Shown here one piece after another: positions 1 to 64,000 of a DNA stretch of 64,000 nt; position 1 is the first letter of the stretch, and the number at the start of each line of letters is the position of its first letter. The position numbers and the translations under genes are program-made. The DNA comes from Malassezia japonica (Eukaryota > Basidiomycota > Malasseziomycetes > Malasseziales > Malasseziaceae): NCBI RefSeq assembly GCF_029542785.1, contig NC_083371.1:186001-250000 (forward strand). The letters run 5' to 3'. The notes below the pieces were generated by a model. It saw nothing but the letters and a program-made list of their open reading frames with translations. It made no database searches and had not been told where the DNA came from.

Positions 1-3000
1 TTGGTGCGCTGGAGCTGGTTGCTGCGCTCCGTCGCCTGCTGGAGGGAGGTGGCCATGGCGTTGACCGCCGCACGCGACTCTTCGTGCAGCTGCCGCATCG
101 CCTGCGCCTCGTCCTGCAAGGCCTGCACATGCTCGAGGTGCTGCTGCGAAACGTCGCGCGTGTCGACCGACGTGTCGCGCTGCGTGCCTTGCGCCTGCTG
201 CAGCGCAATCAGCTGCGCAAGGCCGCCGGTCGCCGCGTCGCGGTGCGTCTGCGCCTCGCGCTGCAGGTTGCTCACGATCGACTCGAGCTCGGCGACGACC
301 GTCGCCTGCTGCTCGAGCTGGTTGTTCTTCATGGCAAGCTCCGCAACGCGCGCCTGCAGATCGGTGCGCAGCTGCATCACCGTCTGGCCCTGCGCCTCGA
401 CCTGGCGCAGGTGCTCGGCACGCTGCCGCTCGTACTCGGCATTGCGCGCGTGGGCGGCCTGCAGCGCCTCTTGGAACTGCGCAAGAGTCGCCTTGGAGGT
501 GTCTGCCGAGCGGCTCTTGGACGAGACACTCTGCTCGAGCGTGTCGCGCTCCGCCTGGAACTGCGCCAGGGAGGACGAGAGCGAGGAGATCTGCGCAGTG
601 TGGTCGCGCAGCAGCGACTCGGTGACGTACGAGTGCTTCTGCAGCGCACTGTACTCGTCGTAGACCTTGATGTGCGCTTCTTCGGCAGCCACCGCACGCT
701 TCGTCGTCTCGCCCAGGCGGTCCTCGACGAGGGCGCGGAGACGCGCCTCGAGCTTCGCCTGGTCGGCGAGAATGCCGACCTTGCGCTCGAGCTCTGAGTT
801 CTCTTTGGTGGCGGTCGTCAGCAGCTTTTCAAGCTGCTGCACACGCTGCCGCTCAATATGCACGCGCTCGTCGACATTCGTCGACTCGTTCGCGACGAGC
901 TTTGCACGGTAGTACGCAGCCTCTTGGAGCGCCGCGACGCGCGCACGTTCTTGCGTCGCGACACGCGCCTCTTCGCCTTTGATCTGCTCGCCGAGGTCGG
1001 CACGCAGCGACGAGACCTGGCTCTTGAGCGTGAGCAGCGACTTGACCATCGCCTCGCGCTCCGAGCCCTCGGCACCCGTGTCGAGCTGCTCGACAGCGAG
1101 CGCGTCGGCACTGTGGGGGAGCACAAAGCCCTGCTTCACGGCGAGCGCCAGCATCGACGAAAGCCACACCTCGCGGCTCGGCGCAGCATCGCTCGCATCG
1201 AGCACAGCGCCACGCTCGCCGACTTCTGACGGGAGCGTCGGCATGCTCGGCGCAGAGCTCAGGCCGGACGTCGGGGGGGGCTGTGGCGGCGGCACGCTCG
1301 GCGGCATCGTGGGGGGGAGCGCCGCAGGCGCACCAAGTATCGGCGCCTCGTCTTGTGCACGGTTCAGGTAGATGGCCGACTGCAGCGGCGGCGCGGCGAG
1401 CGCCACCGACTCGTCGCTCGGCGGCTGACGCGACATTTCCGGCGCACTTTGGAGGAATTCCGGCGCGGCGGCCGGCGGTGCGGCCGGCGACGCGGCCTGG
1501 CCCGCGCTCGGCACCGTGGTCGGAACGGTGGGCGGGACGATGGGTGTCGGTGCGGGCTGCGCGGCCGTGTACGGCGACGGCGCGGGCGGCGCGGCGGCGG
1601 CGTACGTCGAGCTCGTGTCGAGCGCACGCTCCTCCTCGGCAGGCGCAGGCGCCGACGCAGGCGCAGGCGCAGGCGCAGGTACCGGAGCCGGAGCCGGTGC
1701 GTCCTGTGCGCTCGACTTGGAGATGCTGCCGCCCGAGCGTTCTGTCTTGGCCGGGTACTTGATCTTGGTCGTGTCCAAGACGTGCAGGCTCGTCGGGTCG
1801 TCCTGTGCCGACCCTGTGAAAGACTCGCCGCCAATCACCAGGATGCGATTCTGCGCCGTGACCATCGTGTGTCCCGAGCGCCCAAACGGCGCCGGCCCCA
1901 TGTGCGCAAACATGAACCAGCGGTGGCTCGTGATCTTGAACGAGGCGAGGTCGCCGAGGTCGTTGCCGTCGACGCCGCGGCCGCCAAAGATGTACATGAT
2001 ATCGTCGACCATGCACGCCGAGTGTCCCTCGCGCGGCGCGGGAATGTAGCCGACGCACTTGAGCTCGCTCCAGGTGAGTGTCGCAAAGTCGAAGCACCAC
2101 GTATCGTTGTAGTGGTAATTTCCGTCTGTACCGCCAAAGATGTAGAGGCGCTCGCGGAAGACCACTGCCGAGTGGCCGGTACGGCGTGCGGGCCCCGGCG
2201 ACGCCGGGCGCACGAGCTGCCACGTCGGCGTCTCCTTGAGCGAGTTCAGATCAAAGCGCCAGAGCTCGTCAAAGAACGTCGACTCGACCTGGCCACCGAA
2301 CACTAGCAGGTTTGAGCCGAGGATCGAGAGCGTGTGGCCGTAGCGGCCGACGGGCCCCGGCCCCTGCTCGGCGCCCGCCAGGACGCGCGTCCACTCGCGG
2401 TTGTTGAGATTCAAGAGGTAGAGCGCCTCGTCCTGCTTGTCCTCGGCGCGGATCTTGGTGTCGCCGCCCCAGAGAATAAACACGTTGGAGACGAGCACCG
2501 CGGCGTGGCCGACGCGCGGTAGCGGCGCCTGGCCCGAGGTCTGCACGAGCGTCGCGTTGAGGCTCACGTCTATCTTGACGCCGCTCGAGCGCTGGATCTG
2601 CACCGGCTCCACCTTGAGGATGTACATGTCGTTTTTGACGCTGTCGCGCACGAGACCACCAAAGATGTACACTTCGTTGTTGCTGCTTGTCGCGAGGTTC
2701 GTCGCGTGGCCGTAGCGCGGGAATGGCGGCGGGCTCAGCACGCCCGGCGGCGCGCGGCGGTTCTCGTCCAAGAACCGCGGCGGGTTCATGGTGATCTGCT
2801 TCTTGCCCCACGGGTACACGACGTTTTGCTGGCGCACGCGCTCCGGTGTCGGCGGGGCAGCGGCCTGCATCGGCACCGGCGCCGGGGCCGTCATGCCTCC
2901 ATTCTGCGCGGCATCGGGCGCGCCAGGCCCCGGCGACGCGCTCGCGCCGCCTTCCGCGGGGTGAGTAAACACGGCATTGGGCGCGTCGACGTCGCGCGGC

Positions 3001-3371
3001 GGCTCGGCGCCGGTCATCATCGGACGCACCTCGTCGCGCGAGGGGCGCATCGGCACCTGCGCGCCCGGGAGGGACTGGCTTAGCATCGGAATCGGCGACG
3101 CGCCAAGCTGCGTCGCAGGGAAACCCTCGCTGGTCTTGGGCAGCGAAGCCGCGCCCGGCGCGAGCGGCGGCGCATCGTGCGGCTCGCTATCCGAGCGCGT
3201 ATGCGACACAATACGCGACACAAACCCGGGCCGGCCGGGCAGGCGCGCGCTCAGCGGCGCATTAGCAGGAATGGCATTCGCTGCGAGGTGCGGCGCCGTC
3301 GCGCCGGAACTCGCCGACTGCTGCTGCGCGCGCTCCTTCTCAGCAGACCGCTTCTTCCCAAAGATGGCCAT
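1..3371 (-). CDS. Kelch-repeat/coiled-coil cell-polarity protein (Tea1/Kel1-like), C-terminus outside window
   Basis: The frame is open without a stop from an ATG at 3371 to the window edge (1123 codons), so the 3' end is missing. Residues about 1-200 are low-complexity (start MAIFGKKRSAEKER). Residues about 215-520 hold six kelch blades, recognisable from PRYGHA, PRVGHA, GRYGHT, RRTGHS, PREGHS and GRSGHT starts with IFGG/VFGG strands. A proline/alanine-rich linker follows (about 550-720), then a long predicted coiled coil from about 772 to the edge. This order and size match Tea1/Kel1 polarity factors, which mark cell ends on microtubules or at the cortex (family knowledge). No intron is needed. 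The linker is encoded by an imperfect GCAGGC repeat near 1640-1698. It is transcribed divergently from the DUF7137 gene across 253 bp. The family is fairly certain; one-to-one orthology with Tea1 is inference. Confidence 0.85.
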   Translation of the reverse strand, partial: MAIFGKKRSAEKERAQQQSASSGATAPHLAANAIPANAPLSARLPGRPGFVSRIVSHTRSDSEPHDAPPLAPGAASLPKTSEGFPATQLGASPIPMLSQSLPGAQVPMRPSRDEVRPMMTGAEPPRDVDAPNAVFTHPAEGGASASPGPGAPDAAQNGGMTAPAPVPMQAAAPPTPERVRQQNVVYPWGKKQITMNPPRFLDENRRAPPGVLSPPPFPRYGHATNLATSSNNEVYIFGGLVRDSVKNDMYILKVEPVQIQRSSGVKIDVSLNATLVQTSGQAPLPRVGHAAVLVSNVFILWGGDTKIRAEDKQDEALYLLNLNNREWTRVLAGAEQGPGPVGRYGHTLSILGSNLLVFGGQVESTFFDELWRFDLNSLKETPTWQLVRPASPGPARRTGHSAVVFRERLYIFGGTDGNYHYNDTWCFDFATLTWSELKCVGYIPAPREGHSACMVDDIMYIFGGRGVDGNDLGDLASFKITSHRWFMFAHMGPAPFGRSGHTMVTAQNRILVIGGESFTGSAQDDPTSLHVLDTTKIKYPAKTERSGGSISKSSAQDAPAPAPVPAPAPAPASAPAPAEEERALDTSSTYAAAAPPAPSPYTAAQPAPTPIVPPTVPTTVPSAGQAASPAAPPAAAPEFLQSAPEMSRQPPSDESVALAAPPLQSAIYLNRAQDEAPILGAPAALPPTMPPSVPPPQPPPTSGLSSAPSMPTLPSEVGERGAVLDASDAAPSREVWLSSMLALAVKQGFVLPHSADALAVEQLDTGAEGSEREAMVKSLLTLKSQVSSLRADLGEQIKGEEARVATQERARVAALQEAAYYRAKLVANESTNVDERVHIERQRVQQLEKLLTTATKENSELERKVGILADQAKLEARLRALVEDRLGETTKRAVAAEEAHIKVYDEYSALQKHSYVTESLLRDHTAQISSLSSSLAQFQAERDTLEQSVSSKSRSADTSKATLAQFQEALQAAHARNAEYERQRAEHLRQVEAQGQTVMQLRTDLQARVAELAMKNNQLEQQATVVAELESIVSNLQREAQTHRDAATGGLAQLIALQQAQGTQRDTSVDTRDVSQQHLEHVQALQDEAQAMRQLHEESRAAVNAMATSLQQATERSNQLQRT
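1639..1698 (-). repeat. Imperfect hexanucleotide repeat inside the kelch-protein linker
   Basis: The plus strand shows repeated GCAGGC/GCAGGT units followed by GGAGCC units. On the coding minus strand this gives an alternating Ala-Pro stretch in the linker between the kelch propeller and the coiled coil. It is in frame, so length changes would alter only the linker. Confidence 0.7.
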
Positions 3372-3588
3372 TGTCAAATGGCCCTAACGTAGTCCAGGGC
3401 GGACGTGCGTACGGTCAGTCAGCCAAGCGCCTTGGCGAGCGAGAAAGAACGGGTCGGTGTATGGGGAGGGAAAGCCGCGCGAGGGCGACAGGCCGTAGAT
3501 GCGCCACACACGCAGGACCTGCATTGGCTCGGCGGGTACATGCACGCGGCACTTTGTTTGCATGCATATGCAGCTGGAGAATATCTAT

Positions 3589-3594
3589 CACGTG
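3589..3594. promoter_or_regulatory. CACGTG box upstream of the DUF7137 gene
   Basis: Palindromic CACGTG in the context ATCACGTGGC, 30 bp before the ATG at 3625 in the 253-bp divergent spacer shared with the kelch gene. It belongs to the recurrent CACGTG set described in the findings. Confidence 0.5.
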
Positions 3595-3624
3595 GCCTCG
3601 CGTGGCTGCGCCGTCCACACCATC

Positions 3625-4417
3625 ATGGTCGGCGTCCGCAGGCTGTGTCTGCTGGCTCTCGGCGCGTGCGCGCTCGCGCACGCGCATCGCTCGAGCGTGG
3701 CGGATGCCACGGCGGTGCCGTCGTCGTCGGCGGCAATGCCGGCTCAGGATATCGGCGCGAGACGCGTCGCGGCCGCGTCGGATGCGCCCTATGCGTCGCG
3801 CGCCGCGGCCGCAACACCGACACTTGCCGCGCGCGCGGACGACAACAATGACGATACGCTGCCTGCAGGTGGTCTCACGGTGACCAAACCGCCGCAGAAC
3901 GCGGGCGAGTCGTACTACAAGATTGCGCCGCACGTCTCGGTCACGTTCGGGTGGTCGTACACGTCGCTCAAGACGACGCCTTCGCAGCTGTTTGTGGTCG
4001 CATCTTGCTCGCAGAACGGATACACGTATCCTATTGCGCCGTCGCCGTCGGGCATCCCGGGCACGGCGACCGACGTGACGTGGTACCCGTACGGCTACCA
4101 CATGAGCGCGCAAGGCAACGGGCAGCCAGACCTCGCTGCTGCCAAGTACCGCCTGTTGATCTACGACGAACAAGGGCCGTCTGCCGCTGCCAAAGGCGGG
4201 CGTTTCGCGCCGAACAATGGCGTGGAGTTTGCCATGTACTATCCCCAGGCTTATACCCCTCTGTCTGGTACGTTTTTTTTTTCTATCTCACACAGAATGG
4301 ACGTGCGGATCATGCAACGGTGCATCGTCCCTCTCTCCGCGATCGTCTGCGCTCGTTGCGTGGGCGATGACGCTGCTCACCGGCGTCCTCGCGGCGCTCG
4401 CGCTGTGGCCGGCGTAG
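3625..4417 (+). CDS. Secreted/cell-surface DUF7137-type protein
   Basis: Exons 3625-4267 and 4296-4417, 254 aa. The 28-nt intron (4268-4295) starts GTACGT and ends CTCACACAG; splicing joins ...YTPLS to EWTCGSCNG. The N-terminus (MVGVRRLCLLALGACALA) is a signal peptide. The middle carries the conserved fungal pattern KIAPHVSVTFGWSYTSL, VVASCSQNGYTYPIAP, DVTWYPYGY and FAMYYPQAYTPL. The last 16 residues are hydrophobic, which suggests a GPI-anchor signal or a terminal membrane anchor. I recognise this as the DUF7137 family, whose function is unknown to me. Unspliced, the exon 1 frame stays open into the next gene, so a naive scan merges two genes; the branch-point/acceptor pair and the hydrophobic tail argue for separate genes. 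A start at 3625 puts a CACGTG box 30 bp upstream. Confidence 0.7.
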
Positions 4418-4431
4418 TCCGTAGTGTTACT

Positions 4432-4437
4432 CACGTG
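4432..4437. promoter_or_regulatory. CACGTG box upstream of the zinc-finger gene
   Basis: TCACGTGAC lies 156 bp before the ATG at 4594, just after the DUF7137 stop codon, in a 176-bp tandem spacer. Confidence 0.5.
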
Positions 4438-4593
4438 ACGTACGCGTCGCGTATGGCGGATAGACTTCGGCCGAAGAGTGTTGTGGTTGCGCCTGGACCA
4501 GCGCACACAACCTTCCACCTGCAGCGCCGATCTACAACTGGCCTTGCGCTGGGTGCGCATCTCGATTTGTCAAGTTTGCGGCTCGCAACTTGC

Positions 4594-6471
4594 ATGCCAT
4601 TAGTGCCACCCCAACCTATGCTGCCTAGCACCACGCTTGAGTCGGCTGGCGGCCCACTGTCCGTCGGCGGGCCCCGCGAGCCCTGGATGTGGCCCGCACC
4701 CCCCATGCCTGGCGCCGGACTCCAAGCGCCGAACACGGCGTACTGGGAGATGAGCACAGCTACAGGCACAGAGCGCACTTCAGGATCCCCCTCACGCTAC
4801 ATGATGTACCGGGCCGAGGCCGAGCACGCTCAGCTCCTCGCCCACCAGTCCCAGCAGGCGGCGTCGCAGTTCTTTGGCACGCCGCAGGCACCCATGTACC
4901 CTTACGGCATGCCGATGCACCCCGAGGTGACACAGCACCTCCAGCGCATGGGCAACACGAACGGCTTTCCAATGATGCCATTTCCAAGCTACCCCATGCT
5001 CGACCAGACGCAGCTTCCCCTGATGATGCAGATGCCGCAGGCTGGCGTGGGGTACGTGCATGCCGAAGAGCATGCAGGCATGCTGCCTATGGACGCTGAC
5101 CGCCCGGACGCGGTATTTGACGATGCGTGGGAACGCCTGCGCAGCGAGGAGCCCGACCACGGCCGCGACGCCAACATGGACGAGCTGCTGGCGCTCTCCC
5201 GCCAGGCCCAGCTCGAGGCGGGCGGCAACTTGAACCTGTTTGTGTGCCCTCACTGCGAGAAGCGGTACGTTGGAAAGCATGCACGCAGCATCTGGCGCCG
5301 CCACCTCCAAGATAAACACAACATCCCCCTCAGCGTCCAGCCCCGGCGCACACGCTGGGACCGCGATGCAAACCGGCCGCGCAACGCCGAGGAGCGCCGC
5401 GAGCGCATGCTCGAGAGCAAGCGCCGCTGGGCACGGAAAAAGCGCGAGCAGGACCGCCGCCTGGCCCATGGCGACCTCGATCCGGAGCAGGCGTCCGCCG
5501 CCTCGGACACGCCCGCGCCCGAAGAGGTGCCCATGCCCCGGCCCGCGTCGCCCAAGGCGCTGCCGACACCAAAGCGCCCCGCGCTTGCCGTGCGCGACAC
5601 CAACGTACGCCCGACGCGCCTCGAGCTCGCCAAGTCGCCGCTCGTGGAAAAGGCGCCGGCGCCGGTGCTGCACTCGACGCCGCTGCGCGAGTGGCCGGCG
5701 AATGCGCTCGCCGCGAGCCCCGAGAATACGCTCGAGCCCAAGAAGCGCGTGGCTGCGCCTGCGTCGCTCACCAAGCGCAGTGCGCTGGACCGTGCTGCGC
5801 TTGCGTCCTTCTCGCGCGTAGATCCCTCGCCGCGGGTCTTTACACACAGCGCGTCGAAGCGCGACGCGCGCCTTGCGTACAGCGACCTGCTAGGCAGCCC
5901 CACCGCGCCGTCGATGAAGCGCTCCAACGACCAATTCTCGAGCCCGCAGCACCTGAACCTCACTCACTCGCTTGGCCTTGCGCCGCACTCTGCGTCGAAG
6001 AACGGAGGGATGTCGTCGATGTACTCGGGCATCAGCCTGACGCCGATGCAGGGCGGCATTACGCCGTACACCAAGGGGCCGCTCGGCCTCACGCCGACGA
6101 TTGGCGGCCTGCTGCGCGGCGACATGATGCCGAATGTCGGCGCGTCAAACGTCGGCGACCTGTCCTTGTCGAGCTACGTAAACTACACGGCGCTCGACAC
6201 GCCGTCGGTGGACATTGCCCGCAGCGCACGCCGCCGCGCGCGGCACGCAGACGCCTCGTTCCACTCCAGCTCGGAGCGGGAAGAAGAGGACTTGGACCAG
6301 GAACACGACCAACGCAACGCCTCCCCGTCGATTCGGAGCCGAGTACGCGCGTCGTCCAAGCCCCTTGCCCACGACACGCCTTCCAAGATGCCCCCGATGC
6401 TCCGCGCATCCAAGCTCCCGACGCCCCGCAGCCCGTGGCAGCGGACGCCCCACGCTCGCCGCTTCCGGTAG
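4594..6471 (+). CDS. C2H2-type zinc-finger protein, probable transcription regulator
   Basis: 625 aa from the ATG at 4594 (a second in-frame ATG at 4618 is possible). The N-terminal half is Pro/Met/Gln-rich. Near residues 215-240 there is one zinc-finger-like unit, CPHCEKRYVGKHARSIWRRH followed by LQDKH, with C-x2-C and H-x4-H spacing and a longer than usual loop. A strongly basic helix follows (ERRERMLESKRRWARKKREQ). The rest is disordered with many SP/TP sites, and the C-terminus has repeated LTP motifs (ISLTPMQGG, GLTPTIGG). The single finger plus basic segment suggests a nuclear DNA-binding role, but I do not recognise a named orthologue. The frame upstream of 4594 is open only because it runs through the intron of the preceding gene. 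SP/TP density suggests phosphorylation by CDK or MAPK (inference). Confidence 0.6.
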   Translation: MPLVPPQPMLPSTTLESAGGPLSVGGPREPWMWPAPPMPGAGLQAPNTAYWEMSTATGTERTSGSPSRYMMYRAEAEHAQLLAHQSQQAASQFFGTPQAPMYPYGMPMHPEVTQHLQRMGNTNGFPMMPFPSYPMLDQTQLPLMMQMPQAGVGYVHAEEHAGMLPMDADRPDAVFDDAWERLRSEEPDHGRDANMDELLALSRQAQLEAGGNLNLFVCPHCEKRYVGKHARSIWRRHLQDKHNIPLSVQPRRTRWDRDANRPRNAEERRERMLESKRRWARKKREQDRRLAHGDLDPEQASAASDTPAPEEVPMPRPASPKALPTPKRPALAVRDTNVRPTRLELAKSPLVEKAPAPVLHSTPLREWPANALAASPENTLEPKKRVAAPASLTKRSALDRAALASFSRVDPSPRVFTHSASKRDARLAYSDLLGSPTAPSMKRSNDQFSSPQHLNLTHSLGLAPHSASKNGGMSSMYSGISLTPMQGGITPYTKGPLGLTPTIGGLLRGDMMPNVGASNVGDLSLSSYVNYTALDTPSVDIARSARRRARHADASFHSSSEREEEDLDQEHDQRNASPSIRSRVRASSKPLAHDTPSKMPPMLRASKLPTPRSPWQRTPHARRFR

Positions 6472-6631
6472 CTTTGCTGCTGGTGTACTCTAATGTTGAA
6501 CAGCTGCTTAATGCACGCCGTCCACGTATCATTGGTCCACGATACCTCGTACACAGTACTGTATCCTGTTCCTACGGACAAGCTGTACGGATAATCATTT
6601 ACATAGTGCCTAGGAATCCTTTCTCCTCCAC

Positions 6632-7711
6632 ATGGCGCTCGACGCGCTCGGCGCCTATGCACGAGGAAGGCGCCTGTGCCTAGACTTGCGGGGTGCCGAC
6701 GCGTTCCTCGCGGGGCACCTCGCACACGCAGTGCATGTTGAGCGCGTAGCAGGGCTCAGGGCGCGGTTTAGCACGTTGCCGGCGCGCAACACGCCGTTCC
6801 TCGTAGTGTGCGAAGCAGAGAACCTCGTCCAGGTAGCCGCGCTCTTTGTCCCGCCCGAGCGCTGGAAAGTGACCGTGCTGGGCGTCGATGCAATCGAGGT
6901 GCCGCCGTGTGCGCATCCGTGCTTTGCGCTGCCCACGCACGAGCTCGAGACATGGGCGCGGTCCATGCAGCTCTGGCGCACCGAAAGCGAGCGCCAATGT
7001 CACGACGACGCGCCGCACCTACTCTTTTCGCCGGCACCGGTCGTCGCGCGCGCGCTCGATGCGTGGAAGGCGCCGCACGATGCGACAATCCTCGATGTGG
7101 GGTGCGGCGCAGGCCGCGACGTGACCTTTTTGCTCACCGAGGCACGGAGCCGCGATGCACCCTGGCGCGCCACGCTCCTCGACCGCTGGAAGGCGGCGCT
7201 GCAGCGCGCGGCGATCCTCCTCGACGATAACCGCTTGCTGGGCCAGGCAGAAAAAGACATGCGCGGCCTCGAGGGCCCCGCACCGGACGCCGGCCCCTTT
7301 GCCGAGGCCATTCTCCCTTTCACGATCCTCGACGACGGCCGCATCCAGCACGACACGGCGGTGCCGTGGTCGTCGCTGCTACTGCCGCACTCCGCCTACG
7401 ACCTCATCCTCCTGATCCGGTTCTGGCACCGACCTTTTCTCGAGGCGCTTCCCGCACGCACCGCACCCGGCACGCTCGTCGTGCTGAGCCACTTTGTGCA
7501 CGAGCCCCAGAACGTCGACGCGGAGCACTGCGGCACGTTTCTCGGCACGTACGACTCGCCGCCGCCGCCCGCGCGCATCCAACCCGGCGATATCGAGTCG
7601 CTACTCTCGCTATGGAACGAATCCGGGACGTGGATCGTCGTGCAGAACCGCATCGAGCCCATCGAGGACCAGCGGCCAGTCCAGAGCGTCCTGGCGCAGC
7701 GCACGGCCTAA
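6632..7711 (+). CDS. Rhodanese-like domain fused to class I SAM-dependent methyltransferase
   Basis: 359 aa, intronless. Residues about 10-85 resemble a rhodanese/sulfurtransferase fold (LCLDLRGADAFLAGHLAHAV, then FLVVCEAENLVQV with a cysteine at the end of the central strand). From about residue 145 there is a Rossmann methyltransferase with glycine motif ILDVGCGAGRDVTFLL and later strands LLLPHSAYDLILLIRFWH and PGTLVVLSHFVHEPQN. The substrate cannot be read from sequence; small fungal proteins with this order are usually annotated only as rhodanese/methyltransferase. The start codon sits directly behind CTCCAC (CTCCACATGG). Its TAA stop (7709-7711) is only 12 nt before the ATG of the NAD+ synthetase gene on the same strand, the shortest tandem gap in the window. 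Confidence 0.8.
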   Translation: MALDALGAYARGRRLCLDLRGADAFLAGHLAHAVHVERVAGLRARFSTLPARNTPFLVVCEAENLVQVAALFVPPERWKVTVLGVDAIEVPPCAHPCFALPTHELETWARSMQLWRTESERQCHDDAPHLLFSPAPVVARALDAWKAPHDATILDVGCGAGRDVTFLLTEARSRDAPWRATLLDRWKAALQRAAILLDDNRLLGQAEKDMRGLEGPAPDAGPFAEAILPFTILDDGRIQHDTAVPWSSLLLPHSAYDLILLIRFWHRPFLEALPARTAPGTLVVLSHFVHEPQNVDAEHCGTFLGTYDSPPPPARIQPGDIESLLSLWNESGTWIVVQNRIEPIEDQRPVQSVLAQRTA

Positions 7712-7723
7712 CCTCCACATACC

Positions 7724-9955
7724 ATGGCGCAGCTCGTGTAGGTAGAAAGGCTGATGTAGGACGCTCGCGACCTGCTCGCTGAACCAGTGGGCGCTGGACT
7801 TTGACGGGAACCGCGATAGGATTGCCGCGTCGATCCGCGAGGCGAAGGAGAAAGGGTGCACGCTGCGCACCGGCCCCGAGCTCGAGATTCCGTACGTGGA
7901 TTGACTCACACAGGGGATATGGCGTACGTCGCACTTCTCACCCAGTGTTACGACCACTTTCTCGAAGCGGATACCGAGCTGCACTCGTGGGAGGTGCTTG
8001 CCGAGCTTCTGAGCACGGACCTGACCGACGGCATCCTGTGCGATGTCGGCATGCCGATCGCGCACCACGCCGTGCTGTACAACTGCCGTGTGACGGTTGC
8101 GAACCGCAAGGTGGTGCACATCCGGCCCAAGATGTGGCTTGCCAACGATGGAAACTACCGCGAGATGCGCTGGTTCACGCCGTGGATGCGCCCCCACGTC
8201 GTCGAGGACTACCTCCTTCCGGACGCCATCCGCGCGGTGACGCAGCAGCACAAGGTGCCGTTTGGCGACGCACTGCTCGCTCTCCAGGACACGGTCGTCG
8301 GCGTAGAGCTGTGTGAGGAGCTATTCACTGCTGCGAGCCCGCATATCGCCCAAAGCCTGCACGGCGCCGAGATCATCCTCAACTCGAGCGGGAGTCACCA
8401 CGAGCTGCGCAAGCTGCACCGCCGTGTCGAGCTGATCAAGGAGGCGACGCTCAAGTCGGGCGGCGTGTACCTCTACGCAAACCAGCGGGGATGCGACGGC
8501 GACCGTCTGTACTACGACGGCTGTGCGATGATTGCGGTCAATGGCCAGATTGTCGCGCAGGGCGCGCAGTTTTCGCTCGACGACGTCCAGGTCGTCACCG
8601 CGACCGTGGACCTGGCCGAGGTGCGTGCGCACCGCACGTCCAAGAGCCGCGGCATGCAGGCCGCGTGGATGCAGGCGGGCCACGGCGGTATGCTCCCCGG
8701 CGGCCCTGCGCGCGTCGACGTTCCCCTGGCGCTGTCGACGCCTGCGTCGCAGTTTACGCTCGCGGACCTCGCCAAGGCCGCGCCGTCACCTGCGATCGAT
8801 GTGCACTATGCGACGCCGGAAGAGGAGATCGAAAAGGGGCCGGCCTGCTGGCTCTGGGACTATCTCCGCCGCTCGCGGACGCAGGGTTTCCTGCTGCCCC
8901 TCTCGGGCGGCATCGACTCGTGTGCGACGGCGATGATTGTGCACAGCATGTGCCGCATCGTGCATGCTGCGTGCACCGACGACGCGACGCCGGCCGCGAC
9001 GCGCGAGCAAGTGCTAAGCGATGTGCGCCGCATCGCGCAGCACGACGCGCCGTGGGTGCCTGCCTCGCCCCAAGCCATTGCCGAGCGCCTGTTTGTGACG
9101 TGCTACATGGGCACGACCAACTCGAGCAACGAGACGCGGTCGCGTGCGCGCGACCTTGCGTCTGCCATCGGATCGTACCACTATGCGTTTGACATTGACT
9201 CGGTCGTGGGTGCGGTACTGGGTCTGTTTACGGCGGTGACGCAGCGCACGCCGCGCTTCAAGGTGCACGGCGGGACGCCTGCCGAGAACCTTGCGTTGCA
9301 GAATATCCAGGCGCGCTCGCGCATGGTGCTTGCCTACCTCTTTGCGCAGCTCGCGCCGTGGGCGCAAGGGCGCCAGGGCGGCCTTTTGGTGCTTGGCAGT
9401 GCCAACGTCGACGAGAGTCTGCGGGGCTACCTGACCAAGTATGACAACTCGGCCGCGGACCTGAACCCCATCGGCGGCATTTCCAAGACGGACCTGAAGC
9501 GCTTTATTGCGTATGCATCCGAGGCGTACGCGATGCCGATCCTGCGGTCGTTCCTCGACGCGCCGCCCACCGCCGAGCTCGAGCCGATCACCGAGTCGTA
9601 CGTGCAGAGCGACGAGGCGGATATGGGCATGACCTACGACGAGCTGTCCGTCTTTGGGCGCCTGCGCAAGGTCGCCAAGTGCGGCCCGTACAGCATGTTT
9701 GTAAAGCTTTTGCCGATGTGGACGCCCACGCTCTCCCCCGAGCAGATCGCGGCCAAGGTCAAGCTCTTCTTCTTTGAGTACGCGCGCAACCGGCACAAGA
9801 TGACGACGCTCACACCGTCGTACCACGCCGAGTCGTATGCGCCGGACGACAACCGCTTCGACCTGCGCCCCTTTCTCTACCCCAGCCACTTTGCGTACCA
9901 GTTCCGCAAGATTTATGCGCTGGCCGCCAAGCTGCAAGGCAAGGCGGACGCCTAA
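7724..9955 (+). CDS. QNS1: Glutamine-dependent NAD+ synthetase
   Basis: Makes NAD+ from nicotinic acid adenine dinucleotide with ATP and glutamine-derived ammonia. Four exons: 7724-7737, 7760-7891, 7914-7923 and 7946-9955, giving 721 aa, close to the roughly 714 aa of yeast Qns1. All three introns are 22 nt. Splicing is forced by the protein: exon 1 plus exon 2 give [19 protein letters not shown], and exons 2-3-4 give [20 protein letters not shown], the conserved nitrilase-domain start. Exon 3 is only 10 nt. The N-terminal nitrilase/glutaminase domain has the nucleophile in ELCEELF at Cys175. The C-terminal synthetase has the PP-loop [13 protein letters not shown] near residue 372. The stop codon lies 5 nt from the convergent reductase stop. 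Two introns contain in-frame stops, and the third shifts frame, so retention would be inactivating. Confidence 0.97.
7914..7923 (+). other. QNS1: 10-nt micro-exon (exon 3 of QNS1) between two 22-nt introns
   Basis: The ten bases GGGATATGGC complete the PGYG motif of the glutaminase active-site region. They are flanked by introns 7892-7913 and 7924-7945, each starting GTACGT and ending CTCACACAG or CTCACCCAG. Skipping this exon would both shift the frame and delete an invariant motif. Confidence 0.85.
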
Positions 9956-9960
9956 GCTAC

Positions 9961-10966
9961 CTACTGCGCCTTGGCCAGGCGCTCGGCCTTGCGGATCGCG
10001 GCGCGGCGCGTGGCGACATTCACGTCTGCGTAAGTTGTAGAACGTACCGTAGGACTTGCGGAGCAAGAGGCCCGCAGGCACCACGCGCGCCGTCGCCCAG
10101 TCGAGCCACGCGTGCGCCGGCCACGGCGTCAGGGTAAACGGACGGCCCAGGGCGCCCGTCGAGCGGCCGATGCGGCCGAGCGCCGCGGCGACGTACTGCG
10201 TCGGCAGCGGGATCATGGCAGAGGCGCGGCGCACCTTGGACATGCTGCTCACCACAAAGTAGGTGTTGAGCAGCTGGACGTCGACGTTTGCGCGGCGCAT
10301 CTCCTCACCGAGCGCCTGCGTCCAGCCGATGAGGAACGCCTTGGTGCCCGCGTAGGTCGCCATCATCGGCGTGCCCCACTGGCCGGTGAAGGAGCCGAGG
10401 TTGAGGATCAGGCCGCCCTTGCGGCGCACGAGGCGGGGCGCGACGAGCTTGGTGACGCGCTGCGTCGCAATGACGTTGACGTCGACAATGCGGTCCATCT
10501 CCGCCTCGGCCATCTCGACAAACGACACGGGCATGTCGTGCGATGCACCGACATTGTTCACCAGCACCGACACATCCAGGTGGCTGATGGTGCGCTCCAG
10601 GCCCTCGTACTCGGCCGGTCCCGCGCTGGCAAAGTCCATCGCGTAGTAGGTCGTCTTGGTGCCGACGTACTTGCCTTCGATCTCGCGGCCGAGCGCCATG
10701 AGCTTCTCTTGCGTACGGCTCACGAGCACAATGTTGAAGCCGGCAGCGGCGAGCTGCAGCGCAAACTCCTTGCCGATGCCGTCCGTGGCGCCGGTGACGA
10801 GCGCCCAGGCGCCGGCGCCGCGCATCTTGGCGTTCGCGCCGTAGCGCGTAAGCTTCTTTCCGGGAAGCACATGAATCTCTAGCACGAGATACGCAAAGTA
10901 CAGCGCGGCAAGGGCCACAACCGCAATGCCTACGACCGCAAAGCTCAGCAGGCACGGACAGACCAT
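9961..10966 (-). CDS. IFA38: Very-long-chain 3-ketoacyl-CoA reductase
   Basis: Exons 10048-10966 and 9961-10025 with one 22-nt intron (10026-10047), 327 aa. The enzyme reduces 3-ketoacyl-CoA with NADPH in the ER very-long-chain fatty acid elongation cycle. The N-terminus has a transmembrane helix (about residues 5-28). The SDR fold follows with cofactor motif [10 protein letters not shown], structural NNVG, and the catalytic Ser, Tyr and Lys in [10 protein letters not shown] and [10 protein letters not shown]. Splicing replaces a frame-shifted end by [20 protein letters not shown], a basic cytosolic tail typical of the family. The start (ATGGTCTGTCCG) is only 32 bp from the divergent MED25 ATG. 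The stop is 5 nt from the convergent QNS1 stop. Confidence 0.93.
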
Positions 10967-10998
10967 CGTTGTGGGGTCGGAACGCTGACTAATCGACC

Positions 10999-13083
10999 AT
11001 GGCGCCGGTCGGCTCGCCAGGCCTCGGCAAGGCGTCGCCAGGCATGCAGGGCGAGAGCCCGCGCATGCCCGAGGTGCTGCTCGTGTGCCTGATGCACGAC
11101 AGTGCGGCACTGCGCTCGCGCTGGAACGAGCTCGCAGAAGGCGCGCTGGGGCCGCTGTTTTGCGCGCTGTCGGCGCTCCAGCGCGAGTCGCGCCTGCTCG
11201 TCGGCGGCGTGCTGTACCGCTCCGAGCCGAGTGGCGACTTGGACGCGCTCTTGCGCCCGAGCGAGAGCATGCAGCGCATCCCCTTCCTGCCCGCGCCGCG
11301 ATTCTGCGCGCGCGTCGGCCAGGCCATCCAGGACAGCTCCGCGCTGCAGCTCGTGCAGCTCGACGAGACAGGGGGGGGCGCGTGCCCGCTCGCCGACAGC
11401 CTCGCGGCGTCGCTCGAGATGCTCGACGCGCGCGACTCGCCGCAGCACATAGCGCCGTTTGCGCGCGCAGCGCTGCGCGCCAACTTTTCGCCGGTGCTCG
11501 CAAAGCACTTCGTGCACGTCGTCGCGCTCGATACAGCGAACGATACGCTGCCGATGCGCCTCGCGCCACTGCAGCCGGTGCTCAATACGAATGCGGCGTA
11601 CGATGCGCTGGACGCCCAGGCGCTCGTCGCGCGCCTCAACGAGCGCCCAGAGACCATTGCGACGGTGCTCAGCGCCAAGGGCGGCAGCCACCGCGCGCGC
11701 GCGTCGCTCGCACGCGCCGCGCACGACCTGCTCTGCACGCGGCCCGCGGCGGACAATGTGAGCGCCAAGGAGCTGTTTGGCACGCAGTGGAAAATGCCCG
11801 AGCACCTCGACATCCTCGTGAGCGGCGCAGAAGTCGCGCGCGAGCTCCGCAAGCACGCGCGTGCGCCGAGCGAGGCGCCGCGCACGAAGCGCACGCGCTC
11901 GACCGACTCGCCGATGAACGCCGCGGCCCTTGCGCCGTCCACCAAGATCGACCAGGCGGCGCTCTCCAAGGTGCTCTTGCTGCAGCAGCAGCAGTCGACC
12001 ATGCTCAAGAACCTCGGCCAGATCGCCGCAGCACAGGGCGGGGGCGCAGGGGCCGGCACGCACCTCCAGGGGCAGATGCTCGAGCAGATCCGCCAGCAGC
12101 GTACGTATCCACACTCACGCAGTCCTCTCGCAGCAAGAGGCGATCAAGACGCAGGCCGAGCAGCTGCGCCTCGGCAAGCAGTCCAACTTTAACCTCATCC
12201 TCCAGGCGCTGATCAATATAGACAAGGAGGCTCGCGAGGCGGGCATCCAGCTCGGCGGGCCGAGCAGCATGCTCGGCCAGGCCAAGGCGCCGGCGCAGCC
12301 GGCCCCGGCTCCGGCGCAGCCCGAGAACAAGACGCGTTCCTTCTGGCAAGGCATCGTCAAGTGGGGCCCCGCAGGCCAGGGCGACGAAAACATGTTTACG
12401 CTCGTCGTCGCCTCGACGGTGCACTTTGATGCACAGCAGCAGGCGCTCGCCCTCCCGTGGCCGAACCTGCTGTCGGTCAGCGCGTTTGTGCCGGCCGCGC
12501 CAAGCGAGCTGCAGAAGCTCATTGCCTCGCGCCGCGTGCCGTGCGTCCTAATGACGCTGCGCGCCTTTCCACCAAACATGGCGGTGCGCGGCTCGGAAAA
12601 CAACGAGCGCAACTACCGCACGCTCGCGGCGATGCTCCTACAAAACCAACGTGCGGCCTATATTGCCCACGGCGCGCCGCAGTGCGGCCTGCTCCTCGCG
12701 GCGGTCAGCCGCCGGTCGGGGGGGCCGCCGCAGCTCCTTGCGCTCGTATTCCAGAGTGCGGTGCCTTTTGCGCAGCTCGCCGCACAGACCAGCGCAGCGT
12801 CGGCGGCGAATACACGGGGGATGATTGCGATGCCGCAGGCACCGGCGACGCCGCTGCCGACCGCGCCTTTTCCCCAAAACGACGGCATGGCAAGCATGCC
12901 TACGCCTACGCCTGCACCGCCCGCCACACCGTCCGTGTTTCCGATGTTGCAGACGATGCCGTTCGCCCAGCCGGCGCTGAATCCGACAGATTCCCTGACG
13001 CAGCTCTTGGGCCAGACACCGGCACCGGTGCAGCAGCCCAATGCGGACTTGCAGACCGTCCTTCTGCAGCAGCTCCTGGGGCA

Positions 13084-13114
<31 letters not shown>

Positions 13115-13201
13115 CAACAGCAGCCCCGCGCGCCCGAGCCCCAGACGGCCTTTGCGCTGACCCCCGAGCAGCTCCGTGCGCTCGGCCTGAATAGCCTGTA
13201 A
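10999..13201 (+). CDS. MED25: Mediator complex subunit 25 homologue (vWA-like domain, polyQ tail)
   Basis: Exons 10999-12100 and 12123-13201 (22-nt intron), 726 aa. Residues about 20-230 align by pattern with the Med25 von Willebrand A domain: a starting strand VLLVCLMHD, the segment [19 protein letters not shown] corresponding to the CSLIAEGLSTALQLFD stretch of the animal protein, and a later strand FVHVVALD. A Gln-rich helix ([16 protein letters not shown]) spans the splice junction. A second folded region near 450-590 starts [12 protein letters not shown] and may be an ACID/SPOC-like activator-binding domain. The C-terminus is low-complexity and has a run of 14 glutamines. Med25 contacts activators and RNA polymerase II Mediator (family knowledge). 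I rate the assignment probable, not certain. The stop is 20 nt before the next gene's ATG. Confidence 0.65.
13081..13126 (+). repeat. MED25: CAG/CAA trinucleotide run encoding polyglutamine
   Basis: About fifteen CAG/CAA codons in frame near the C-terminus of the MED25-like protein. The CAA interruptions at the 3' side would be expected to slow slippage. It is a candidate length-variable microsatellite. Confidence 0.85.
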
Positions 13202-13221
13202 ACTACGCCTCCACCTCCACC

Positions 13222-14111
13222 ATGGCCGGGAGCGGACGAGTGTCTCCGGTGCTGCTGCCGGCGAACGAGTACCTGCAGGCGATGCAGGCCAAGTACCCTG
13301 CGCCCTCTCCTGCAGCGGAAGCATCGCGGCGGAAGCGGCGCAACCGCATGTCGCTCTTTTCGCGGCAGCCGATGAACTGCGAGGGGGGCTGGAAAGGGTA
13401 CGAGCGCATCGTCGGCTTCGACACGATGCCCGACGCCGAAGACACGGTGAGCCGCAGCGCGTCGTACACGCTGCAGGTCAAATCAGTTGGGTATGCACGT
13501 ACGAAGCACACGCGCACGTTCATGTGTGCGGTCGACGCGACAGAGAGCAGCGAGCGCGCGCTCGAGTGGATTATGGAAAACTTGGTCGACGACGGCGACG
13601 AGATCGTCGCGGTGCGTGTGCTCGACGAGGAGCAGGACAGTACGTCATTTCTCTTACACAGACATGAGCCAGGAGAATGCTCGCGACGGTGCACGCTCGC
13701 TGATTGCGTCGATTGTCGAGCTCAACGACGAGACACGCAAGGTGCGTTGCGCGTCTGACCCAGATTTCTATCACCGTCGAGTTCCTCACCGGCTCGATCA
13801 AGTCGTCAATCCTGCGCCTTGTTACCATGTACCGCCCGGAAAGCCTCACGATCGGCACGCGCGGCAAGCAGGTCAGCGCACTCGAAAAAATGCTCGGCAC
13901 GACGCCGCTCGGCAACTTAAGCAAGTCGCTGATTTGGCAGTCGCCCGTGCCGGTGATTATCGTACGGCCCGAAGACCGTGTGCAAAAGCATCTGTCGAAG
14001 CGCATGGCCGATCCCCGCCGCCACGAGTACTACGACTTGGTGCAGCACAATGAACAGCTGCCGATGAGTCTGCCGCCGAACAGCGAGGCGCAGGCAGAGA
14101 TGCGCAAGTAG
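13222..14111 (+). CDS. Universal stress protein (USP/UspA)-domain protein
   Basis: Exons 13222-13639, 13662-13741 and 13764-14111, two 22-nt introns, 281 aa. Residues 1-90 are a basic, disordered leader. The UspA fold starts at HTRTFMCAVDATESSERALE, continues through DDGDEIVAVRVLDE, and after both introns through SITVEFLTGS and LVTMYRPESLTIGTRGKQ. The nucleotide-loop region TRGKQ...LIWQSPVPVIIVRPED matches the USP ATP-binding class loosely. The middle exon is 80 nt and encodes the helix NMSQENARDGARSLIASIVE. Fungal USP proteins are poorly characterised; stress response is only the family label. The start codon follows CTCCACCTCCACC, and the upstream stop codon is only 20 nt away, so the leader must overlap the MED25 3' end or the two genes share a transcript (inference). 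Confidence 0.85.
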
Positions 14112-14259
14112 ATGTAGTATATGAATACATTGGTACGTGTGCGAGAGGCGGGGCGGGGTACAGAGGCACAAGGGGGGCACGCACGACGGGCTCGCGCCCC
14201 TCGACCCCACGCTTCCCCACTTTTCTCACCGCCCCGGGCCCGACCTCCACAAATCCACC

Positions 14260-15875
14260 ATGCCGGAGCCGACAGAGCGGCTGGTGGTCGTTTCCAACCG
14301 GCTGCCGGTCACGATCAAGATGGATCCGAGCGTGCCAGGCGGCTTTGCATTTAGCAAGTCGTCCGGCGGTCTCGTCTCTGCCCTGCGCGGGACAAAGAAA
14401 ACCATGGACTTTACGTGGATTGGCTGGCCAGGACTGAGCGTCCCTCTGAGCAGCATCCCCTATATCGAGACGACTCTGCGTGAAGAGTACCAGTGCAAGC
14501 CCGTATGGATTCCTGACGAGCTTGCAGAGCGGCACTACAATGGCTTCTCGAACTCGATCCTCTGGCCGCTCTTCCACTACCACCCCGGCGAGATGAACTT
14601 TGACGAGGAAAACTGGCTGGCGTACCGCGAGGCGAACAAGCGCTTTGCCGAGACCGTGCGCTCGGTCCTGCGCCCTGGCGACCGCGTATGGGTTCAGGAC
14701 TACCACCTGATGTTGCTCCCTCTCATGCTCTCCGCGATTCTCGAAGGCAACGACATTGACGAGATCGTGCCGAGGGACTGTGCCAAGATCGGCATGGCGC
14801 ACGGCTCCTACTCGGACCTGGTGTCTGAGTCGATTTCCGAGGTTTCCCACACGCCCGAGTGCTCGCCGCGGCGCAAGGATATCAAGATCGGCTTCTTCCT
14901 GCACACGCCCTTCCCCAGCAGCGAAGTGTATCGGTACGTGGTGCGACTAACCCAGTATCCTGCCTGTGCGACGCGAGATTTTGCTCGGCATTCTGCACTG
15001 CGACCTGATTGGCTTCCACACGTACGACTATGTGCGCCACTTTCTCTCGTCGTGCGCGCGCATCCTCGGCCTGCCGACCTTTCCCAACGGCGCTGACTTT
15101 TGCGGGCGCCGCGTGCAGGTGCGCACCTACCCTATCGGCATCGAGCCCGAGCAGTTTGAAGAGGCGCTCTGTAAAGACACGGTGCGCGAGCGCATCGCCG
15201 CGCTGGCGCGCCGCTTTGCAGGCGTCAAGATCATTGTGGGCGTCGACCGCCTCGACTATATCAAGGGCCTCCCACAGAAGCTCCAGGGCCTCGAGACCTT
15301 TTTCGAGGAGCACCCCGACTGGATCGGGCGCACGGTGCTGGTGCAGATTGCGGTGCCTTCGCGCCAGGATGTGGAAGAGTACCAAAACCTGCGTGCGACG
15401 GTCAACGAGACGGTCGGCCGCATCAACGGCCGCTTTGGCACGGTCGAGAGCCTGCCGATCCACCTCCTGTACCGCTCCGTGAACTTTGACGAGCTCTGTG
15501 CGCTGTACGCGGTGAGCGACGTGTGCCTTGTGACCAGCACGCGCGACGGTATGAACCTCGTTTCGTACGAGTACGTCGCGTGCCAGCAGGAGCGCAACGG
15601 TGTCATGGTCCTCTCCGAGTTTGCCGGCGCCGCGCAGTCGCTCAACGGCTCGCTGATCGTCAACCCCTGGGACCGTTTCGCGGTGGCGGACGCCATCCAC
15701 CAAGCGCTGACGATGAACCCCGAGGCGCGGCGCATGAACTCGGAGAAGCTCATGCGCTATGTAAAGAAGCACACCGCGTCCTGGTGGGGACGCAGTTTCG
15801 TGGAAGAGTACGTATCGCAACTAACGCAGCCTCGGACGGGCCGGTGGCCAATGTACCACAATAGAGCATGCATAG
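14260..15875 (+). CDS. TPS1: Alpha,alpha-trehalose-phosphate synthase (UDP-forming)
   Basis: Exons 14260-14933, 14956-15807 and 15830-15875, two 22-nt introns, 523 aa. This GT20 enzyme joins UDP-glucose and glucose-6-phosphate to trehalose-6-phosphate, the first step of trehalose synthesis. Landmarks are VVVSNRLPVT at the N-terminus, VWVQDYHLMLLP, IGFFLHTPFPSSEVYR joined by splicing to ILPVRREILLGILHCDLIGF, GVDRLDYIKGLPQKL, and the C-terminal TSTRDGMNLVSYEYVACQ and VLSEFAGAAQSL. The segment around residues 170-200 (IVPRDCAKIGMAHGSYSDL) is an insertion compared with ascomycete Tps1 as I remember it. The last exon is just 46 nt and encodes DLGRAGGQCTTIEHA. The start is preceded by CTCCACAAATCCACC. 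The stop is one base from the convergent BolA stop. Confidence 0.96.
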
Positions 15876-15876
15876 A

Positions 15877-16326
15877 CTACCTAGACGAGCAGCAGCCCGT
15901 CTTTTCTGCGGCAATCTCGGACGGAGTCTTGAGCCGCAGACTCAGCGCGTGCAGGCCCCGCTCAAACTCCGACGAGAGGAGCGCATTCACGGCGCGATGG
16001 CGCTGGATTTGGGGCTGCGTCAGACACAAATCGTACCTTGCCCTGGAACTGGTCCGAGACGACTTCCACGAAAAAGTCTGCGTCAGCCAGTCGACGTACG
16101 CGTCTCGCCGTTGCCGCCGTTCTGCGCGGCCATCGCCGCATGGTGGGCGTGCTTTGCGGAGCTGGATGAGTCAGGCCACCTACTCGTTACGGATAAAGAG
16201 GTGCTCGGGCGCAAGGGCGCCCGTCACCTTCTCGCGGATACTCTCTTCCACAGTCATGCCGGCCTTGGAAACGTAGCTACGCACACCACCCAAGGCACCC
16301 AACGCACTGCGCACCACCGAGGCCAT
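15877..16326 (-). CDS. BolA-family protein, probably mitochondrial
   Basis: Four exons on the minus strand (16184-16326, 16100-16161, 16037-16077, 15877-16014), 127 aa, each intron exactly 22 nt. No long open frame reveals this gene; it appears only when the introns are removed. The spliced product contains EHLFIRNDSAKHAHHAA, GGNGETHFFVEVVSDQF and RHRAVNALLSSEFERGLHAL, the BolA signature including the invariant His of the RHR motif. BolA proteins partner with monothiol glutaredoxins in iron-sulphur cluster handling (family knowledge). The first 25 residues (MASVVRSALGALGGVRSYVS) are basic and hydroxylated, like a mitochondrial presequence. The ATG follows TCTCCACGCCTCG. The gene ends 1 nt from the TPS1 stop and starts 30 nt downstream of the ARG1 stop codon. 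Confidence 0.9.
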
Positions 16327-16356
16327 CGAGGCGTGGAGAATGAATGCTTATGTCAT

Positions 16357-17242
16357 CTATTCAAGCGCATAGGCCGACTTCACGTCGGAGCCCGCCTGGC
16401 CCTTTTGCTGCAGGCCGAGGCCGTAGCGCTTCAGGCGGATGGCCTGCACAGCGATAAAGCCCGAGGTCTGCTCTGGCTCGAAGCCGCCCATCTCGTCCAT
16501 CGAGGTGAAGGCCTCGTCGTAGAGGAGCTCCTCGGAGCTGCGGCCCTCGATCGTGACGTTGCCTTTGTACAGCGAGAGCTTCACCGTGCCGTTGACCGTC
16601 GTCTGGCTGGGAGGGATGCAACCGCGGACAAACTTGCTCTCGGGCGAGAAGAAGAAGCCATAGTACAGGATCTCGGACAGCTTCGTGGTCACGATCTGGT
16701 CGCGGATACGGCGCACCTCGCGGTCGAGCGTCAGGCCCTCGAGGTCAATGTGCGCGGCACGCAGGATCGTCGCACCGGGCGACTCGTAGCAGCCACGCGA
16801 CTTGACACCGATGAAGCGGTTCTCGACAATGTCCACACGGCCGATACCGTGCTTGCGCGCGAGCGCATTCAGCTGCAAAAAGACATCGACCGAGTCGGTG
16901 AAGCTCTTGCCAGACTCGGTGAGCGTCACCTTGACGGGGATACCCTGCTTGAACTCGATCGTGATCTTCTCGGGCTGCTCCGGCGCACGCTGCGGCGACT
17001 CGGTGAGCTTCCACATGTCGTCGGGGGGCGTCGTGTTGGGGTCCTCAAGGATACCCGCCTCGTACGAAATGTGGAACAGATTCTCGTCCGTCGACCACGG
17101 CTTCGCCTTGGTCTGCGTCACGGGGATGCCCTTGGACGCAGCGTACTCGAGCAGGGCGCTGCGGCCGGCGAAACGCTGGTAGAACTTGGGGATACGCCAC
17201 GGCGCAATCACCTTAATGTCGGGGTTCAGGCCGTAGAACGCA

Positions 17243-17274
<32 letters not shown>

Positions 17275-17631
17275 AGTGCAGCCGTGGGACACGAACTCGC
17301 AGCCGGTCTTGGCGGCGGTCTCAATCATACCGCGGGCAATGACCGGGCGGGCGAGCGAGGTGCCGAGCAGGTACACATCCTCGTAGATCGCATTGGCCTG
17401 CACTGCAGGGAAGATGAGCTCCTCGACAAACTCGCGGCGCATGTCGTCGAGGATAAAGTCCTTCGCACCGCACTTGAGCGCTTTTTCGCGCACAGCGTCA
17501 AAGTCCTCCTCCTGACCGACGTTGGCCATGTAGGCGACGACATCGTAGCCTTCGTCAATAAGCCACGAAAGAATCGTAGAGGTGTCCAATCCACCAGAAT
17601 ACGCAAGCAGAACCTTTCCAGAGCTCGACAT
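16357..17631 (-). CDS. ARG1: Argininosuccinate synthase
   Basis: 424 aa, intronless. It condenses citrulline and aspartate with ATP to argininosuccinate in arginine synthesis. The N-terminus KVLLAYSGGLDTSTILSWL is the PP-loop ATP site. SHGCTGKGNDQVRFEL and the later GRVDIVENRFIGVKSRGCYE are family signatures. Length matches the roughly 400-420 aa norm. Codon use is typical of the window. It is transcribed divergently from NOP9 over 97 bp that contain CACGTG. Confidence 0.98.
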
Positions 17632-17684
17632 GATAGTGGGGGAAAGCGCTCGGTCCCCCGCGCATGCTTATCTGTGACTCAGAC

Positions 17685-17690
17685 CACGTG
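17685..17690. promoter_or_regulatory. CACGTG box in the ARG1/NOP9 divergent promoter
   Basis: CCACGTGG lies 54 bp upstream of the ARG1 ATG (17631) and 38 bp upstream of the NOP9 ATG (17729). Confidence 0.55.
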
Positions 17691-17728
17691 GCTGCCTTCC
17701 TGTGGCCTCCACATCTTTTTTTGCGAGC

Positions 17729-19762
17729 ATGGCCAAAGCGGAACGGCGTCGTGCGCCGAAGCGCAGCAAGCATGCAGAGGAGGAGGGGGAGCAGCCTCCG
17801 TTTGAGGAGGAAATGCAGCAGGATCCAGAGTGGGTGCATATGAATGATGCCAACACGCCGTTCGGTCTTGTCGCGCCGGAAATGCAGGCGTATTTCAAGG
17901 AGGTGAACGGCACGTTGACCAATCTCCTGCACAGCGAGGACCCGGACGCGGGTGCGGAGGAGGCCGAGATGCTGCTCCAGGCCGCGCTGACAGAGATGGA
18001 TGGCCACGAGCTCGTGCTTGCCACCGATCCAACTTGCTCGCTCGTGCTGGAAAACATGGCCGGGATCATGAAGGAAAAGGCACTGCGCGTCTTTTTCGAC
18101 CGCATGTCGGGCAGCTACCGCGTGATTGCGTCGCACAGGTACGGCTCGCATGTCTTGCAGTCGATGCTCGCCGCCGCGCAGCGCATGCTCAATACCAGCG
18201 ACCCAGCCGACAACGCGGTCGACGCCGACCACGGCGTCCTCCGCTCGCTCCCGCAGCTGATCGAGGCGATGTTTTTCGAGCTGGAGCCGGAGCTTGAGTC
18301 GATGCTCACGGAAGCATTCGCGAGCCACGTGCTCCGCAGTATTGTTGCCCTCCTTGCCGGCGTCCCGATCGCCTCGTTCGACGACATGCGTTCCAAGCGC
18401 AGCTCCAAGTACCGCTCCAAGGAGCGCCAGCGCGCCATGGTCGACACGACCTCGGACCTCACCGAGACGGGACCGCTTTGTGTTCCGTACGCTTTTCTCC
18501 GTTTGGTGTACCAGCTGTACGAGGATTTGCACGGGGCTTTGTCTACGACGCAACTCTATACGCTCATCCCCAATGCGGTTGCTGCGCCGTCGATCAGCGT
18601 CCTGCTCAAGCTCGAGAGCGGGCTCCGGGACGGCAAACGCAGCATGGCCGAGCGCAGCGACTCGCTCACGTCGCGCGTGCTCGGTGACCTCTCGGAGGGC
18701 ACCAAGGAGCGCAGCGACGTGATGGAATCGGCGCTGCGTGACGCCGTGGCGACCCACGTCCTGCAAAGTGCCCTGCAAGGCGCCTCGGCAACGACGCTCG
18801 ACCACTTTTGGGAGGTGTACGTCCGCGGGCGCCTCGCCAAGCTCGGTGGTCACCCGTGCGCCAACTTTGTCGTCTCGACGCTGCTGCGTCTCTTGCCAGT
18901 GAACGGCGCGCCATTTGCGGAGGCGCTTGCCGAGCTGGACCAGGCCGGCGACCACCTCGTCAAGAACCAGGTGCTCGGTGTGCTCCAAGCCGCGATTGAG
19001 CGCTGTGCCCAGGCGCACAAGAAGGAGCAAGAGGTCCTCGATGCCGTTCTCTCTGCATTCCGCTTCCCCGCAGACGGCGACGCGACGCTCTTTGTGCCTG
19101 TGCTACTGAGCATGCGCACCTTTAAGGCCTATTCGCACACGGTCGGCGACGATGCAAAGGGTGCGAAGCGCAAGCGCGAAGAGAGCGAGCCGTACACGAC
19201 CCAAGGCAGCATCCTGCTCCAGCGCCTCGCGCAGCTCCATGCACCACACCAGGACCGCCTGTACAAGAGCCTGAGCGAGAATGCGGCGCTGGCCGAGTGG
19301 TGCTGCTCGTCGACGGCCGTGCACGTCATTCTCGCGGCGCTTGCTGCGCCTACGGCGACCTATGCCCAGCGCCGCACGCTGCTCAAATCGCTGATGCCTT
19401 TGCTCGTCGACCTCTGCGACGACGCGTGGGGCAGCCGCGTGGCCGACGCAGTGTGGAACGCCGCGGACGGATTCACCAAGGAAAAGATTGCGCAGCTGAT
19501 GCTTTCGCACGAAAAGCGTCTACTTGCTTCGCCCTACGGGCGCTTCTTTGTTCGCCGCCTCCGCCTCGGCATCTATCGCAAGAGCCTCGGCGAGTGGAAG
19601 GAGTGGGCCAAGGCGCAGACGGCGCCGGCGCCGCCCGCACCGCCCGCAGAGCCCGTGAATCCGTTTGGATTCCTGCGTACGCGCAAACTCGATAAACATG
19701 CCAAGCGGGGATCGGCGCACGCCGACCAGCAGCTGGCCGATATCCTCTCTGCCATTCCCTAG
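17729..19762 (+). CDS. NOP9: NOP9, Pumilio-repeat nucleolar RNA-binding protein
   Basis: 677 aa, intronless, from the ATG at 17729; the frame extends 27 nt further to a GTG, which I reject. Nop9 binds pre-rRNA and is needed for 18S rRNA maturation in the 90S/40S pathway (family knowledge). The N-terminus is basic (MAKAERRRAPKRSKH). Pumilio-like repeats can be seen as RYGSHVLQSMLAAAQ, FASHVLRSIVALLAG, VATHVLQSALQGAS and HPCANFVVSTLLRLL. It ends with a basic tail. The leader contains CTCCACATC followed by a T run. It is one of five ribosome-biogenesis genes in the window. Confidence 0.9.
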   Translation: MAKAERRRAPKRSKHAEEEGEQPPFEEEMQQDPEWVHMNDANTPFGLVAPEMQAYFKEVNGTLTNLLHSEDPDAGAEEAEMLLQAALTEMDGHELVLATDPTCSLVLENMAGIMKEKALRVFFDRMSGSYRVIASHRYGSHVLQSMLAAAQRMLNTSDPADNAVDADHGVLRSLPQLIEAMFFELEPELESMLTEAFASHVLRSIVALLAGVPIASFDDMRSKRSSKYRSKERQRAMVDTTSDLTETGPLCVPYAFLRLVYQLYEDLHGALSTTQLYTLIPNAVAAPSISVLLKLESGLRDGKRSMAERSDSLTSRVLGDLSEGTKERSDVMESALRDAVATHVLQSALQGASATTLDHFWEVYVRGRLAKLGGHPCANFVVSTLLRLLPVNGAPFAEALAELDQAGDHLVKNQVLGVLQAAIERCAQAHKKEQEVLDAVLSAFRFPADGDATLFVPVLLSMRTFKAYSHTVGDDAKGAKRKREESEPYTTQGSILLQRLAQLHAPHQDRLYKSLSENAALAEWCCSSTAVHVILAALAAPTATYAQRRTLLKSLMPLLVDLCDDAWGSRVADAVWNAADGFTKEKIAQLMLSHEKRLLASPYGRFFVRRLRLGIYRKSLGEWKEWAKAQTAPAPPAPPAEPVNPFGFLRTRKLDKHAKRGSAHADQQLADILSAIP

Positions 19763-19919
19763 TATCTATAAAACAATATACGCCATGGGGCTAGCGTCCC
19801 AGCATCGCTGCAACAGATAAGCCGCATAGCAAAAACTCTTCGTCTCGACGAGCGCCCGCAATCCCCAGGGGTGTGCGCAAGCGCAGGGAGCGAGTGACTC
19901 TAAAGCCCAGACGTTTTCA

Positions 19920-20618
19920 ATGACATTAGGAGAAGAAAACGCGCGCGGCTGCGGCCGAAAAAAGCACGTGGCCGGCAGTGCACAGACCACCCAAAAAGTC
20001 CCGCTGCATTCCCCGGAGCCAATGTCGGGTGTGGTAGAGCCGAGCACAGTGAACCGTTCACCGGGGCGTAGCCCGCGCAAGTTCCGCGCGGTACGCTCGC
20101 CGATCAAACAAGAAGCCCAGGTGCGCGAGGCGCAGGACCCTGCACCGGAACTCGTCGTAGACACGCCGCCGTGGGTCGCGAACACCCGCAAGCGAGAAGG
20201 CGCCTCGCGTACCGAGCTGTACTCGCTTGTGAATGACCGCTATCCCGGCGCACCGGGCACGGCACTAGCGCATGCAGGCGAGGAAAAGGCACGATCAGCG
20301 AGCGCCCAACGCCGCGAGTCCAACCGGAAGAGCGCGGCGAAAGCAGAGTGGGACCACCTCGGCCTCAAGAACCTCGCCAAGAAACGCAAGAGCTCAAGCC
20401 CTTATGCGAGCGAGGCGGGAAGCACGGTAGGAAGCGATACCGAGTCGAGCACGCCGCCATCGCGTGGGTCACGCACACGACGCATTTCCTCTCGCCAAAG
20501 CACGCCGGTCCACCTGACAGCCGAACAAGAGATACGCGTACCGTCCAGCTACAACGCTCCTGTGCACCCCAGTCCCTTGGCATCCAATTTTGTGCTGTCT
20601 CAAGACCCGGAGCGGTAG
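19920..20618 (+). CDS. Unknown basic, disordered protein with CDK-type sites
   Basis: 232 aa from the ATG at 19920. I do not recognise it. The sequence is rich in Ser, Pro, Arg and Lys with SP sites (HSPEP, NRSPGRSPRK, VRSPIK, SSSPY) and basic clusters (KNLAKKRKSSS) that could be nuclear signals. A semi-conserved-looking block is LVVDTPPWVANTRKREG followed by ELYSLVNDRYPG. A CACGTG box sits at 19965-19970 inside the first codons, so the true start may be the in-frame ATG at 20022 (MSGVVEPS), giving 198 aa. The stop TAG directly abuts the TTL-gene stop on the other strand. Possible roles such as a cell-cycle or chromatin regulator are guesses. Confidence 0.5.
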   Translation: MTLGEENARGCGRKKHVAGSAQTTQKVPLHSPEPMSGVVEPSTVNRSPGRSPRKFRAVRSPIKQEAQVREAQDPAPELVVDTPPWVANTRKREGASRTELYSLVNDRYPGAPGTALAHAGEEKARSASAQRRESNRKSAAKAEWDHLGLKNLAKKRKSSSPYASEAGSTVGSDTESSTPPSRGSRTRRISSRQSTPVHLTAEQEIRVPSSYNAPVHPSPLASNFVLSQDPER

Positions 20619-21915
20619 CTACGGATGCTTGACGATCTCGTCGGCAAAGCAGCACGTCACTCCGTCGCGGCTTTCGCCGGCGGGCCACCCTTCCTCCTGC
20701 AAGACTCCGAGCTGAATCGCACGCTCAAAGACGTGCTGGATCGTTCCTTCCAGCTTCGCACCGCTCTGCTTAAAGTCGGGTTGCTGGATGAGTCATGAAA
20801 CGTACTGCATTGATCTCCAAGAGCCACACACGCATCGAGTCGGGCGAGAGCGACGCATCGCAGCTCACCATCAAGTCCACGCCAAAGATCTCGAACGCGT
20901 TCGGCCACATTTGCCAATGGACCGACGCTTCGCGTGCGACTGCCTCAAAAGTCGTGCCGATCGCGTTTACAGCGCCGAGGCGGATGGCGTCCATGTGCGC
21001 CTGCGTCAGCTTCGCCTCGGAGGCACCAGGCGCCGAAATGGGGGTATCGACCAAATCGCGAAAGAGAAAGACGCTCGGCAGGACCGGAATGCCTTGCTCT
21101 GCCGCCTGCTTCTCGCCCAGGCAGGTGTTGCTCAGGTGTCCATGCAGGTCGCCCTCTTCCGTGGGGGGCGTGTAGGCTACAGGCGCAAAGAGAGCGAGCA
21201 TATCGTTGTGCAGGTACACTTGGAGTCCACCGACGCACGTCACATAGGCGCGCAGATGGAACTTGCGCATACCCCCGCTGCTAGGCGCCAACAGCAATGG
21301 TGTAGAGATATAGTGCTGGATCACAAAGTGACGAAGCTGGCTGGCGTACACCGCATCGTCGTCCTCGTCGTCACTGGCATCGCCTTCCATTTCTTCGAAA
21401 ATTTCCTGCAGGCGCTCCAGCGAGGAAAAGAGGCGAATACCGTTGCCTTGATCTGCCATACCCGGCTTGAGGATGAACCACGTCCGCTCGTCCTCGCTAC
21501 TGCACTCCTCGTTGGCCGTGAGCGCATCGCGCACGTCGTACAAGTCGTCAGCAAGCAGTTCGTCCAGTTCGTCGGCAAACTGAATGTCGAGCGCCCACGA
21601 GCGCGGCGCGACGTCCGTGCTTATATTGCGCTTCACTCCAAATGCATGCAGAGACTGCGCTAGGTAGTGCTTGCGAATGAGTGCTTTGCGGATCATGTAG
21701 CTGCTGCACAGCGCGCCTTTGGACAAGATGGCATCAAACGGCAGAAGATCGTAGTCTGCAATGTACGCATTGTAATCTGTCGGCGTTGCGTCAGCATCAG
21801 AAGGCGGTGTGGACGGAACCTCGATGTCCCAGTCACGTAACACGGCCTGCGCGCCGGTCTGGGCGGCATGCTGCGTGTACGGCGCGCCTGGAAAGCAGAT
21901 CCACGCGCGCGGCAT
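20619..21915 (-). CDS. Tubulin-tyrosine-ligase (TTL)-domain protein
   Basis: Exons 20806-21915 and 20619-20783, one 22-nt intron, 424 aa. The ATP-grasp TTL fold is supported by WFILKPGMADQGNGIRLF (nucleotide-binding lysine region), FVIQHYISTPLLL, KFHLRAYVTCVGGLQVYLH and, across the splice junction, VWLLEINAQPDFKQSG, the typical LLE-N-PDFKQ metal/ATP end motif. Fungal members with this arrangement include yeast Pby1; true tubulin tyrosination in yeasts is not established. The start at 21915 (MPRAWICFPGAP) follows CCTCCACTACG; the longer frame begins with GTG and is rejected. The stop codon abuts the stop of the neighbouring plus-strand gene with no gap. Confidence 0.9.
20784..20805 (-). other. 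Example of the standard 22-nt intron (TTL gene)
   Basis: Read on the minus strand it begins GTACGTTTCATGA and ends CTCATCCAG. The branch-like CTCAT occupies positions 14-18, so the presumed branch A is at position 17 and is followed by five bases. This is the pattern seen in 23 of the 33 introns of the window. If retained, the frame shifts after LLEINA and the ATP-grasp motif is lost. Confidence 0.85.
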
Positions 21916-22323
21916 CGTAGTGGAGGGTACGCACCTCCATGGAAGAGCATGCACAGACCAGCCGCGGAGGAACACGTCGGCGGAGGGCAGAGCGGGCGGA
22001 TGGGTGTTGAGTGCTCCAACGAAGCACTCGGCCTGGTCGGGGCGTTGCGAAGAGAGTTGCTACGACGAGGAGCGTCGGTGATTAGGTTTTTTCATCCTGG
22101 CCCTTGCTAAGAACATGACCACTTGCGGCCTCTGCAGCCCCACTGCACGCGTTGCGGCCACCCCATCCCACCCTCATCCGTGCATTTCCCTCCGATCCAC
22201 CGAAATGCGTCCCAACCTTCCCTGTCTGCGTGGCCTGTGCCCAGAATCCACTGGAAGCCCGTGCTTTTTTTCGGGTGGAGGGAAAGTCGACACGCTCCGC
22301 TTTCCCGTTCCGCCACAACCACA
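21916..22323. other. Longest non-coding stretch (408 bp), divergent promoter region
   Basis: It lies between the divergent TTL gene and the acidic-protein gene. I see no tRNA, no snRNA signature and no convincing spliced exon. The acidic-protein frame is open upstream to about 22123 but has no ATG there. A T-rich block (GGTTTTTTCATCC near 22085) and pyrimidine-rich tracts between 22160 and 22320 are visible. An unannotated ncRNA cannot be excluded. Confidence 0.5.
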
Positions 22324-23082
22324 ATGGTGACGGTGTATGTAGAAGAGCTTGTGGATGGCTCGGAGCCGGTGTCCGCTCCAATGGTCGGGCCCTCGGGTAT
22401 TTTTGAGCGCGAGAGTTTGTCGTCGCTCCTATACATGATGGACCACCCCCCGACAAGAGACTCGTCGATCATTGCCCAGCTCGAGCAGCTGATGGACGAA
22501 GACGTCTTTACTGATGCAATGGGACGCCGTCTGCTCGCTGTGCGTGGAGACGATGTGGATGATGAACGCATCATTGCTGCCCAATACCTGCTTGACCACG
22601 ACGACTTGGACGAGGAGGCGTTCACATTCGAACAGCCCTTCCTTTCGAGCCGTGCGCCGAGCTCGGCCCTTGGCCCCTGGCTGCACCGCCTTGCCCTCGG
22701 CCTTGAAGATACCTCGTCGACGCTGCGTCTTTTGCCCGGCGGCTATATTGCGAATGCGCCCGACGACGATGACGACGACGAAGAGCTGCCTGACCAGGAC
22801 GACGACGAAGAGGACGACGACGACCTGGAAGAGATCGGCGAGGACGAAGACTACCTGGACTGGCTGGGTACTCAGCTGTACAACTACCATGCAGGTGCGC
22901 CCTGCTATATTATCGATGGTGTGCACGAAAGCGGCGATGCCAGCGGACCTCTCTACACGCTGGTGGAAGCAAGTACGTTCGTGTCATATCTAACCCCAGA
23001 CGACAACAGCAGTGACAGTGTGCTTGGTACATCACCAAACCAGCGCCCCCGCAAGTCGCAGCGCTTATTGTCGCGTTCATAG
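22324..23082 (+). CDS. Unknown acidic protein
   Basis: Exons 22324-22972 and 23000-23082 if the 27-nt intron is removed, 243 aa; because 27 is a multiple of three, retention would instead give 252 aa. The intron has GTACGT and CTAACCCCAG, so I favour splicing. The N-terminal part (MVTVYVEELVDGSEPVSAP) and the middle (QPFLSSRAPSSALGPWLHRL) look folded or helical. Residues about 145-180 are a run of Asp and Glu. The C-terminus is short and basic (QRPRKSQRLLSRS). I do not recognise a family; acidic tracts are common in histone chaperones and nucleolar proteins, which is only a hint. The stop is one base from the convergent dioxygenase stop. Confidence 0.55.
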   Translation: MVTVYVEELVDGSEPVSAPMVGPSGIFERESLSSLLYMMDHPPTRDSSIIAQLEQLMDEDVFTDAMGRRLLAVRGDDVDDERIIAAQYLLDHDDLDEEAFTFEQPFLSSRAPSSALGPWLHRLALGLEDTSSTLRLLPGGYIANAPDDDDDDEELPDQDDDEEDDDDLEEIGEDEDYLDWLGTQLYNYHAGAPCYIIDGVHESGDASGPLYTLVEASTFVSYLTPDDNSSDSVLGTSPNQRPRKSQRLLSRS

Positions 23083-23083
23083 G

Positions 23084-24484
23084 TCACAACCCCTCGTCCC
23101 ACACGCTGCGCGTGTCGTGCATTTTTCTGTTGCGCAGGACGCTCAGCTTGCTGCGGTAGTCGTCGTGCGGCACGTACGCACCACACAGGCGGCGGCTGCC
23201 GACAAACTGCGAGCGCCCGTGCAGCACGCGGTGATTGTCAAAGATCATGCCGGTGCCCGGCTGCAGCGGGAACCAGTACTCGGTGCCGGGATCGGTGATG
23301 ATGGCGTTCCACGCCCGCAGCGCCTCGTACACGGCCTCGACCTTGTCCTCGTCGACCTGGAGCACGCTGCGGTCGCTGTTGTTGTAGCGCACGAGTACGA
23401 GGTCGTTCGAAAGAGGGTCGTGCTCAAACACCGTGTACCCACTCGGGAGCAGCGGGAGAATGAGCGTGTCTTCGTCGCCTGCCGAGTGGCCACGCAGGCG
23501 CGTCGTACGCAGCACATTGTAGAGCTCTGGGTGACGCGCATGCAGCTGCTGTGCGGCGTAGAAGCCGTCGACCAAGAGCGAGCTGCCGCCCAGCGGCGTG
23601 CCCGTGTATTTGTCGCGGAAGTCGGTCTGGTCCTTGGAATAGTGGTGCAAGAGATGGAACATTTGGAGGCCCGCCGGGTCGGTGAAGTAGGTCGTGTCGG
23701 TGTGCGCACCGAGCGCAATGTCTGTGTACGCCGTGTCCCCGTGCGCGAGGTCCGACGTAAAGTCCCAGAAGCCGCCGTAGTGCGTCTCGCGAATGAAGGC
23801 GATGCGCCGGATCACGGCCTCGGTTGCTTCCGGCGTCGTAGGCATGCCGGACACGAAGCTAAAGCCGTAGCGGTCAATGTTGTTCAGCCAGTCGAGCAGG
23901 ACGTCGTCCGACTCCATCACGCCTTCGTACTCGACCGTAGGACGCACCGAGGCAATCTCGCTACCCCACACGGTCTTGCCGTAGCCGTGCGACGCGGCGC
24001 CGACGCCCGACGTCCCAAACGTGAGCTCCCCCGACGGCGCCTGCTTCGGCGCGGAGTACGCATGCCGCATGAGCCACTGCCACGGAAAGACGGAGGTGTG
24101 CTGCTCGTTACCCCACACGACGTGGAGTCCGTCCGGCGTGGCGCTCATGCGCTCCGGCTGGATGCCGGTAGGGATCTGGAACGTGTCCAGCAGCCGCTGC
24201 TTGGTCGTAGCATGGTAGCACTCGGCGCAGCGACAGTGGTCGCGAAGCCACAGGTAGTGGAAGCGGCTCGTGGTGCCGCTCGGCCAGGTGATCGCGACGC
24301 TTTTCGGCGATGACTCGACTTGGGGAAGCGACGTGAGCGGCTCGACCGGCTGCGTGGCGAGCGTACGAACTCGAGGGATATGCGCTGAACACGATGCGCT
24401 CGCGATGCTCTTCGGCGCAGCGCGCACCGCAGGGCGCAGCAGGCCCCCCAGGTGCCGCAGAAGGACACTCCGCTTGGACCACAT
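23084..24484 (-). CDS. Trimethyllysine dioxygenase (carnitine biosynthesis)
   Basis: 466 aa, intronless. This Fe(II)/2-oxoglutarate enzyme hydroxylates N6-trimethyllysine, the first step of carnitine synthesis. The N-terminal domain has the zinc-type motif WLRDHCRCAECYH and TKQRLLDTF. The catalytic TauD-like domain has the iron ligands His and Asp in GAHTDTTYFTDPAGLQ and the distal His in FDNHRVLHGRSQF. HTDTTYF points to trimethyllysine dioxygenase rather than gamma-butyrobetaine dioxygenase. The first about 50 residues (MWSKRSVLLRHLGG, many Arg/Ser/Ala) resemble a mitochondrial presequence. The ATG is 38 bp from the divergent Sec7 gene, and the spacer has a CACGTG box. Confidence 0.9.
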   Translation of the reverse strand: MWSKRSVLLRHLGGLLRPAVRAAPKSIASASCSAHIPRVRTLATQPVEPLTSLPQVESSPKSVAITWPSGTTSRFHYLWLRDHCRCAECYHATTKQRLLDTFQIPTGIQPERMSATPDGLHVVWGNEQHTSVFPWQWLMRHAYSAPKQAPSGELTFGTSGVGAASHGYGKTVWGSEIASVRPTVEYEGVMESDDVLLDWLNNIDRYGFSFVSGMPTTPEATEAVIRRIAFIRETHYGGFWDFTSDLAHGDTAYTDIALGAHTDTTYFTDPAGLQMFHLLHHYSKDQTDFRDKYTGTPLGGSSLLVDGFYAAQQLHARHPELYNVLRTTRLRGHSAGDEDTLILPLLPSGYTVFEHDPLSNDLVLVRYNNSDRSVLQVDEDKVEAVYEALRAWNAIITDPGTEYWFPLQPGTGMIFDNHRVLHGRSQFVGSRRLCGAYVPHDDYRSKLSVLRNRKMHDTRSVWDEGL

Positions 24485-24497
24485 GGACGCTTTGTGC

Positions 24498-24503
24498 CAC
24501 GTG
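24498..24503. promoter_or_regulatory. CACGTG box in the 38-bp dioxygenase/Sec7 divergent spacer
   Basis: GCCACGTGCACG lies 13 bp from the dioxygenase ATG and 19 bp from the Sec7-gene ATG. If the downstream Sec7 start at 24592 is used, the spacer is 107 bp. Confidence 0.5.
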
Positions 24504-24522
24504 CACGTACCTGACGAGGAGC

Positions 24523-26085
24523 ATGTCCGAGACGACAAGTGTCTCGGGGCCGTCCGGCGCAGGGAGCGGCGACCTGTTTGAAGGAGCGAACATGCAGGTC
24601 TCCGACCTACCGCTTGCGCTCCTCGCTGGCGAGACGCCGCGTGCATACAGCCGCCGCCTCTACCGGTACACGGAGGAAGACAAGACGTACAGTGGCCGCA
24701 CTGCGGCGCTGCTCGCCAGCCGCGAGGCGCCGTTCCTGCGCAGTGCGCTCGAGTCGTATATCGCGCGGTTCCGGTTTGAGTCGTACCCTTTGGATATGGC
24801 CCTGCGCCAGTTTCTGGCGTGGGAGCGCCTTCCGACCGAAGCACAGCAGGTCGACCGCATCCTCGCGGCATTCGCTGCCGTCTATGCCGGGCTGCATCCC
24901 GGCATTATGGACGAGCACCAGACGTACCTGCTTGCTTTCGCCCTGATCCTCCTACACACAAGCACGTTTAACCGCAGCGTACGGTCGCCCATGTCCAAGG
25001 CCGACTTTCTGGGCGTCGCGTCGCCGACCGACCTGCCGCGCGCCGTGCTCGAGTACATGTACGACAATGTGACGCTCCTCGAGTTTGTGCATATGCACGA
25101 CGAAACACGCCACAAGCGGCGGTCGGCCGTGCGCGAACAGGACGCGGTGTACAAACTGCTCACCACCGGCGACGTCGTCCAGCTGCAGACGGCCGTCGAC
25201 TGGGAGGCGTGCTTCCAGGTGCCTGCGGTGAGCGCGGCGCAGCTCATGGACGAATGCGACGTCCAGGACCTGCACAAGACCGTGTGCCAATCCCCGATGA
25301 TCGAGCTGCGTGCGCGAAAAAAAAGCGAGGCGACGCACCTTGTCCGCCTGGTGCGGATGGGCGCCGTGCGCCGCCGCGACGAGCGCACGCGCCGCTGGAG
25401 TACGTGGGGCCTCTGCATCACTGGATCCGCCTTGCTTTGGTTCCGCAAGGCAGAAGCGGTTCTTGCACTCCAGGCGCAGATCGCCGGCGCACGCCGGTAC
25501 CACCGGGACCTGACCTCGTCCATGCATCCGGACGACGTGATGCCGCTCGCCGACCTACTTTGTGTCCAGGACAAGGACACGCTGCGCCTCTGTAGCGCGC
25601 GAAAGCGCACCAGGCTCGAGACGAGCGACGCGGCGATGTGGATGGCCGAAATCAACTACATTGCCAGTCTCGCGAGCTGCGGCCTGGTGTGGGACGACGC
25701 GAGTACGATGCACGACGACGTGCGCTGGGAGTTCCAGCTCCTGCACCAACCCCTCGCCGGTCCTTTGATCACGGGGCAGGTCTCCTACTGGGCCGCTTCG
25801 ACGTCCCCGGCAGTATGGCAAGAGACCCTTGCGGCGGTCGAGCGCCTCTGGAACGAGGCCGAGTGCCGCCGCGCAGACCTCTTTGCCGAGAGCCAGCGCG
25901 GCGTGGGCCATGCACGGCACCTTCGCCTCTTGACGCCGATGCAGCGCATGACGCGCGAAAAACTCGAGCAGGCAAGCCACGACCTACTACATACCCTCAC
26001 CGCGGCCCAGTGGGAGCTGGCGCGGATTGCGTGTCGCGTACACGCCTTGGCTGCGGTGCACCAGGCGTTTCATAGCGATATCTAG
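24523..26085 (+). CDS. Sec7-domain Arf guanine-nucleotide exchange factor with PH-like domain
   Basis: 520 aa from the ATG at 24523; an alternative start at 24592 (MQVSDLPLALL) would give 497 aa. The Sec7 domain (about 30-190) is marked by ESYPLDMALRQFL, the loop WERLPTEAQQVDRILAAF carrying the glutamic finger expected in LP-EAQ, and YLLAFALILLHTSTFNRSV. Residues about 265-380 look like a PH domain (IELRARKKSEA, RRWSTWGLCITGSALLWF), as in Yel1/Syt1-type yeast GEFs and animal EFA6/IQSEC proteins. The protein would activate an Arf GTPase at a membrane; the window also holds ARL3, but no link between them is shown. The stop is 6 nt from the TFIIIA stop. Confidence 0.88.
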   Translation: MSETTSVSGPSGAGSGDLFEGANMQVSDLPLALLAGETPRAYSRRLYRYTEEDKTYSGRTAALLASREAPFLRSALESYIARFRFESYPLDMALRQFLAWERLPTEAQQVDRILAAFAAVYAGLHPGIMDEHQTYLLAFALILLHTSTFNRSVRSPMSKADFLGVASPTDLPRAVLEYMYDNVTLLEFVHMHDETRHKRRSAVREQDAVYKLLTTGDVVQLQTAVDWEACFQVPAVSAAQLMDECDVQDLHKTVCQSPMIELRARKKSEATHLVRLVRMGAVRRRDERTRRWSTWGLCITGSALLWFRKAEAVLALQAQIAGARRYHRDLTSSMHPDDVMPLADLLCVQDKDTLRLCSARKRTRLETSDAAMWMAEINYIASLASCGLVWDDASTMHDDVRWEFQLLHQPLAGPLITGQVSYWAASTSPAVWQETLAAVERLWNEAECRRADLFAESQRGVGHARHLRLLTPMQRMTREKLEQASHDLLHTLTAAQWELARIACRVHALAAVHQAFHSDI

Positions 26086-26091
26086 TGTACA

Positions 26092-27445
26092 TTATCTATA
26101 CAGTCTCGCGCGCTTGCGCGGCGCAGGCAGCTCGTCCATCGCGTCGGCAAAGAGGTGCTTGAGCTCCTCGTCGTCGACCGACAGTGCATGTGCACTCTGC
26201 ATATGCCGACGCACGTCGTACAGGCGCGCAAACCGGCGGGGGCACGGCTCCGCCTCGGGCGCAAGCCGCGCCCATGGGCACAGCAGCACTTTGCCGCGCA
26301 CCGCGCGTCGACGCGCATCGGTATCGAGCAGGGGGCCCAGGAAGGGCAGGGGGGTATCGTTCACAGGTAGCTCCTGCTCGTGCGCACGCCGCATGTGCTG
26401 CCGCAGCAGGTGCTTGTAGCCGTAGGCCTGGCCACATACGTCGCATATATGTGGCTTTTCACGGAGGTGGACCTTGGCGAGGTGTGTCTGCAGCGCATAC
26501 GTGCTGCTAAAGGTGCGGTGGCATCCGTTCCAGGAACACGCCAATGCGCTGGTCTCTTTTTCGTCGTCGTCGTCGTCGTCGTCGTTCTCCTCCTCCTCCT
26601 CCTCCTCCTCCTCCTCCTCCTCCTCCTCGTCATCGCGCTCTTCGTCTCTTTCGTCTTCCTCCCCCTCCTTCCTTGCATCCCTCGACTCGTGCAGACGCAT
26701 GTGCTTGCGGAGATTCTCGCGGTTCGCAAACGTCCGCCCTTCGCACTCCGGCCGTGGACACTGTGGCGGATGGCAATCGCGGATGTGCCGCTGCAGCTCG
26801 GTCCACGTCGAAAAGGTCGGCGTTTCCTCGTGTGGCAGGACGCACATGTAGCGGCTTGTATCGTGCACGCGCATGTGCTGTGTGCGCTTGGCATTCGTTG
26901 CAAACCGCTTGTCGCAGCCTTCGTGCGAGCACGCGAATGGGTGCGCTGCATGCTCTTCGCCCTGGTCGGCGTGCACTTGGCGCATATGCATGCGCAGGAA
27001 TTTGCGCTTGGAAAAGAACCGGCCGCACCCCTCTTCTGCACACCTGTACAAGCCCGAGACGGACGTCTCGCCGAGCGTCGCGAGGTCGCCGGTCGTCACG
27101 CCCTGCACGGCCTCTGCGCCCGCGTGGCACGCGACGGTATGACGATGCAGATGCTGCGCCGTCCAGAATGCCTTGCCGCATCCCTCCTGCGTGCATGCAA
27201 AGGGCTTCTCGGAAGCGTCCATATGGGAGCGCGCGTGCGCCGCGAGGTGCGTCGCACGCATGTACGACGCGCCACACTCGGTGCACTGAAATGGGCGCTG
27301 CGTAAGAAGCCACACGTACCTCGCCCGTATGCGAGCGCTGGTGCTCGACAAGACGCGCCTCTTTCCTATAGCGCTTACCGCATCCCGGCGCATCACACAC
27401 CCACGCGCCGGGGGATCGGCCCTCGTCTGGCGCCTCCCCCGCCAT
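26092..27445 (-). CDS. Transcription factor IIIA-like ten-finger C2H2 protein
   Basis: Exons 27320-27445 and 26092-27297, one 22-nt intron, 443 aa. Splicing joins finger 1 (CDAPGCGKRYRKEARLVEH) through HTGERPFQC to finger 2. Nine or ten C2H2 fingers are visible, with TFIIIA-type spacing and linkers. Finger 6 (CVLPHEETPTF) lacks a clear second cysteine, and the last finger is separated by a spacer of about 50 residues, as in S. pombe TFIIIA. Between fingers 7 and 8 there is a long Glu/Asp run. TFIIIA binds the 5S rRNA gene and recruits TFIIIC and TFIIIB (family knowledge). A CACGTG box lies 22 bp upstream of the ATG, and the RBM39 stop codon is 35 bp upstream. Confidence 0.88.
26561..26630 (-). 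repeat. GTC and CTC trinucleotide runs encoding polyAsp/polyGlu in TFIIIA
   Basis: On the plus strand eight GTC-type units are followed by fourteen CTC/TCC units. On the coding strand these read as GAG (Glu) then GAC (Asp), forming the acidic insert between zinc fingers 7 and 8. It is a perfect enough microsatellite to be length-variable between strains. Confidence 0.8.
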
Positions 27446-27466
27446 CCAGGAAGCACGACAAGCTAT

Positions 27467-27472
27467 CACGTG
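27467..27472. promoter_or_regulatory. CACGTG box upstream of the TFIIIA gene
   Basis: ATCACGTGCT, 22 bp upstream of the TFIIIA start codon (27445), inside the 35-bp gap to the RBM39-like stop codon. Confidence 0.5.
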
Positions 27473-27480
27473 CTATTCAT

Positions 27481-28951
27481 TCAACCGAGCTTGGCGTGGA
27501 CGATGGCCTCGGGCACGAAGCTGGCCTCGATCCGCTTCCCGCCAAAGAAGCGGCCGTGCAGCGCGCTGCGCGCTTTTTCGGCATAGTGCGCATCGCCAAA
27601 CACGACATACACTTCGCCGTCGGGGCTGTCCTTTTCCACATAGACCTGCCGCGTGGGTCCGTACCGCTCGCATTCGAGGCGCACGTCGTCGCGCAGCTCC
27701 GCAGCCCAATCGCCGCTCTCCTCGGCGGGATTAAACATGTACTTGAGGAGGAGCGACGTGCTGGACGCACGGGGAATCGAGGCAGGACGCATACTGGGTT
27801 AGTAGGACAACGTACGGCTCCTGCGACTGGGGATCAGTGCGCGCAAGCTTTTCCATGAGCGCAAAGCGCTTTTCGGTCGAGTTGACGCCGCCGCCGCCGC
27901 CCTCGTCAAAGCGCGTCGTGAGCGGGGCCGCGTGCGCATTGCGGCTGCCGCTCGGGGGACGCGCCTTGGAGGTGCCGACGCGCATCTGGCGGCCCGCCAG
28001 CTCGAAGCCGTTGAGCTGGTCGGTGGCGCGCTGCGCATCGTCAGCGTGCTTGAACTGGACGAATGCGAAACCCTTGCTCTTTCCAGTTGCATTATCATAG
28101 TACACTTCGGCTTCGTCCAGCTCGCCAAACGGTGCAAATACCGCACGGACTTGGTCGGAGCCAATGTCGTAGTGCAGGTTGCCGACGTACAAACGTGCCG
28201 ACGGTCCCGGGGCGCCATGCGCGCCGCCGCCGCTGCCACCACCACCACCACCCCGCGGCGCAGGGCTGTGCGAGCGCATCGGCGGGGGAGGGTGCACGTC
28301 GGCCCGCGGCATCAAGAGGCAGTCGGCAGCCGCATTGAGTTTTGCGCCCTCGGCAGACTGCACCGAAATCGGCTTGCCAAACATCGAGCGCCCGTGCATC
28401 GCAATGGCAAGCAGCACAAGCTGGGGGTCCGCGAGCTCAACAAACGCCGTGTTGGTAAACTGCGCGTTGTGATAGTCGTACACAAGCTGGACAAACAAGA
28501 CGGAATCCTTGCCCAACGTCTCTTCAAAGAATTCTCCGAGATCGCGCTCGCCGACCTGCGACGGGAGCTGCGAGCAAAAGACAGAGCGCACTTCGTAGTC
28601 GTCGTTGCGGCGGGGCGCGCGGTCCGCGATGGGACTCCGACTCCGGCGGCGCGGCGGCGGCGGCGCATCGCGGCGGTCGTCGTACGAGCGCGGGCGGCCA
28701 TTCTCGTACTCCTCGTCTCCACGCCGCCGCATCGCGCGGCTGTCGTAGCGGCGGTGTGCATCCGGCGATCGCGCGCGATACGCATGGGACTCGTCCGGCC
28801 CGTCGCGGCGGCGCGACTCGGCCGCGCGGCGACGAAGCTGTTCCTGCAGCTCACGTTCACGCTCCTCCAAATCAGGCCGCGGCGCACCCGTCCCGCGGTG
28901 CGTCGGCGCGCCCGGTGTGCTGCGCAGAGCCTCCTCTCGGTCCGCGTACAT
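27481..28951 (-). CDS. RBM39/Rsd1-like splicing factor with three RRM domains
   Basis: Exons 27816-28951 and 27481-27793, one 22-nt intron, 482 aa. The N-terminus is Arg/Ser-rich. RRM1 (about 120-195) has VRSVFCSQLP and TNTAFVELAD. RRM2 (about 250-325) has RLYVGNLHYD and SKGFAFVQFK. After the splice junction comes LLLKYMFNPAEESGDW and GEVYVVFGD, the start and RNP1-like strand of the third, UHM-type RRM of RBM39. UHM domains bind tryptophan-containing ligand motifs in U2AF and SF3b1 (family knowledge), which is of interest given the tiny introns here. A CACGTG box lies 33 bp upstream of the ATG; a tRNA gene follows upstream. Confidence 0.92.
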
Positions 28952-28983
28952 CGTGGCGATGGGAAGAAAGGGGACGCGCGCTC

Positions 28984-28989
28984 CACGTG
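28984..28989. promoter_or_regulatory. CACGTG box upstream of the RBM39-like gene
   Basis: TCCACGTGAC between the RBM39-like ATG (28951) and the tRNA-Ala gene. Confidence 0.5.
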
Positions 28990-29000
28990 ACAAAAAGGGA

Positions 29001-29005
29001 AAAAA
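29001..29005 (-). terminator. RNA polymerase III T-run terminator of tRNA-Ala
   Basis: TTTTT on the minus strand begins two bases after the discriminator base of the tRNA gene; five T residues suffice for Pol III termination. Confidence 0.8.
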
Positions 29006-29006
29006 T

Positions 29007-29100
29007 TGGACACGACGGGATTTGAACCCGCGACCTACCGCTAGTGCACTTCTCCGAAGCGGATGCAAAGCGGACGTGGTAACCACTCCACCACGCGCCC
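29007..29100 (-). tRNA. tRNA-Ala(TGC) with a 21-nt intron
   Basis: Acceptor stem GGGCGCG pairs with CGTGTCC and includes the G3:U70 pair that identifies tRNA-Ala. The D arm is GTGG/CCAC, and the T arm is GCGGG-TTCAAAT-CCCGT. The anticodon loop reads TTTGCA, then an intron (29043-29063), then A and the 3' stem GCGGT, giving anticodon TGC. The intron contains GTGCAC, complementary to the anticodon bases, as expected for splicing endonuclease substrates. Position 27/43 is a T-T mismatch. The mature length is 73 nt including discriminator A. A Cys reading (anticodon GCA) needs a six-base variable loop and lacks the G3:U70 logic, so I prefer Ala. Confidence 0.8.
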
Positions 29101-29131
29101 AGCCTAATAGTGATTTCGTCGCCTACATCTG

Positions 29132-30857
29132 TTATGAATCGCCGGTGTTTTCGGGCGCGGCCATCGCACAGCAATACGTGTCGCTGTCGAGCAGCAGCAG
29201 CGCTTGGCCGTCGGGCGACCACGCCAGCCGCATTGCACTAAAGTGTTCTGCGTCAGAAGGATACACGTACCGTTGGGAATGGCAACCGCTTCGGCACTCT
29301 GCGCTCCACTCCTCTGCAGCGAATAAAGGTATACTGCGCTCTTGCCGGTCACGATCGCCAGCGTGCCGTACTGCCCGGGCTTCCAGGAGAGCGCATGGAC
29401 GGGCGAAGAGAGCTTCAAAACGGCGTGGAGCCGCAGGCGCGCGTCGGTGCGCCGCTCGCTTACGCCGTCAAAGACATAGAGTAGGACATGCATTGGCAGC
29501 GCCTCGTTGCGGACCGCGAGCACCGTGCCGTCCCAATTCCACTCCATCCAGCACACGCCGCACTTGGTCGGATTCGACTGGTCCTGCCGCGCAGCAGGTG
29601 CCTCCATAGGCAACACGTCGCGCTCAAACGGCACAATGCCTTGGCCTTGTGTCGCCTCGAACCAGCGCCGCGGTTCGCGCCAGACGGCCACGTCGGGGCG
29701 GTGTGCAGCGAGGGCGATGCGCCGCACATCCAGGGTATATACTTCAGACCAGTCCTCGCTCGAGAGGATGCGCACGCGCTCGTCGTAGCCGCCGATCGCA
29801 AGAAAGGCACTCGAGGGGTGCCACGCGACATGGCGCACGCCGAGGCCGCCGCCGGCGACACGCGCCACGATCGACGCGCCGGATTTGCGCTGCGACGTGC
29901 TCGCGCGCAGCGACGCGCTCTTGGAAAAGCGCGATGTGCGCATCGGCACGCGCCGCGCCCGCTGCGGCCCCGAGCCCGACTCGGCGAGCGCCGCCTTGGC
30001 GTCGGCCGGGGCAATGGCGATCTGGGTCGTGGGCACGCTGCTCTCTGCGTCGATCGCAAAGGTGGCTAGGTGCGTGCCTGCGAGTGCGTACAGGGCCACG
30101 CGATACTCGAGTGCGGAATCCCACACGGCCAGCACATGCCCGTCGGGGCTCCAAGCCGCGCCGCTCGGCTCGCTCACATGCAGCTTGATCGACTGAATGA
30201 GTGTTGGACGACGTACGCGCTCCAATTTCCACGACACCGGCTGTTGCATCGACGGCGCGTCGGCCGATTCGGGCGCGTATAGCGCAAAGTAGTCGCTCTC
30301 TGCGTCGCGCTGCAAGAATCCCACCGCGTCCGAGCGCAGCGGGTGGGCGTATGCTGGGTGAGCATTGGTTACGTACCCTTTGACAGGAGCGTCCCCGGCA
30401 GCGCCGTAAATGCCTGGTCCGCGAGCGAGTACATCACCCCCCCTGTCTCGTAGCTTGCAAACTGCACGATCGACGGCACGCGCCAGACCGGCACCCATTC
30501 AGCCTGCTGCAGTCCCCCGATCCCCGCGTCGATGCGCGCGACCCATCCCTGGCCGTCATCCGATCCGTCCGTGACGCTTGCATCCGGATCTAGCGGCAGG
30601 ATATACGACCGCCCGTTCCGCTCGTCGCGTCCAGGCACCGTGTACGCACAGGCCAGCAAAAAGAGGCCGTCCGGCGACCAGCTCAGGGCCTGCAGCGGCG
30701 TGCCGAGCTCCCAGGACCGCACGACCTGGAGCGTCCCCGAGACACGCACCTGTACCGCACTCTGCCTCTCGCCATCTATGTACGCAATAAACGTCGAGCC
30801 CGGCGAGAAGGACACGCACTCCGCTGCAGCATGGTCATACGTCGCCGTAAAGTCCAT
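29132..30857 (-). CDS. WRAP73: WRAP73/WDR8-like WD-repeat protein
   Basis: Exons 30377-30857, 29271-30353 and 29132-29247 with two 23-nt introns, 559 aa. Weak WD blades can be seen, including LQALSWSPDGLFLLAC, GAAWSPDGHVLAVWDSALEY, VRHVAWHPSSAFLAIGGYDE and, after the second junction, MRLAWSPDGQALLLLDSDTY. The WSPDG-VLAVWD-LEY block is characteristic of WRAP73/WDR8, a protein of centrosomes and, in fission yeast, of the spindle pole body with SSX2IP-like partners (family knowledge). The leader reads ACCTCCACCGC before the ATG. The alternative reading without splicing ends in frame-shifted Arg/Cys-rich tails. Confidence 0.85.
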
Positions 30858-30915
30858 GCGGTGGAGGTGTGTTGTGCCACGCGACAGACACGCGCGCCTG
30901 TCAACGTGCGCGTCG

Positions 30916-30921
30916 CACGTG
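30916..30921. promoter_or_regulatory. CACGTG box in the WRAP73/glycosyltransferase divergent spacer
   Basis: GCACGTGCGG, 58 bp upstream of the WRAP73 ATG and 156 bp upstream of the glycosyltransferase ATG, in a 220-bp spacer. Confidence 0.5.
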
Positions 30922-31077
30922 CGGCGTGTGGCAAGATTGCTGAATAAATGAAGTGCCCACGCACGTTCGCCCCTCGGTTGCGAGGCGTGCCTTTGAGACT
31001 CGCTGTGCGCGACTGGCCCCGTTTTGTTTCTGCCACATCTTCCAGCAGGCTTCTGCTGATCATTCAAGCCACTGACC

Positions 31078-32959
31078 ATGTCGGTTGAACAAGACGCTAC
31101 GCTGGAAGCGGTCTCGTTTCCCTACCCGATGGATCGCAAGCGCAAGAAGCTGCGCGTGGCGATCGTGACGGGTACGTGGCTAGGCTCACGCAGAAAACTT
31201 TCTTCCAAAGATTGATGGTGTGACGCGTACGCTTGCGCGTCTGCTCGAGCACCTCCACGCAGAGGGACACGAGGCGCTGGTTCTCGGCCCCGATACGGGT
31301 CTCACGGAGTATTCGGGCCACCCCGTGGTCGGCACGTTTGGCGTGCCGCTCGTCGTCTATCCCGGCCTGAAGCTCAACTTTGTTCGTCTGCGCTTCCTGC
31401 GCCGGCTGGAGCAGTTCCAGCCGGATGTCGTGCACTTTGTCGACCCCGTCTGGCTCGGCGCCCAGATGATGTGGATCGTAAAGCAGCGTCTGCCCGATGT
31501 GCCGTGCGTCTCGTCTTATCATACCAATTTGCCCACCTACGCTTCGCTGTTTGGCATGCCGTTCCTCGAAAATGCAATGTGGAAGCTGATCCGTTACCAG
31601 CATGACCAATGCGATATTGTTTTTTGCCCCAGTGAAACGACGCGCCGGATGCTCATTGAAAAGGGATTCAAGAACGTGGAGATCTGGAGCCGTGGTGTGG
31701 ACACCGAGACCTTTACGCCGGCGGCACGCGACGAGAACTTGCGCGCGAGCTGGGGCTGCAAGCCCAAGAGCCAGGCGCTGCTCAACACGCTGCACGACCA
31801 GGCCGCGAGCCGCTCCGCGGCGCAGGTCAAGATGGACGAGGACACCTTTATTCATACGCCCGAGAGCCTGCCGATGCTCTCGCCGGAGCTGAGCCCGCCG
31901 CCGGCGTACGAGAGCCTAAGCGATCTCCCGCCGCTCTCGGGCGCGCACTTTGCGCTGCCGCCCCCGATGGTGCCGAGCGTCGACTCGGTGCTGGCGAGCG
32001 GCGACATTGACAAGGACAGCAAGGCAGTCGTCCTGTATGTCGGCCGTATTTCGTGGGAAAAGAACATTCGCCTGGTGATCGAGGCCTTCCGCCTCTTGCC
32101 GCAGAGCGTGCGCGACAATGCGAAGCTTGTCGTGGTCGGCGACGGGCCCGCGCGCCCAGAGCTCACGCGCCTCTGCAACAAGTATGGCCTCGACGCGACA
32201 TTCATGGGGCACCAAAAAGGCAAGCGCCTCGCCTCGATGTTTGCGTCGAGCAGCATCTTTGCATTCCCGTCCTTCACCGAGACCTTTGGCCAGGTCGTGC
32301 TCGAGGCGCTCGCTTCGGGCCTGCCGGTCGTCGGTCTCCACGCCGAGGGCACGTCGGACCTCGTCTGCCACGGCATCACGGGTCTCCTGATGGACGTGCA
32401 GCGCGTCCTGACCTTTTCGTCATCGTCCGCGCGCGCGTCGGCAGTCGCTGCACGCACTGCCGCCTCGCCGGGCCGCGAGCGCTCGGGCTTTAGCGCACTG
32501 ACCCCGCGCTCGCCCCAGCGCACCTCGTCGATCCCGTCGAGCGGCGCGGTGCCGGTCGCAGCTTCGAGCACGCTCAAGCCGGGCCTCCCCACGCCCATCC
32601 TCTCGGTGAAAGAGTTTGCGGCGGCGATGGCCCAGGGATCGACCTCATTCCCCCAATGCGCACAGGCCTACAGCATCCTGCTCGAGCGCCTGATCCGCGA
32701 CCGCACGCTGCGCGCGACCATGGGACAGCGCGCGCAGCAGTACGCCGCGAACAAGACTTGGTGGGACGCGATGGACGCCCCGGTGCGTGGCTACGAGCAG
32801 GTGATTGCGCGCCGCGGCAAGTCGAACCTCACCGACACGGAGCTCGAGGCGCTGCGGAATGCGCAGCGCCGCATCCTTCCCCTCACCGGCCCGATCGTCA
32901 AGACGATCGTCGCACTGTACCTTGCCCTTTTTGTTGCGCTTTGGACGTGGCTGTTGTGA
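31078..32959 (+). CDS. GT4-family glycosyltransferase, SQD2-like, tail-anchored
   Basis: Exons 31078-31171 and 31194-32959, one 22-nt intron, 619 aa. Splicing restores VAIVTENFLPKIDGVTRTL, the conserved start of SQD2-like GT4 enzymes. Other landmarks are DVVHFVDPVWLG, CVSSYHTNLPTYA, VEIWSRGVDTETF, the second Rossmann domain VVLYVGRISWEKNIRLV and the nucleotide-sugar motif FPSFTETFGQVVLEALASG. Insertions of low complexity sit near residues 240-280 and 410-465. The C-terminus is a hydrophobic helix (IVKTIVALYLALFVALWTW), suggesting tail anchoring in a membrane. The sugar acceptor in fungi is not known to me; sulfolipid synthesis is not expected in a yeast. Confidence 0.92.
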
Positions 32960-33006
32960 GGCCCTCACCTTTGTACTATCAGTGTTTCGTAGATTTATCT
33001 GCTAAA

Positions 33007-34833
33007 CTATCGCCTGGGTCCTTTGACATGGCTAAACACGTCGAGCGCCGAAGGCTTCTTGGCCACGGGCTGCACACCGTGGCGCGCGTTGCGCGCACGC
33101 TCTTTTTCGCGCTGCAGCTTCTCGCGCAGGGCGGTGGTGTTGGCGTCGACAACGTTTTGGCGTTTCTTGCGCAGGTAGCGCTTCATCGCACTGTTGCGGC
33201 CACGCGCCTTGTTCTTTTCTTTCGCGACGCCTTTGGCGGGGGCGGCCGCACGGTCGTACGCGCCGTCGAGGTCGTCGTCCGCCTCGTCCTCCATCGCCTC
33301 GTCGAGCTGCAGACGCTGCGCGCGCGTCAGGCGAGCATAGGGCGTGCCGTCGGCTGCGCGCGGCACACGGTCGCCGCCGCGCGCCGCCACGATCGGCTGG
33401 TCGGCCCGCGACGCCTTCGTGTCGAGCTGGCCCACCACGTCGGGGTCGACCGTGATCATCTCCGGCTGGATCTTGTCCAGCAGGCTGCGCACCTCGCGCT
33501 CGCGACGGCGCGTCTTGGACTCGTAGGGGTCCGCCTCGCTCGAGTCAAACGTCGGTTCACCGGCGCCAGGCACCAGCAGGCTCGAAAAGCCATTCGCATG
33601 GCCCACGCCAAGCACATCCTCGTACGGACAAAAGCGCACTTGGAGCGGCATCAGCTGGGGGAAGTTGTGGGAGAGGTAGGGGCCGGGTGGCGCATTGCCG
33701 AGCGGCGCTTGGGTATTGTATAAACTCACATGGCTGCCCCAGCCCACGCCGAGCAGGCCACGCTGCGAATAGGCGACGTCGCTCGCAGGGCGCCGCGTCA
33801 CCCACTCGCGGCGGGGGCCTTTGCCGAGCATGCGCATGTCCCACACCTTGACGTGGCCGTCCAGGCCGCTGGTCACCATCTCGCGGCCGCCTTCGTGCGC
33901 ATTGATCGCAATGCCAGACACGGGGCCGCGGTGCGCAAGCATCTTGACCGCGGGCGTCGACAGATTCGGCGTCCAGAGCGTCACGGTACCGTTCGCATGG
34001 CCCAGGTGGATCACGGCCGTAAGCGGGTTTTGTGCCATCGTCGCGCACGAACCAAGACCGGTGCGGTGCGAAGCGACGAGCTGGCCGGTCGACGTGTCCT
34101 GGTACTTGAGGTAGCCGGGCTTGCCGATCGTCGCGAGGAGAAAGTGGTAGGGCAAAAACTCGAGGCGGTTCACCTCGATATGGTCCTTCAGGCGGTGGAT
34201 CTCGATGCCGCTCTGGTCGTAAATATAGCAGTATTTCTTTTGCGCAGCAGCAAAGAAGGAGTGGTCGTGCAGCCAGCACACGTCGCGCACCGTTTCGCGC
34301 ACTTGGATCTCGCACGAAAGCTTGCCACTCTGCCAGTCAAACGCAGCAAGGTGGCCTTTGCGGCCGCCGAGAAGCAGGTGACGGCCATTGCGCGTGTAGT
34401 CGCAGCGGTAGGGACCGAGACTCGGCACGCCACGCGACCCACCGAGATTCAGATCGAATCCCTTGCGTGCCGTCTCGACGCCGACTTCGCTCTGGATCTG
34501 CGCCTGCGTCACGCGCGCAGTTCGCTCCATCTCGTCGTCGACTTCAATCATACCGGCGTCTTCACCAGGCACGGCACCATGCAGGTACGTGTCGGCAAGC
34601 TCGGCATGCTTCTCGGCACGCTTGCGCGACAGGTACTGCTTCGAAAGATCCGAGCGCAGCTTCTTGTCTTTAATGTTCGACAGAGACTTGGGCGGGCGCA
34701 TGCCGAGCGTCTCTTCCGGGGTCGACTGCTGCAGCGACACGGGAATGCGTGTCGACCGCGCAATGCTATTTTCCTGTAGCTTGAGCGCCTCATCCGAGTG
34801 CTTTCCGCCCTTGCGGCGGTCCTTGCCTGCCAT
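33007..34833 (-). CDS. UTP7: UTP7 (BING4-type WD-repeat) SSU processome factor
   Basis: 608 aa, intronless. Utp7 is part of the small-subunit processome that assembles on pre-18S rRNA. The N-terminus is basic and helical (DLSKQYLSRKRAEKHAE). WD blades include YTRNGRHLLLGGRKGHLAAF, VRDVCWLHDHSFFAAAQKK, NGTVTLWTPNLSTPA and MVTSGLDGHVKVWDMR. The C-terminal BING4CT segment follows (SHNFPQLMPLQVRFCPYEDV, GHANGFSSLLVPGAGEP). It ends in a lysine-rich tail. A CACGTG box lies 65 bp upstream, between this gene and tRNA-Trp. Confidence 0.96.
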   Translation of the reverse strand: MAGKDRRKGGKHSDEALKLQENSIARSTRIPVSLQQSTPEETLGMRPPKSLSNIKDKKLRSDLSKQYLSRKRAEKHAELADTYLHGAVPGEDAGMIEVDDEMERTARVTQAQIQSEVGVETARKGFDLNLGGSRGVPSLGPYRCDYTRNGRHLLLGGRKGHLAAFDWQSGKLSCEIQVRETVRDVCWLHDHSFFAAAQKKYCYIYDQSGIEIHRLKDHIEVNRLEFLPYHFLLATIGKPGYLKYQDTSTGQLVASHRTGLGSCATMAQNPLTAVIHLGHANGTVTLWTPNLSTPAVKMLAHRGPVSGIAINAHEGGREMVTSGLDGHVKVWDMRMLGKGPRREWVTRRPASDVAYSQRGLLGVGWGSHVSLYNTQAPLGNAPPGPYLSHNFPQLMPLQVRFCPYEDVLGVGHANGFSSLLVPGAGEPTFDSSEADPYESKTRRREREVRSLLDKIQPEMITVDPDVVGQLDTKASRADQPIVAARGGDRVPRAADGTPYARLTRAQRLQLDEAMEDEADDDLDGAYDRAAAPAKGVAKEKNKARGRNSAMKRYLRKKRQNVVDANTTALREKLQREKERARNARHGVQPVAKKPSALDVFSHVKGPRR

Positions 34834-34897
34834 CTTCTGTCAGCGGCACGCAGCGGCGGGGGTGGAAGCGGTCGGCGCAGCGAAATTTCTTTTCGGG

Positions 34898-34903
34898 CAC
34901 GTG
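34898..34903. promoter_or_regulatory. CACGTG box upstream of UTP7
   Basis: GGCACGTGGC, 65 bp upstream of the UTP7 ATG (34833) and 39 bp from the 3' end of the tRNA-Trp gene. Confidence 0.5.
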
Positions 34904-34932
34904 GCAATGTGGAGGTCCTAAAAAGAAAGGGC

Positions 34933-34937
34933 AAAAA
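34933..34937 (-). terminator. RNA polymerase III T-run terminator of tRNA-Trp
   Basis: TTTTT on the minus strand, four bases downstream of the tRNA 3' end. Confidence 0.8.
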
Positions 34938-34941
34938 GGAA

Positions 34942-35045
34942 TGACCGAGACCCGATTCGAACGGATAACCTTCTGGAGACTCCACTGTCAAGACAAAGTC
35001 TTCAACATGCTGGAATCAGACGCGCTACCGTTGCGCCACTCAGCC
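34942..35045 (-). tRNA. tRNA-Trp(CCA) with a 32-nt intron
   Basis: Acceptor GGCTGAG pairs with CTCGGTC through two G-U pairs. The body TGGCGCAACGGTAGCGCGTCTGA closely resembles known fungal tRNA-Trp. The anticodon loop reads TTCCAG, then an intron of about 32 nt (34978-35009), then T and the stem half CCAGA; the T arm is ATCCG-TTCGAAT-CGGGT. The intron contains GTGGAG, complementary to the anticodon. Pair 31/39 appears as A-C, a weak point at the base of the loop. Splice-site placement follows the canonical 37/38 position. Confidence 0.88.
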
Positions 35046-35096
35046 AAATTCATTTGGTACGTGCAAGTATTGCATCTTTGTACCTGCTTTAGTTCG

Positions 35097-36041
35097 CTAC
35101 GTGTAGTGCTTAAAGTAGTCGTACTGGCTAAAGAACTTTTTGGCGTCGGTTGTTTCCTCGCCAGGGCCGCGCGTCGCGCGCCCACGCTTGATTCCGCGAG
35201 CGGACTCTTGTTTTTCGCGGAGGACGCGGTCCTCGCGCAGCCACGCCAGCGCAAGGTCGAGCAGCGAGACTTCGGACGCGTTTGCGGCATCTGCGTGCAT
35301 CGCCTCGCGCAGCGGCGCGGGCAGCGATGCTTGCAGCTGGTCCGGAAGCGTCGAGTCCAAGCGGATGGGCCACGGCAGCGGGAGGTCGGTCGTCGTGCGG
35401 CCCAGCTGCAAGTGCACCAAGTTGGTAGGGAAATGGTGGATGCCGTCGAAGATGTGCGTTGCATAGACGATCGTCGCACCGCGCTCGATGCTCTCTTCCT
35501 TCAAAAAGTCGAGCAGGTCGCAGCGCACCTGGACGTCGAGGTCGACCGTGACTTCGTCGAGCAGCAGCAAACGCCACGGCTCCATCAGGCCCATGCACAG
35601 CTGCACACGTCGGCGCTCGCCATCGCTGATCGCATGCATCCTCCACGAGAGATCCACATCAAGCAAATCCAGCAGACGATCGCGGCGCTCGCTGTAGCGG
35701 AATCCGCCGACCGAGTTGAGAAAGTGCTCGACGGTAATGTCGCTGCGCACCACCGGATTCATCGCCCACTCGGTGCCCAGATAGGTAATGCCTCGCGGCG
35801 GCGAGTGAAACACATCCTTGCCAAACACCTTGATGTTGGCATTGCACAGGCGCTTGCCGGCGAGCAGGCGCAGCAGGGTGCTTTTTCCTGCGCCATTGGC
35901 ACCAATCAACAAGCACCGTGCGCCCGGAGGAAGCTGCAGTGTGCACCCCTCGAGCGCCTGCGCGGCCCCCGCCGCAAACTGGTATTGTAAATTGTGTACG
36001 TCGACCGCGAGGACGCCCGAATCCAACTGTACGTCCGCCAT
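35097..36041 (-). CDS. CAF16: CAF16-type soluble ABC ATPase
   Basis: 314 aa, intronless, no membrane segments. The single ABC cassette has Walker [21 protein letters not shown], a degenerate signature [10 protein letters not shown] (usual LSGGQ), Walker [15 protein letters not shown] and the H-loop [10 protein letters not shown]. Yeast Caf16 is an ABC ATPase associated with the CCR4-NOT complex (family knowledge). The threonine after the Walker B Glu (DEVT) and the length match that subfamily. The C-terminus ends [13 protein letters not shown]. Confidence 0.93.
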
Positions 36042-36175
36042 GGTGCACCGTGTGTTGGTCCGCGCGCCGCTTACTAATCAAGGAAGCCGCTCCCGGCTTG
36101 ATGGGGCTATATCTATACAACTTGGATGGCATAACTTGGTCGTTCTCAAGCTCCTGTCCAAACCGTGCAGGGTCA

Positions 36176-37684
36176 TCAGGTGGTTCGCATTGTGGGCGAC
36201 TGAGTCTGTTGTTGTTGTTGCTGCAGACTCCTGCGCTTATTTTTGGCCATCTCTTTCTTGAGCGCCGGTCCATCGAGCGGCTTTAGCAGTTCAAAAGCAC
36301 ACAAAAGGTCCTCCGACACGCTCATCACAGCGCCAAAGTTGTCGAATTCGCCGCAGTAATTCGGTGCGCTGAAGATGGTCACGAGCGTGCGTTCGTTCCA
36401 GAACTCGTAGCCGTCCTCGACGACCATGTGTGCGCGGCAGATCAGGTCAAAGTCGTACTGGGCCAGGAACTGCTGGATGACGGCTTTGCCGAAGCAGTAG
36501 CTCACACCGCGCTCGTTATCCTCCCAGTCGAGTGCCGTGTCGCTCGGGTCGCTCCACAAGAGGTCGTTCAGCAGGCCATAGTCCGGCACGCCGGTCGGGC
36601 GCTCGATGCGCCGAATGTCGTCCATGTTGGAGAGCGAGGGAGAGAGGCCGCCGTGCACACAAAAGATCTTGGAAGCGACGATCGCAGCGATGGGGAGCGT
36701 GTTGAACACGTCGATAAACGTCTTCCAAATCTTGATGTTGAGGCGCCGCTTGCATTCGTCGTAAAAGCCATAGACGCGCGTCACGTTGGCGCATTCGTGA
36801 TTGCCGCGCAGCAGGAAAAAGTTTTCGGGGTACTTGATTTTGTAGCAGAGCAGCAGCAGAATCGTCTCGAGCGACTGCTTGCCACGGTCCACATAGTCGC
36901 CAAGCAGCAGGTAGTTGGAGGACGGGGGGAAGCCGCACATGTCAAACAGGCGCAGCAAGTCCTGGTACTGCCCGTGCGTGTCGCCAACAATCTTCACCGG
37001 GGGACTCAGCTCGATCAGCGTCGGCTGGCTGAGGAACACTTCCCGTGCCGCTTGGCATACGGCCATGATCTCGGGCACCTTGAGCGCGGGCTTGGGCATC
37101 TTGCTCGAGTACCCAGCCTCAAGCAGACGCGCAATCATATCGTCAATGTCAAAGGTCTTGACACCATCCGCGCTCTGCACGCTCGTCGACATCGGCGAGG
37201 CGCCCGTGAACGAGTTCGGCCCCGGAGAGCTCGACGGCCACGTCCCGATCGGCACTGCGCCCGAGCGGGGGTCCGGCGAGCGCACCGGCCCGCTGGACGA
37301 CTTCTTGGGGCCTTGGGGCACGGCGAGCGTCGGCTGCGAGCCTTCGGGCCGAGTCGCGCCCGGCTCGGGACTGTCTTTGGCTTCATCCAGGCTCGGGCTC
37401 GGCAGCTCGACGGACGGCATCGCCGGCGTCTTGTTTGTGCGCGTGCGGTTGTTGCGCGCAATCGTCGGCGTCTCTGCAGCGCTGGCGGTCGCCGAGGTGG
37501 GAGGAGGCGGCGTTGCCTCCATGCTGCTGCTCCCTTCCGCGCCATCACCCTGGCGCACGGACGAGAACGAGTCGCGCGATATAGTACTCGATGCATCCTG
37601 TGCATCATCTCCTTTCTCCTCCTGACTCCGGCCCTTTCCACGTTTCGACACCCCGCTCATCATCTTCCCGAAAGAGCGCAACAT
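36176..37684 (-). CDS. PPZ1: PPZ-type Ser/Thr protein phosphatase
   Basis: 502 aa, intronless. The catalytic domain (about 190-475) has all PPP metal motifs: [32 protein letters not shown] and the later [10 protein letters not shown] and [26 protein letters not shown] and the long Ser/Pro-rich N-terminal extension suggest Ppz rather than PP1. Ppz phosphatases regulate cation homeostasis and are inhibited by Hal3-like proteins (family knowledge). The start [11 protein letters not shown] lacks the N-myristoylation glycine that Ppz proteins usually have; an upstream exon or loss of the lipid anchor are both possible. The extreme C-terminus contains a run of six glutamines. Confidence 0.88.
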
Positions 37685-37940
37685 GGTGGCGTAGGTACTC
37701 GGAAAACAGGTGCTTTCTAGGTAACGAGTTTCCTCTCACGCCTAACCTCTAGTCCGGAAATGATCTGTGCTGGGAAACGCCGAAAATCGAGGCGCCCCTG
37801 ATCCACTCGACGTGGTACGTTGGCAGGCGCACGCTGCACCGCTCGCCGGCACGGCTCGTTCCGTGCGGAGAGGGTTTGTTGTGCACCAATCAGATGTGCT
37901 TTTCGTAATCATGACATAATTGTCTGTGGAGCTGCCCACG
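37685..37940. other. 256-bp spacer between PPZ1 and URK1, no gene recognised
   Basis: Both flanking genes read on the minus strand. A 56-codon minus-strand frame (MITKSTSDWC... near 37910) is present but has no recognisable features. I saw no tRNA or snRNA pattern here. Confidence 0.5.
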
Positions 37941-39807
37941 CTACGTTCCCCAGAAACGGTCGCCCATCTGGCCGCAGCCCGGGGTGATGGCAAAGACGAC
38001 GCGCTCCGTCTCGGGCTCGTCCGAGTCGGAGTCGTCGAGGGCCGAGGAGAGCGCCTTTGCGCGGCGCTGATGCTGTGTAGTGGGCCATACAAACTTTCGT
38101 AGACCGGGATCGACAGAGCCAGCGACGATGCGCACACCAGGGAAGGCATGCTGGAGGGCCCACACTCCGCCGCGCGCCGAGGCGAGGAGCGTGAGGAGGA
38201 TGATTTGGTTTTCGGGTACGCCATGGTCGAGCAGCACACGCACGGCCATGAATGCGGCCGCGCCGGTGCCGATCTGCGCGTCGGAAAGAAGCACATAGGT
38301 CTTCTCCGCACTCGCGCGCGTCCGCACAAACGACGGGAGGCGCACCGCGTAGAGAAGGGGGCGATAGTTGCTGTCCGAGCTCTGGATCAGGAGCGAGCCG
38401 AGGGCAAGGGCGGGGAAGGCGCGGCGCAGTGGCGCCTCGAGGATCGCGCCGCTGCGCAGGATTGAGACGCCGCAGATGTGCTCGACGTCCATCTCGACAC
38501 CGGTATAGGACCCGCCGGTGTGCAGCGGCACGGTCTTGGAGCGGTACGGGAGGAGCGACATGGCGGTTTCGACGACGTGTGCGCCGATACGCTTGCACGC
38601 GTACGCAAACTCGCCCGAGCGCGTGTCGGCATTGTGCAGGATCGTCTGGAGGCCGAGCAGCTGTGCAGTCTGCGGCACGACCATCACGTTCGGTGGGAGC
38701 GGCGCGACTTCGTGCACGTCCGCCAGGCGCAGCACCGCCTCGCTGCCCTCGAGCCGCGGCGGCTTAGAGAAGGGCTCGTGCTGCACTACATGCAGCGGCT
38801 CGCCTTGCACCGAGTCGCCGATCACGACCCTTGCCATGGGAAATGCGTGTGGCTCGCCAGTGGCGATCGTGCGGGGTATGGAGCGGTTCAGCTGGCACGA
38901 GTAGCTGCGTGTGAGGTGCTTGGCGATGTGCTGCGCAATCACGTCGATGGCCACGGCATTGTTCGCGCCGGGCACAATGATATCCGCGTGGCGCGCCGAG
39001 GAACCGACTGTTGTGAGAAAAAGCGCGACCTACCAAAGGTATCAAACGACGGCTTGACGAAGCGCATGTACTGGTCGAGCACACCCTCGACCGAGCGCCC
39101 GCGCTCGAGGATATCGCGGCGGATGCGCCGGGCGAGCATAATGTCTGGGTCGGTCTGCACAAAGATCTTGAGGTCGAGCAGGTCGCGCAGATTCTCGTCC
39201 TGGAGCACAAAGATGCCCTCGACGACAATCACCGCATGGCCGTACAGGTAGGTCGACTCGGCGGTGCGCTGGTGCTGCGTAAAGCTGTACACGGGGATCT
39301 GGACGGCGCGCGACTGCTTCAGCTCGCGCACGCACTGCACGAGCAGCTCCTGGTCGATCGCGCTGGGATGGTCAAAGTCGAAGTTTTGCGCAAACGCGAG
39401 CTTGGTCTGTGCCGGGGTAAGCGGGCGGTAGAACGCGTCCTGGGACACGATCGCGACCCACGGCACGTCCGGCAGGAGCCGCAGAATTTCCTTGGCGATC
39501 GACGTTTTCCCACTCGCGCTTCCCCCCGCGACGCCGACAATGTACGGTGGGATGGGGCGGCCGTCGGCGTCGTACCAGGGCTGGCGGCCCGCCTCAGCCA
39601 TTACGGTCCTGTTTTAGCGAAGGATACGTACGTCTTGCTGTACGAGCGCCGCGGCTGCGTCATGCCGGGGCTCGGCGCGGGCTCGTGCATCGCGCGGCTA
39701 GGCCGCGGCGTGTGTGTGCCTGCCGCGGCCGCGCCACGGAGCTGCTGCACCGGCGTGCCGCTCCGCGAGAGGTCCTCCTGCGGCGTGCGGATGCCCGACA
39801 TGGCCAT
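37941..39807 (-). CDS. URK1: Uridine kinase with C-terminal UPRT-like domain
   Basis: Exons 39632-39807, 39034-39608 and 37941-39007 (introns of 23 and 26 nt), 605 aa. Uridine/cytidine kinase of the pyrimidine salvage pathway, in the URK1/UCKL1 two-domain form. The kinase P-loop is VGVAGGSASGKTS (about residue 85), followed by DAFYRPL and FDFDHPSAID. Splicing at the second intron restores FDTFVGSSARHADIIVPG. The second domain resembles uracil phosphoribosyltransferase with the PRPP-type stretch VYVLLSDAQIGTGAAA (read LSDAQIGTG), VSILRSGAILE and the terminal GDRFWGT. The first exon, encoding MAMSGIRTPQEDL, is supported by the leader TTTCTCCACATGG and correct phase; otherwise translation would start at 39601 (MAEAGRQ, 544 aa). 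The ATG is 23 nt from the upstream gene's stop. Confidence 0.93.
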
Positions 39808-39830
39808 GTGGAGAAAAAGGGCGGAATTCA

Positions 39831-42314
39831 CTATACAGTTTCGCCTAGGGGATGGTCTTGCAGCGGTGACGAAGGAAGCGACGATCCGCTGGGCCGCGAG
39901 CGGCTGGGCGACCCGGGCTGCAGGTGCTCCTGCGCCTGCGCCTGAGCCTCGAGCAGCGCGGCTTTTCGGCGCTTGCGCTCCATGCGCTCGATCGCACGCT
40001 CCTCGAGAGCGAGTTTCACCTGGCGCTCGACCACCTCCGTCTTTCGCGTGCGCCTGCCTCCCTGCCAGATGAGGATGCCGGCCATGGCGTTGCACGACAA
40101 GGAGCATGTGATGATCGTCGCGGTGAGCGCCGTAGGGCGGCGTTCGTAGTATATGCCCCACGTAATCCCACCGAGCGTGCCTTGGAGGACCGAGTGGCAG
40201 TCCAGCAAGATGACGATCGTCATCATGAGGCGCAGCGGAAACGGGCAGTGCGTCGCCGTCTCGCAGTAGCGGTAAAAGGTATGCGATGCGTGGAAGAGGC
40301 GCTGGTGGTGCTGCAGCGTTGCCTGCTCGGTCGGCGTGAGGACCGACACCTCGCCGGTGTCCTTGTCGACGAGCGAGTCGAGCGACGGGGAGCGCTTTAG
40401 GCGCTCCTTTTGCAGCTCGTCTGGTGCGTGCCGCACCGCACCAGGCTGTCCGGGAAGCGGCCCAAAGAAGTTCTCGACGCCGTACACCTCTTTTGCGTGG
40501 CCGCCGGTGGCGTGCTTCACGCCGAGGGCCGCGAGGTGCTTGGTCGGCTCGGTGAGCTCCTTGGCCTTGCCGCCCTCTTCCTCTTCCGGCGCGGCACTGG
40601 TACCGTCTTTCGAGGCGAGCATGCGCTCGATGCGCCCCTGCGAATACCGCGGCAGCTCGTTCTCGTTTTTGAGCTTGGGCAGGTGCAGCAAGCGCCGGCG
40701 CTTGTACGTCAAAAAGTGGTAGTGGGCAATGTACGCCATGCGGTACGTGTCTACCGCGCGGAACGGCGCAAAGCCGAGACCGACGGCCGCAAAGAGCGCA
40801 CAGAGCACCTGGTCACAAATCTCGATCCAGTAGCGCTGCGTGTGCTTGTCGCCGACGTGCGCCCAGGGAATAATAAGCAGCATAATAAGCATGCCCCAGC
40901 CGGTGATGAGCAGGCCGTAGGTCGTGAGAATAAAGCCGGTCGGCGTGCGTACAAAGTTCCAAAAGCCGCGGATCACACGCTTCGTCTTGCTCTTGTTCGT
41001 GAGCAGGTGCCGGATGTGGTGGTCGAGCTCTGCCCGCTCGTCCGCGTCGAGACTCCACCAGCGCTCGGTGTGTGGGTCGTCGTAGTCGTCGTCCGGGTAC
41101 TCGTCGAGCGAGTCGATGTGTGCATCGACCTTATCGTCCGACGAAGTGCGTGTCTCGCTCGACGCAGGCGGCCCGAGGCGCTCGGCATCCGCCTTGAGCT
41201 CGTGCGGCGCCGCCGTGGGCTGCTCCGTGTCGGGCGCGGCCGGCATCGAGATCGCGCTGTGCTGCGAGCGCGATGGGCGCATTGCCTCGCCGCCCTCGGC
41301 CTCGTCCGGCGCCGGGGGCGCCGACCGCGTCTCGAAGCGCGGATCGTCCGGCCCGACGGGCGACAGGGGCGACATGGGGTCGTCGGGGGCCGTGTCGCCC
41401 ACCACCCGGCCGATGTTGATGGTCGGCCGCCGGTCGTAGATCCAGGGGATGTGCGGCAGCATGACACTGTTACTAAAGTCCTGGAGCGTATTAAACACAC
41501 CGACGGCCGGGTCGAGCACGTCGAGGTAGTCGACCATGCGGTCCGAGTGCAGGCGCTCGTCGTCGCGGCGCAGCTCGTCGGTCCCCGACCCCCGGCGCCA
41601 GAGGGACGGGGTGACGTACGAGGACCAGTGCCGCGAGCTGCTCTCTTCGTCGTGATCGTGATCCGACGGGTGACTCGAGTGCGACTGCGTCTCGTCGTTG
41701 CGCCCCCCCCACATGGACGAGATCCTTGGAAGCGGGTTCATCGACGACGCCGCGCCAATCACCGTCGTCGCGATGGATCCCCTGCGCGACTGTGGCGCGC
41801 TCTGCGTTTCCGGCACGGCGGGCGATGGCGGCACCGGCTCGAGCCCCCGGACTACCTCGGGCACCTGGATCGTGAGGTGCGGCGTTCGCCCCGGCGCCGA
41901 CTGCGTCGTGCCCGTGCTCGGATTCGGCTGCATCGCCGGCGACGGCGGGTACAAAATGCTCTGCGGCGCATCGGTGCCGGAGAGGTACTTGGGCAGCGCC
42001 GGCACCGCCTCGGTGCGACTGGTGAACGGCACGAGGCGCGCGAGGTCCATCCGGCGCTCGCTGCGCGGAATACTCTCGTCGTGAGACTCGAACGGGGCGG
42101 TGAGCCAGCCCTTGGCGCGCGCCATGGCCCCCGGCGGTACTGCGTCCTTTTCGCCGAGGCTCTTGCCCCGCGGCCGGTGTCCCGCCGGCGCCGAGTCTGA
42201 CCGCGTCATGCGCTCGCCCATGCTGGACGAACGCGCACGTCCGGCTGCTCCCGCAGCGCCCGTGGCGCGCTTGATGCGCAGCGACGGCGGGGGGTTCGCA
42301 CTCGGCTCGCTCAT
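39831..42314 (-). CDS. DUF2985-family integral membrane protein
   Basis: 827 aa, intronless, from the ATG at 42314. The first half is disordered, Ser/Pro-rich (MSEPSANPPPSLRIK, many SP sites). A conserved membrane module starts at VIRGFWNFVRTPTGFILTTY, with helices LLITGWGMLIMLLIIPWAH and VLCALFAAVGLGFAPFRAVD and the basic loop LTYKRRRLLHLPKLK. Two further helices (LRLMMTIVILLDCHSVLQG and TATIITCSLSCNAMAGILIW) lie near 690-760. This arrangement matches DUF2985, sometimes described as PLAC8-like fungal membrane proteins; function unknown. It ends with a charged coiled-coil tail. A CACGTG box is 32 bp upstream, and the NDUFS1 stop is 49 bp upstream. Confidence 0.82.
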   Translation of the reverse strand: MSEPSANPPPSLRIKRATGAAGAAGRARSSSMGERMTRSDSAPAGHRPRGKSLGEKDAVPPGAMARAKGWLTAPFESHDESIPRSERRMDLARLVPFTSRTEAVPALPKYLSGTDAPQSILYPPSPAMQPNPSTGTTQSAPGRTPHLTIQVPEVVRGLEPVPPSPAVPETQSAPQSRRGSIATTVIGAASSMNPLPRISSMWGGRNDETQSHSSHPSDHDHDEESSSRHWSSYVTPSLWRRGSGTDELRRDDERLHSDRMVDYLDVLDPAVGVFNTLQDFSNSVMLPHIPWIYDRRPTINIGRVVGDTAPDDPMSPLSPVGPDDPRFETRSAPPAPDEAEGGEAMRPSRSQHSAISMPAAPDTEQPTAAPHELKADAERLGPPASSETRTSSDDKVDAHIDSLDEYPDDDYDDPHTERWWSLDADERAELDHHIRHLLTNKSKTKRVIRGFWNFVRTPTGFILTTYGLLITGWGMLIMLLIIPWAHVGDKHTQRYWIEICDQVLCALFAAVGLGFAPFRAVDTYRMAYIAHYHFLTYKRRRLLHLPKLKNENELPRYSQGRIERMLASKDGTSAAPEEEEGGKAKELTEPTKHLAALGVKHATGGHAKEVYGVENFFGPLPGQPGAVRHAPDELQKERLKRSPSLDSLVDKDTGEVSVLTPTEQATLQHHQRLFHASHTFYRYCETATHCPFPLRLMMTIVILLDCHSVLQGTLGGITWGIYYERRPTALTATIITCSLSCNAMAGILIWQGGRRTRKTEVVERQVKLALEERAIERMERKRRKAALLEAQAQAQEHLQPGSPSRSRPSGSSLPSSPLQDHPLGETV

Positions 42315-42345
42315 GGGGCCATGCCGCGGGTGGCAAGTGGAAAAC

Positions 42346-42351
42346 CACGTG
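42346..42351. promoter_or_regulatory. CACGTG box upstream of the DUF2985 gene
   Basis: CCACGTGG in the 49-bp gap between the NDUFS1 stop codon (42364) and the DUF2985 ATG (42314), both genes on the minus strand. Confidence 0.5.
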
Positions 42352-42363
42352 GCTTCTATTCGC

Positions 42364-44650
42364 TTACGGATCGGGGGTTGCCGCGGCCTGGGCAAATTCG
42401 TGCTTCTCCGACGGGGTCTTGAGCACAAACGCCTGGACGCACTTGGCCATGGTGGGCGAGGCGCGCGACACAGGGTCCGTCTGGTAGAAGTTGTCGATCG
42501 GCCGCAGGAGCGGGGTGCCGGTCGCCTGCGCAGGCGCCGCAGCGAGCTGCTGCAGGCCGAGTGTGGCGGTGGTGCTCGAGGTCGGCTCCACCGCGTCGTA
42601 GCGCACGAGCGTCGGCGAGATATCAAACATGCGGTGGCGCACACCCATCGTGTCGTCGTACGGCAGCGGGACGCCGACCACCTCGGAGAGCGCGCGGACA
42701 ATCTTCCAGTCCTCGCGTGCGGCGCCCGCGCCACTCACTGCGGCGCGCGTCAGCTGCGCGCGGCCCTCGGTGTTGACGTAGGTCGCGCTCTTCTCCGTGT
42801 ATGCAAGACCCGGCAGGCAGACGTCTGCGAACTGCGCGCCAACGTCGCCGTGGTGGCCCTGGTACACCACGAACGCGTCCTGGGGGATCTTTTGCGCAGT
42901 GATGTCGTCGGCGTTGAGCAAATACATAAACTTGGGCTGCACCTTCTCCGTCTCGGGGCGGCCGCTGTAGCCGATATCGCGCGCGGCAACACGCGAGGCG
43001 GAGCGCTGGAGGAAGTTGAAGCCGTTCCACTCGGGCGTGAGCAGCTTGCCGGCGTTGGCCTCGACGAGCTGTGCGACGTTCTTGAGGATCGCCGCGCCGT
43101 CGGGGTGGTCCGCGACGCCGCTGCCGACAATCACCATCGGCTTCTCGGCGGCCTGCAGGCGCTCGGCGCCCGCGCCACGGCCCGCGGCAAGGTCCGCAAC
43201 GGCCTGCGCGTCGGTGCCGAGGTGGTCGTACTCGTAGGTCAGGTCGACCTTCTCGCCGATCAGCGCAATGTCCTGGAAGCGGCGCAGGTAGTTCTTGCGC
43301 AGGCGCGCGTTAATGATCGTCGCCTCGTGGCGGGGGTTCGTGCCGATAAGGATCACATAGTCGGCCTCGTCCAGGCCCGTGATCTGCGAGTTGAACGTGT
43401 AGTTCGCGCGAACGTCGACGCCGTTCACCGGCGCGGCCTCGCCGCGGGGCTCGTCCGTGACCACATTCTCCGAGCCGAGCTTGTTCACGAGGTCCTTGAG
43501 CGCGACCATCGATTCGGCGTCGGCCAGGCCGCCCGCCACACCCTGGATCTCGTTGCCTTGCGCGCCACTCGCCTTGAGACCCTCGGCGATGGTGTGCATC
43601 GCCTCGGGCCACGACGCAGGCACGAAGCGGTCGCCCTGGCGGATCAGGGGGACGGTCAGGCGCTGGTACTTGAGACCGTCGACGGCGTAGCGCGTCTTGT
43701 CGTTAATCCACTCCTCGTTCACATCGTCGTTGGTGCGGGGGAGCACGCGAATGACCTGCAGGTCGCGCGCGTCGACACGGATGTTGCAGCCGACCGCATC
43801 GAGGACGTCGACCGACTCGACCTTCTTGAGCTCCCACGGGCGCGCCTGGAACGCCTGGGGGCGCGACGTGAGCGCACCGACGGGGCACAGGTCGACAATG
43901 TTGCCCGACATCTCCGAGTCGAGCATCTTTTCGACGTACATGCCGATCTGCATCTGGTTGCCACGGCCCGTGGTGCCGAGGTCCTGCACACCAGCGACCT
44001 CGTTGGCGTAACGCACACAGCGGGTGCACTGAATGCAGCGCGTCATGACCGTCTTGACGAGCGGGCCAAAGTACTTGTCCTCGACGGCGCGCTTGCCGGC
44101 GACCTCGTGGAAGCGCGAGCGGTCGCCACCGTAGCGCATCGCCTGGTCCTGCAGATCGCACTCACCGCCCCAGTCGCAAATAGGGCAGTCGAGGGGGTGG
44201 TTCTGGAGCAGGAACTCCATCACGCCCTCGCGCGCCTTGGCCACGAGCGGCGTGTCGGTAAAGATCTGCTGGCCGGGCATCGCGGGGAAGGCACACGAGG
44301 CGAGCGGCTTGGGGGCGCCCTTGCTCTCGACAAGGCACATGCGGCAGTTGCCGGCGACATTGAGCTGGGTCAGATAGGGTACGTACACGCTCGTGGTAGC
44401 AAAAGCGGGGGATCTGAGCACCCGCCTTCTCACAGGCCTGGATGATCGCAGTTCCCTGCTCGACCTCGACGTCCTTGCCGTTGATCGACAGCTTGACCAT
44501 CTTGGGTGGCTGCGGCGCAGGCGTCGCCTGGCGACGGGCAGCGGACGTCGACAGGGGCGCAGCCTTCAGTACAGAGGCGGCATTGCCAGAAGACAGCCGC
44601 GCACGCGGCATAGATGTGGTTGCCCTCAACGAGCAGAGCATCGTCACCAT
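42364..44650 (-). CDS. NDUFS1: NADH:ubiquinone oxidoreductase 75-kDa subunit (complex I)
   Basis: Exons 44387-44650 and 42364-44364, one 22-nt intron, 754 aa from the ATG at 44650 (a second ATG at 44611 would shorten the presequence by 13). Complex I peripheral-arm subunit carrying iron-sulphur clusters in the mitochondrial matrix. The presequence is basic (SMPRARLSSGNAASVL). Cluster ligands appear as IPRFCYHER joined by splicing to LNVAGNCRMCLVE, HPLDCPICDWGGECDLQ and RCIQCTRCVRYANEVAG. The molybdopterin-fold remainder has no cofactor motif, as in other 75-kDa subunits. Presence shows the organism keeps respiratory complex I. It shares a 111-bp divergent promoter with ARL3. Confidence 0.98.
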
Positions 44651-44743
44651 GGCGCTGGGTGGGTGGAAGGCCGTTTGCCGCACCGCGCTTTTGTCCTCTC
44701 CCGTGTTCTTCCGTCCAATCAGCGTCGGGGCATTGGTGTAAAT

Positions 44744-44749
44744 CACGTG
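44744..44749. promoter_or_regulatory. CACGTG box in the NDUFS1/ARL3 divergent promoter
   Basis: ATCACGTGAG, 12 bp upstream of the ARL3 ATG (44762) and 93 bp upstream of the NDUFS1 ATG. Confidence 0.55.
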
Positions 44750-44761
44750 AGCGCGCCGACC

Positions 44762-45490
44762 ATGTACCACCTGCTGGCGGGGCTCTACGGTAGGCGCACG
44801 GGCTTCTGACAGCAGCGGAGTGGGCCAAGAAACCGGTGTACAATGTGTTGCTCGTGGGTCTGAAGGGCTCGGGAAAGACGTGGGTGCTCGAGCGCCTCCG
44901 CGAAATGCACGCGGGGGGGCAGGGGCCGTCGGGCCGCATCGCGCCGACCGTGGGGCAGAACGGTAGGTGTGCTTTCTTCTAAGACAGTCCTCGACGTGAC
45001 GTACAAAAGGAGCGTGCTCCATTTCTGGGACCTGGGAGGGGCGGCGTCGATGCGCGTGCTCTGGGACGAGTACCTCCCGGACGCGGCCGCAGTCGTGTGG
45101 GTGCTCGACGCCCCGCGCTGGGCCCAAGACGCAAAGATCGACGGCGAGCGGCAGCCGACGTACCGCGCGGCGGTGTGCGACGCGCTCTTCCAGCTCGCCC
45201 AGGATGCGGCCGCACGCAACCAGCCGATCGTCGTCGTCGTCGCCCAGCTCGACCAGGCACCGTTTGCGGGGCCGGGGCTCGACCAGGCGTCCGGCGTGGC
45301 ACTCGTGGAGCACGTCCACATCCACGTCGTCGAACAGTGGGCCAAGTTTGTAGACGAGACGACGTCTGCCGCGACGCTCAACCCGCACTGGACATTTGTG
45401 GGGCTGAGCGCCGCGTCGGGCGACGGCGTCCCTGCGGCGCTTGATACCATCCACAGCAAGGCGGTGCGCTACGCAAGCACCGCGCCGTAG
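44762..45490 (+). CDS. ARL3: Arf-like GTPase ARL3/ARFRP1 type
   Basis: Exons 44762-44789, 44813-44962 and 44988-45490 (introns 23 and 25 nt), 226 aa. The 28-nt first exon gives MYHLLAGLY, the ARFRP1/Arl3 start. G1 is VGLKGSGKT, switch I contains IAPTVGQN, G3 is HFWDLGG. The usual NKxD guanine motif is replaced by VVAQLDQ, so the Asn and Lys are missing while the Asp remains. Yeast Arl3 acts at the Golgi with Arl1 (family knowledge). The first intron ends in CAGCAG, so two acceptors three bases apart are possible (one Ala more or less). The central region EWAKKPVYNVLLVG matches the family after the splice. Confidence 0.9.
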
Positions 45491-45536
45491 CTGAAAAGAA
45501 TACCCCGTGTCCCTGGTATGGTCTATGATACAGCGC

Positions 45537-47430
45537 CTACTCGTACATCGAAACGAGGTACGAATCTTCCTTGCTCAACAGCAGCTCCACGCTCCATAGG
45601 CCGAGCGTGAAAAAGACGGTGAGCAGGCGCCAGTAGGTCTGGTGGTTCTGGTCCAGGAGCAGCAGGTGGCTGTACACGGCAATTAGAATGAAACGCGAGT
45701 AGGTCACGAGCACCTTGAGCACGGTCGAGCCCCGCGGCTCGGTGTCGATCCGGCGCAGCGCATCCTCGGCGCGCGCCGCCGTCTCGCGCACGGCATCGAC
45801 GGGGCGCGCGGGCTTGGCCTGCTCGACATAGGCCGCGACCTCGTGCTCGTCCTCGCTGCCCGGCTCTTTGGCGTTTAGGAGGAGGGTCGAGAGTTTCGGG
45901 TCGGCTTCGGACGGCGGCGCGTCGTCTTTTGCGGGCAGTGCGTCGTCGTCCTGGTCGGGGGAAGCGTCGTCTTTTGCGGGCGACGCGTCGTCCGTCGCGG
46001 GCGGCGCACTCTCTTTGAGCGGTTCGGGCGGCGCGTCTTCTTTGGGCGGCATAGAGGGCGCATCCCCGCCCTCTTTGGGCTCCTTGAGGCGCTGTGCGGC
46101 CTCGTCGAGCTCTTTTTCGTGCTGTGCGGCCTTGGCGAGCTTCTCTTCGCTCCACTGCTGATTCCGCCGCCGCCACAAGACGTCCCGGCGTGAGTCGTAC
46201 CCGTTGTGCGCATTCAAACGGGGCAGCACGCGGATCGCCGAGTACAGCACCATTAGGCGGTACACGAGGCTGACAATCACCGTCGTCGGCAGCACCTCGT
46301 TGGCGGCCGAGAGGACGTACAGACTGTGCTCCACTGCGTCGACCAGGCGGTCGAACATGGCGCTCGTCGACTGTGCGAGCAGTAGCGGCACCTGCTTCTC
46401 GATGCGCGATGCCTTAAAGTTGCGCACCATCTGCAGCGGATCCGCGCCGAGGCCCAGCGAGGTGCTGAGCTGGTAGATATTAAATACGACGTACGCAAAC
46501 TGGGTCAGCCACACTACACACCATCAGACTCGTCTCGACGACGTTTGCCTTGCGGATTGCAAACGCAATCGCCGAGATCCACAGCGTCGACGCGAGGCTC
46601 GCGCCGATCGCCGAAGCGGCAATCGAGCGGCCGTCGGTCGCTCCGTCAAAGCACATGTACAGCGCCATGGCCGAGAGCACGTACACGGTCGCCGAAAGCA
46701 GTAGAAAGAGCAGCTGCCACGCCTCGCTCGGCTCGAGGCCGAACGAGAGCAGCTTGCGCATAATGACGCTGCCCTGCCACGGCCGCCGCTTGCCGCTCTC
46801 GGAGTCGTTAATTAGCCAGCGCGAGAGGTGCGCAAACGACTGGATGACGAGCAGGCTCGAGAGGCCTTCCAGCAGCGAAAAGACGGGCGACATGTAGAGC
46901 AGGAGCGAGTACCACCAGTCCGGGACCTGAGACAGGATGTACTGCCCAGCGCCGAGGACGTACACGAGCGCGTGCTCGAGCCAGCCGGGGTACACGATCC
47001 CGTCGTCGCCTTCCGTGTACGACGCGGGAAGCACGGACCGCAAAAAGACGTGCACCTCGCTCGTGGGAAACGCGCGCGCAAGGGACGCGGACCACGGCGG
47101 GGCGTGCGTGCCGCTCTTGCGCAGCGCCTCGATGAGCGGGCTCTGCGACGGCTCCGGCGAGTAGAGCCGCGCACAGAGGAACAGCAGCATGGGAATCACG
47201 AGGTTCTGCGTCATGGACACGGCGCGCGTGACATAGACGAGCCAGCTGCCCTGCGTGACGATCCGCATCGTCGACAGCAGCATGTAAAATGCCGCGAGCG
47301 ACGCGGAAAACGCAAGGAATGTATCGCGATTATGCTCGAGTGACAATGGCAGGAAAAAGACCAGCTGCAGCAGCGACAGGATGCGCCCTGCGCTCTGCAC
47401 AACAACCCCGGCCTGCCGTACGACGTGCAT
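45537..47430 (-). CDS. ICE2: ICE2-family ER membrane protein
   Basis: Exons 46522-47430 and 45537-46499, one 22-nt intron, 623 aa. Around eight hydrophobic helices can be seen, including ILSLLQLVFFLPLSL, YSLLLYMSPVFSLLEGLSSL, WQLLFLLLSATVYVLSAM and, after the junction, MFAYVVFNIYQLSTSL. The LLEGLSSLLVIQSFAHLSRW block is characteristic of Ice2. Yeast Ice2 supports cortical ER inheritance and lipid-droplet/ER lipid flux (family knowledge). An unusually acidic, repeat-like cytosolic loop (KEDAPPEPLKESAPPATDD and similar) lies at about residues 440-520. The donor is the less common GTGTGT. Confidence 0.85.
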
Positions 47431-47462
47431 GGCGCGGCGCGGAGAATCGCCGCGATGGCTTT

Positions 47463-47468
47463 CACGTG
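47463..47468. promoter_or_regulatory. CACGTG box in the 57-bp ICE2/RRS1 divergent spacer
   Basis: TTCACGTGAC, 32 bp from the ICE2 ATG and 19 bp from the RRS1 ATG. Confidence 0.55.
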
Positions 47469-47487
47469 ACGCTACTTTTTTTTGGCC

Positions 47488-48390
47488 ATGACTTCGGTGA
47501 GCACGAGCGTGGAGCAGGGCGAGACGCCCCTGCAGCTCGATGTGGGTCTGCTCGCGTCGTTTGATCTGAATGCAATCGATGCCAAGGCATACAAGAAGGA
47601 CAAGGAGGGTGTGCTGATGGCGCGCACGCGCAACGCCACCCAGGCGCTCGTCAACGCCATCTTTCAGCAGCCCATTGCGCGGAATCCGGTGTATGGGCCG
47701 CTGGCGTCGCTCCCTCCCTTCGAGACGCCGCTGCCCCGTGAAAAGGGGCTGCCGAAGCCCAAGCCGCTGACCAAGTGGGAAAAGTTTGCGCGCCAAAAGG
47801 GCATTACCAAGCGCAAGAAGGACCGCATGATCTACGACGAGGAGCGCAAAGAGTGGGTGCCGCGCTGGGGCTTCCAAGGCGCGAACAAGTCGCTCGAGAA
47901 CCAGTGGCTGGTCGAGGTGCCCAACACCGCCGACGACGACTTCCGCCCGGACAAGGACGCGGCCAAGAAGCGCAAGGAGCTCCGCCAAAAGAACGAGAAG
48001 CAGCACCAGCGCAACGTCGCGCGCGCCGAGGCCGCGGCGCCGGCGCCGGCCAAGTCGGAGCTTGGCTCGGGGGTGCCTGCGCGCACCAAGCGCCGCGCCG
48101 AGATCGACGCGGACCTCGCGCGGACGCGCGGCAGCACCGCGTCGATGGGGCGCTTCGACAAGACGCTGCAGGGCGAGTCGAAGCCGCGCGGCGTGAAGCG
48201 CACCTTCCAGGCGAACGAAATCGATACAAAGGCGGAGCGCGCGTCGAACCTCGCGCTTTTGTCCAAGATCGACAAGGGCGGCGCGAATATGAACGTGCGC
48301 AAGGCCATCAAGTACGCCTCCGAGGGCCAGGGGTCCAAGGCGATGGTGCAGCGCAAGGACAAGGAGCGCGCGCCGAAGCGGCGCAAGTAG
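47488..48390 (+). CDS. RRS1: RRS1, 60S ribosome assembly factor
   Basis: 300 aa, intronless. Rrs1 with Rpf2 recruits the 5S RNP into pre-60S particles (family knowledge). Conserved parts are LDVGLLASFDLNAID, ALVNAIFQQP, LPREKGLPKPKPLTKWEKFA, KKDRMIYDEERKEWVPRWGF and the basic C-terminus ending in KERAPKRRK. Length is normal for the basidiomycete family. It is the plus-strand half of a divergent pair with ICE2. Its stop faces the PRP17 stop across 40 bp. Confidence 0.97.
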   Translation: MTSVSTSVEQGETPLQLDVGLLASFDLNAIDAKAYKKDKEGVLMARTRNATQALVNAIFQQPIARNPVYGPLASLPPFETPLPREKGLPKPKPLTKWEKFARQKGITKRKKDRMIYDEERKEWVPRWGFQGANKSLENQWLVEVPNTADDDFRPDKDAAKKRKELRQKNEKQHQRNVARAEAAAPAPAKSELGSGVPARTKRRAEIDADLARTRGSTASMGRFDKTLQGESKPRGVKRTFQANEIDTKAERASNLALLSKIDKGGANMNVRKAIKYASEGQGSKAMVQRKDKERAPKRRK

Positions 48391-48430
48391 TGTGTACGGT
48401 AGTGGGTACTGCGTGGATAGCATTACGGTT

Positions 48431-50137
48431 CTATGTCCAGAGCTTCAGCAGGCCGTCCCAGGCGCCGGTAATCACCTTGGACGTCTCGTGCGGCAGCCAG
48501 GCGTGGGACATCATTGCGTCCTTGTGCGCCGGGAGCCGCTTGATCAGCCCGCCCGTCTTCCAGTCCCAAAACACGAGGTTGCCCTGGCTGTCGCCCGACG
48601 AAAGGAAGCGGCCGTCGGGGCTGAAGGCGACCTGGCACGCAAAGCCCGCGACGCTGTGCCCTTTAAAGGCGCGGCGCTGGCTCTGCTTGTACGTGTCTGC
48701 GTTGTACACGAGAATCTGGTTGTCCATCGACTGGCACGCGAGCCACTTTTCGTCGGGATGCAGCGCCACCGACGGGATCGAGTGCATGTGGGGGTCGGCA
48801 ATGTACTTGGTCACCACCGGAATGTCAAAGTCCCACGCGCGCATCGACTTGTCGTCCGACGTCGAGAGGAAGCGCCGGTTCTCGTCGACAAACGTGATCG
48901 TGTTGACCGCGCCTTGATGCTGGTTGTACTCTTGCACGAGCTCCTTGCTGCGCAGGTCGTACTGCAGAATCTTTTTGTCGCTCGTGCCGGTGAGAAAAAT
49001 GTCGTCCTGCTCCGGGTAGAAGACGACACAGTTCCCGACGCCGTCCAGGGGGTAGGTTTGCAGACAGGCACCCGTCTCGGTGTCCCACAGCTTGATCATG
49101 TTGTCGTAGCCAGACGACAAAAACTGGCTGCCGTCGTTGTTGAAACGCACGTCGCGCACGCCTTTTGCGTGGCCGAGAAAAGTGCGCAGGCAGTTGCCTT
49201 GGTGGTACACGTCCCACAGCTTCACCTTTGTATCCATACTGCCACTCAGCACGAGATGTCCACTCTGGGGAAAGAGGCGCACCGCGTGCACCGCCTTGGT
49301 ATGCCCGGTAAACGTATGGATGCAGGTCTGGGGTATAAAGCACTGCTGCGAGCCGGGCTCGCCACGCAGGTTCGTGCCGGCATCGGTGGGGATGTGCATG
49401 TACGTCCGCCCCTGGTAGTCGTACATCGACTCTCCGTGAAAGATGCTCTTTTCCGTGCCGCGCATCTCGTCGATCTCGCGGCGGCGCTCGAGCTTCTTGT
49501 GCTCTTGCTGGCGCTGCACGGCCCCCGTCTCGGCCGCAGTGATCTCCTCCTTGGTCGGACCGAGCTGCCCTTTGGGCAGCGCAACGACGTGCTCCTCTTC
49601 CCACGCCGCCCACGGGCCTTGGTACGCGCCGGCGCCGTCGACAATCGACGCGTCGCCGTTCGCCTTGCGGCGCTTCTTGAGCGCACGCGCCGCGCGCCGC
49701 GTCTCGGCATTGCCACCACGCAGCTCGGCCATCGTTGCACCGCCCATCTCCTGCGCCGCATGGCGGTCGCCGACAAACGCATGCGCGCCTTGCGACGCGG
49801 CGGCAAACGTGCTCGGATTGCGCGCGTACCCCATCATCTCAAACGTGCGCTGCTGGTTGCGAAAGTCAAAGTCGGACATGGTCGTCTCTTCCACCGCACC
49901 CGTGCGCGTCTGGCGCACGTTGGGGTCGGCCGCGGGCGCGGCGGGCGCCGCTTCCTCCTCCTCTACAGCCGGCGCCACGTCCCGGACCACGAGCGCGGAC
50001 GCCGCCTCGCGCGGCGCACGGCCTTCCGTACTCTCCAGACCGAACGCATCGTGCCGAGGTACCTCGTCCTCGCTCTCCTCGTCGCTGAGCCGCCGCTCCT
50101 CGTCGCTCTCCGATCCGTACGCGGCGAGCGCCTCCAT
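48431..50137 (-). CDS. PRP17: PRP17/CDC40, second-step splicing factor with WD repeats
   Basis: 568 aa, intronless, from the ATG at 50137 (MEALAAYGSESDEE). The N-terminal part has the conserved stretch FRNQQRTFEMMGYARNPS and QGPWAAWEEEHV and the EKSIFHGESMYDYQGRTYMH block. Seven WD repeats follow, for example GHTKAVHAVRLFPQSGHLVL, VRDVRFNNDGSQFLSSGYDN and CQVAFSPDGRFLSSGDSQGN, ending KLWT. Prp17 acts in the second transesterification step (family knowledge). In yeast its importance grows with branch-point to 3' splice-site distance, so its retention beside 5-nt spacings is notable. A CACGTG box lies 12 bp upstream of the ATG, in the spacer shared with RPE1. Confidence 0.97.
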   Translation of the reverse strand: MEALAAYGSESDEERRLSDEESEDEVPRHDAFGLESTEGRAPREAASALVVRDVAPAVEEEEAAPAAPAADPNVRQTRTGAVEETTMSDFDFRNQQRTFEMMGYARNPSTFAAASQGAHAFVGDRHAAQEMGGATMAELRGGNAETRRAARALKKRRKANGDASIVDGAGAYQGPWAAWEEEHVVALPKGQLGPTKEEITAAETGAVQRQQEHKKLERRREIDEMRGTEKSIFHGESMYDYQGRTYMHIPTDAGTNLRGEPGSQQCFIPQTCIHTFTGHTKAVHAVRLFPQSGHLVLSGSMDTKVKLWDVYHQGNCLRTFLGHAKGVRDVRFNNDGSQFLSSGYDNMIKLWDTETGACLQTYPLDGVGNCVVFYPEQDDIFLTGTSDKKILQYDLRSKELVQEYNQHQGAVNTITFVDENRRFLSTSDDKSMRAWDFDIPVVTKYIADPHMHSIPSVALHPDEKWLACQSMDNQILVYNADTYKQSQRRAFKGHSVAGFACQVAFSPDGRFLSSGDSQGNLVFWDWKTGGLIKRLPAHKDAMMSHAWLPHETSKVITGAWDGLLKLWT

Positions 50138-50149
50138 GGTGATGAGAGT

Positions 50150-50155
50150 CACGTG
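50150..50155. promoter_or_regulatory. CACGTG box in the PRP17/RPE1 divergent promoter
   Basis: GTCACGTGAT, 12 bp upstream of the PRP17 ATG and 43 bp upstream of the RPE1 ATG in a 61-bp spacer. Confidence 0.55.
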
Positions 50156-50190
50156 ATAGATTCCCAACCGCGCTCGCACGGGGCGGCGCA

Positions 50191-50253
50191 ATGGAGCGAT
50201 GCCCACGATCAAGATTGCGCCGAGTGTGCTCGCGTCCGATCTGGGCAACCTGA
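50191..50253 (+). other. Overlapping upstream ORF at the RPE1 start
   Basis: An ATG at 50191, 8 nt before the RPE1 ATG and in another frame, opens 20 codons plus a stop that overlap the RPE1 coding start. Whether it lies on the mRNA depends on the transcription start. If it does, it could reduce RPE1 translation. Confidence 0.3.
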
Positions 50254-51105
50254 ACCATGAGTGCCAACGGATGATGGACAGTGGAGCCGACTGGCTTCAT
50301 ATGGGTGTGTTTCCCCCCGCTGATGCAGACATTATGGACGGGCATTTCGTGCCCAACATTGTGCTGGGTGCGCCGGTGCTCAAGTCGGTGTACAAGGCGC
50401 TGCCGCATATCTTTATGGACTGCCATATGATGGTGTCTGAGCCTGCAAAGTGGATCAAAGACATTGCGGACGCGGGTGGCAAATCGTATACCTTCCACCT
50501 CGAGGCGACGGGTAGGTTTCCCTACTAATGCAGACGACCCCCTCGATGTCATTCGCCAGATCAAGACGGCCAATATGCGTGCATCGATTGCGATCAACCC
50601 CGGCACGCCCGCGAACGAGATCTCGGACGAGATCGGCAAGGCGGTCGACATGATCCTCGTCATGACCGTGTGGCCCGGCGCAGGCGGCCAAAAGTTTATG
50701 AAAGAGTGCATGCCCAAGGTCGCCGAGCTCCGTGCGCGTTTCCCGGAGCTAGACGTGGAAGTCGACGGCGGCGTCGGGCCCAAGACGATCGACCGCTGTG
50801 CGGACGCCGGCGCGAACGTGATCGTGGCCGGCACCGCCGTGTTTAACCACTCAGACCCCAAGGCCGTGATTGCTTTTCTGCGCAAGCAGTGCGAGCGGGC
50901 CCAGGAACGCATCCGCGACGAGCGCGAGCGCATCGCCAAGGGCGAGTCGATCGAGGAGGTGGACAAAAGCAAGGGGTATACTTCCGGATCCATCACCCCA
51001 TGGTCGCACCCACGTGTATACATGCCACGACGCCGCAGCTCAGGCTCGCGCTCACCGCCCGCAAGCAAGTTTGGCGCGAGCATCACCATGCAGCCCATCC
51101 ACTAG
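50199..51105 (+). CDS. RPE1: Ribulose-5-phosphate 3-epimerase
   Basis: Exons 50199-50304, 50329-50511 and 50534-51105 (introns 24 and 22 nt), 286 aa. It interconverts ribulose-5-phosphate and xylulose-5-phosphate in the pentose phosphate pathway. The TIM barrel is marked by KIAPSVLASDLGNLNHEC, WLHMDIMDGHFVPNI (formed only by removing the in-frame 24-nt intron), FMDCHMMVSEP, LVMTVWPGAGGQKF and EVDGGVGPKTIDRCADAGAN. The 24-nt intron has no stop and would insert eight residues beside the metal-binding His-Asp if retained. The C-terminal extension after about residue 232 (VDKSKGYTSGSITPWSH... to TMQPIH) is about 50 aa longer than usual and may be a read-open artefact or a lineage tail. Confidence 0.95.
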
Positions 51106-51148
51106 TTTCGTACCCCAAAAGCCCCGGTTATGTGGAGGTTCCTTAGCC

Positions 51149-52345
51149 ATGTCGCAGTTTGTCGCCTACGCGGGCCTGCTCGGCACGGCGTCCGCCTGCG
51201 TGTACATTGGCAGCTACTGTGCGCTGCACACGCCAATCAAGACGCGCGAGCTGCGCAAGGCCGCAGGGAAGGATGTAAATGAGGACGAGGAGGAGGGGCA
51301 GTCGCAGAGCCTCTCGTCCGGCAATGCGTACATCTTTCCCGTGATTGGCAGCGCGGTGCTCTTTTCGCTCTACCTCGCGTTCAAGTACTTTGACAAGGCA
51401 ATGATCAACACGATGCTCTCGGCGTACTTTGCATTTGCGGGCGCGCTCGCGATCCCTGTCGCCGCCGAGCACCTGATCAAGATGGCCAACGGAGGAAAGG
51501 TGGGGGGGTACGAGGCGCTCCTCCTCCGCGTGCGCATTCCCAACCCTTTTGCAAAGAAGGCGCTCGAGGTGAAGAAGAGCGACAAGCCGGCACCGCCAAT
51601 CACCGACGCAAACGTGCCGGGGACAGCGCCGCCCGTGTCGTCCAACGCGATCACCATCGACCTGCTCGGCCTCGTCCTGATGGGCATCTACCTGTACTCG
51701 CGCCACTGGATGCTCACAAACATTGTCGCGGTGTGCTTTGCGATCCAGGGGATCATGCTCATCACGCTCGACTCGTTCAGCACGGGCTACATCCTGCTCG
51801 CCGGCCTCTTTTTCTACGACATCTTTTGGGTGTTTGGCAGCGCGAAGCTCGTCCGCAGCGGGCCTTCGGTTATGGTCTCGGTCGCGACCAACTTTGATGG
51901 ACCGATCAAGATCCTCTGCCCAAAGAACCTGCTCGAAGTCGCCTCGGCCTACTTGGGCGGCCGCACCGTGCCGAGCCTCGCTTTTGCGCTGCTCGGCCTC
52001 GGCGACATTGTCATCCCGGGCGTGTTTGTCGCTCTCGCCCTGCGTTTCGACCAGAAGCACGCCTCGGAAAGTCAGCCGTCGCTGGGTTTCACGCGCTTCT
52101 ACTACCGCTTTGCCAAGCCCTACTTTACGACGTGCCTCGCGGCGTACGTCGGCGGCCTGGTCTTCACCATGGCCGTGATGCACGTGTTTGGCGCCGCCCA
52201 GCCCGCACTCCTGTACCTCTCGCCGGCATGCTCGCTGTCGGTCGTGTTCCTTGCAATCGCACGCAAGGAGCTCAAGGAGCAGTGGAACTGGGTCGACAAG
52301 ACCACCGAGCCCACGCCGCCGGAGAAGGAGAAAAAGGCCAACTGA
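51149..52345 (+). CDS. Signal peptide peptidase (intramembrane aspartyl protease)
   Basis: 398 aa, intronless. Presenilin-type protease of the ER that cleaves signal peptides and other type II membrane helices. The two catalytic aspartates are in GLFFYDIFWVF (Asp224) and LGLGDIVIPG (Asp286). The conserved PAL motif is AQPALLYLSP (from Pro352). About nine hydrophobic segments can be seen. The C-terminus is lysine-rich (PPEKEKKAN), as expected for a cytosolic ER-retrieval tail. It follows the RPE1 stop by 43 nt and precedes SGD1 by 32 nt on the same strand. Confidence 0.97.
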   Translation: MSQFVAYAGLLGTASACVYIGSYCALHTPIKTRELRKAAGKDVNEDEEEGQSQSLSSGNAYIFPVIGSAVLFSLYLAFKYFDKAMINTMLSAYFAFAGALAIPVAAEHLIKMANGGKVGGYEALLLRVRIPNPFAKKALEVKKSDKPAPPITDANVPGTAPPVSSNAITIDLLGLVLMGIYLYSRHWMLTNIVAVCFAIQGIMLITLDSFSTGYILLAGLFFYDIFWVFGSAKLVRSGPSVMVSVATNFDGPIKILCPKNLLEVASAYLGGRTVPSLAFALLGLGDIVIPGVFVALALRFDQKHASESQPSLGFTRFYYRFAKPYFTTCLAAYVGGLVFTMAVMHVFGAAQPALLYLSPACSLSVVFLAIARKELKEQWNWVDKTTEPTPPEKEKKAN

Positions 52346-52377
52346 TCCGTAGCTCCACACTCCACTTTTTTTTCGAG

Positions 52378-55306
52378 ATGGCCTGGCGTGGCGGACCGGC
52401 CAAGGCGCGGTCGACGACGCGTCTGCCTGCAGCGCTGCGTGAGGAGCTTGGGCTTGGCGAGAATGGCGCACCGGAGTCGGGGCGGCGGCCGAGCGCGAAG
52501 CGCCCACGTCTGAATGCGGCAGCAGCACGCAAAGAGCAACGAAAAGAGCAGCGTCACGCAAAGCATGGACGCAAACCGACACAGAAGCGCGATGCGTGGC
52601 GCCAGGAAGAGGCGCAGCGCTCGGTACAGAAACAGCGCGAACCTGCTCCTGGGCCAAAGGCGCCGCAGCCGAAAGCGCCGCAGCCAAAGGCGGCACCACA
52701 GCCCAAGGCGGCACCCAAAGCGGCGCCCAAGCCAAAAAAGAGCAAGGCTGAACCGGAAGAGATGCGCACAGTCATGGATCCCATCACGGGTGAAATGCGT
52801 ACAGTGACACAAAAGAAGGCGTCCAATGGGCCGTCCAAGCTCGAACAGCTCATGGAGCGCACTGGCCAGCGCCCGCTCAACGAACAAGAGCCGGTCGAGC
52901 GCCAGCGGCCGATGACGGCTGCCGAAAGGGACGAGGAAGACGAGATCAAGTGGCTCGAGTACCAGCTATATGGAAAAAAGAAGCGTGCGGCTCCTGAAGA
53001 GACGGACGATTTGGATTGTATGTGGTTGAGCTGACACAGACTTGCTCGACGATTTGGATAAGCTGCAGGCGGGACTTGATCAAGAGGCCGCGGCGAAGGA
53101 GGGCGACGCGGAGGGCGACGAGGATGGAGAAGAGGGTAATGAGGAGGGAGATGAGGAAGAAGAGGAGGGAGAAGAGGAAGAGGACGAGGACGAGGATGAG
53201 AAGAATGGAGAGGAAGAGGAAAATGACGACGACGACGACGACGACGATGACGCTGACGACGACGACGCTGCATCGGACGAATTCGAGTTTGCCGACGACG
53301 ATACCGACACGTACGACGTCGCACTGAACAAGGAAGGCCTCGATGACCTCGACAACCTCGATGTCGACCTGGACGAAGACGACCTCGGCGGCGACTTCGA
53401 CGACCTGGACGAGGCCCTCGACACGATGGAGCACGATGCATCCCCCTCTCCGCCTCCTGAAGCACCGAGCGGCCCCTCCAAGTACGTCCCTCCTGCAATG
53501 CGCGCAGCTGCCAAGGAAAAAGACGAAGCGCATGCGCTGCAGCAGCAAAAGCTGCGCCGCCACGTCAACGGTCTGCTGAACCGTCTTGGTGAAGGCAACC
53601 TCGATACCATTCTTGGCGAGCTCGATGGACTGTACCGCACGTATGCGCGTGGCGACGTGACGTCGATGCTCACGACGCTTGTCCTCGACACGGTGGCGGC
53701 GCGTACGCAGCTGAGCGAGACGATTGTCGTGCTGTACGCCGTGCTCATCACTGCGATGCACCGCATTGTCGGTGTCGAGTTCGGCGCCTACTTTCTGCAA
53801 GAATGCATGTCGCGTTTCCTGCGCGTCTACAACGAGCTCCTCGCGCGCCCCTCTGCGTCCGACGAAGACAAGAGCGCGGGGAGCCGCGAGTGCGTCAACC
53901 TTGTGCTGCTGCTGTGCCACATGCTGAACCACAAACTGCTGTCTGCCGGCCTGATCTACGACCTCGTGCGCCTCCTCCTCGGCTACGACTTTAGCGAGAT
54001 GCTGCCGAATGTCGCCACGCCCAAGCCCATGGCCGAAGTCGATATTGAGCTTGTGCTGCGCATTGTACAGAGCTGCGGCCAGCAGCTGCGGCGCGATGAC
54101 CCAGCCTCGCTCAAGACCATTGCCGAGCTGACCAAGGAGCGCTTGGATGAGGCGAAGAGCAACACGTCGCTTGTCGCTGACTCGAGCCGTGCGCGGTTCA
54201 TGCTCGAGGCGCTGCTCAACCTGCGCCAGAACAAGAAGCAGCAGCAGGCGTCGTCTGCTGCCGAAAGCGCGCAGCGCCTCGGCAAGTATCTCTCGACGCT
54301 CGAAAAGAAGCGCACCCTCCGCACGCACACCGCCCTGCAAGTCGGTCTGCGTGATCTCCAAGACGCCGAAAAGAAAGGACGCTGGTGGCTTGTCGGCGCT
54401 GCGTGGACCGGGCACGAGCCGAGCGCGCCTGCGCCCGAGCCCGAGCGCGAAACGGTGCAGGACGAGACGTGGCTTCCCGACGATGCGACGACGTCGTCGG
54501 TCGACGTCGGAGCCCTCGCGCGGTCCCAAGGCATGAATACGGACGCGCGCCGCGCCGTCTTTTCGACGCTCATGACCGCGCTGGACTACAAAGAGGCCGC
54601 GCAGAGCCTCATGCAGCTCAAGCTGAACGATGTGCAGCGGCGCGAGATTATCCGCGTGCTCGTGCACTGCCTCGGCAGCGAGCAAGTGTACAACCCCTAC
54701 TATGTGCTGATCGGCCAGCAGCTCGCCGAGGACCTCCCTGGCATGCGTATCACGATGCAGTTTGTGCTGTGGGACTACTTCCGCGAGATTGGCGAGACGC
54801 ACGTCGGCGGCGAAAAGATCACTGCGCAGCTCGAGGACGACGCGGCGCCCGAGGTCGATGGGGCCGACGGCAAGCGCAAGCTCGTGCACCTCGCGCGTGC
54901 CTATGGCTACTGGATCGGGCACCAAGCGCTGAGCCTCAATGTCCTGCGCCCGGTCGACTTTACCAGTATTAAGGCGAACGGCGTCCGTTTTGTGCAGCAG
55001 CTGCTCACGCATGCGCTGCTCGCGACGCAGACCAAGTCGCCGGTGCTCACGCCGGCGGTGCGTACGCGCCTCGCAAAAGAGCCGAGCGTGTCGGACCGGA
55101 GCGCGGTCGAGCGCCTCTTTGTCCAAGGCACGGTCGGCCACCCTGCGCTGGCGCAGGGCCTGCTCGTCTTTTTGCGCACGCATCTGCGCAAAAAGGACCT
55201 CGCGCAGGCGCTCGGTGCGGGCGACAGCGCGCTCGGTCGCCTGCGGTGGGCGGCGCGTATTGCGATTGATACCGTGACGGTCGGCTCGACGTCGGCTGCT
55301 GCATAG
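52378..55306 (+). CDS. SGD1: SGD1/NOM1-type MIF4G-MA3 nucleolar protein
   Basis: Exons 52378-53017 and 53040-55306, one 22-nt intron (donor GTATGT), 968 aa. The N-terminal region is basic with QPKAPQPKAAPQPKAAP repeats. The junction joins EETDDLD to YLLDDLDKLQ. A long Glu/Asp tract follows (about 240-300). The MIF4G domain starts near KLRRHVNGLLNRLGEGNLD and continues through YLQECMSRFLR-like helices and LRIVQSCGQQLRRDDP. The MA3 domain is near 700-830 (AVFSTLMTALDYKEAAQSLM, YYVLIGQQLAEDLPGMR). Yeast Sgd1 functions in 18S rRNA production (family knowledge). The leader contains CTCCACACTCCAC and a T run. The stop TAG abuts the ROK1 stop with no gap. Confidence 0.93.
53090..53280 (+). repeat. 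SGD1: Low-complexity GAG/GAC tract encoding the acidic segment of SGD1
   Basis: Mostly GAG, GAA and GAC/GAT codons over about 190 bp. Nucleolar proteins often carry such acidic runs. Confidence 0.7.
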
Positions 55307-56926
55307 CTACGAATTGTTCGCCTTTTCTTTCCGGCGCTTGCTGCCCTGCACCATGTCGCGTTTGCGGTGCGCGAGGCGGCGGCCCAACGAGCTGCTTCCG
55401 GACGCGGCGCGCACGTCGCGGCGCTCGATCGGCTTCTTGCGCAGCTGCTGCTTGAGCAGCTTGGACGGCTTGGGCAGCTTGAGCATCCACTCGGGCACGT
55501 CGCACCCGGACTGCCGCATGACGTTGACGACGGTCTTGAGGTACGGCGCGTCTTGCTTGGTAAAGTAGGTGATCGCCGTGCCCTGCTTGCCTGCACGACC
55601 CGTACGGCCGATACGGTGGATGTAGCTCTGGACCGTCTGGGGAAAGTCGTAGTTGATCACCAAATTCACGCCCTTGAAGTCGATACCGCGCGCCATAAGC
55701 TCGGTACAAATCAGGATCCAGATATCGCCGCGGCGGAACGCCTGGATCACCGCTTCACGCTGCGCTTTCGGGCGCTCCGAGTGGATGACGTCGACATGCA
55801 GCCCGTCGTACACGAGCTCGTGAAAGAGCTCGCGTGCGCGCTGGATCGACTGCACGAAAAGGAGCACGGGCGGCTTCATGCCGCCGGACTGGATGAGCGC
55901 ACGCAGCGCATGGAGCTTGCCGTCCTCGGATCCGGCGAACTCGAGGCGCTGCTCGATCGTGGTCGTCGCCGAGTCCTTTTGGCCGACCAGCACGCGGCAC
56001 TCGTCGACCATAAAAGTCTTGGCGAGCTCCTCGACACCCGCCGGGAGCGTCGCACTAAAGAGCGCCTTGCGCAGGTTGGGGTTTGTGCACGCGGCCAGAA
56101 TGGTATCGGTCTGCTCGAGGAAACCTTGCTCGAGCAGACGGTCGGCCTCGTCCAGCACGAGGTTGCCGACCTGCGACAGGTCGAGCTCCTCGTGCTCGAT
56201 CGCGTGCACGAGACGCAGCGGCGTCGTAATCAGGATATCGTATTTCTTGTTCAAGCCCGGCGTCTGGGACTTGGCGCCGGAGCGAGTCAGGAGGCACGTA
56301 CGGAATGCCTGGCCGTGCGCGAGGCGCTGCAGCTGCTCATAGATCTGCTGCGCAAGCTCGCGCGTGGGGCTCACAATCACTGCGCGCAGCCCCCCTTTTC
56401 TGTGCTCGCCGAGGAGCTGGAGGAGCGGCAGGAGAAAAGCAATCGTCTTGCCCGAGCCGGTCGGCGCACCCGCGAGCAGGTCGCGGCCCTCGAGCATGAC
56501 ACTGATCGCACCGCACTGGATCGGCGTCGGCTGCGGCCAGTTTCCAGCGACCAAGTTCTCACGCAGCCACGGGCGGACGTCCCAGCGCTGCTCGAGGTCC
56601 GCCCAGGACCGCAGCGGGAGCGGCACGTCGGTGCCCTTGAGCTTGAGCTGGTGCGTGCGCAGGAATTCAGGCAGCTCCGAGCGGCGCAGCGGTGCGGCCG
56701 GCGCCTCATCGCGCACACGCGGCCCTTGCTCGGCCTCGGCCGCGCGCCGCTCCTCTTTGTGTGTGTTGAAAAAGTCGAGCGCTTTCGGCACGGCCGCCGG
56801 CGCACTCGACGTGCTTGCCTCTTGCTCTTTTGGCGCACGCGACTCAGTAAAGACAGCGATATCCTCGCCAAAGCGCTTCCTGTCGAAGCGCGCGCCCCCG
56901 GTGACGAGCGAGCTGAAAATATCCAT
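55307..56926 (-). CDS. ROK1: ROK1/DDX52-type DEAD-box RNA helicase
   Basis: 539 aa, intronless. Helicase motifs in order: PTPIQ (Q motif region), GAPTGSGKTIAF (I), PTRELA (Ia), NLVLDEADRLLEQ (II), LFSATLPAG (III), LLFVQS (IV), ARGIDFKGV (V) and HRIGRTGRAG (VI). The N-terminal DIFSSLVTGGARFDRKRF is typical of Rok1, which acts in 18S rRNA processing (family knowledge). The C-terminus is basic. The stop CTA (plus strand) directly follows the SGD1 TAG. It is divergent from the F-box gene across 44 bp. Confidence 0.97.
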   Translation of the reverse strand: MDIFSSLVTGGARFDRKRFGEDIAVFTESRAPKEQEASTSSAPAAVPKALDFFNTHKEERRAAEAEQGPRVRDEAPAAPLRRSELPEFLRTHQLKLKGTDVPLPLRSWADLEQRWDVRPWLRENLVAGNWPQPTPIQCGAISVMLEGRDLLAGAPTGSGKTIAFLLPLLQLLGEHRKGGLRAVIVSPTRELAQQIYEQLQRLAHGQAFRTCLLTRSGAKSQTPGLNKKYDILITTPLRLVHAIEHEELDLSQVGNLVLDEADRLLEQGFLEQTDTILAACTNPNLRKALFSATLPAGVEELAKTFMVDECRVLVGQKDSATTTIEQRLEFAGSEDGKLHALRALIQSGGMKPPVLLFVQSIQRARELFHELVYDGLHVDVIHSERPKAQREAVIQAFRRGDIWILICTELMARGIDFKGVNLVINYDFPQTVQSYIHRIGRTGRAGKQGTAITYFTKQDAPYLKTVVNVMRQSGCDVPEWMLKLPKPSKLLKQQLRKKPIERRDVRAASGSSSLGRRLAHRKRDMVQGSKRRKEKANNS

Positions 56927-56970
56927 CGTGGAAGGGAGCCACTTTTTGCTTACCAAACCTCCACTTGTGC

Positions 56971-58731
56971 ATGGTAGGACGCAAGCGGGGGCGGTGGGAC
57001 GATGCGCCTCGCAAGCGCCGCGCTGCGCCGAGCGGCGCCGTGGATGTAGGCAAGGGGCGCATCATGGATCTTTCGGACGAGTGCCTCTTGCATGTCCTCT
57101 CGTTTCTCGACGCAAAAGACGTCGCGCGCGCCGAAGGGGCCTGTGCACGCTTCGCGCGACTCGGTCGGGCGAGCGCCGTGTGGCGCGAGTGCTTTGTGCG
57201 CGAGTTTGTGATGAAGAGGGGCAGCCTGCCTCTGGATGCGGCCATAGAACCCCTGCTCGCACACGACGCATCGCGAAAAGGGCGCGCACTCGCCACACTC
57301 CCCCAGCGCTACCAGCTCGGTCGAGGGGAGGTGCCGAGCGTGCAGCCCGACTGGCGCAGGCTGTACCTTGCGTGGCGCAACTGGCACCTCGGGCGCGTGC
57401 GTGTCGCTGCGCTGGGCGACGTGCCTGCGCAGCAGAAAGAGGGGCGCTCTGATACCCATGCCTCGGACACGCTGGTCCAGGCCTCGCCGAACCTCGTCTT
57501 TACTGCGCCACGCACCGGCGCACGCGCGCTGCCGGACGTGACGCCGGACGCGTTGGTGGCGGCGCTCCCGTACGTGTCCGTGTTTCTTGCGGACGCGCCG
57601 TCGAGCGAGCGCCACCTTCCGCTTGCGCGCCTCCAGCCGTACGCACTCGCCGAGGCGATTGCAGATGCAGCGCAGCGCGACGCGGCGCTCCTTGCATTCC
57701 TCCAAAAGCACGGCCTCGCACTCACCGAGATGCGGCTCGAGCATACGGCCGAGGCGTGGAGCGTCCGCCTGTGCCTGTGCTTCCAGCCGGGGGTGCTGGC
57801 CGTGCTGTCGGTCGCCGTGCGCACCTCGCTCGAGGTGCACCTCGACCACGTACTCCTAGTCCACGGCGCGGCACGCTGGCGGCCGATCCGCCAAGCGGCG
57901 TTTGCCCGCCAAGTGCTCGTTACTTGCACGGACGACTTTCGCCTGCAAATCTGGCACGTTCCGCGGAGCGGGGCGCCGGCGATGCTGCGTGCGCTGCGCA
58001 GCAGCAGCAGCCGCTGGCCGGCGTCGGTCGCGCTGCGGCCACTTGCCTCGAGTGCCTACCAGCTCTCGATCACCTACGCGACACCCGTGCGCGGCGCGTG
58101 GACCGTGACGCTGCAGGAGCTGCTGCTGCGCCTCACCCCGGCCGGGCTCGAGGTGGGGAGCCGCGTCGCGCATGCGTCGGCACACGCAAACGTGCATGGA
58201 CGCCTGCCAACCATTACGAGCATCAGCTACGACGATCCCTACATTGTGATTGGGACAGATACCAATGTGCTGGACGTGTACGAGGTGAGCCATGCCGGCC
58301 ACGCCCCCGTTGCCGCCGGGCGCGCGGCGAGTGCGACGCCCCGCACTGCGAATGCGCTCGCGATCCGGCACCTGCGCACGCTGTACGGCCACACGAGCCG
58401 CGTATGTAGCGTCGCGCTGAGTGACGGGCGGTGTGTGTCGGGCGCCTCGGACGGCAGCGTGCGCGTATGGAGCATGCGCAGGCCGCCCGGCGAGCACGTC
58501 GCGACGCTGCACGGCCACGTCCCCACGCCCGACGACCGCGGCCTGCTGGTCCCGCTGCTGCCGTATGCGCCCTCGACACGCGCCACGACACTGGCCGAGC
58601 TGGCGCGCGAGCCGATGCATGCGTACGGCGTGATCAAGCATGTCAGCGCCGCGTTCGACCATATTCTATGCATCACGGCCGGGCGTGTGCGCCCTGCCGA
58701 GCAGGTCCAGATCTGGCACTTTGCGTCGTAA
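56971..58731 (+). CDS. F-box protein with WD-repeat-like propeller
   Basis: 586 aa, intronless. The F-box at residues about 30-75 reads IMDLSDECLLHVLSFLDAKD followed by VARAEGACARF, which would bind Skp1 in an SCF ubiquitin ligase. The middle is poorly conserved. Towards the C-terminus WD-like blades are visible: LVTCTDDFRLQIWHV and LYGHTSRVCSVALSDGRCVS followed by GSVRVWSM. The target is unknown; I do not recognise a specific orthologue. The ATG follows CCTCCACTTGTGC. The stop TAA abuts the SPC7 stop (TTA on the plus strand) with no gap. Confidence 0.85.
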   Translation: MVGRKRGRWDDAPRKRRAAPSGAVDVGKGRIMDLSDECLLHVLSFLDAKDVARAEGACARFARLGRASAVWRECFVREFVMKRGSLPLDAAIEPLLAHDASRKGRALATLPQRYQLGRGEVPSVQPDWRRLYLAWRNWHLGRVRVAALGDVPAQQKEGRSDTHASDTLVQASPNLVFTAPRTGARALPDVTPDALVAALPYVSVFLADAPSSERHLPLARLQPYALAEAIADAAQRDAALLAFLQKHGLALTEMRLEHTAEAWSVRLCLCFQPGVLAVLSVAVRTSLEVHLDHVLLVHGAARWRPIRQAAFARQVLVTCTDDFRLQIWHVPRSGAPAMLRALRSSSSRWPASVALRPLASSAYQLSITYATPVRGAWTVTLQELLLRLTPAGLEVGSRVAHASAHANVHGRLPTITSISYDDPYIVIGTDTNVLDVYEVSHAGHAPVAAGRAASATPRTANALAIRHLRTLYGHTSRVCSVALSDGRCVSGASDGSVRVWSMRRPPGEHVATLHGHVPTPDDRGLLVPLLPYAPSTRATTLAELAREPMHAYGVIKHVSAAFDHILCITAGRVRPAEQVQIWHFAS

Positions 58732-61700
58732 TTAGAGGTCTACTGCGCGGCGCGCCGTGAGGAGCGCATGCCCAAGCGCATGCGGCTCCGTCTCCAACAA
58801 TGATTGTACATGATAGGCAAACGAATCGGCACTGGGTTAGTAGGGCGACGTACTCTGCATTGCCGTACACGGCCTCGACCTGCACGGCGCTCGCGAGCAC
58901 CGGCGGCTCGGCCGCGAGGTGGATCGGAATCGTGACACGGAGCTTGGCCTGGGCAGTGTCGAGCAGGACCGTCGCGACGGCCTCGAGCGTTTCGCCGTCG
59001 TCGGTGAGGCGCACGTCGATCGGAAAGTGAGCGCGTGCTCTGGCGAGGTCCGCGGACAGCGCGCGGCACACACACCAGTACTGCGCGACGGTGCGCAAGA
59101 CATCCGGCACCTGCGTCGCGGCCGCGGCCTTGACCTGCGCACGGATCACGGCGAGCGCCGCACGGTGCATCGGCGTGGCGGCAACCGACGACAGCGGCGA
59201 GATGACGGCACGCTTCACGCCGCCGCGCCGTGCGTCCAGCTCGAGCGTGACTTGGAGCGCATCGCAGTGCGTCAGCTGCAGGAGCGTCGAGGTGCTGTTG
59301 GCGATGCGCCACTGCATCAGACGCTCCACGTGCTCGACCTGGCGCTCGAGGCGCACCGCCTCGCCGGGCGAGCACCCCTGGATCTGCTGGCTGATCGCCC
59401 GCGCCGCGCGGATCGCCTCACTTGCCTCTTTGATCTTGCTTGTGGTCTCGTCGACACGCCCTTGTACGCGCGTGAGCTGGCTGACAGCGTCGTTGTGCGC
59501 GGTGCGCACGCCTTGCAGGTAGGCGTCCTGCTCGTCGATCTCCTCGTACAGCGTGCGGAGCTCGTCGGGGTCGCAGTTGGCGATCGCCGCCTGGCGCTCC
59601 TGTGCCGTGGCGAGCTTCTTGGCAAGCGCCGCATGGTGCGCGCGCAGCGGAGGCAGACACGTGTTCACGAGGCGCGCACGTCGCTCGTCGACCGCGAGCG
59701 CGTCGCGCCGCAGCAGGTTGCGGTGGTGCGCAAGGAACGCAGCCTGGTCCTCGTCAAACTGCATGTCTGTGCGCCAGCCGTAGTAATCTGTCATTGCCGC
59801 AGCGCGAGCGGCCTGCTTGTGCACACTCAGCTGGCTCTTGAGATTGCGCCGCACGTCGCCGTCGGGCAGCTGGCTCCATTCCTGCACAAAGACGGGCGGG
59901 CGCGTAAAGAAGTCGGCCTCCATCGCCTGCAGACGCTCCCTGCCTTCTTCAATGTGCTGTTTCAGCTCGGCACACGCGTTGCGCAGCGTACGCAGCATCG
60001 GCGCCGCACCGCTCGCCAGGCGCGCCGCATCGATGAGCGAGAGGGACGCAGTGCGCTGGGCAGACCGCTCGATAAACGTCCGCGACGCCGTCATATTGTC
60101 GTGGAACGTCAGGTCGATCAGGTGCAAGAAGTCGTCGAGGTGCATATGGAACGAGGTATCGGCAATGCTCTCGTCCATATCGCGCATCGGCGACGAGATT
60201 CGGCCGCGTTGGCGGAGCATCGAGTGGATAAAGGGGGAGCGGGGGAACGCCATGCCTTCTGTGCCCCCGATCGACGCACGCGCAGGGCCGGCGGGACGCA
60301 CGGGCGACGGGCGCCGCGCGGTCGCAAACGCGACGGGCGTGCCGGACGGAGGCGTCTTGGGCACGATGCGCTTCGCGGGTGAGTGCTTGTACTCGGGCGA
60401 TGGGACGCCGCCGCGCAGCGACTGCCGATAGCGCGAGGGCGTGCTCGGCGAGCCTTGCAGCGCATGCGGCGTGCTGCCCTTTTGCGACGGCGGCGTACTC
60501 GGCTCCGCCTTGAAGCGCGGCGTGCTCGGCTCGGTTTTGGGGGGCGGCGTGCTCGGCTCGGCCTTGTACGAGTTCAGCACGCTCGGCGCCTTGATCGGCG
60601 ACATGGCCTTGGGCATGCCGGGCGACTTGAGGGGCGACTTGATCGTGGGGGTGCTCGGCGACTTGACCTTGGGAGTGCTCGGCGACGCAGCACGGGGCGT
60701 TGCACGCTGCATGCGCGGCGTGCTCGGCGACCTGATTTGCTCCTCGGTAAGGAGCATCGTCTGGCGGCGCTCCGGCGAGCGTTTCGGCGAGTCGCGCTCC
60801 GGCGTCGACGGCGCTGACCGCGCAGCCTCGGCAAACTGACCCCAGACGGCCGTCATTTCCATCGCCGACTCGTTTGCGCTCGACACGCCCGTGGTATCCA
60901 TCGAGGCGGAGGCGTCCGCAGAGGCGTCCGCAGAGGCGTCGGCGGACGTATCGACCGATGCATCCGGCGCCGCGCGAAAGGCGGCCGTAAACTGCATCGA
61001 CTCGGACATGTCGCTCTCGTCAGCATCCTCCTTCCACGCCTGCGTCATTTCCATCGTCTGGCTGGCGTCGCTCTCGTCTGCACCCTGTTCCCAGGCGCGT
61101 GTCATTTCCATCGTCTGGCTTGCGTCGCTCTCAAACGAGTCGGCCGTGAGATCCATCGAGACCTCTTCCGAGGTATCCGCGCCGCTCGGCACCGGCGAGC
61201 CGCGGTCCATGAGCTGCTGCGCCGGGCGTATGCTCATCGTCGGCTCGTCCTGCTCAAAGTCGGTCTTTTCCTGGTGCGCACTAAAGGTAACTCGGCGCTG
61301 GCGGCGAGCCTGCTCGATCTCGGCGCTTGGCGGGATCGCAATCGTGTGCTCCTTGCGTGCGCTCAGCGGCCCGGTCGGCCCGGTGGCCTTGGACGGCGAC
61401 GCCTTGGACGGCGACGCCTTGGATGGCGACGCCTTGGACGGCGAGTGCAGCAGGGCCGCGTACGGGTTCGGGAGGCCAGGCGACTGCATCGGCATATCGA
61501 CGAGCCCCTGCAGCGACGCGCGCGTCGTCGACTCGACCATATTTACGATATCCTCACTAGGCATCCGGATATGCGCCCGCTCGACGTTTGGCCCGAGGCC
61601 TGTCGGGCTCTGAAACACTTGCGGCGTCGCGCGAATGGCACTTTTGCGGGGCTGCGTTAGCGGAAAAAAACATACTCGTGCGCGGCGCTCGGGGCTCTTG

Positions 61701-61810
61701 ACGCCACCCATGCTCACTGTGCGCTTCCTGCGTTCCTTTACAGGGCTCACATTCTCTTTGTTGGGCGGCGCGATGCCGCCCGGCATCGACTGGCGCTTGC
61801 GCGCCTCCAT
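58732..61810 (-). CDS. SPC7: SPC7/KNL1 kinetochore scaffold protein
   Basis: Exons 58854-61810 and 58732-58831, one 22-nt intron, 1018 aa. KNL1 recruits Bub proteins and PP1 to kinetochores. An RVxF-type PP1 site is RRVTFSAH near residue 195. MELT-like motifs are MDLTADSF, MEMTRAWE, MEMTQAWK, MQFTAAF and MEMTAVWG (about 235-345), in a short array. Five SPSKA units (15-bp DNA repeat) lie near 120-145, and many SPSTP/PSTPP sites follow (about 380-480), expected CDK targets. The Spc7 coiled coil spans about 620-860 and the RWD-like end includes DVRLTDDGETLEAVATVLL. The last exon is 100 nt. Start MEARKRQSMPGG is 58 bp from the divergent DUS gene. Confidence 0.92.
61386..61444 (-). repeat. SPC7: 15-bp tandem repeat, four copies, in SPC7
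   Basis: Unit GCCTTGGACGGCGAC on the plus strand, with one C-to-T variant in copy three. On the coding strand each unit encodes Ser-Pro-Ser-Lys-Ala. Every unit adds one SP phosphorylation site, so copy number changes would alter phospho-site number. Confidence 0.85.
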
Positions 61811-61857
61811 GGTCGAGATCAACCTCCACGCGCTCCCAAACAACACGACGCGTTCGT

Positions 61858-61863
61858 CACGTG
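61858..61863. promoter_or_regulatory. CACGTG box in the SPC7/DUS1 divergent promoter
   Basis: GTCACGTGATACCATG: the box ends 5 bp before the DUS1-type ATG (61869) and is 47 bp upstream of the SPC7 ATG. Confidence 0.55.
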
Positions 61864-61868
61864 ATACC

Positions 61869-62959
61869 ATGCGGCCGTGGTTTCAGTACGGCGCGGCGCC
61901 GATGGTGAACCAGTCGGACGTCGCGTTCCGGCTGACGGCCGTGCAGTACGGCGCCACGGCGACGTGGACGTATGTCGCTCGGCTTATGCAGACAAATGTA
62001 TACAGTGCCGGATTTGGACGATAGAGAGACGTGGGAGGGACTCGTGCGTGCGCTCGAAATTGGGCGCGCCGCGCCCGAGAACCGCGACGTGGTCTCGGGC
62101 GAGCCTGCGCGGCAGATTGTGCAGCTCGCGGGCGACGATGGCGTGGCGCTTGCCGCGGCGGCTAGGCGCCTCGCGCCGTACGCGGACGGATTCGACGTCA
62201 ACCTCGGTAGGTTGCGTGGCTTATGCAGGGTGTCCCCAGCGCCGCGCACAGGAGGGACACTACGGGGGCTACCTGTTAGGGCAGCGGGACTGGCCGCTGG
62301 TCGAGAGTATCAGTACGTCGTCATGCTCACCAGCCTCGGCGCTCGTTCATAGCACGCCGCTCCCGGTCTCGGTCAAGCTGCGGCTGTGCGACTATGCCGC
62401 GGATACGCCCGCGCTGGCCGTCCGGCTTGCGCGCGCCGGCGCAGCGGTCGTCACGCTGCATGCGCGGCACGTCGCGCCGAACCGGCGGCGCGCCAACGCC
62501 GCGAAGCTCACTTACGTCTACGACGTGCGCACGGCCCTCCTCGACGCAGGGCTGCATGCGTCACAGCCCGGCGGCCACTGCCATGTGCTGAGCAACGGAA
62601 ACGTGCGCGGCTGGGCGGATGTCGTGGCGAACCTGGGCGCGACGCACGCCGACGGCGTCATGGTCGGCGAGCCGCTGCTCGAGCAGCCGCACCTCTTTGC
62701 GCCGTCGGTCCAAAAAAAAGCCACTGCACTCGACGCGCTGGACACCTATCTTGGCCTGTGCGAGGCCTACCCCCACGACAGCTTGCCGATGCAGCGCGTG
62801 CACCAGCATGTACAGTACATGATCAAAGGCGGCTTTGCGCCGAGCCGCGAAACGCGGCAGCTCCACGATACCCTGCGCAGTGCGCCCGACGTCGCGACGA
62901 TGAGAAGGGATGTTGTACACTATGCTACTCGGCCCTGCGCTGCCGCTCCGCCTCCATAG
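61869..62959 (+). CDS. DUS1: tRNA-dihydrouridine synthase, DUS1 type
   Basis: Exons 61869-61969, 61992-62206, 62229-62312 and 62334-62959 with introns of 22, 22 and 21 nt, 341 aa. The flavoenzyme reduces uridine 16/17 of tRNAs (family knowledge). Spliced landmarks are YGAAPMVNQSDVAFRL, ATWTQMYTVPDL across the first junction, FDVNLGCPQRRAQEGHYG across the second, and VESITSALVHSTPLPVSVKL across the third. NLGCPQ-A-GHYG is the DUS1 subfamily pattern. VTLHARHVAP and ADGVMVGEPLL follow. The 21-nt intron is in frame without a stop, so retention would insert seven residues. The last 35 nt overlap the coding end of the next gene on the opposite strand. Confidence 0.94.
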
Positions 62960-64000
62960 CCAGAACGCGCGCCGCGTACGGGTGCTGCAGCAGCAGCGGC
63001 TTGCTGCGCCGCACCTCTTTGCCACTCGCCACGAGCCGCTCCCACTTTTGGGCGAGCGAGCAGATCGCCTCGCGCCGCAGCGCAATCGCATCGGACCGCA
63101 GCTCCTCGACGCGGGGATGCAGCGTCACGACGCACAGAAACAGGGGGAGCATGACGAACGAAAAGAGCCAGCTCGGCGTTGCGAGCTGCGGCGCGCTCTC
63201 CGCGACGGGCTGCGTAAAGTCGAGCGTCGCCCAGTGGATGCGCTGCGTCGCGTCCGATGTCGGCACATGCTCAAAGCCCATCTGCGCCTCTTCGTACGCA
63301 AGGCCGCTCCACGCGGCCGTCTGCAGCCAGTGCTCGGGAAAGTACCACGGCACGCTCGACACGCGCGCCGGCAGACGCGGCAGCTCGAGCATCGCCGCCT
63401 CGGTTTGCTCGGGCTCTGCTGCAGGGCTCGGTGCGGCGGGCGCGGCGGGCGCTCGGGGCGCGGCGCTCTCGGCACGCTCGCGCCTGCGCTTGCGCACCAG
63501 CAAGACGCCTTGCACAATCGCAAACAGCAAAATCGCAACTGCGGCCATCTTCCACGCAAACGGCGAGCCCTGCGCGAGAAAGATGAGTGCAAAGAACGTG
63601 GCACGCATCACGAGGCCGAGGAGCGTATCGAGGATCGCGACAATGTCTTGGAGCAGGAGCCACGTATCGTCGGTCCACGGCGGCGCTTCGCGCCCACGCA
63701 CCATCGCGCCGGGTGCCTGCACCTTCCACTGCTGCAGATCGTGCAGGCGCGCCACCGCGAGCAGCGCCTCGTTCAAAAAGGCGAGGCGGCGTGCGACGAT
63801 GCGCTGCATCGGGCGCATATCGCCGGCGGCAGTGCACTGCAGGTACGGCCGCCCGTCGACGTGCACCGGCTCGTACTTGTATACGATGTCCACCGGCGGC
63901 TGCTGTGCACACACGTCGCGCAGTGGCGTCCACTGCATCACCTCTTTTTCGATCAGCGCCACCGACGCGGCACGCAGCGCCGCGTCCTCTGCCGCGACGC
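62925..64000 (-). CDS. Unknown membrane protein, N-terminus outside window
   Basis: The frame is open from the right window edge to a stop at 62925 (358 codons visible); the start is not in the window, and the GTG at 63962 is not a plausible start. The visible part has a helical region (MQRIVARRLAFLNEALLAVA), then a probable membrane hairpin (ATFFALIFLAQGS and MAAVAILLFAIVQGVLLV), a basic and Ala/Pro-rich loop, and a further hydrophobic helix SWLFSFVMLPLFLCVV near the C-terminus. The segment VDIVYKYEPVHVDGRPYLQC looks folded. I do not recognise the family. The C-terminal 35 nt overlap the DUS1 coding end antisense. Confidence 0.6.
   Translation of the reverse strand, partial: VAAEDAALRAASVALIEKEVMQWTPLRDVCAQQPPVDIVYKYEPVHVDGRPYLQCTAAGDMRPMQRIVARRLAFLNEALLAVARLHDLQQWKVQAPGAMVRGREAPPWTDDTWLLLQDIVAILDTLLGLVMRATFFALIFLAQGSPFAWKMAAVAILLFAIVQGVLLVRKRRRERAESAAPRAPAAPAAPSPAAEPEQTEAAMLELPRLPARVSSVPWYFPEHWLQTAAWSGLAYEEAQMGFEHVPTSDATQRIHWATLDFTQPVAESAPQLATPSWLFSFVMLPLFLCVVTLHPRVEELRSDAIALRREAICSLAQKWERLVASGKEVRRSKPLLLQHPYAARVLAMEAERQRRAE

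Follow-up and report, generated by a model that had tools for sequence, protein, structure and literature searches.

Short introns in a 64-kb window of Malassezia japonica

The window analysed here (64,000 nucleotides of the M. japonica contig NC_083371.1) carries, among others, the genes for QNS1, TPS1, a BolA protein, a uridine kinase and NDUFS1, these five being interrupted by very short introns. A motif scan of the window (donor GT[AG]NG[TA], CTNA with its A at position 15 or beyond, terminal YAG, length 18–32 nt, 3–6 nt of tail after the A) returned 37 rows, of which 32 were also present in frame-based gene models and five were absent from them. Two of these five, +15808 and −16036, were retained on protein homology, and the other three (+7756, −39335 and +45558) were dropped. 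Gene-model calls of 20–30 nt that failed the motif (+44790, +45464, +55280, −33027 and −16383) were excluded from the count. The final set, drawn from motif, gene models and homology, holds 34 introns. They are listed below with their strand; A is the position of the putative branch adenosine, and introns with no other evidence given rest on the motif plus a gene model.

4268..4295, +, 28-nt intron, A at 23, tail 5, T-run in spacer
7738..7759, +, QNS1 (NAD synthetase) intron 1, 22 nt; gap-free alignment to PDB 6ofb spans the junction
7892..7913, +, QNS1 intron 2, 22 nt; PDB 6ofb alignment; spliced peptide GPELEIPGYGCYDHF shared with M. vespertilionis P0114
7914..7923, +, QNS1 10-nt exon flanked by 22-nt introns; PDB 6ofb alignment
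7924..7945, +, QNS1 intron 3, 22 nt; PDB 6ofb alignment; retained as coding sequence in database protein P0113
10026..10047, −, 22-nt intron
12101..12122, +, 22-nt intron; called without signal model, and motif scan
13640..13661, +, 22-nt intron; called without signal model, and motif scan
13742..13763, +, 22-nt intron, donor GTGCGT; called without signal model, and motif scan
14934..14955, +, TPS1 (trehalose-6-phosphate synthase) intron 1, 22 nt; gap-free PDB 8fhw alignment spans the junction; same peptide in M. furfur P0233
15808..15829, +, TPS1 intron 2, 22 nt; outside gene models; spliced end SFVEDLGR matches M. furfur P0233
16015..16036, −, BolA gene intron 3, 22 nt, donor GTACGA; outside gene models; removal raises Pfam BolA from 49.0 to 101.8 bits
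16078..16099, −, BolA gene intron 2, 22 nt; removal raises Pfam BolA from 21.9 to 49.0 bits
16162..16183, −, BolA gene intron 1, 22 nt; removal raises Pfam BolA from no hit to 21.9 bits
20784..20805, −, 22-nt intron
22973..22999, +, 27-nt intron, A at 21, tail 6
27298..27319, −, 22-nt intron in a zinc-finger gene (named by the look of its sequence)
27794..27815, −, 22-nt intron in an RRM protein gene, presumably resembling Rsd1/RBM39; gene model; frame stops at aa 406 unspliced, 482 spliced
29248..29270, −, 23-nt intron, A at 18, tail 5
30193..30216, −, 24-nt intron, A at 19, tail 5
30354..30376, −, 23-nt intron, A at 18, tail 5
31172..31193, +, 22-nt intron in a gene we take to be glycosyltransferase-like; called without signal model; spliced frame open to aa 619
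39008..39033, −, uridine kinase gene, 26-nt intron, tail 6; in the spliced protein Pfam PRK (82–264) spans junction residue 250
39609..39631, −, uridine kinase gene, 23-nt intron, branch CTAAA; unspliced frame stops at aa 68
44365..44386, −, NDUFS1 (complex I 75 kDa) 22-nt intron; gap-free PDB 7zm7 alignment across residue 75
44963..44987, +, 25-nt intron, A at 20, tail 5; weaker, CTAAG branch
46500..46521, −, 22-nt intron, donor GTGTGT
50305..50328, +, 24-nt intron, C-run in spacer
50512..50533, +, 22-nt intron
53018..53039, +, 22-nt intron, donor GTATGT
58832..58853, −, 22-nt intron
61652..61675, −, 24-nt intron, T-run in spacer
61970..61991, +, 22-nt intron, donor GTATGT
62207..62228, +, 22-nt intron
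62313..62333, +, 21-nt intron, A kept at 17, tail cut to 4

Twenty-three of the 34 introns were exactly 22 nt long; the remainder comprised one of 21 nt, three each of 23 and 24 nt, and one each of 25, 26, 27 and 28 nt. The donor was GTACGT in 21 introns and GTAGGT in six. CTNAY occupied positions 14–18, with the A at 17, in all 23 of the 22-nt introns; CTNA was a requirement of the scan and its position was left free. A class of this kind had been described in an earlier note on the same DNA, and we confirm it as real. The branch register of that note and its counts of 23 introns of 22 nt and six GTAGGT donors hold here, while its total of 33 introns, its 20 GTACGT donors and its four introns of 23 nt and one of 24 nt differ from ours.

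Intron removal restored the protein in TPS1, QNS1, NDUFS1, BolA and uridine kinase; the other genes were judged by reading frame only. The Pfam BolA match went from no hit to 21.9, 49.0 and 101.8 bits as zero, one, two and three introns were removed. The claim that retention shifts the frame holds as far as the frame itself is concerned, but an in-frame stop lies inside only 35 of the 113 gene-model introns of 20–28 nt.

A 22-nt class called without signal models and counted genome-wide

A blind HMM gene finder, whose only inputs were GT and AG, codon periodicity, the start and stop codons, and a uniform length range of 12–250 nt, was run on 284,000 bases (the window together with 220 kb from contig C1; 3.4% of the genome). 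It called 225 introns, 32 of them at 22 nt and at most four at any other length. GT[AG]NGT was present in 31 of the 32, and CTNA with its A at 17 likewise in 31 of 32, neither having been modelled; all 32 ended in YAG. The same HMM given four control dinucleotide pairs made 1, 4, 5 and 5 calls at 22 nt. Among the 193 other calls, 182 were at least 20 nt long, and of these 26 had the donor and 23 the tail-5 CTNA. Many of the 193 are probably false, and this run therefore gives no estimate of the proportion of introns that are 22 nt long.

The pattern GTACGT-N7-CTNAY-N-YAG occurred 2,164 times (1102+1062) in the genome of 8,433,779 bases versus twice (1+1) when reversed. The 23-nt pattern with a 6-nt tail occurred 138 times (71+67) versus 1+0 reversed. 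A motif scan of the 284 kb (GT[AG]NGT, CTNAY, tail 5, 14–80 nt) placed 93 of 142 matches at 22 nt, and the reversed control gave nine. The genome-wide class with a 22-nt peak that the earlier note predicted is thus borne out, the class by the exact pattern and the length peak on 284 kb of the 8.43 Mb; on those 284 kb, M. japonica has the narrow peak, of the order of 15–25 nt, that characterises uniform ultrashort-intron genomes. Gene models of at least 60 aa held 150 introns in 177 models, some of them false, and a minor class of conventional longer introns may exist alongside the 22-nt class.

These segments look like spliceosomal introns, as had been proposed, in their donor, branch and acceptor grammar and in protein continuity. 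The blind 22-nt calls show the GT-AG boundaries and 5′ splice-site consensus of U2-type introns, and CTNAY with the A at 17 can base-pair with the GUAGUA of U2, leaving that A bulged. That they might instead be frameshift-prone, edited or misassembled stretches of coding sequence is hardly credible. Database protein P0113, identical to M. japonica QNS1 over 93% of its length, does retain QNS1 intron 3 as coding; against this stand thousands of copies with identical grammar, its presence in 31 of 32 blind 22-nt calls, and the match between spliced peptides and those of other Malassezia at the junctions compared in QNS1 and TPS1. The 22-nt introns appear to be spliced, with the A at 17 as the likely branch nucleotide.

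Position of the branch A and intron length

With the branch A at position 16 or below there were four matches versus five in the control, at 17 there were 102 versus one (93 of the 102 with a tail of 5), and at 18–30 there were 49 versus 11. A homopolymer of at least five was found in 8 of 30 longer spacers versus 1 of 93 in 22-nt introns. Lengths are distributed to one side only: there is a wall at A=17, a nearly fixed 5-nt tail and growth upward in the spacer. The earlier proposal of a spliceosome tuned to a fixed length is not supported. A true ruler, by which the spliceosome gauges total length and prefers exactly 22 nt under two-sided selection, would suit the sharp peak (93 of 142 tail-5 matches in 284 kb) and the drop from 2,164 patterns at 22 nt to 138 at 23 nt genome-wide, the latter count covering the 23-nt pattern with a tail of 6. 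We consider it improbable, however, since introns of 23–37 nt bear the same signals, many of them in frame-based models, and since three introns of 21 nt and one of 20 nt hold the A at 17 and shorten the tail. The conserved quantity is therefore the place of the branch A and not total length.

The 7-nt spacer of the 22-nt introns had a pyrimidine fraction of 0.54, and a pyrimidine run of at least six in 6 of 93. The introns thus have no tract upstream of the branch, and the earlier statement that there is no room for one downstream is upheld. The base preceding the branch A was a pyrimidine in 51 of 126 introns, and U2 pairing is weak there; the commonest branch hexamer, GCTGAC, accounted for 16 of 126.

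Introner elements are defined by sequence common to their copies beyond the splice signals, and those described elsewhere are longer. Recent spread of a 22-nt introner-like element by repeated insertion could explain the uniform length and common motifs, as well as a slight excess of G at position 8 and of C at 9 (0.56 each). Such an origin is very improbable: few spacers recur (94 introns have 88 distinct ones, and the commonest occurs three times), so copies do not share sequence beyond the signals, and the phases are dispersed (43/37/33 among the 113 gene-model introns of 20–28 nt).

Spliceosomal components and U2AF65

A U2 snRNA with canonical GUAGUA (in L032) and a U6 with canonical ACAGAGA were identified; a U1 snRNA was not found in the genome by an Rfam RF00003 search and two 5′-end patterns. 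The SF1 and Slu7 genes gave profile matches above curated cut-offs, and Cwc25 was recognized by its Cir_N domain, its N-terminus as read from the DNA being MGAGDLNMKKSWHP.

The best U2AF_lg piece of the U2AF65 gene scored 224 bits, below the curated cut-off of 310; named relatives confirmed the identification, and the protein is 100% identical to MJAP1_004289. In RRM1, the RNP2 Tyr was present in 3 of 18 Malassezia-type proteins versus 73 of 73 others, and the second RNP1 aromatic, Phe, in 2 of 18 versus 74 of 76; an aromatic residue of some kind occupied the first RNP1 place in 9 of the 18 and the second in 8. The RRM2 RNP2 aromatic was present in 18 of 18 versus 80 of 80. Mean pairwise identity in the Malassezia-type proteins versus 15 named other Ustilaginomycotina was 0.49 versus 0.70 for RRM1, 0.63 versus 0.83 for RRM2 and 0.64 versus 0.70 for the UHM. 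The RRM2 drop is about that of RRM1 despite the retained RRM2 RNP2 aromatic, and the UHM comparison reverses against the broader set P0019–P0085 (0.64 versus 0.55). Pfam RRM_1 did not discriminate, because in three of four non-Malassezia sequences, too, no more than one RRM stretch passes. To judge from these alignments, the RRM1 aromatics that should recognize a polypyrimidine tract have eroded in Malassezia-type U2AF65 and the UHM is better kept, which suggests that docking was retained and pyrimidine-tract reading by RRM1 largely lost.

Another UHM protein, SPF45/RBM17-like, might have replaced the U2AF heterodimer on these tract-less introns. Human SPF45 provides a short-intron precedent, displacing U2AF65 on truncated tracts via SF3B1 (PMC8363638, in the part of the text available), and the RRM erosion in Malassezia U2AF65 would fit. 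We regard this as unlikely, though less so than a length ruler: the UHM of U2AF65 is retained at 0.64–0.65 identity, and U2AF65 therefore probably still works in some way.

A probable geometric floor for the branch A

Our preferred reading is that these are very probably U2-type spliceosomal introns with GT-AG boundaries, squeezed down to a geometric floor. Their branch A would come no nearer than position 17, which leaves 5 nt (7–11) between the 5′ splice-site hexamer (1–6) and the U2-pairing stretch (12–18), and the tail would as a rule be five nucleotides ending in YAG. Deletions would push introns down to 17+5=22 nt, and insertions would be tolerated chiefly in the spacer; introns with the A before 17 are absent from the data presumably because they go unspliced. 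Branch and AG would form one compact unit, CTNAYNYAG, whose 3′ splice site needs no polypyrimidine tract. More tentatively, and with the odds slightly against it, 3′ splice-site recognition in Malassezia may have been rebuilt tract-free, with this rigid 9-nt unit, with U2AF65 as a dock whose RRM1 is blind to pyrimidines, and with the floor at 17 setting the size. RRM1 decay is then a candidate cause or consequence of tract-less introns.

In the textbook picture, the introns of fungi and animals can accommodate a branch point, a pyrimidine tract and snRNP footprints that lie apart. M. japonica, a yeast in which genes for SF1, U2AF65, Slu7 and Cwc25 are present, appears to excise 22-nt introns by the thousand, with a floor under the position of the branch A; a hard floor makes minimum spliceosome geometry directly testable. 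If this is correct, Malassezia provides a natural system, in a fungus, whose thousands of introns lie at a geometric minimum open to measurement; it would also show that neither intron loss nor a strong branch motif is needed for a rigid branch position to evolve. Gene prediction set to a higher minimum intron length would mis-model such genes, as in P0113 (QNS1).

Comparison with known systems

The 79-nt average intron length in a 2015 annotation table is, we assume, that of M. globosa. Introns of the genus have been termed 'very short introns', with medians of 30 nt in M. restricta and 40 nt in M. arunalokei beside that 79-nt average, and the 22-nt mode, the branch register and the floor are absent from the parts of this literature examined (PMC9241646, PMC4634964, PMC7426719).

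Contrary to the earlier note, the introns are not at the lower size limit known: those of the heterotrich Stentor coeruleus (15–16 nt), mikrocytids (16–17 nt) and the chlorarachniophyte nucleomorph (18–21 nt) are all shorter. According to the sections of PMC9505925 consulted, Stentor likewise has tiny introns of nearly one length, numbering in the thousands, together with canonical boxes in U2 and U6 and a fixed branch A followed by 5 nt (A at 10 in 15-nt and 11 in 16-nt introns). The branch A is at 17 in M. japonica versus 10 there, with CTNAY versus no strong branch consensus; U1 was found there and not by our Rfam RF00003 and 5′-end pattern searches; and the Cwc25 plug, lost in Stentor (PMC9505925, same sections), is largely kept in M. 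japonica. The idea of plug loss is not transferable, as M. japonica Cwc25 begins MGAGDLNMKKSWHP.

Mikrocytids share the narrow size range, which in their case is put down to a deletion bias working against a functional threshold, but are parasites with 224 introns and a much reduced spliceosome (PMC10245619, in part), whereas M. japonica has thousands of introns and SF1, U2AF65, Slu7 and Cwc25. Type B introns of Trichomonas vaginalis (~23–25 nt) are similar in length and in a fixed branch element near the 3′ end; that genome is intron-poor, with only 24 of them and a second, longer class (PMC12316389, partial text). Chlorarachniophyte nucleomorph introns (18–21 nt) also combine a narrow range with a reduced genome, although the nucleomorph is a relic nucleus (PMC10245619, in part), and Bigelowiella natans, according to an extract of PMC2483917, lacks a branch signature, unlike M. 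japonica. The class of Irimia and Roy (2008) is, in the same extract, intron-poor (~0.1–0.15 introns per gene or fewer), with a single branch hexamer shared by the majority of introns and a uniform branch position (PMC2483917). M. japonica is not intron-poor (150 introns in 177 models, some false, and 2,164 GTACGT 22-mers) and has no hexamer in the majority of its introns (the commonest, GCTGAC, in 16 of 126), but it shares with that class, as far as the extract describes it, the uniform branch position.

A genome-wide class of 22-nt introns

The 22-nt introns of Malassezia japonica are a real class and occur genome-wide. Within the window, 34 introns were accepted from 37 motif rows, and 32 of these were also present in frame-based gene models. 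The other two, at 15808 (plus strand) and 16036 (minus strand), were missed by the gene models and were kept on protein homology. Three motif rows without gene-model or homology support were dropped, and five gene-model calls of 20–30 nt that failed the motif were kept out of the window count. The accepted introns comprised one of 21 nt, 23 of 22 nt, three of 23 nt, three of 24 nt and single introns of 25, 26, 27 and 28 nt. An earlier note had listed 33; its twenty-three at 22 nt were matched exactly, with small differences in the 23- and 24-nt classes and a total of 34. The CTNAY element that it placed at positions 14–18 (position 1 is the first donor base) was seen in all of the 22-nt introns, with the presumed branch A at position 17 (23/23).

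We monitored intron length with a gene finder that was given no more than the GT and AG dinucleotides, the start codon, the stop codons and codon periodicity, and in which introns of 12–250 nt were equally likely. The sample combined the window (contig C2, 186001–250000) with 22 segments of 10 kb taken from contig C1; it came to 284,000 bases, about 3.4% of a genome of 8,433,779 bases in nine contigs. Without a signal model, 225 introns were called in these 284 kb; 32 were of 22 nt and every other length was called four times or fewer. Among these unprompted 22-nt calls, 31/32 started with GT[AG]NGT and 31/32 carried CTNA with the A at 17. Control pairs replacing GT..AG gave few calls at 22 nt in the same sample (GA..AG, 1; GT..AC, 4; CT..AC, 5; TG..GA, 5). 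Iterative learning of the donor and acceptor weights raised the number of 22-nt calls to 58/245. Many of the gene-finder calls at other lengths are motif-less and probably false. The trained HMM also gave an apparent excess at 27 nt (11/350 calls), which proved to be a mix of plausible introns, 22-nt introns stretched to an AG further downstream, and calls that had no motif. An earlier frame test (75-nt windows, hard thresholds) had yielded 36 calls without a 22-nt peak; the scores that candidates from the window received in each frame revealed that its thresholds were too strict, and the HMM took its place.

Across the whole genome, the pattern GTACGT-N7-CTNAY-N-YAG matched 1102+1062 times, against 1+1 for the backwards pattern, and a 23-nt pattern with a 6-nt tail (the bases after the branch A) matched 71+67 times against 1+0. 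Extrapolation from the 93 motif-defined 22-mers in the 284-kb sample, whether based on length or on the GTACGT count, suggests about 2,800–3,200 introns of 22 nt in the genome.

Splicing restores protein continuity

Removal of the introns was compared with known proteins at the following junctions.

14934, plus strand, TPS1: no gap against PDB 8fhw around the junction (residue 225)
15808, plus strand, second intron of TPS1: splicing yields the C-terminus SFVEDLGR, matching M. furfur
7738, 7892 and 7924, QNS1: no gap against PDB 6ofb across the three junctions, two of which border a 10-nt exon
44386, NDUFS1: no gap against PDB 7zm7 around the junction

The QNS1 junction peptide is GPELEIPGYGCYDHF in M. 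vespertilionis, the same as splicing gives in M. japonica, and GPELEVPGYGCYDHF in Malassezia sp. CBS 17886. The BolA gene carries three 22-nt introns, and with 0, 1, 2 or 3 of them removed the Pfam BolA model gave no hit, 21.9 bits (below the curated cut-off of 25.7 bits), 49.0 bits and 101.8 bits, respectively.

The database protein P0113 is 100% identical to the M. japonica QNS1 over 93% of its length, begins inside the 10-nt exon and reads the 22-nt intron at 7924–7945 as coding; the QNS1 entries of M. obtusa and M. psittaci are without the N-terminal part. TPS1 (plus strand) and the BolA gene (minus strand) are convergent, and about 5 bp separate one stop codon from the other (15875–15881, by hand).

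A floor for the branch position and a nearly fixed tail

In the 284 kb we tabulated each GT[AG]NGT followed by a CTNAY with its A at positions 11–30 and by 2–10 bases from that A to the end of YAG, using the reversed sequence as control. Matches with the A at position 16 or below were no more frequent than in the control (4 versus 5). At position 17 there were 102 matches versus 1, with a tail of 5 nt in 93 of them, and positions 18–30 together gave 49 versus 11. These counts therefore place a floor at position 17 and show a tail nearly fixed at 5 nt. A 6-nt tail was a minority (16 matches versus 3 in the control, among introns of 14–80 nt). Three introns of 21 nt and one of 20 nt still had the A at 17, and their tails were shorter. 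In longer introns the extra length lay between donor and branch, sometimes as runs of T or C; a homopolymer of at least 5 was found in 8/30 of these longer spacers versus 1/93 of the 7-nt spacers. The class is thus better described by a floor and a nearly fixed tail than by a fixed length, and the earlier proposal of a spliceosome tuned to one length fits less well, given that longer introns expand before the branch.

The branch motif itself was weak: the commonest hexamer, GCTGAC, accounted for 16/126, and a pyrimidine directly preceded the branch A in 51/126. Among 94 introns of the 284 kb, donor position +4 was C in 76%, +8 was G in 56% and +9 was C in 56%. A polypyrimidine tract was absent on both sides of the branch; as the earlier note had remarked there is no room for one downstream, with three bases from branch to AG, and the spacer was 54% pyrimidines. 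Introns were concentrated towards the start of coding regions (26/113 in the first tenth, 284 kb).

snRNAs and splicing proteins

The genome encodes U2 and U6 RNAs in which GUAGUA (U2) and ACAGAGA (U6) are intact. A donor C at +4 would not pair with canonical U1 or with the ACAGAGA box of U6; a compensatory U6 change facing this C was ruled out by the same box. A genome-wide search for U1 with Rfam RF00003 (E 0.001 and 10), with a pattern combining the 5' end and a loop, and with ATACTTACCTG found none. This falls short of proving absence, since yeast U1 differs and the control genomes also gave nothing above the RF00003 cut-off. U1 may be divergent, perhaps complementary to the GTACGT donor.

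Loss of SF1, U2AF65 or Slu7 was ruled out, as all three genes are present. U2AF65 scored below the curated cut-off of its family model but has relatives named as U2AF, and it is 100% identical to MJAP1_004289 of M. japonica. The reading frame of the SF1 gene (locus L037, about 1625–1665, minus strand) is broken at a C run, where two Pfam SF1-HH pieces overlap, possibly an assembly error. The Cwc25 gene is also present. Its product starts MGAGDLNMKKSWHP, ruling out a Stentor-like loss of the Cwc25 plug; the plug is therefore largely kept.

Two tRNA genes on the minus strand of the window (29007–29100 and 34942–35045) each carry an insert in the anticodon arm that is probably a tRNA intron.

Erosion of the first RNA-recognition motif of U2AF65

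At least 112 U2AF65 relatives were among the matches listed, from 8,000 candidates sharing most words that were scored. The 18 closest (P0001–P0018; six named Malassezia, twelve assigned by rank) formed the Malassezia-type set and P0019–P0099 the comparison set; P0100–P0112 and rows with gaps did not enter the counts. The RRM1 RNP2 position occupied by Tyr in the human protein was Tyr in 73/73 of the others versus 3/18 of the Malassezia-type set, where it was replaced by His (6), Gln (4) and Asp, Leu, Val, Arg or Trp (one each). The first RNP1 aromatic of RRM1 was aromatic in 76/76 versus 9/18, and the second was Phe in 74/76 versus 2/18, with any aromatic in 8/18. We take these eroded residues to be pyrimidine-tract contacts in human U2AF65. 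In RRM2 the RNP2 aromatic was retained in 18/18 Malassezia-type proteins, and an RNP1-like string was present in 14/18 of these and 78/81 of the others. Pfam RRM_1 did not discriminate when tried as a test for RRM1 decay.

Mean pairwise identities within the 18 Malassezia-type proteins and within 15 named comparison sequences, presumably other Ustilaginomycotina, were 0.49 and 0.70 for RRM1, 0.63 and 0.83 for RRM2, and 0.64 and 0.70 for the UHM. Within the broader P0019–P0085 they were 0.62, 0.77 and 0.55, respectively. Judged from these alignments, the RNA-reading half of U2AF65 is relaxed more than the protein-docking half, in a comparison that carries no P-value because the groups were picked after inspection of the data and consist of related sequences.

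A proposed minimal layout and comparison with known systems

The 5' splice-site hexamer occupies positions 1–6 and the segment predicted to base-pair with U2 lies at positions 12–18, so that at the floor five bases remain between them. We propose that the floor is the shortest layout that lets the M. japonica spliceosome hold both. Deletion bias may have pushed most introns onto this minimal layout, and the AG would be located by its constant spacing from the branch. A balance of this kind, of deletion bias versus a functional threshold, is proposed for mikrocytids (PMC10245619), and human SPF45 is described as taking the place of U2AF65 where an intron has a truncated tract (PMC8363638).

Among the open-licence PMC papers listed, no title or abstract opening mentioned a branch register or a 22-nt mode for Malassezia. 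Malassezia are basidiomycete skin yeasts, and a 79-nt average intron in a 2015 annotation table is presumably that of M. globosa. Published work gives that average (PMC4634964), medians of 30 nt in M. restricta and 40 nt in M. arunalokei (PMC9241646) and, in a review, 'very short introns' (PMC7426719).

The M. japonica introns are a fungal variant of the known phenomenon of uniform tiny introns and have a testable protein correlate. Irimia and Roy found a highly constrained branch position in no more than a subset of the species that are poor in introns and have strong branch motifs; M. japonica, unlike those species, is neither intron-poor nor strong-motif, yet its branch position is uniform (PMC2483917). 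In Stentor the tail is likewise 5 nt but the branch A lies at position 10 rather than 17, and the Cwc25 plug that M. japonica largely keeps has been lost (PMC9505925). Position 17 is therefore a property of the M. japonica spliceosome and not a universal limit.
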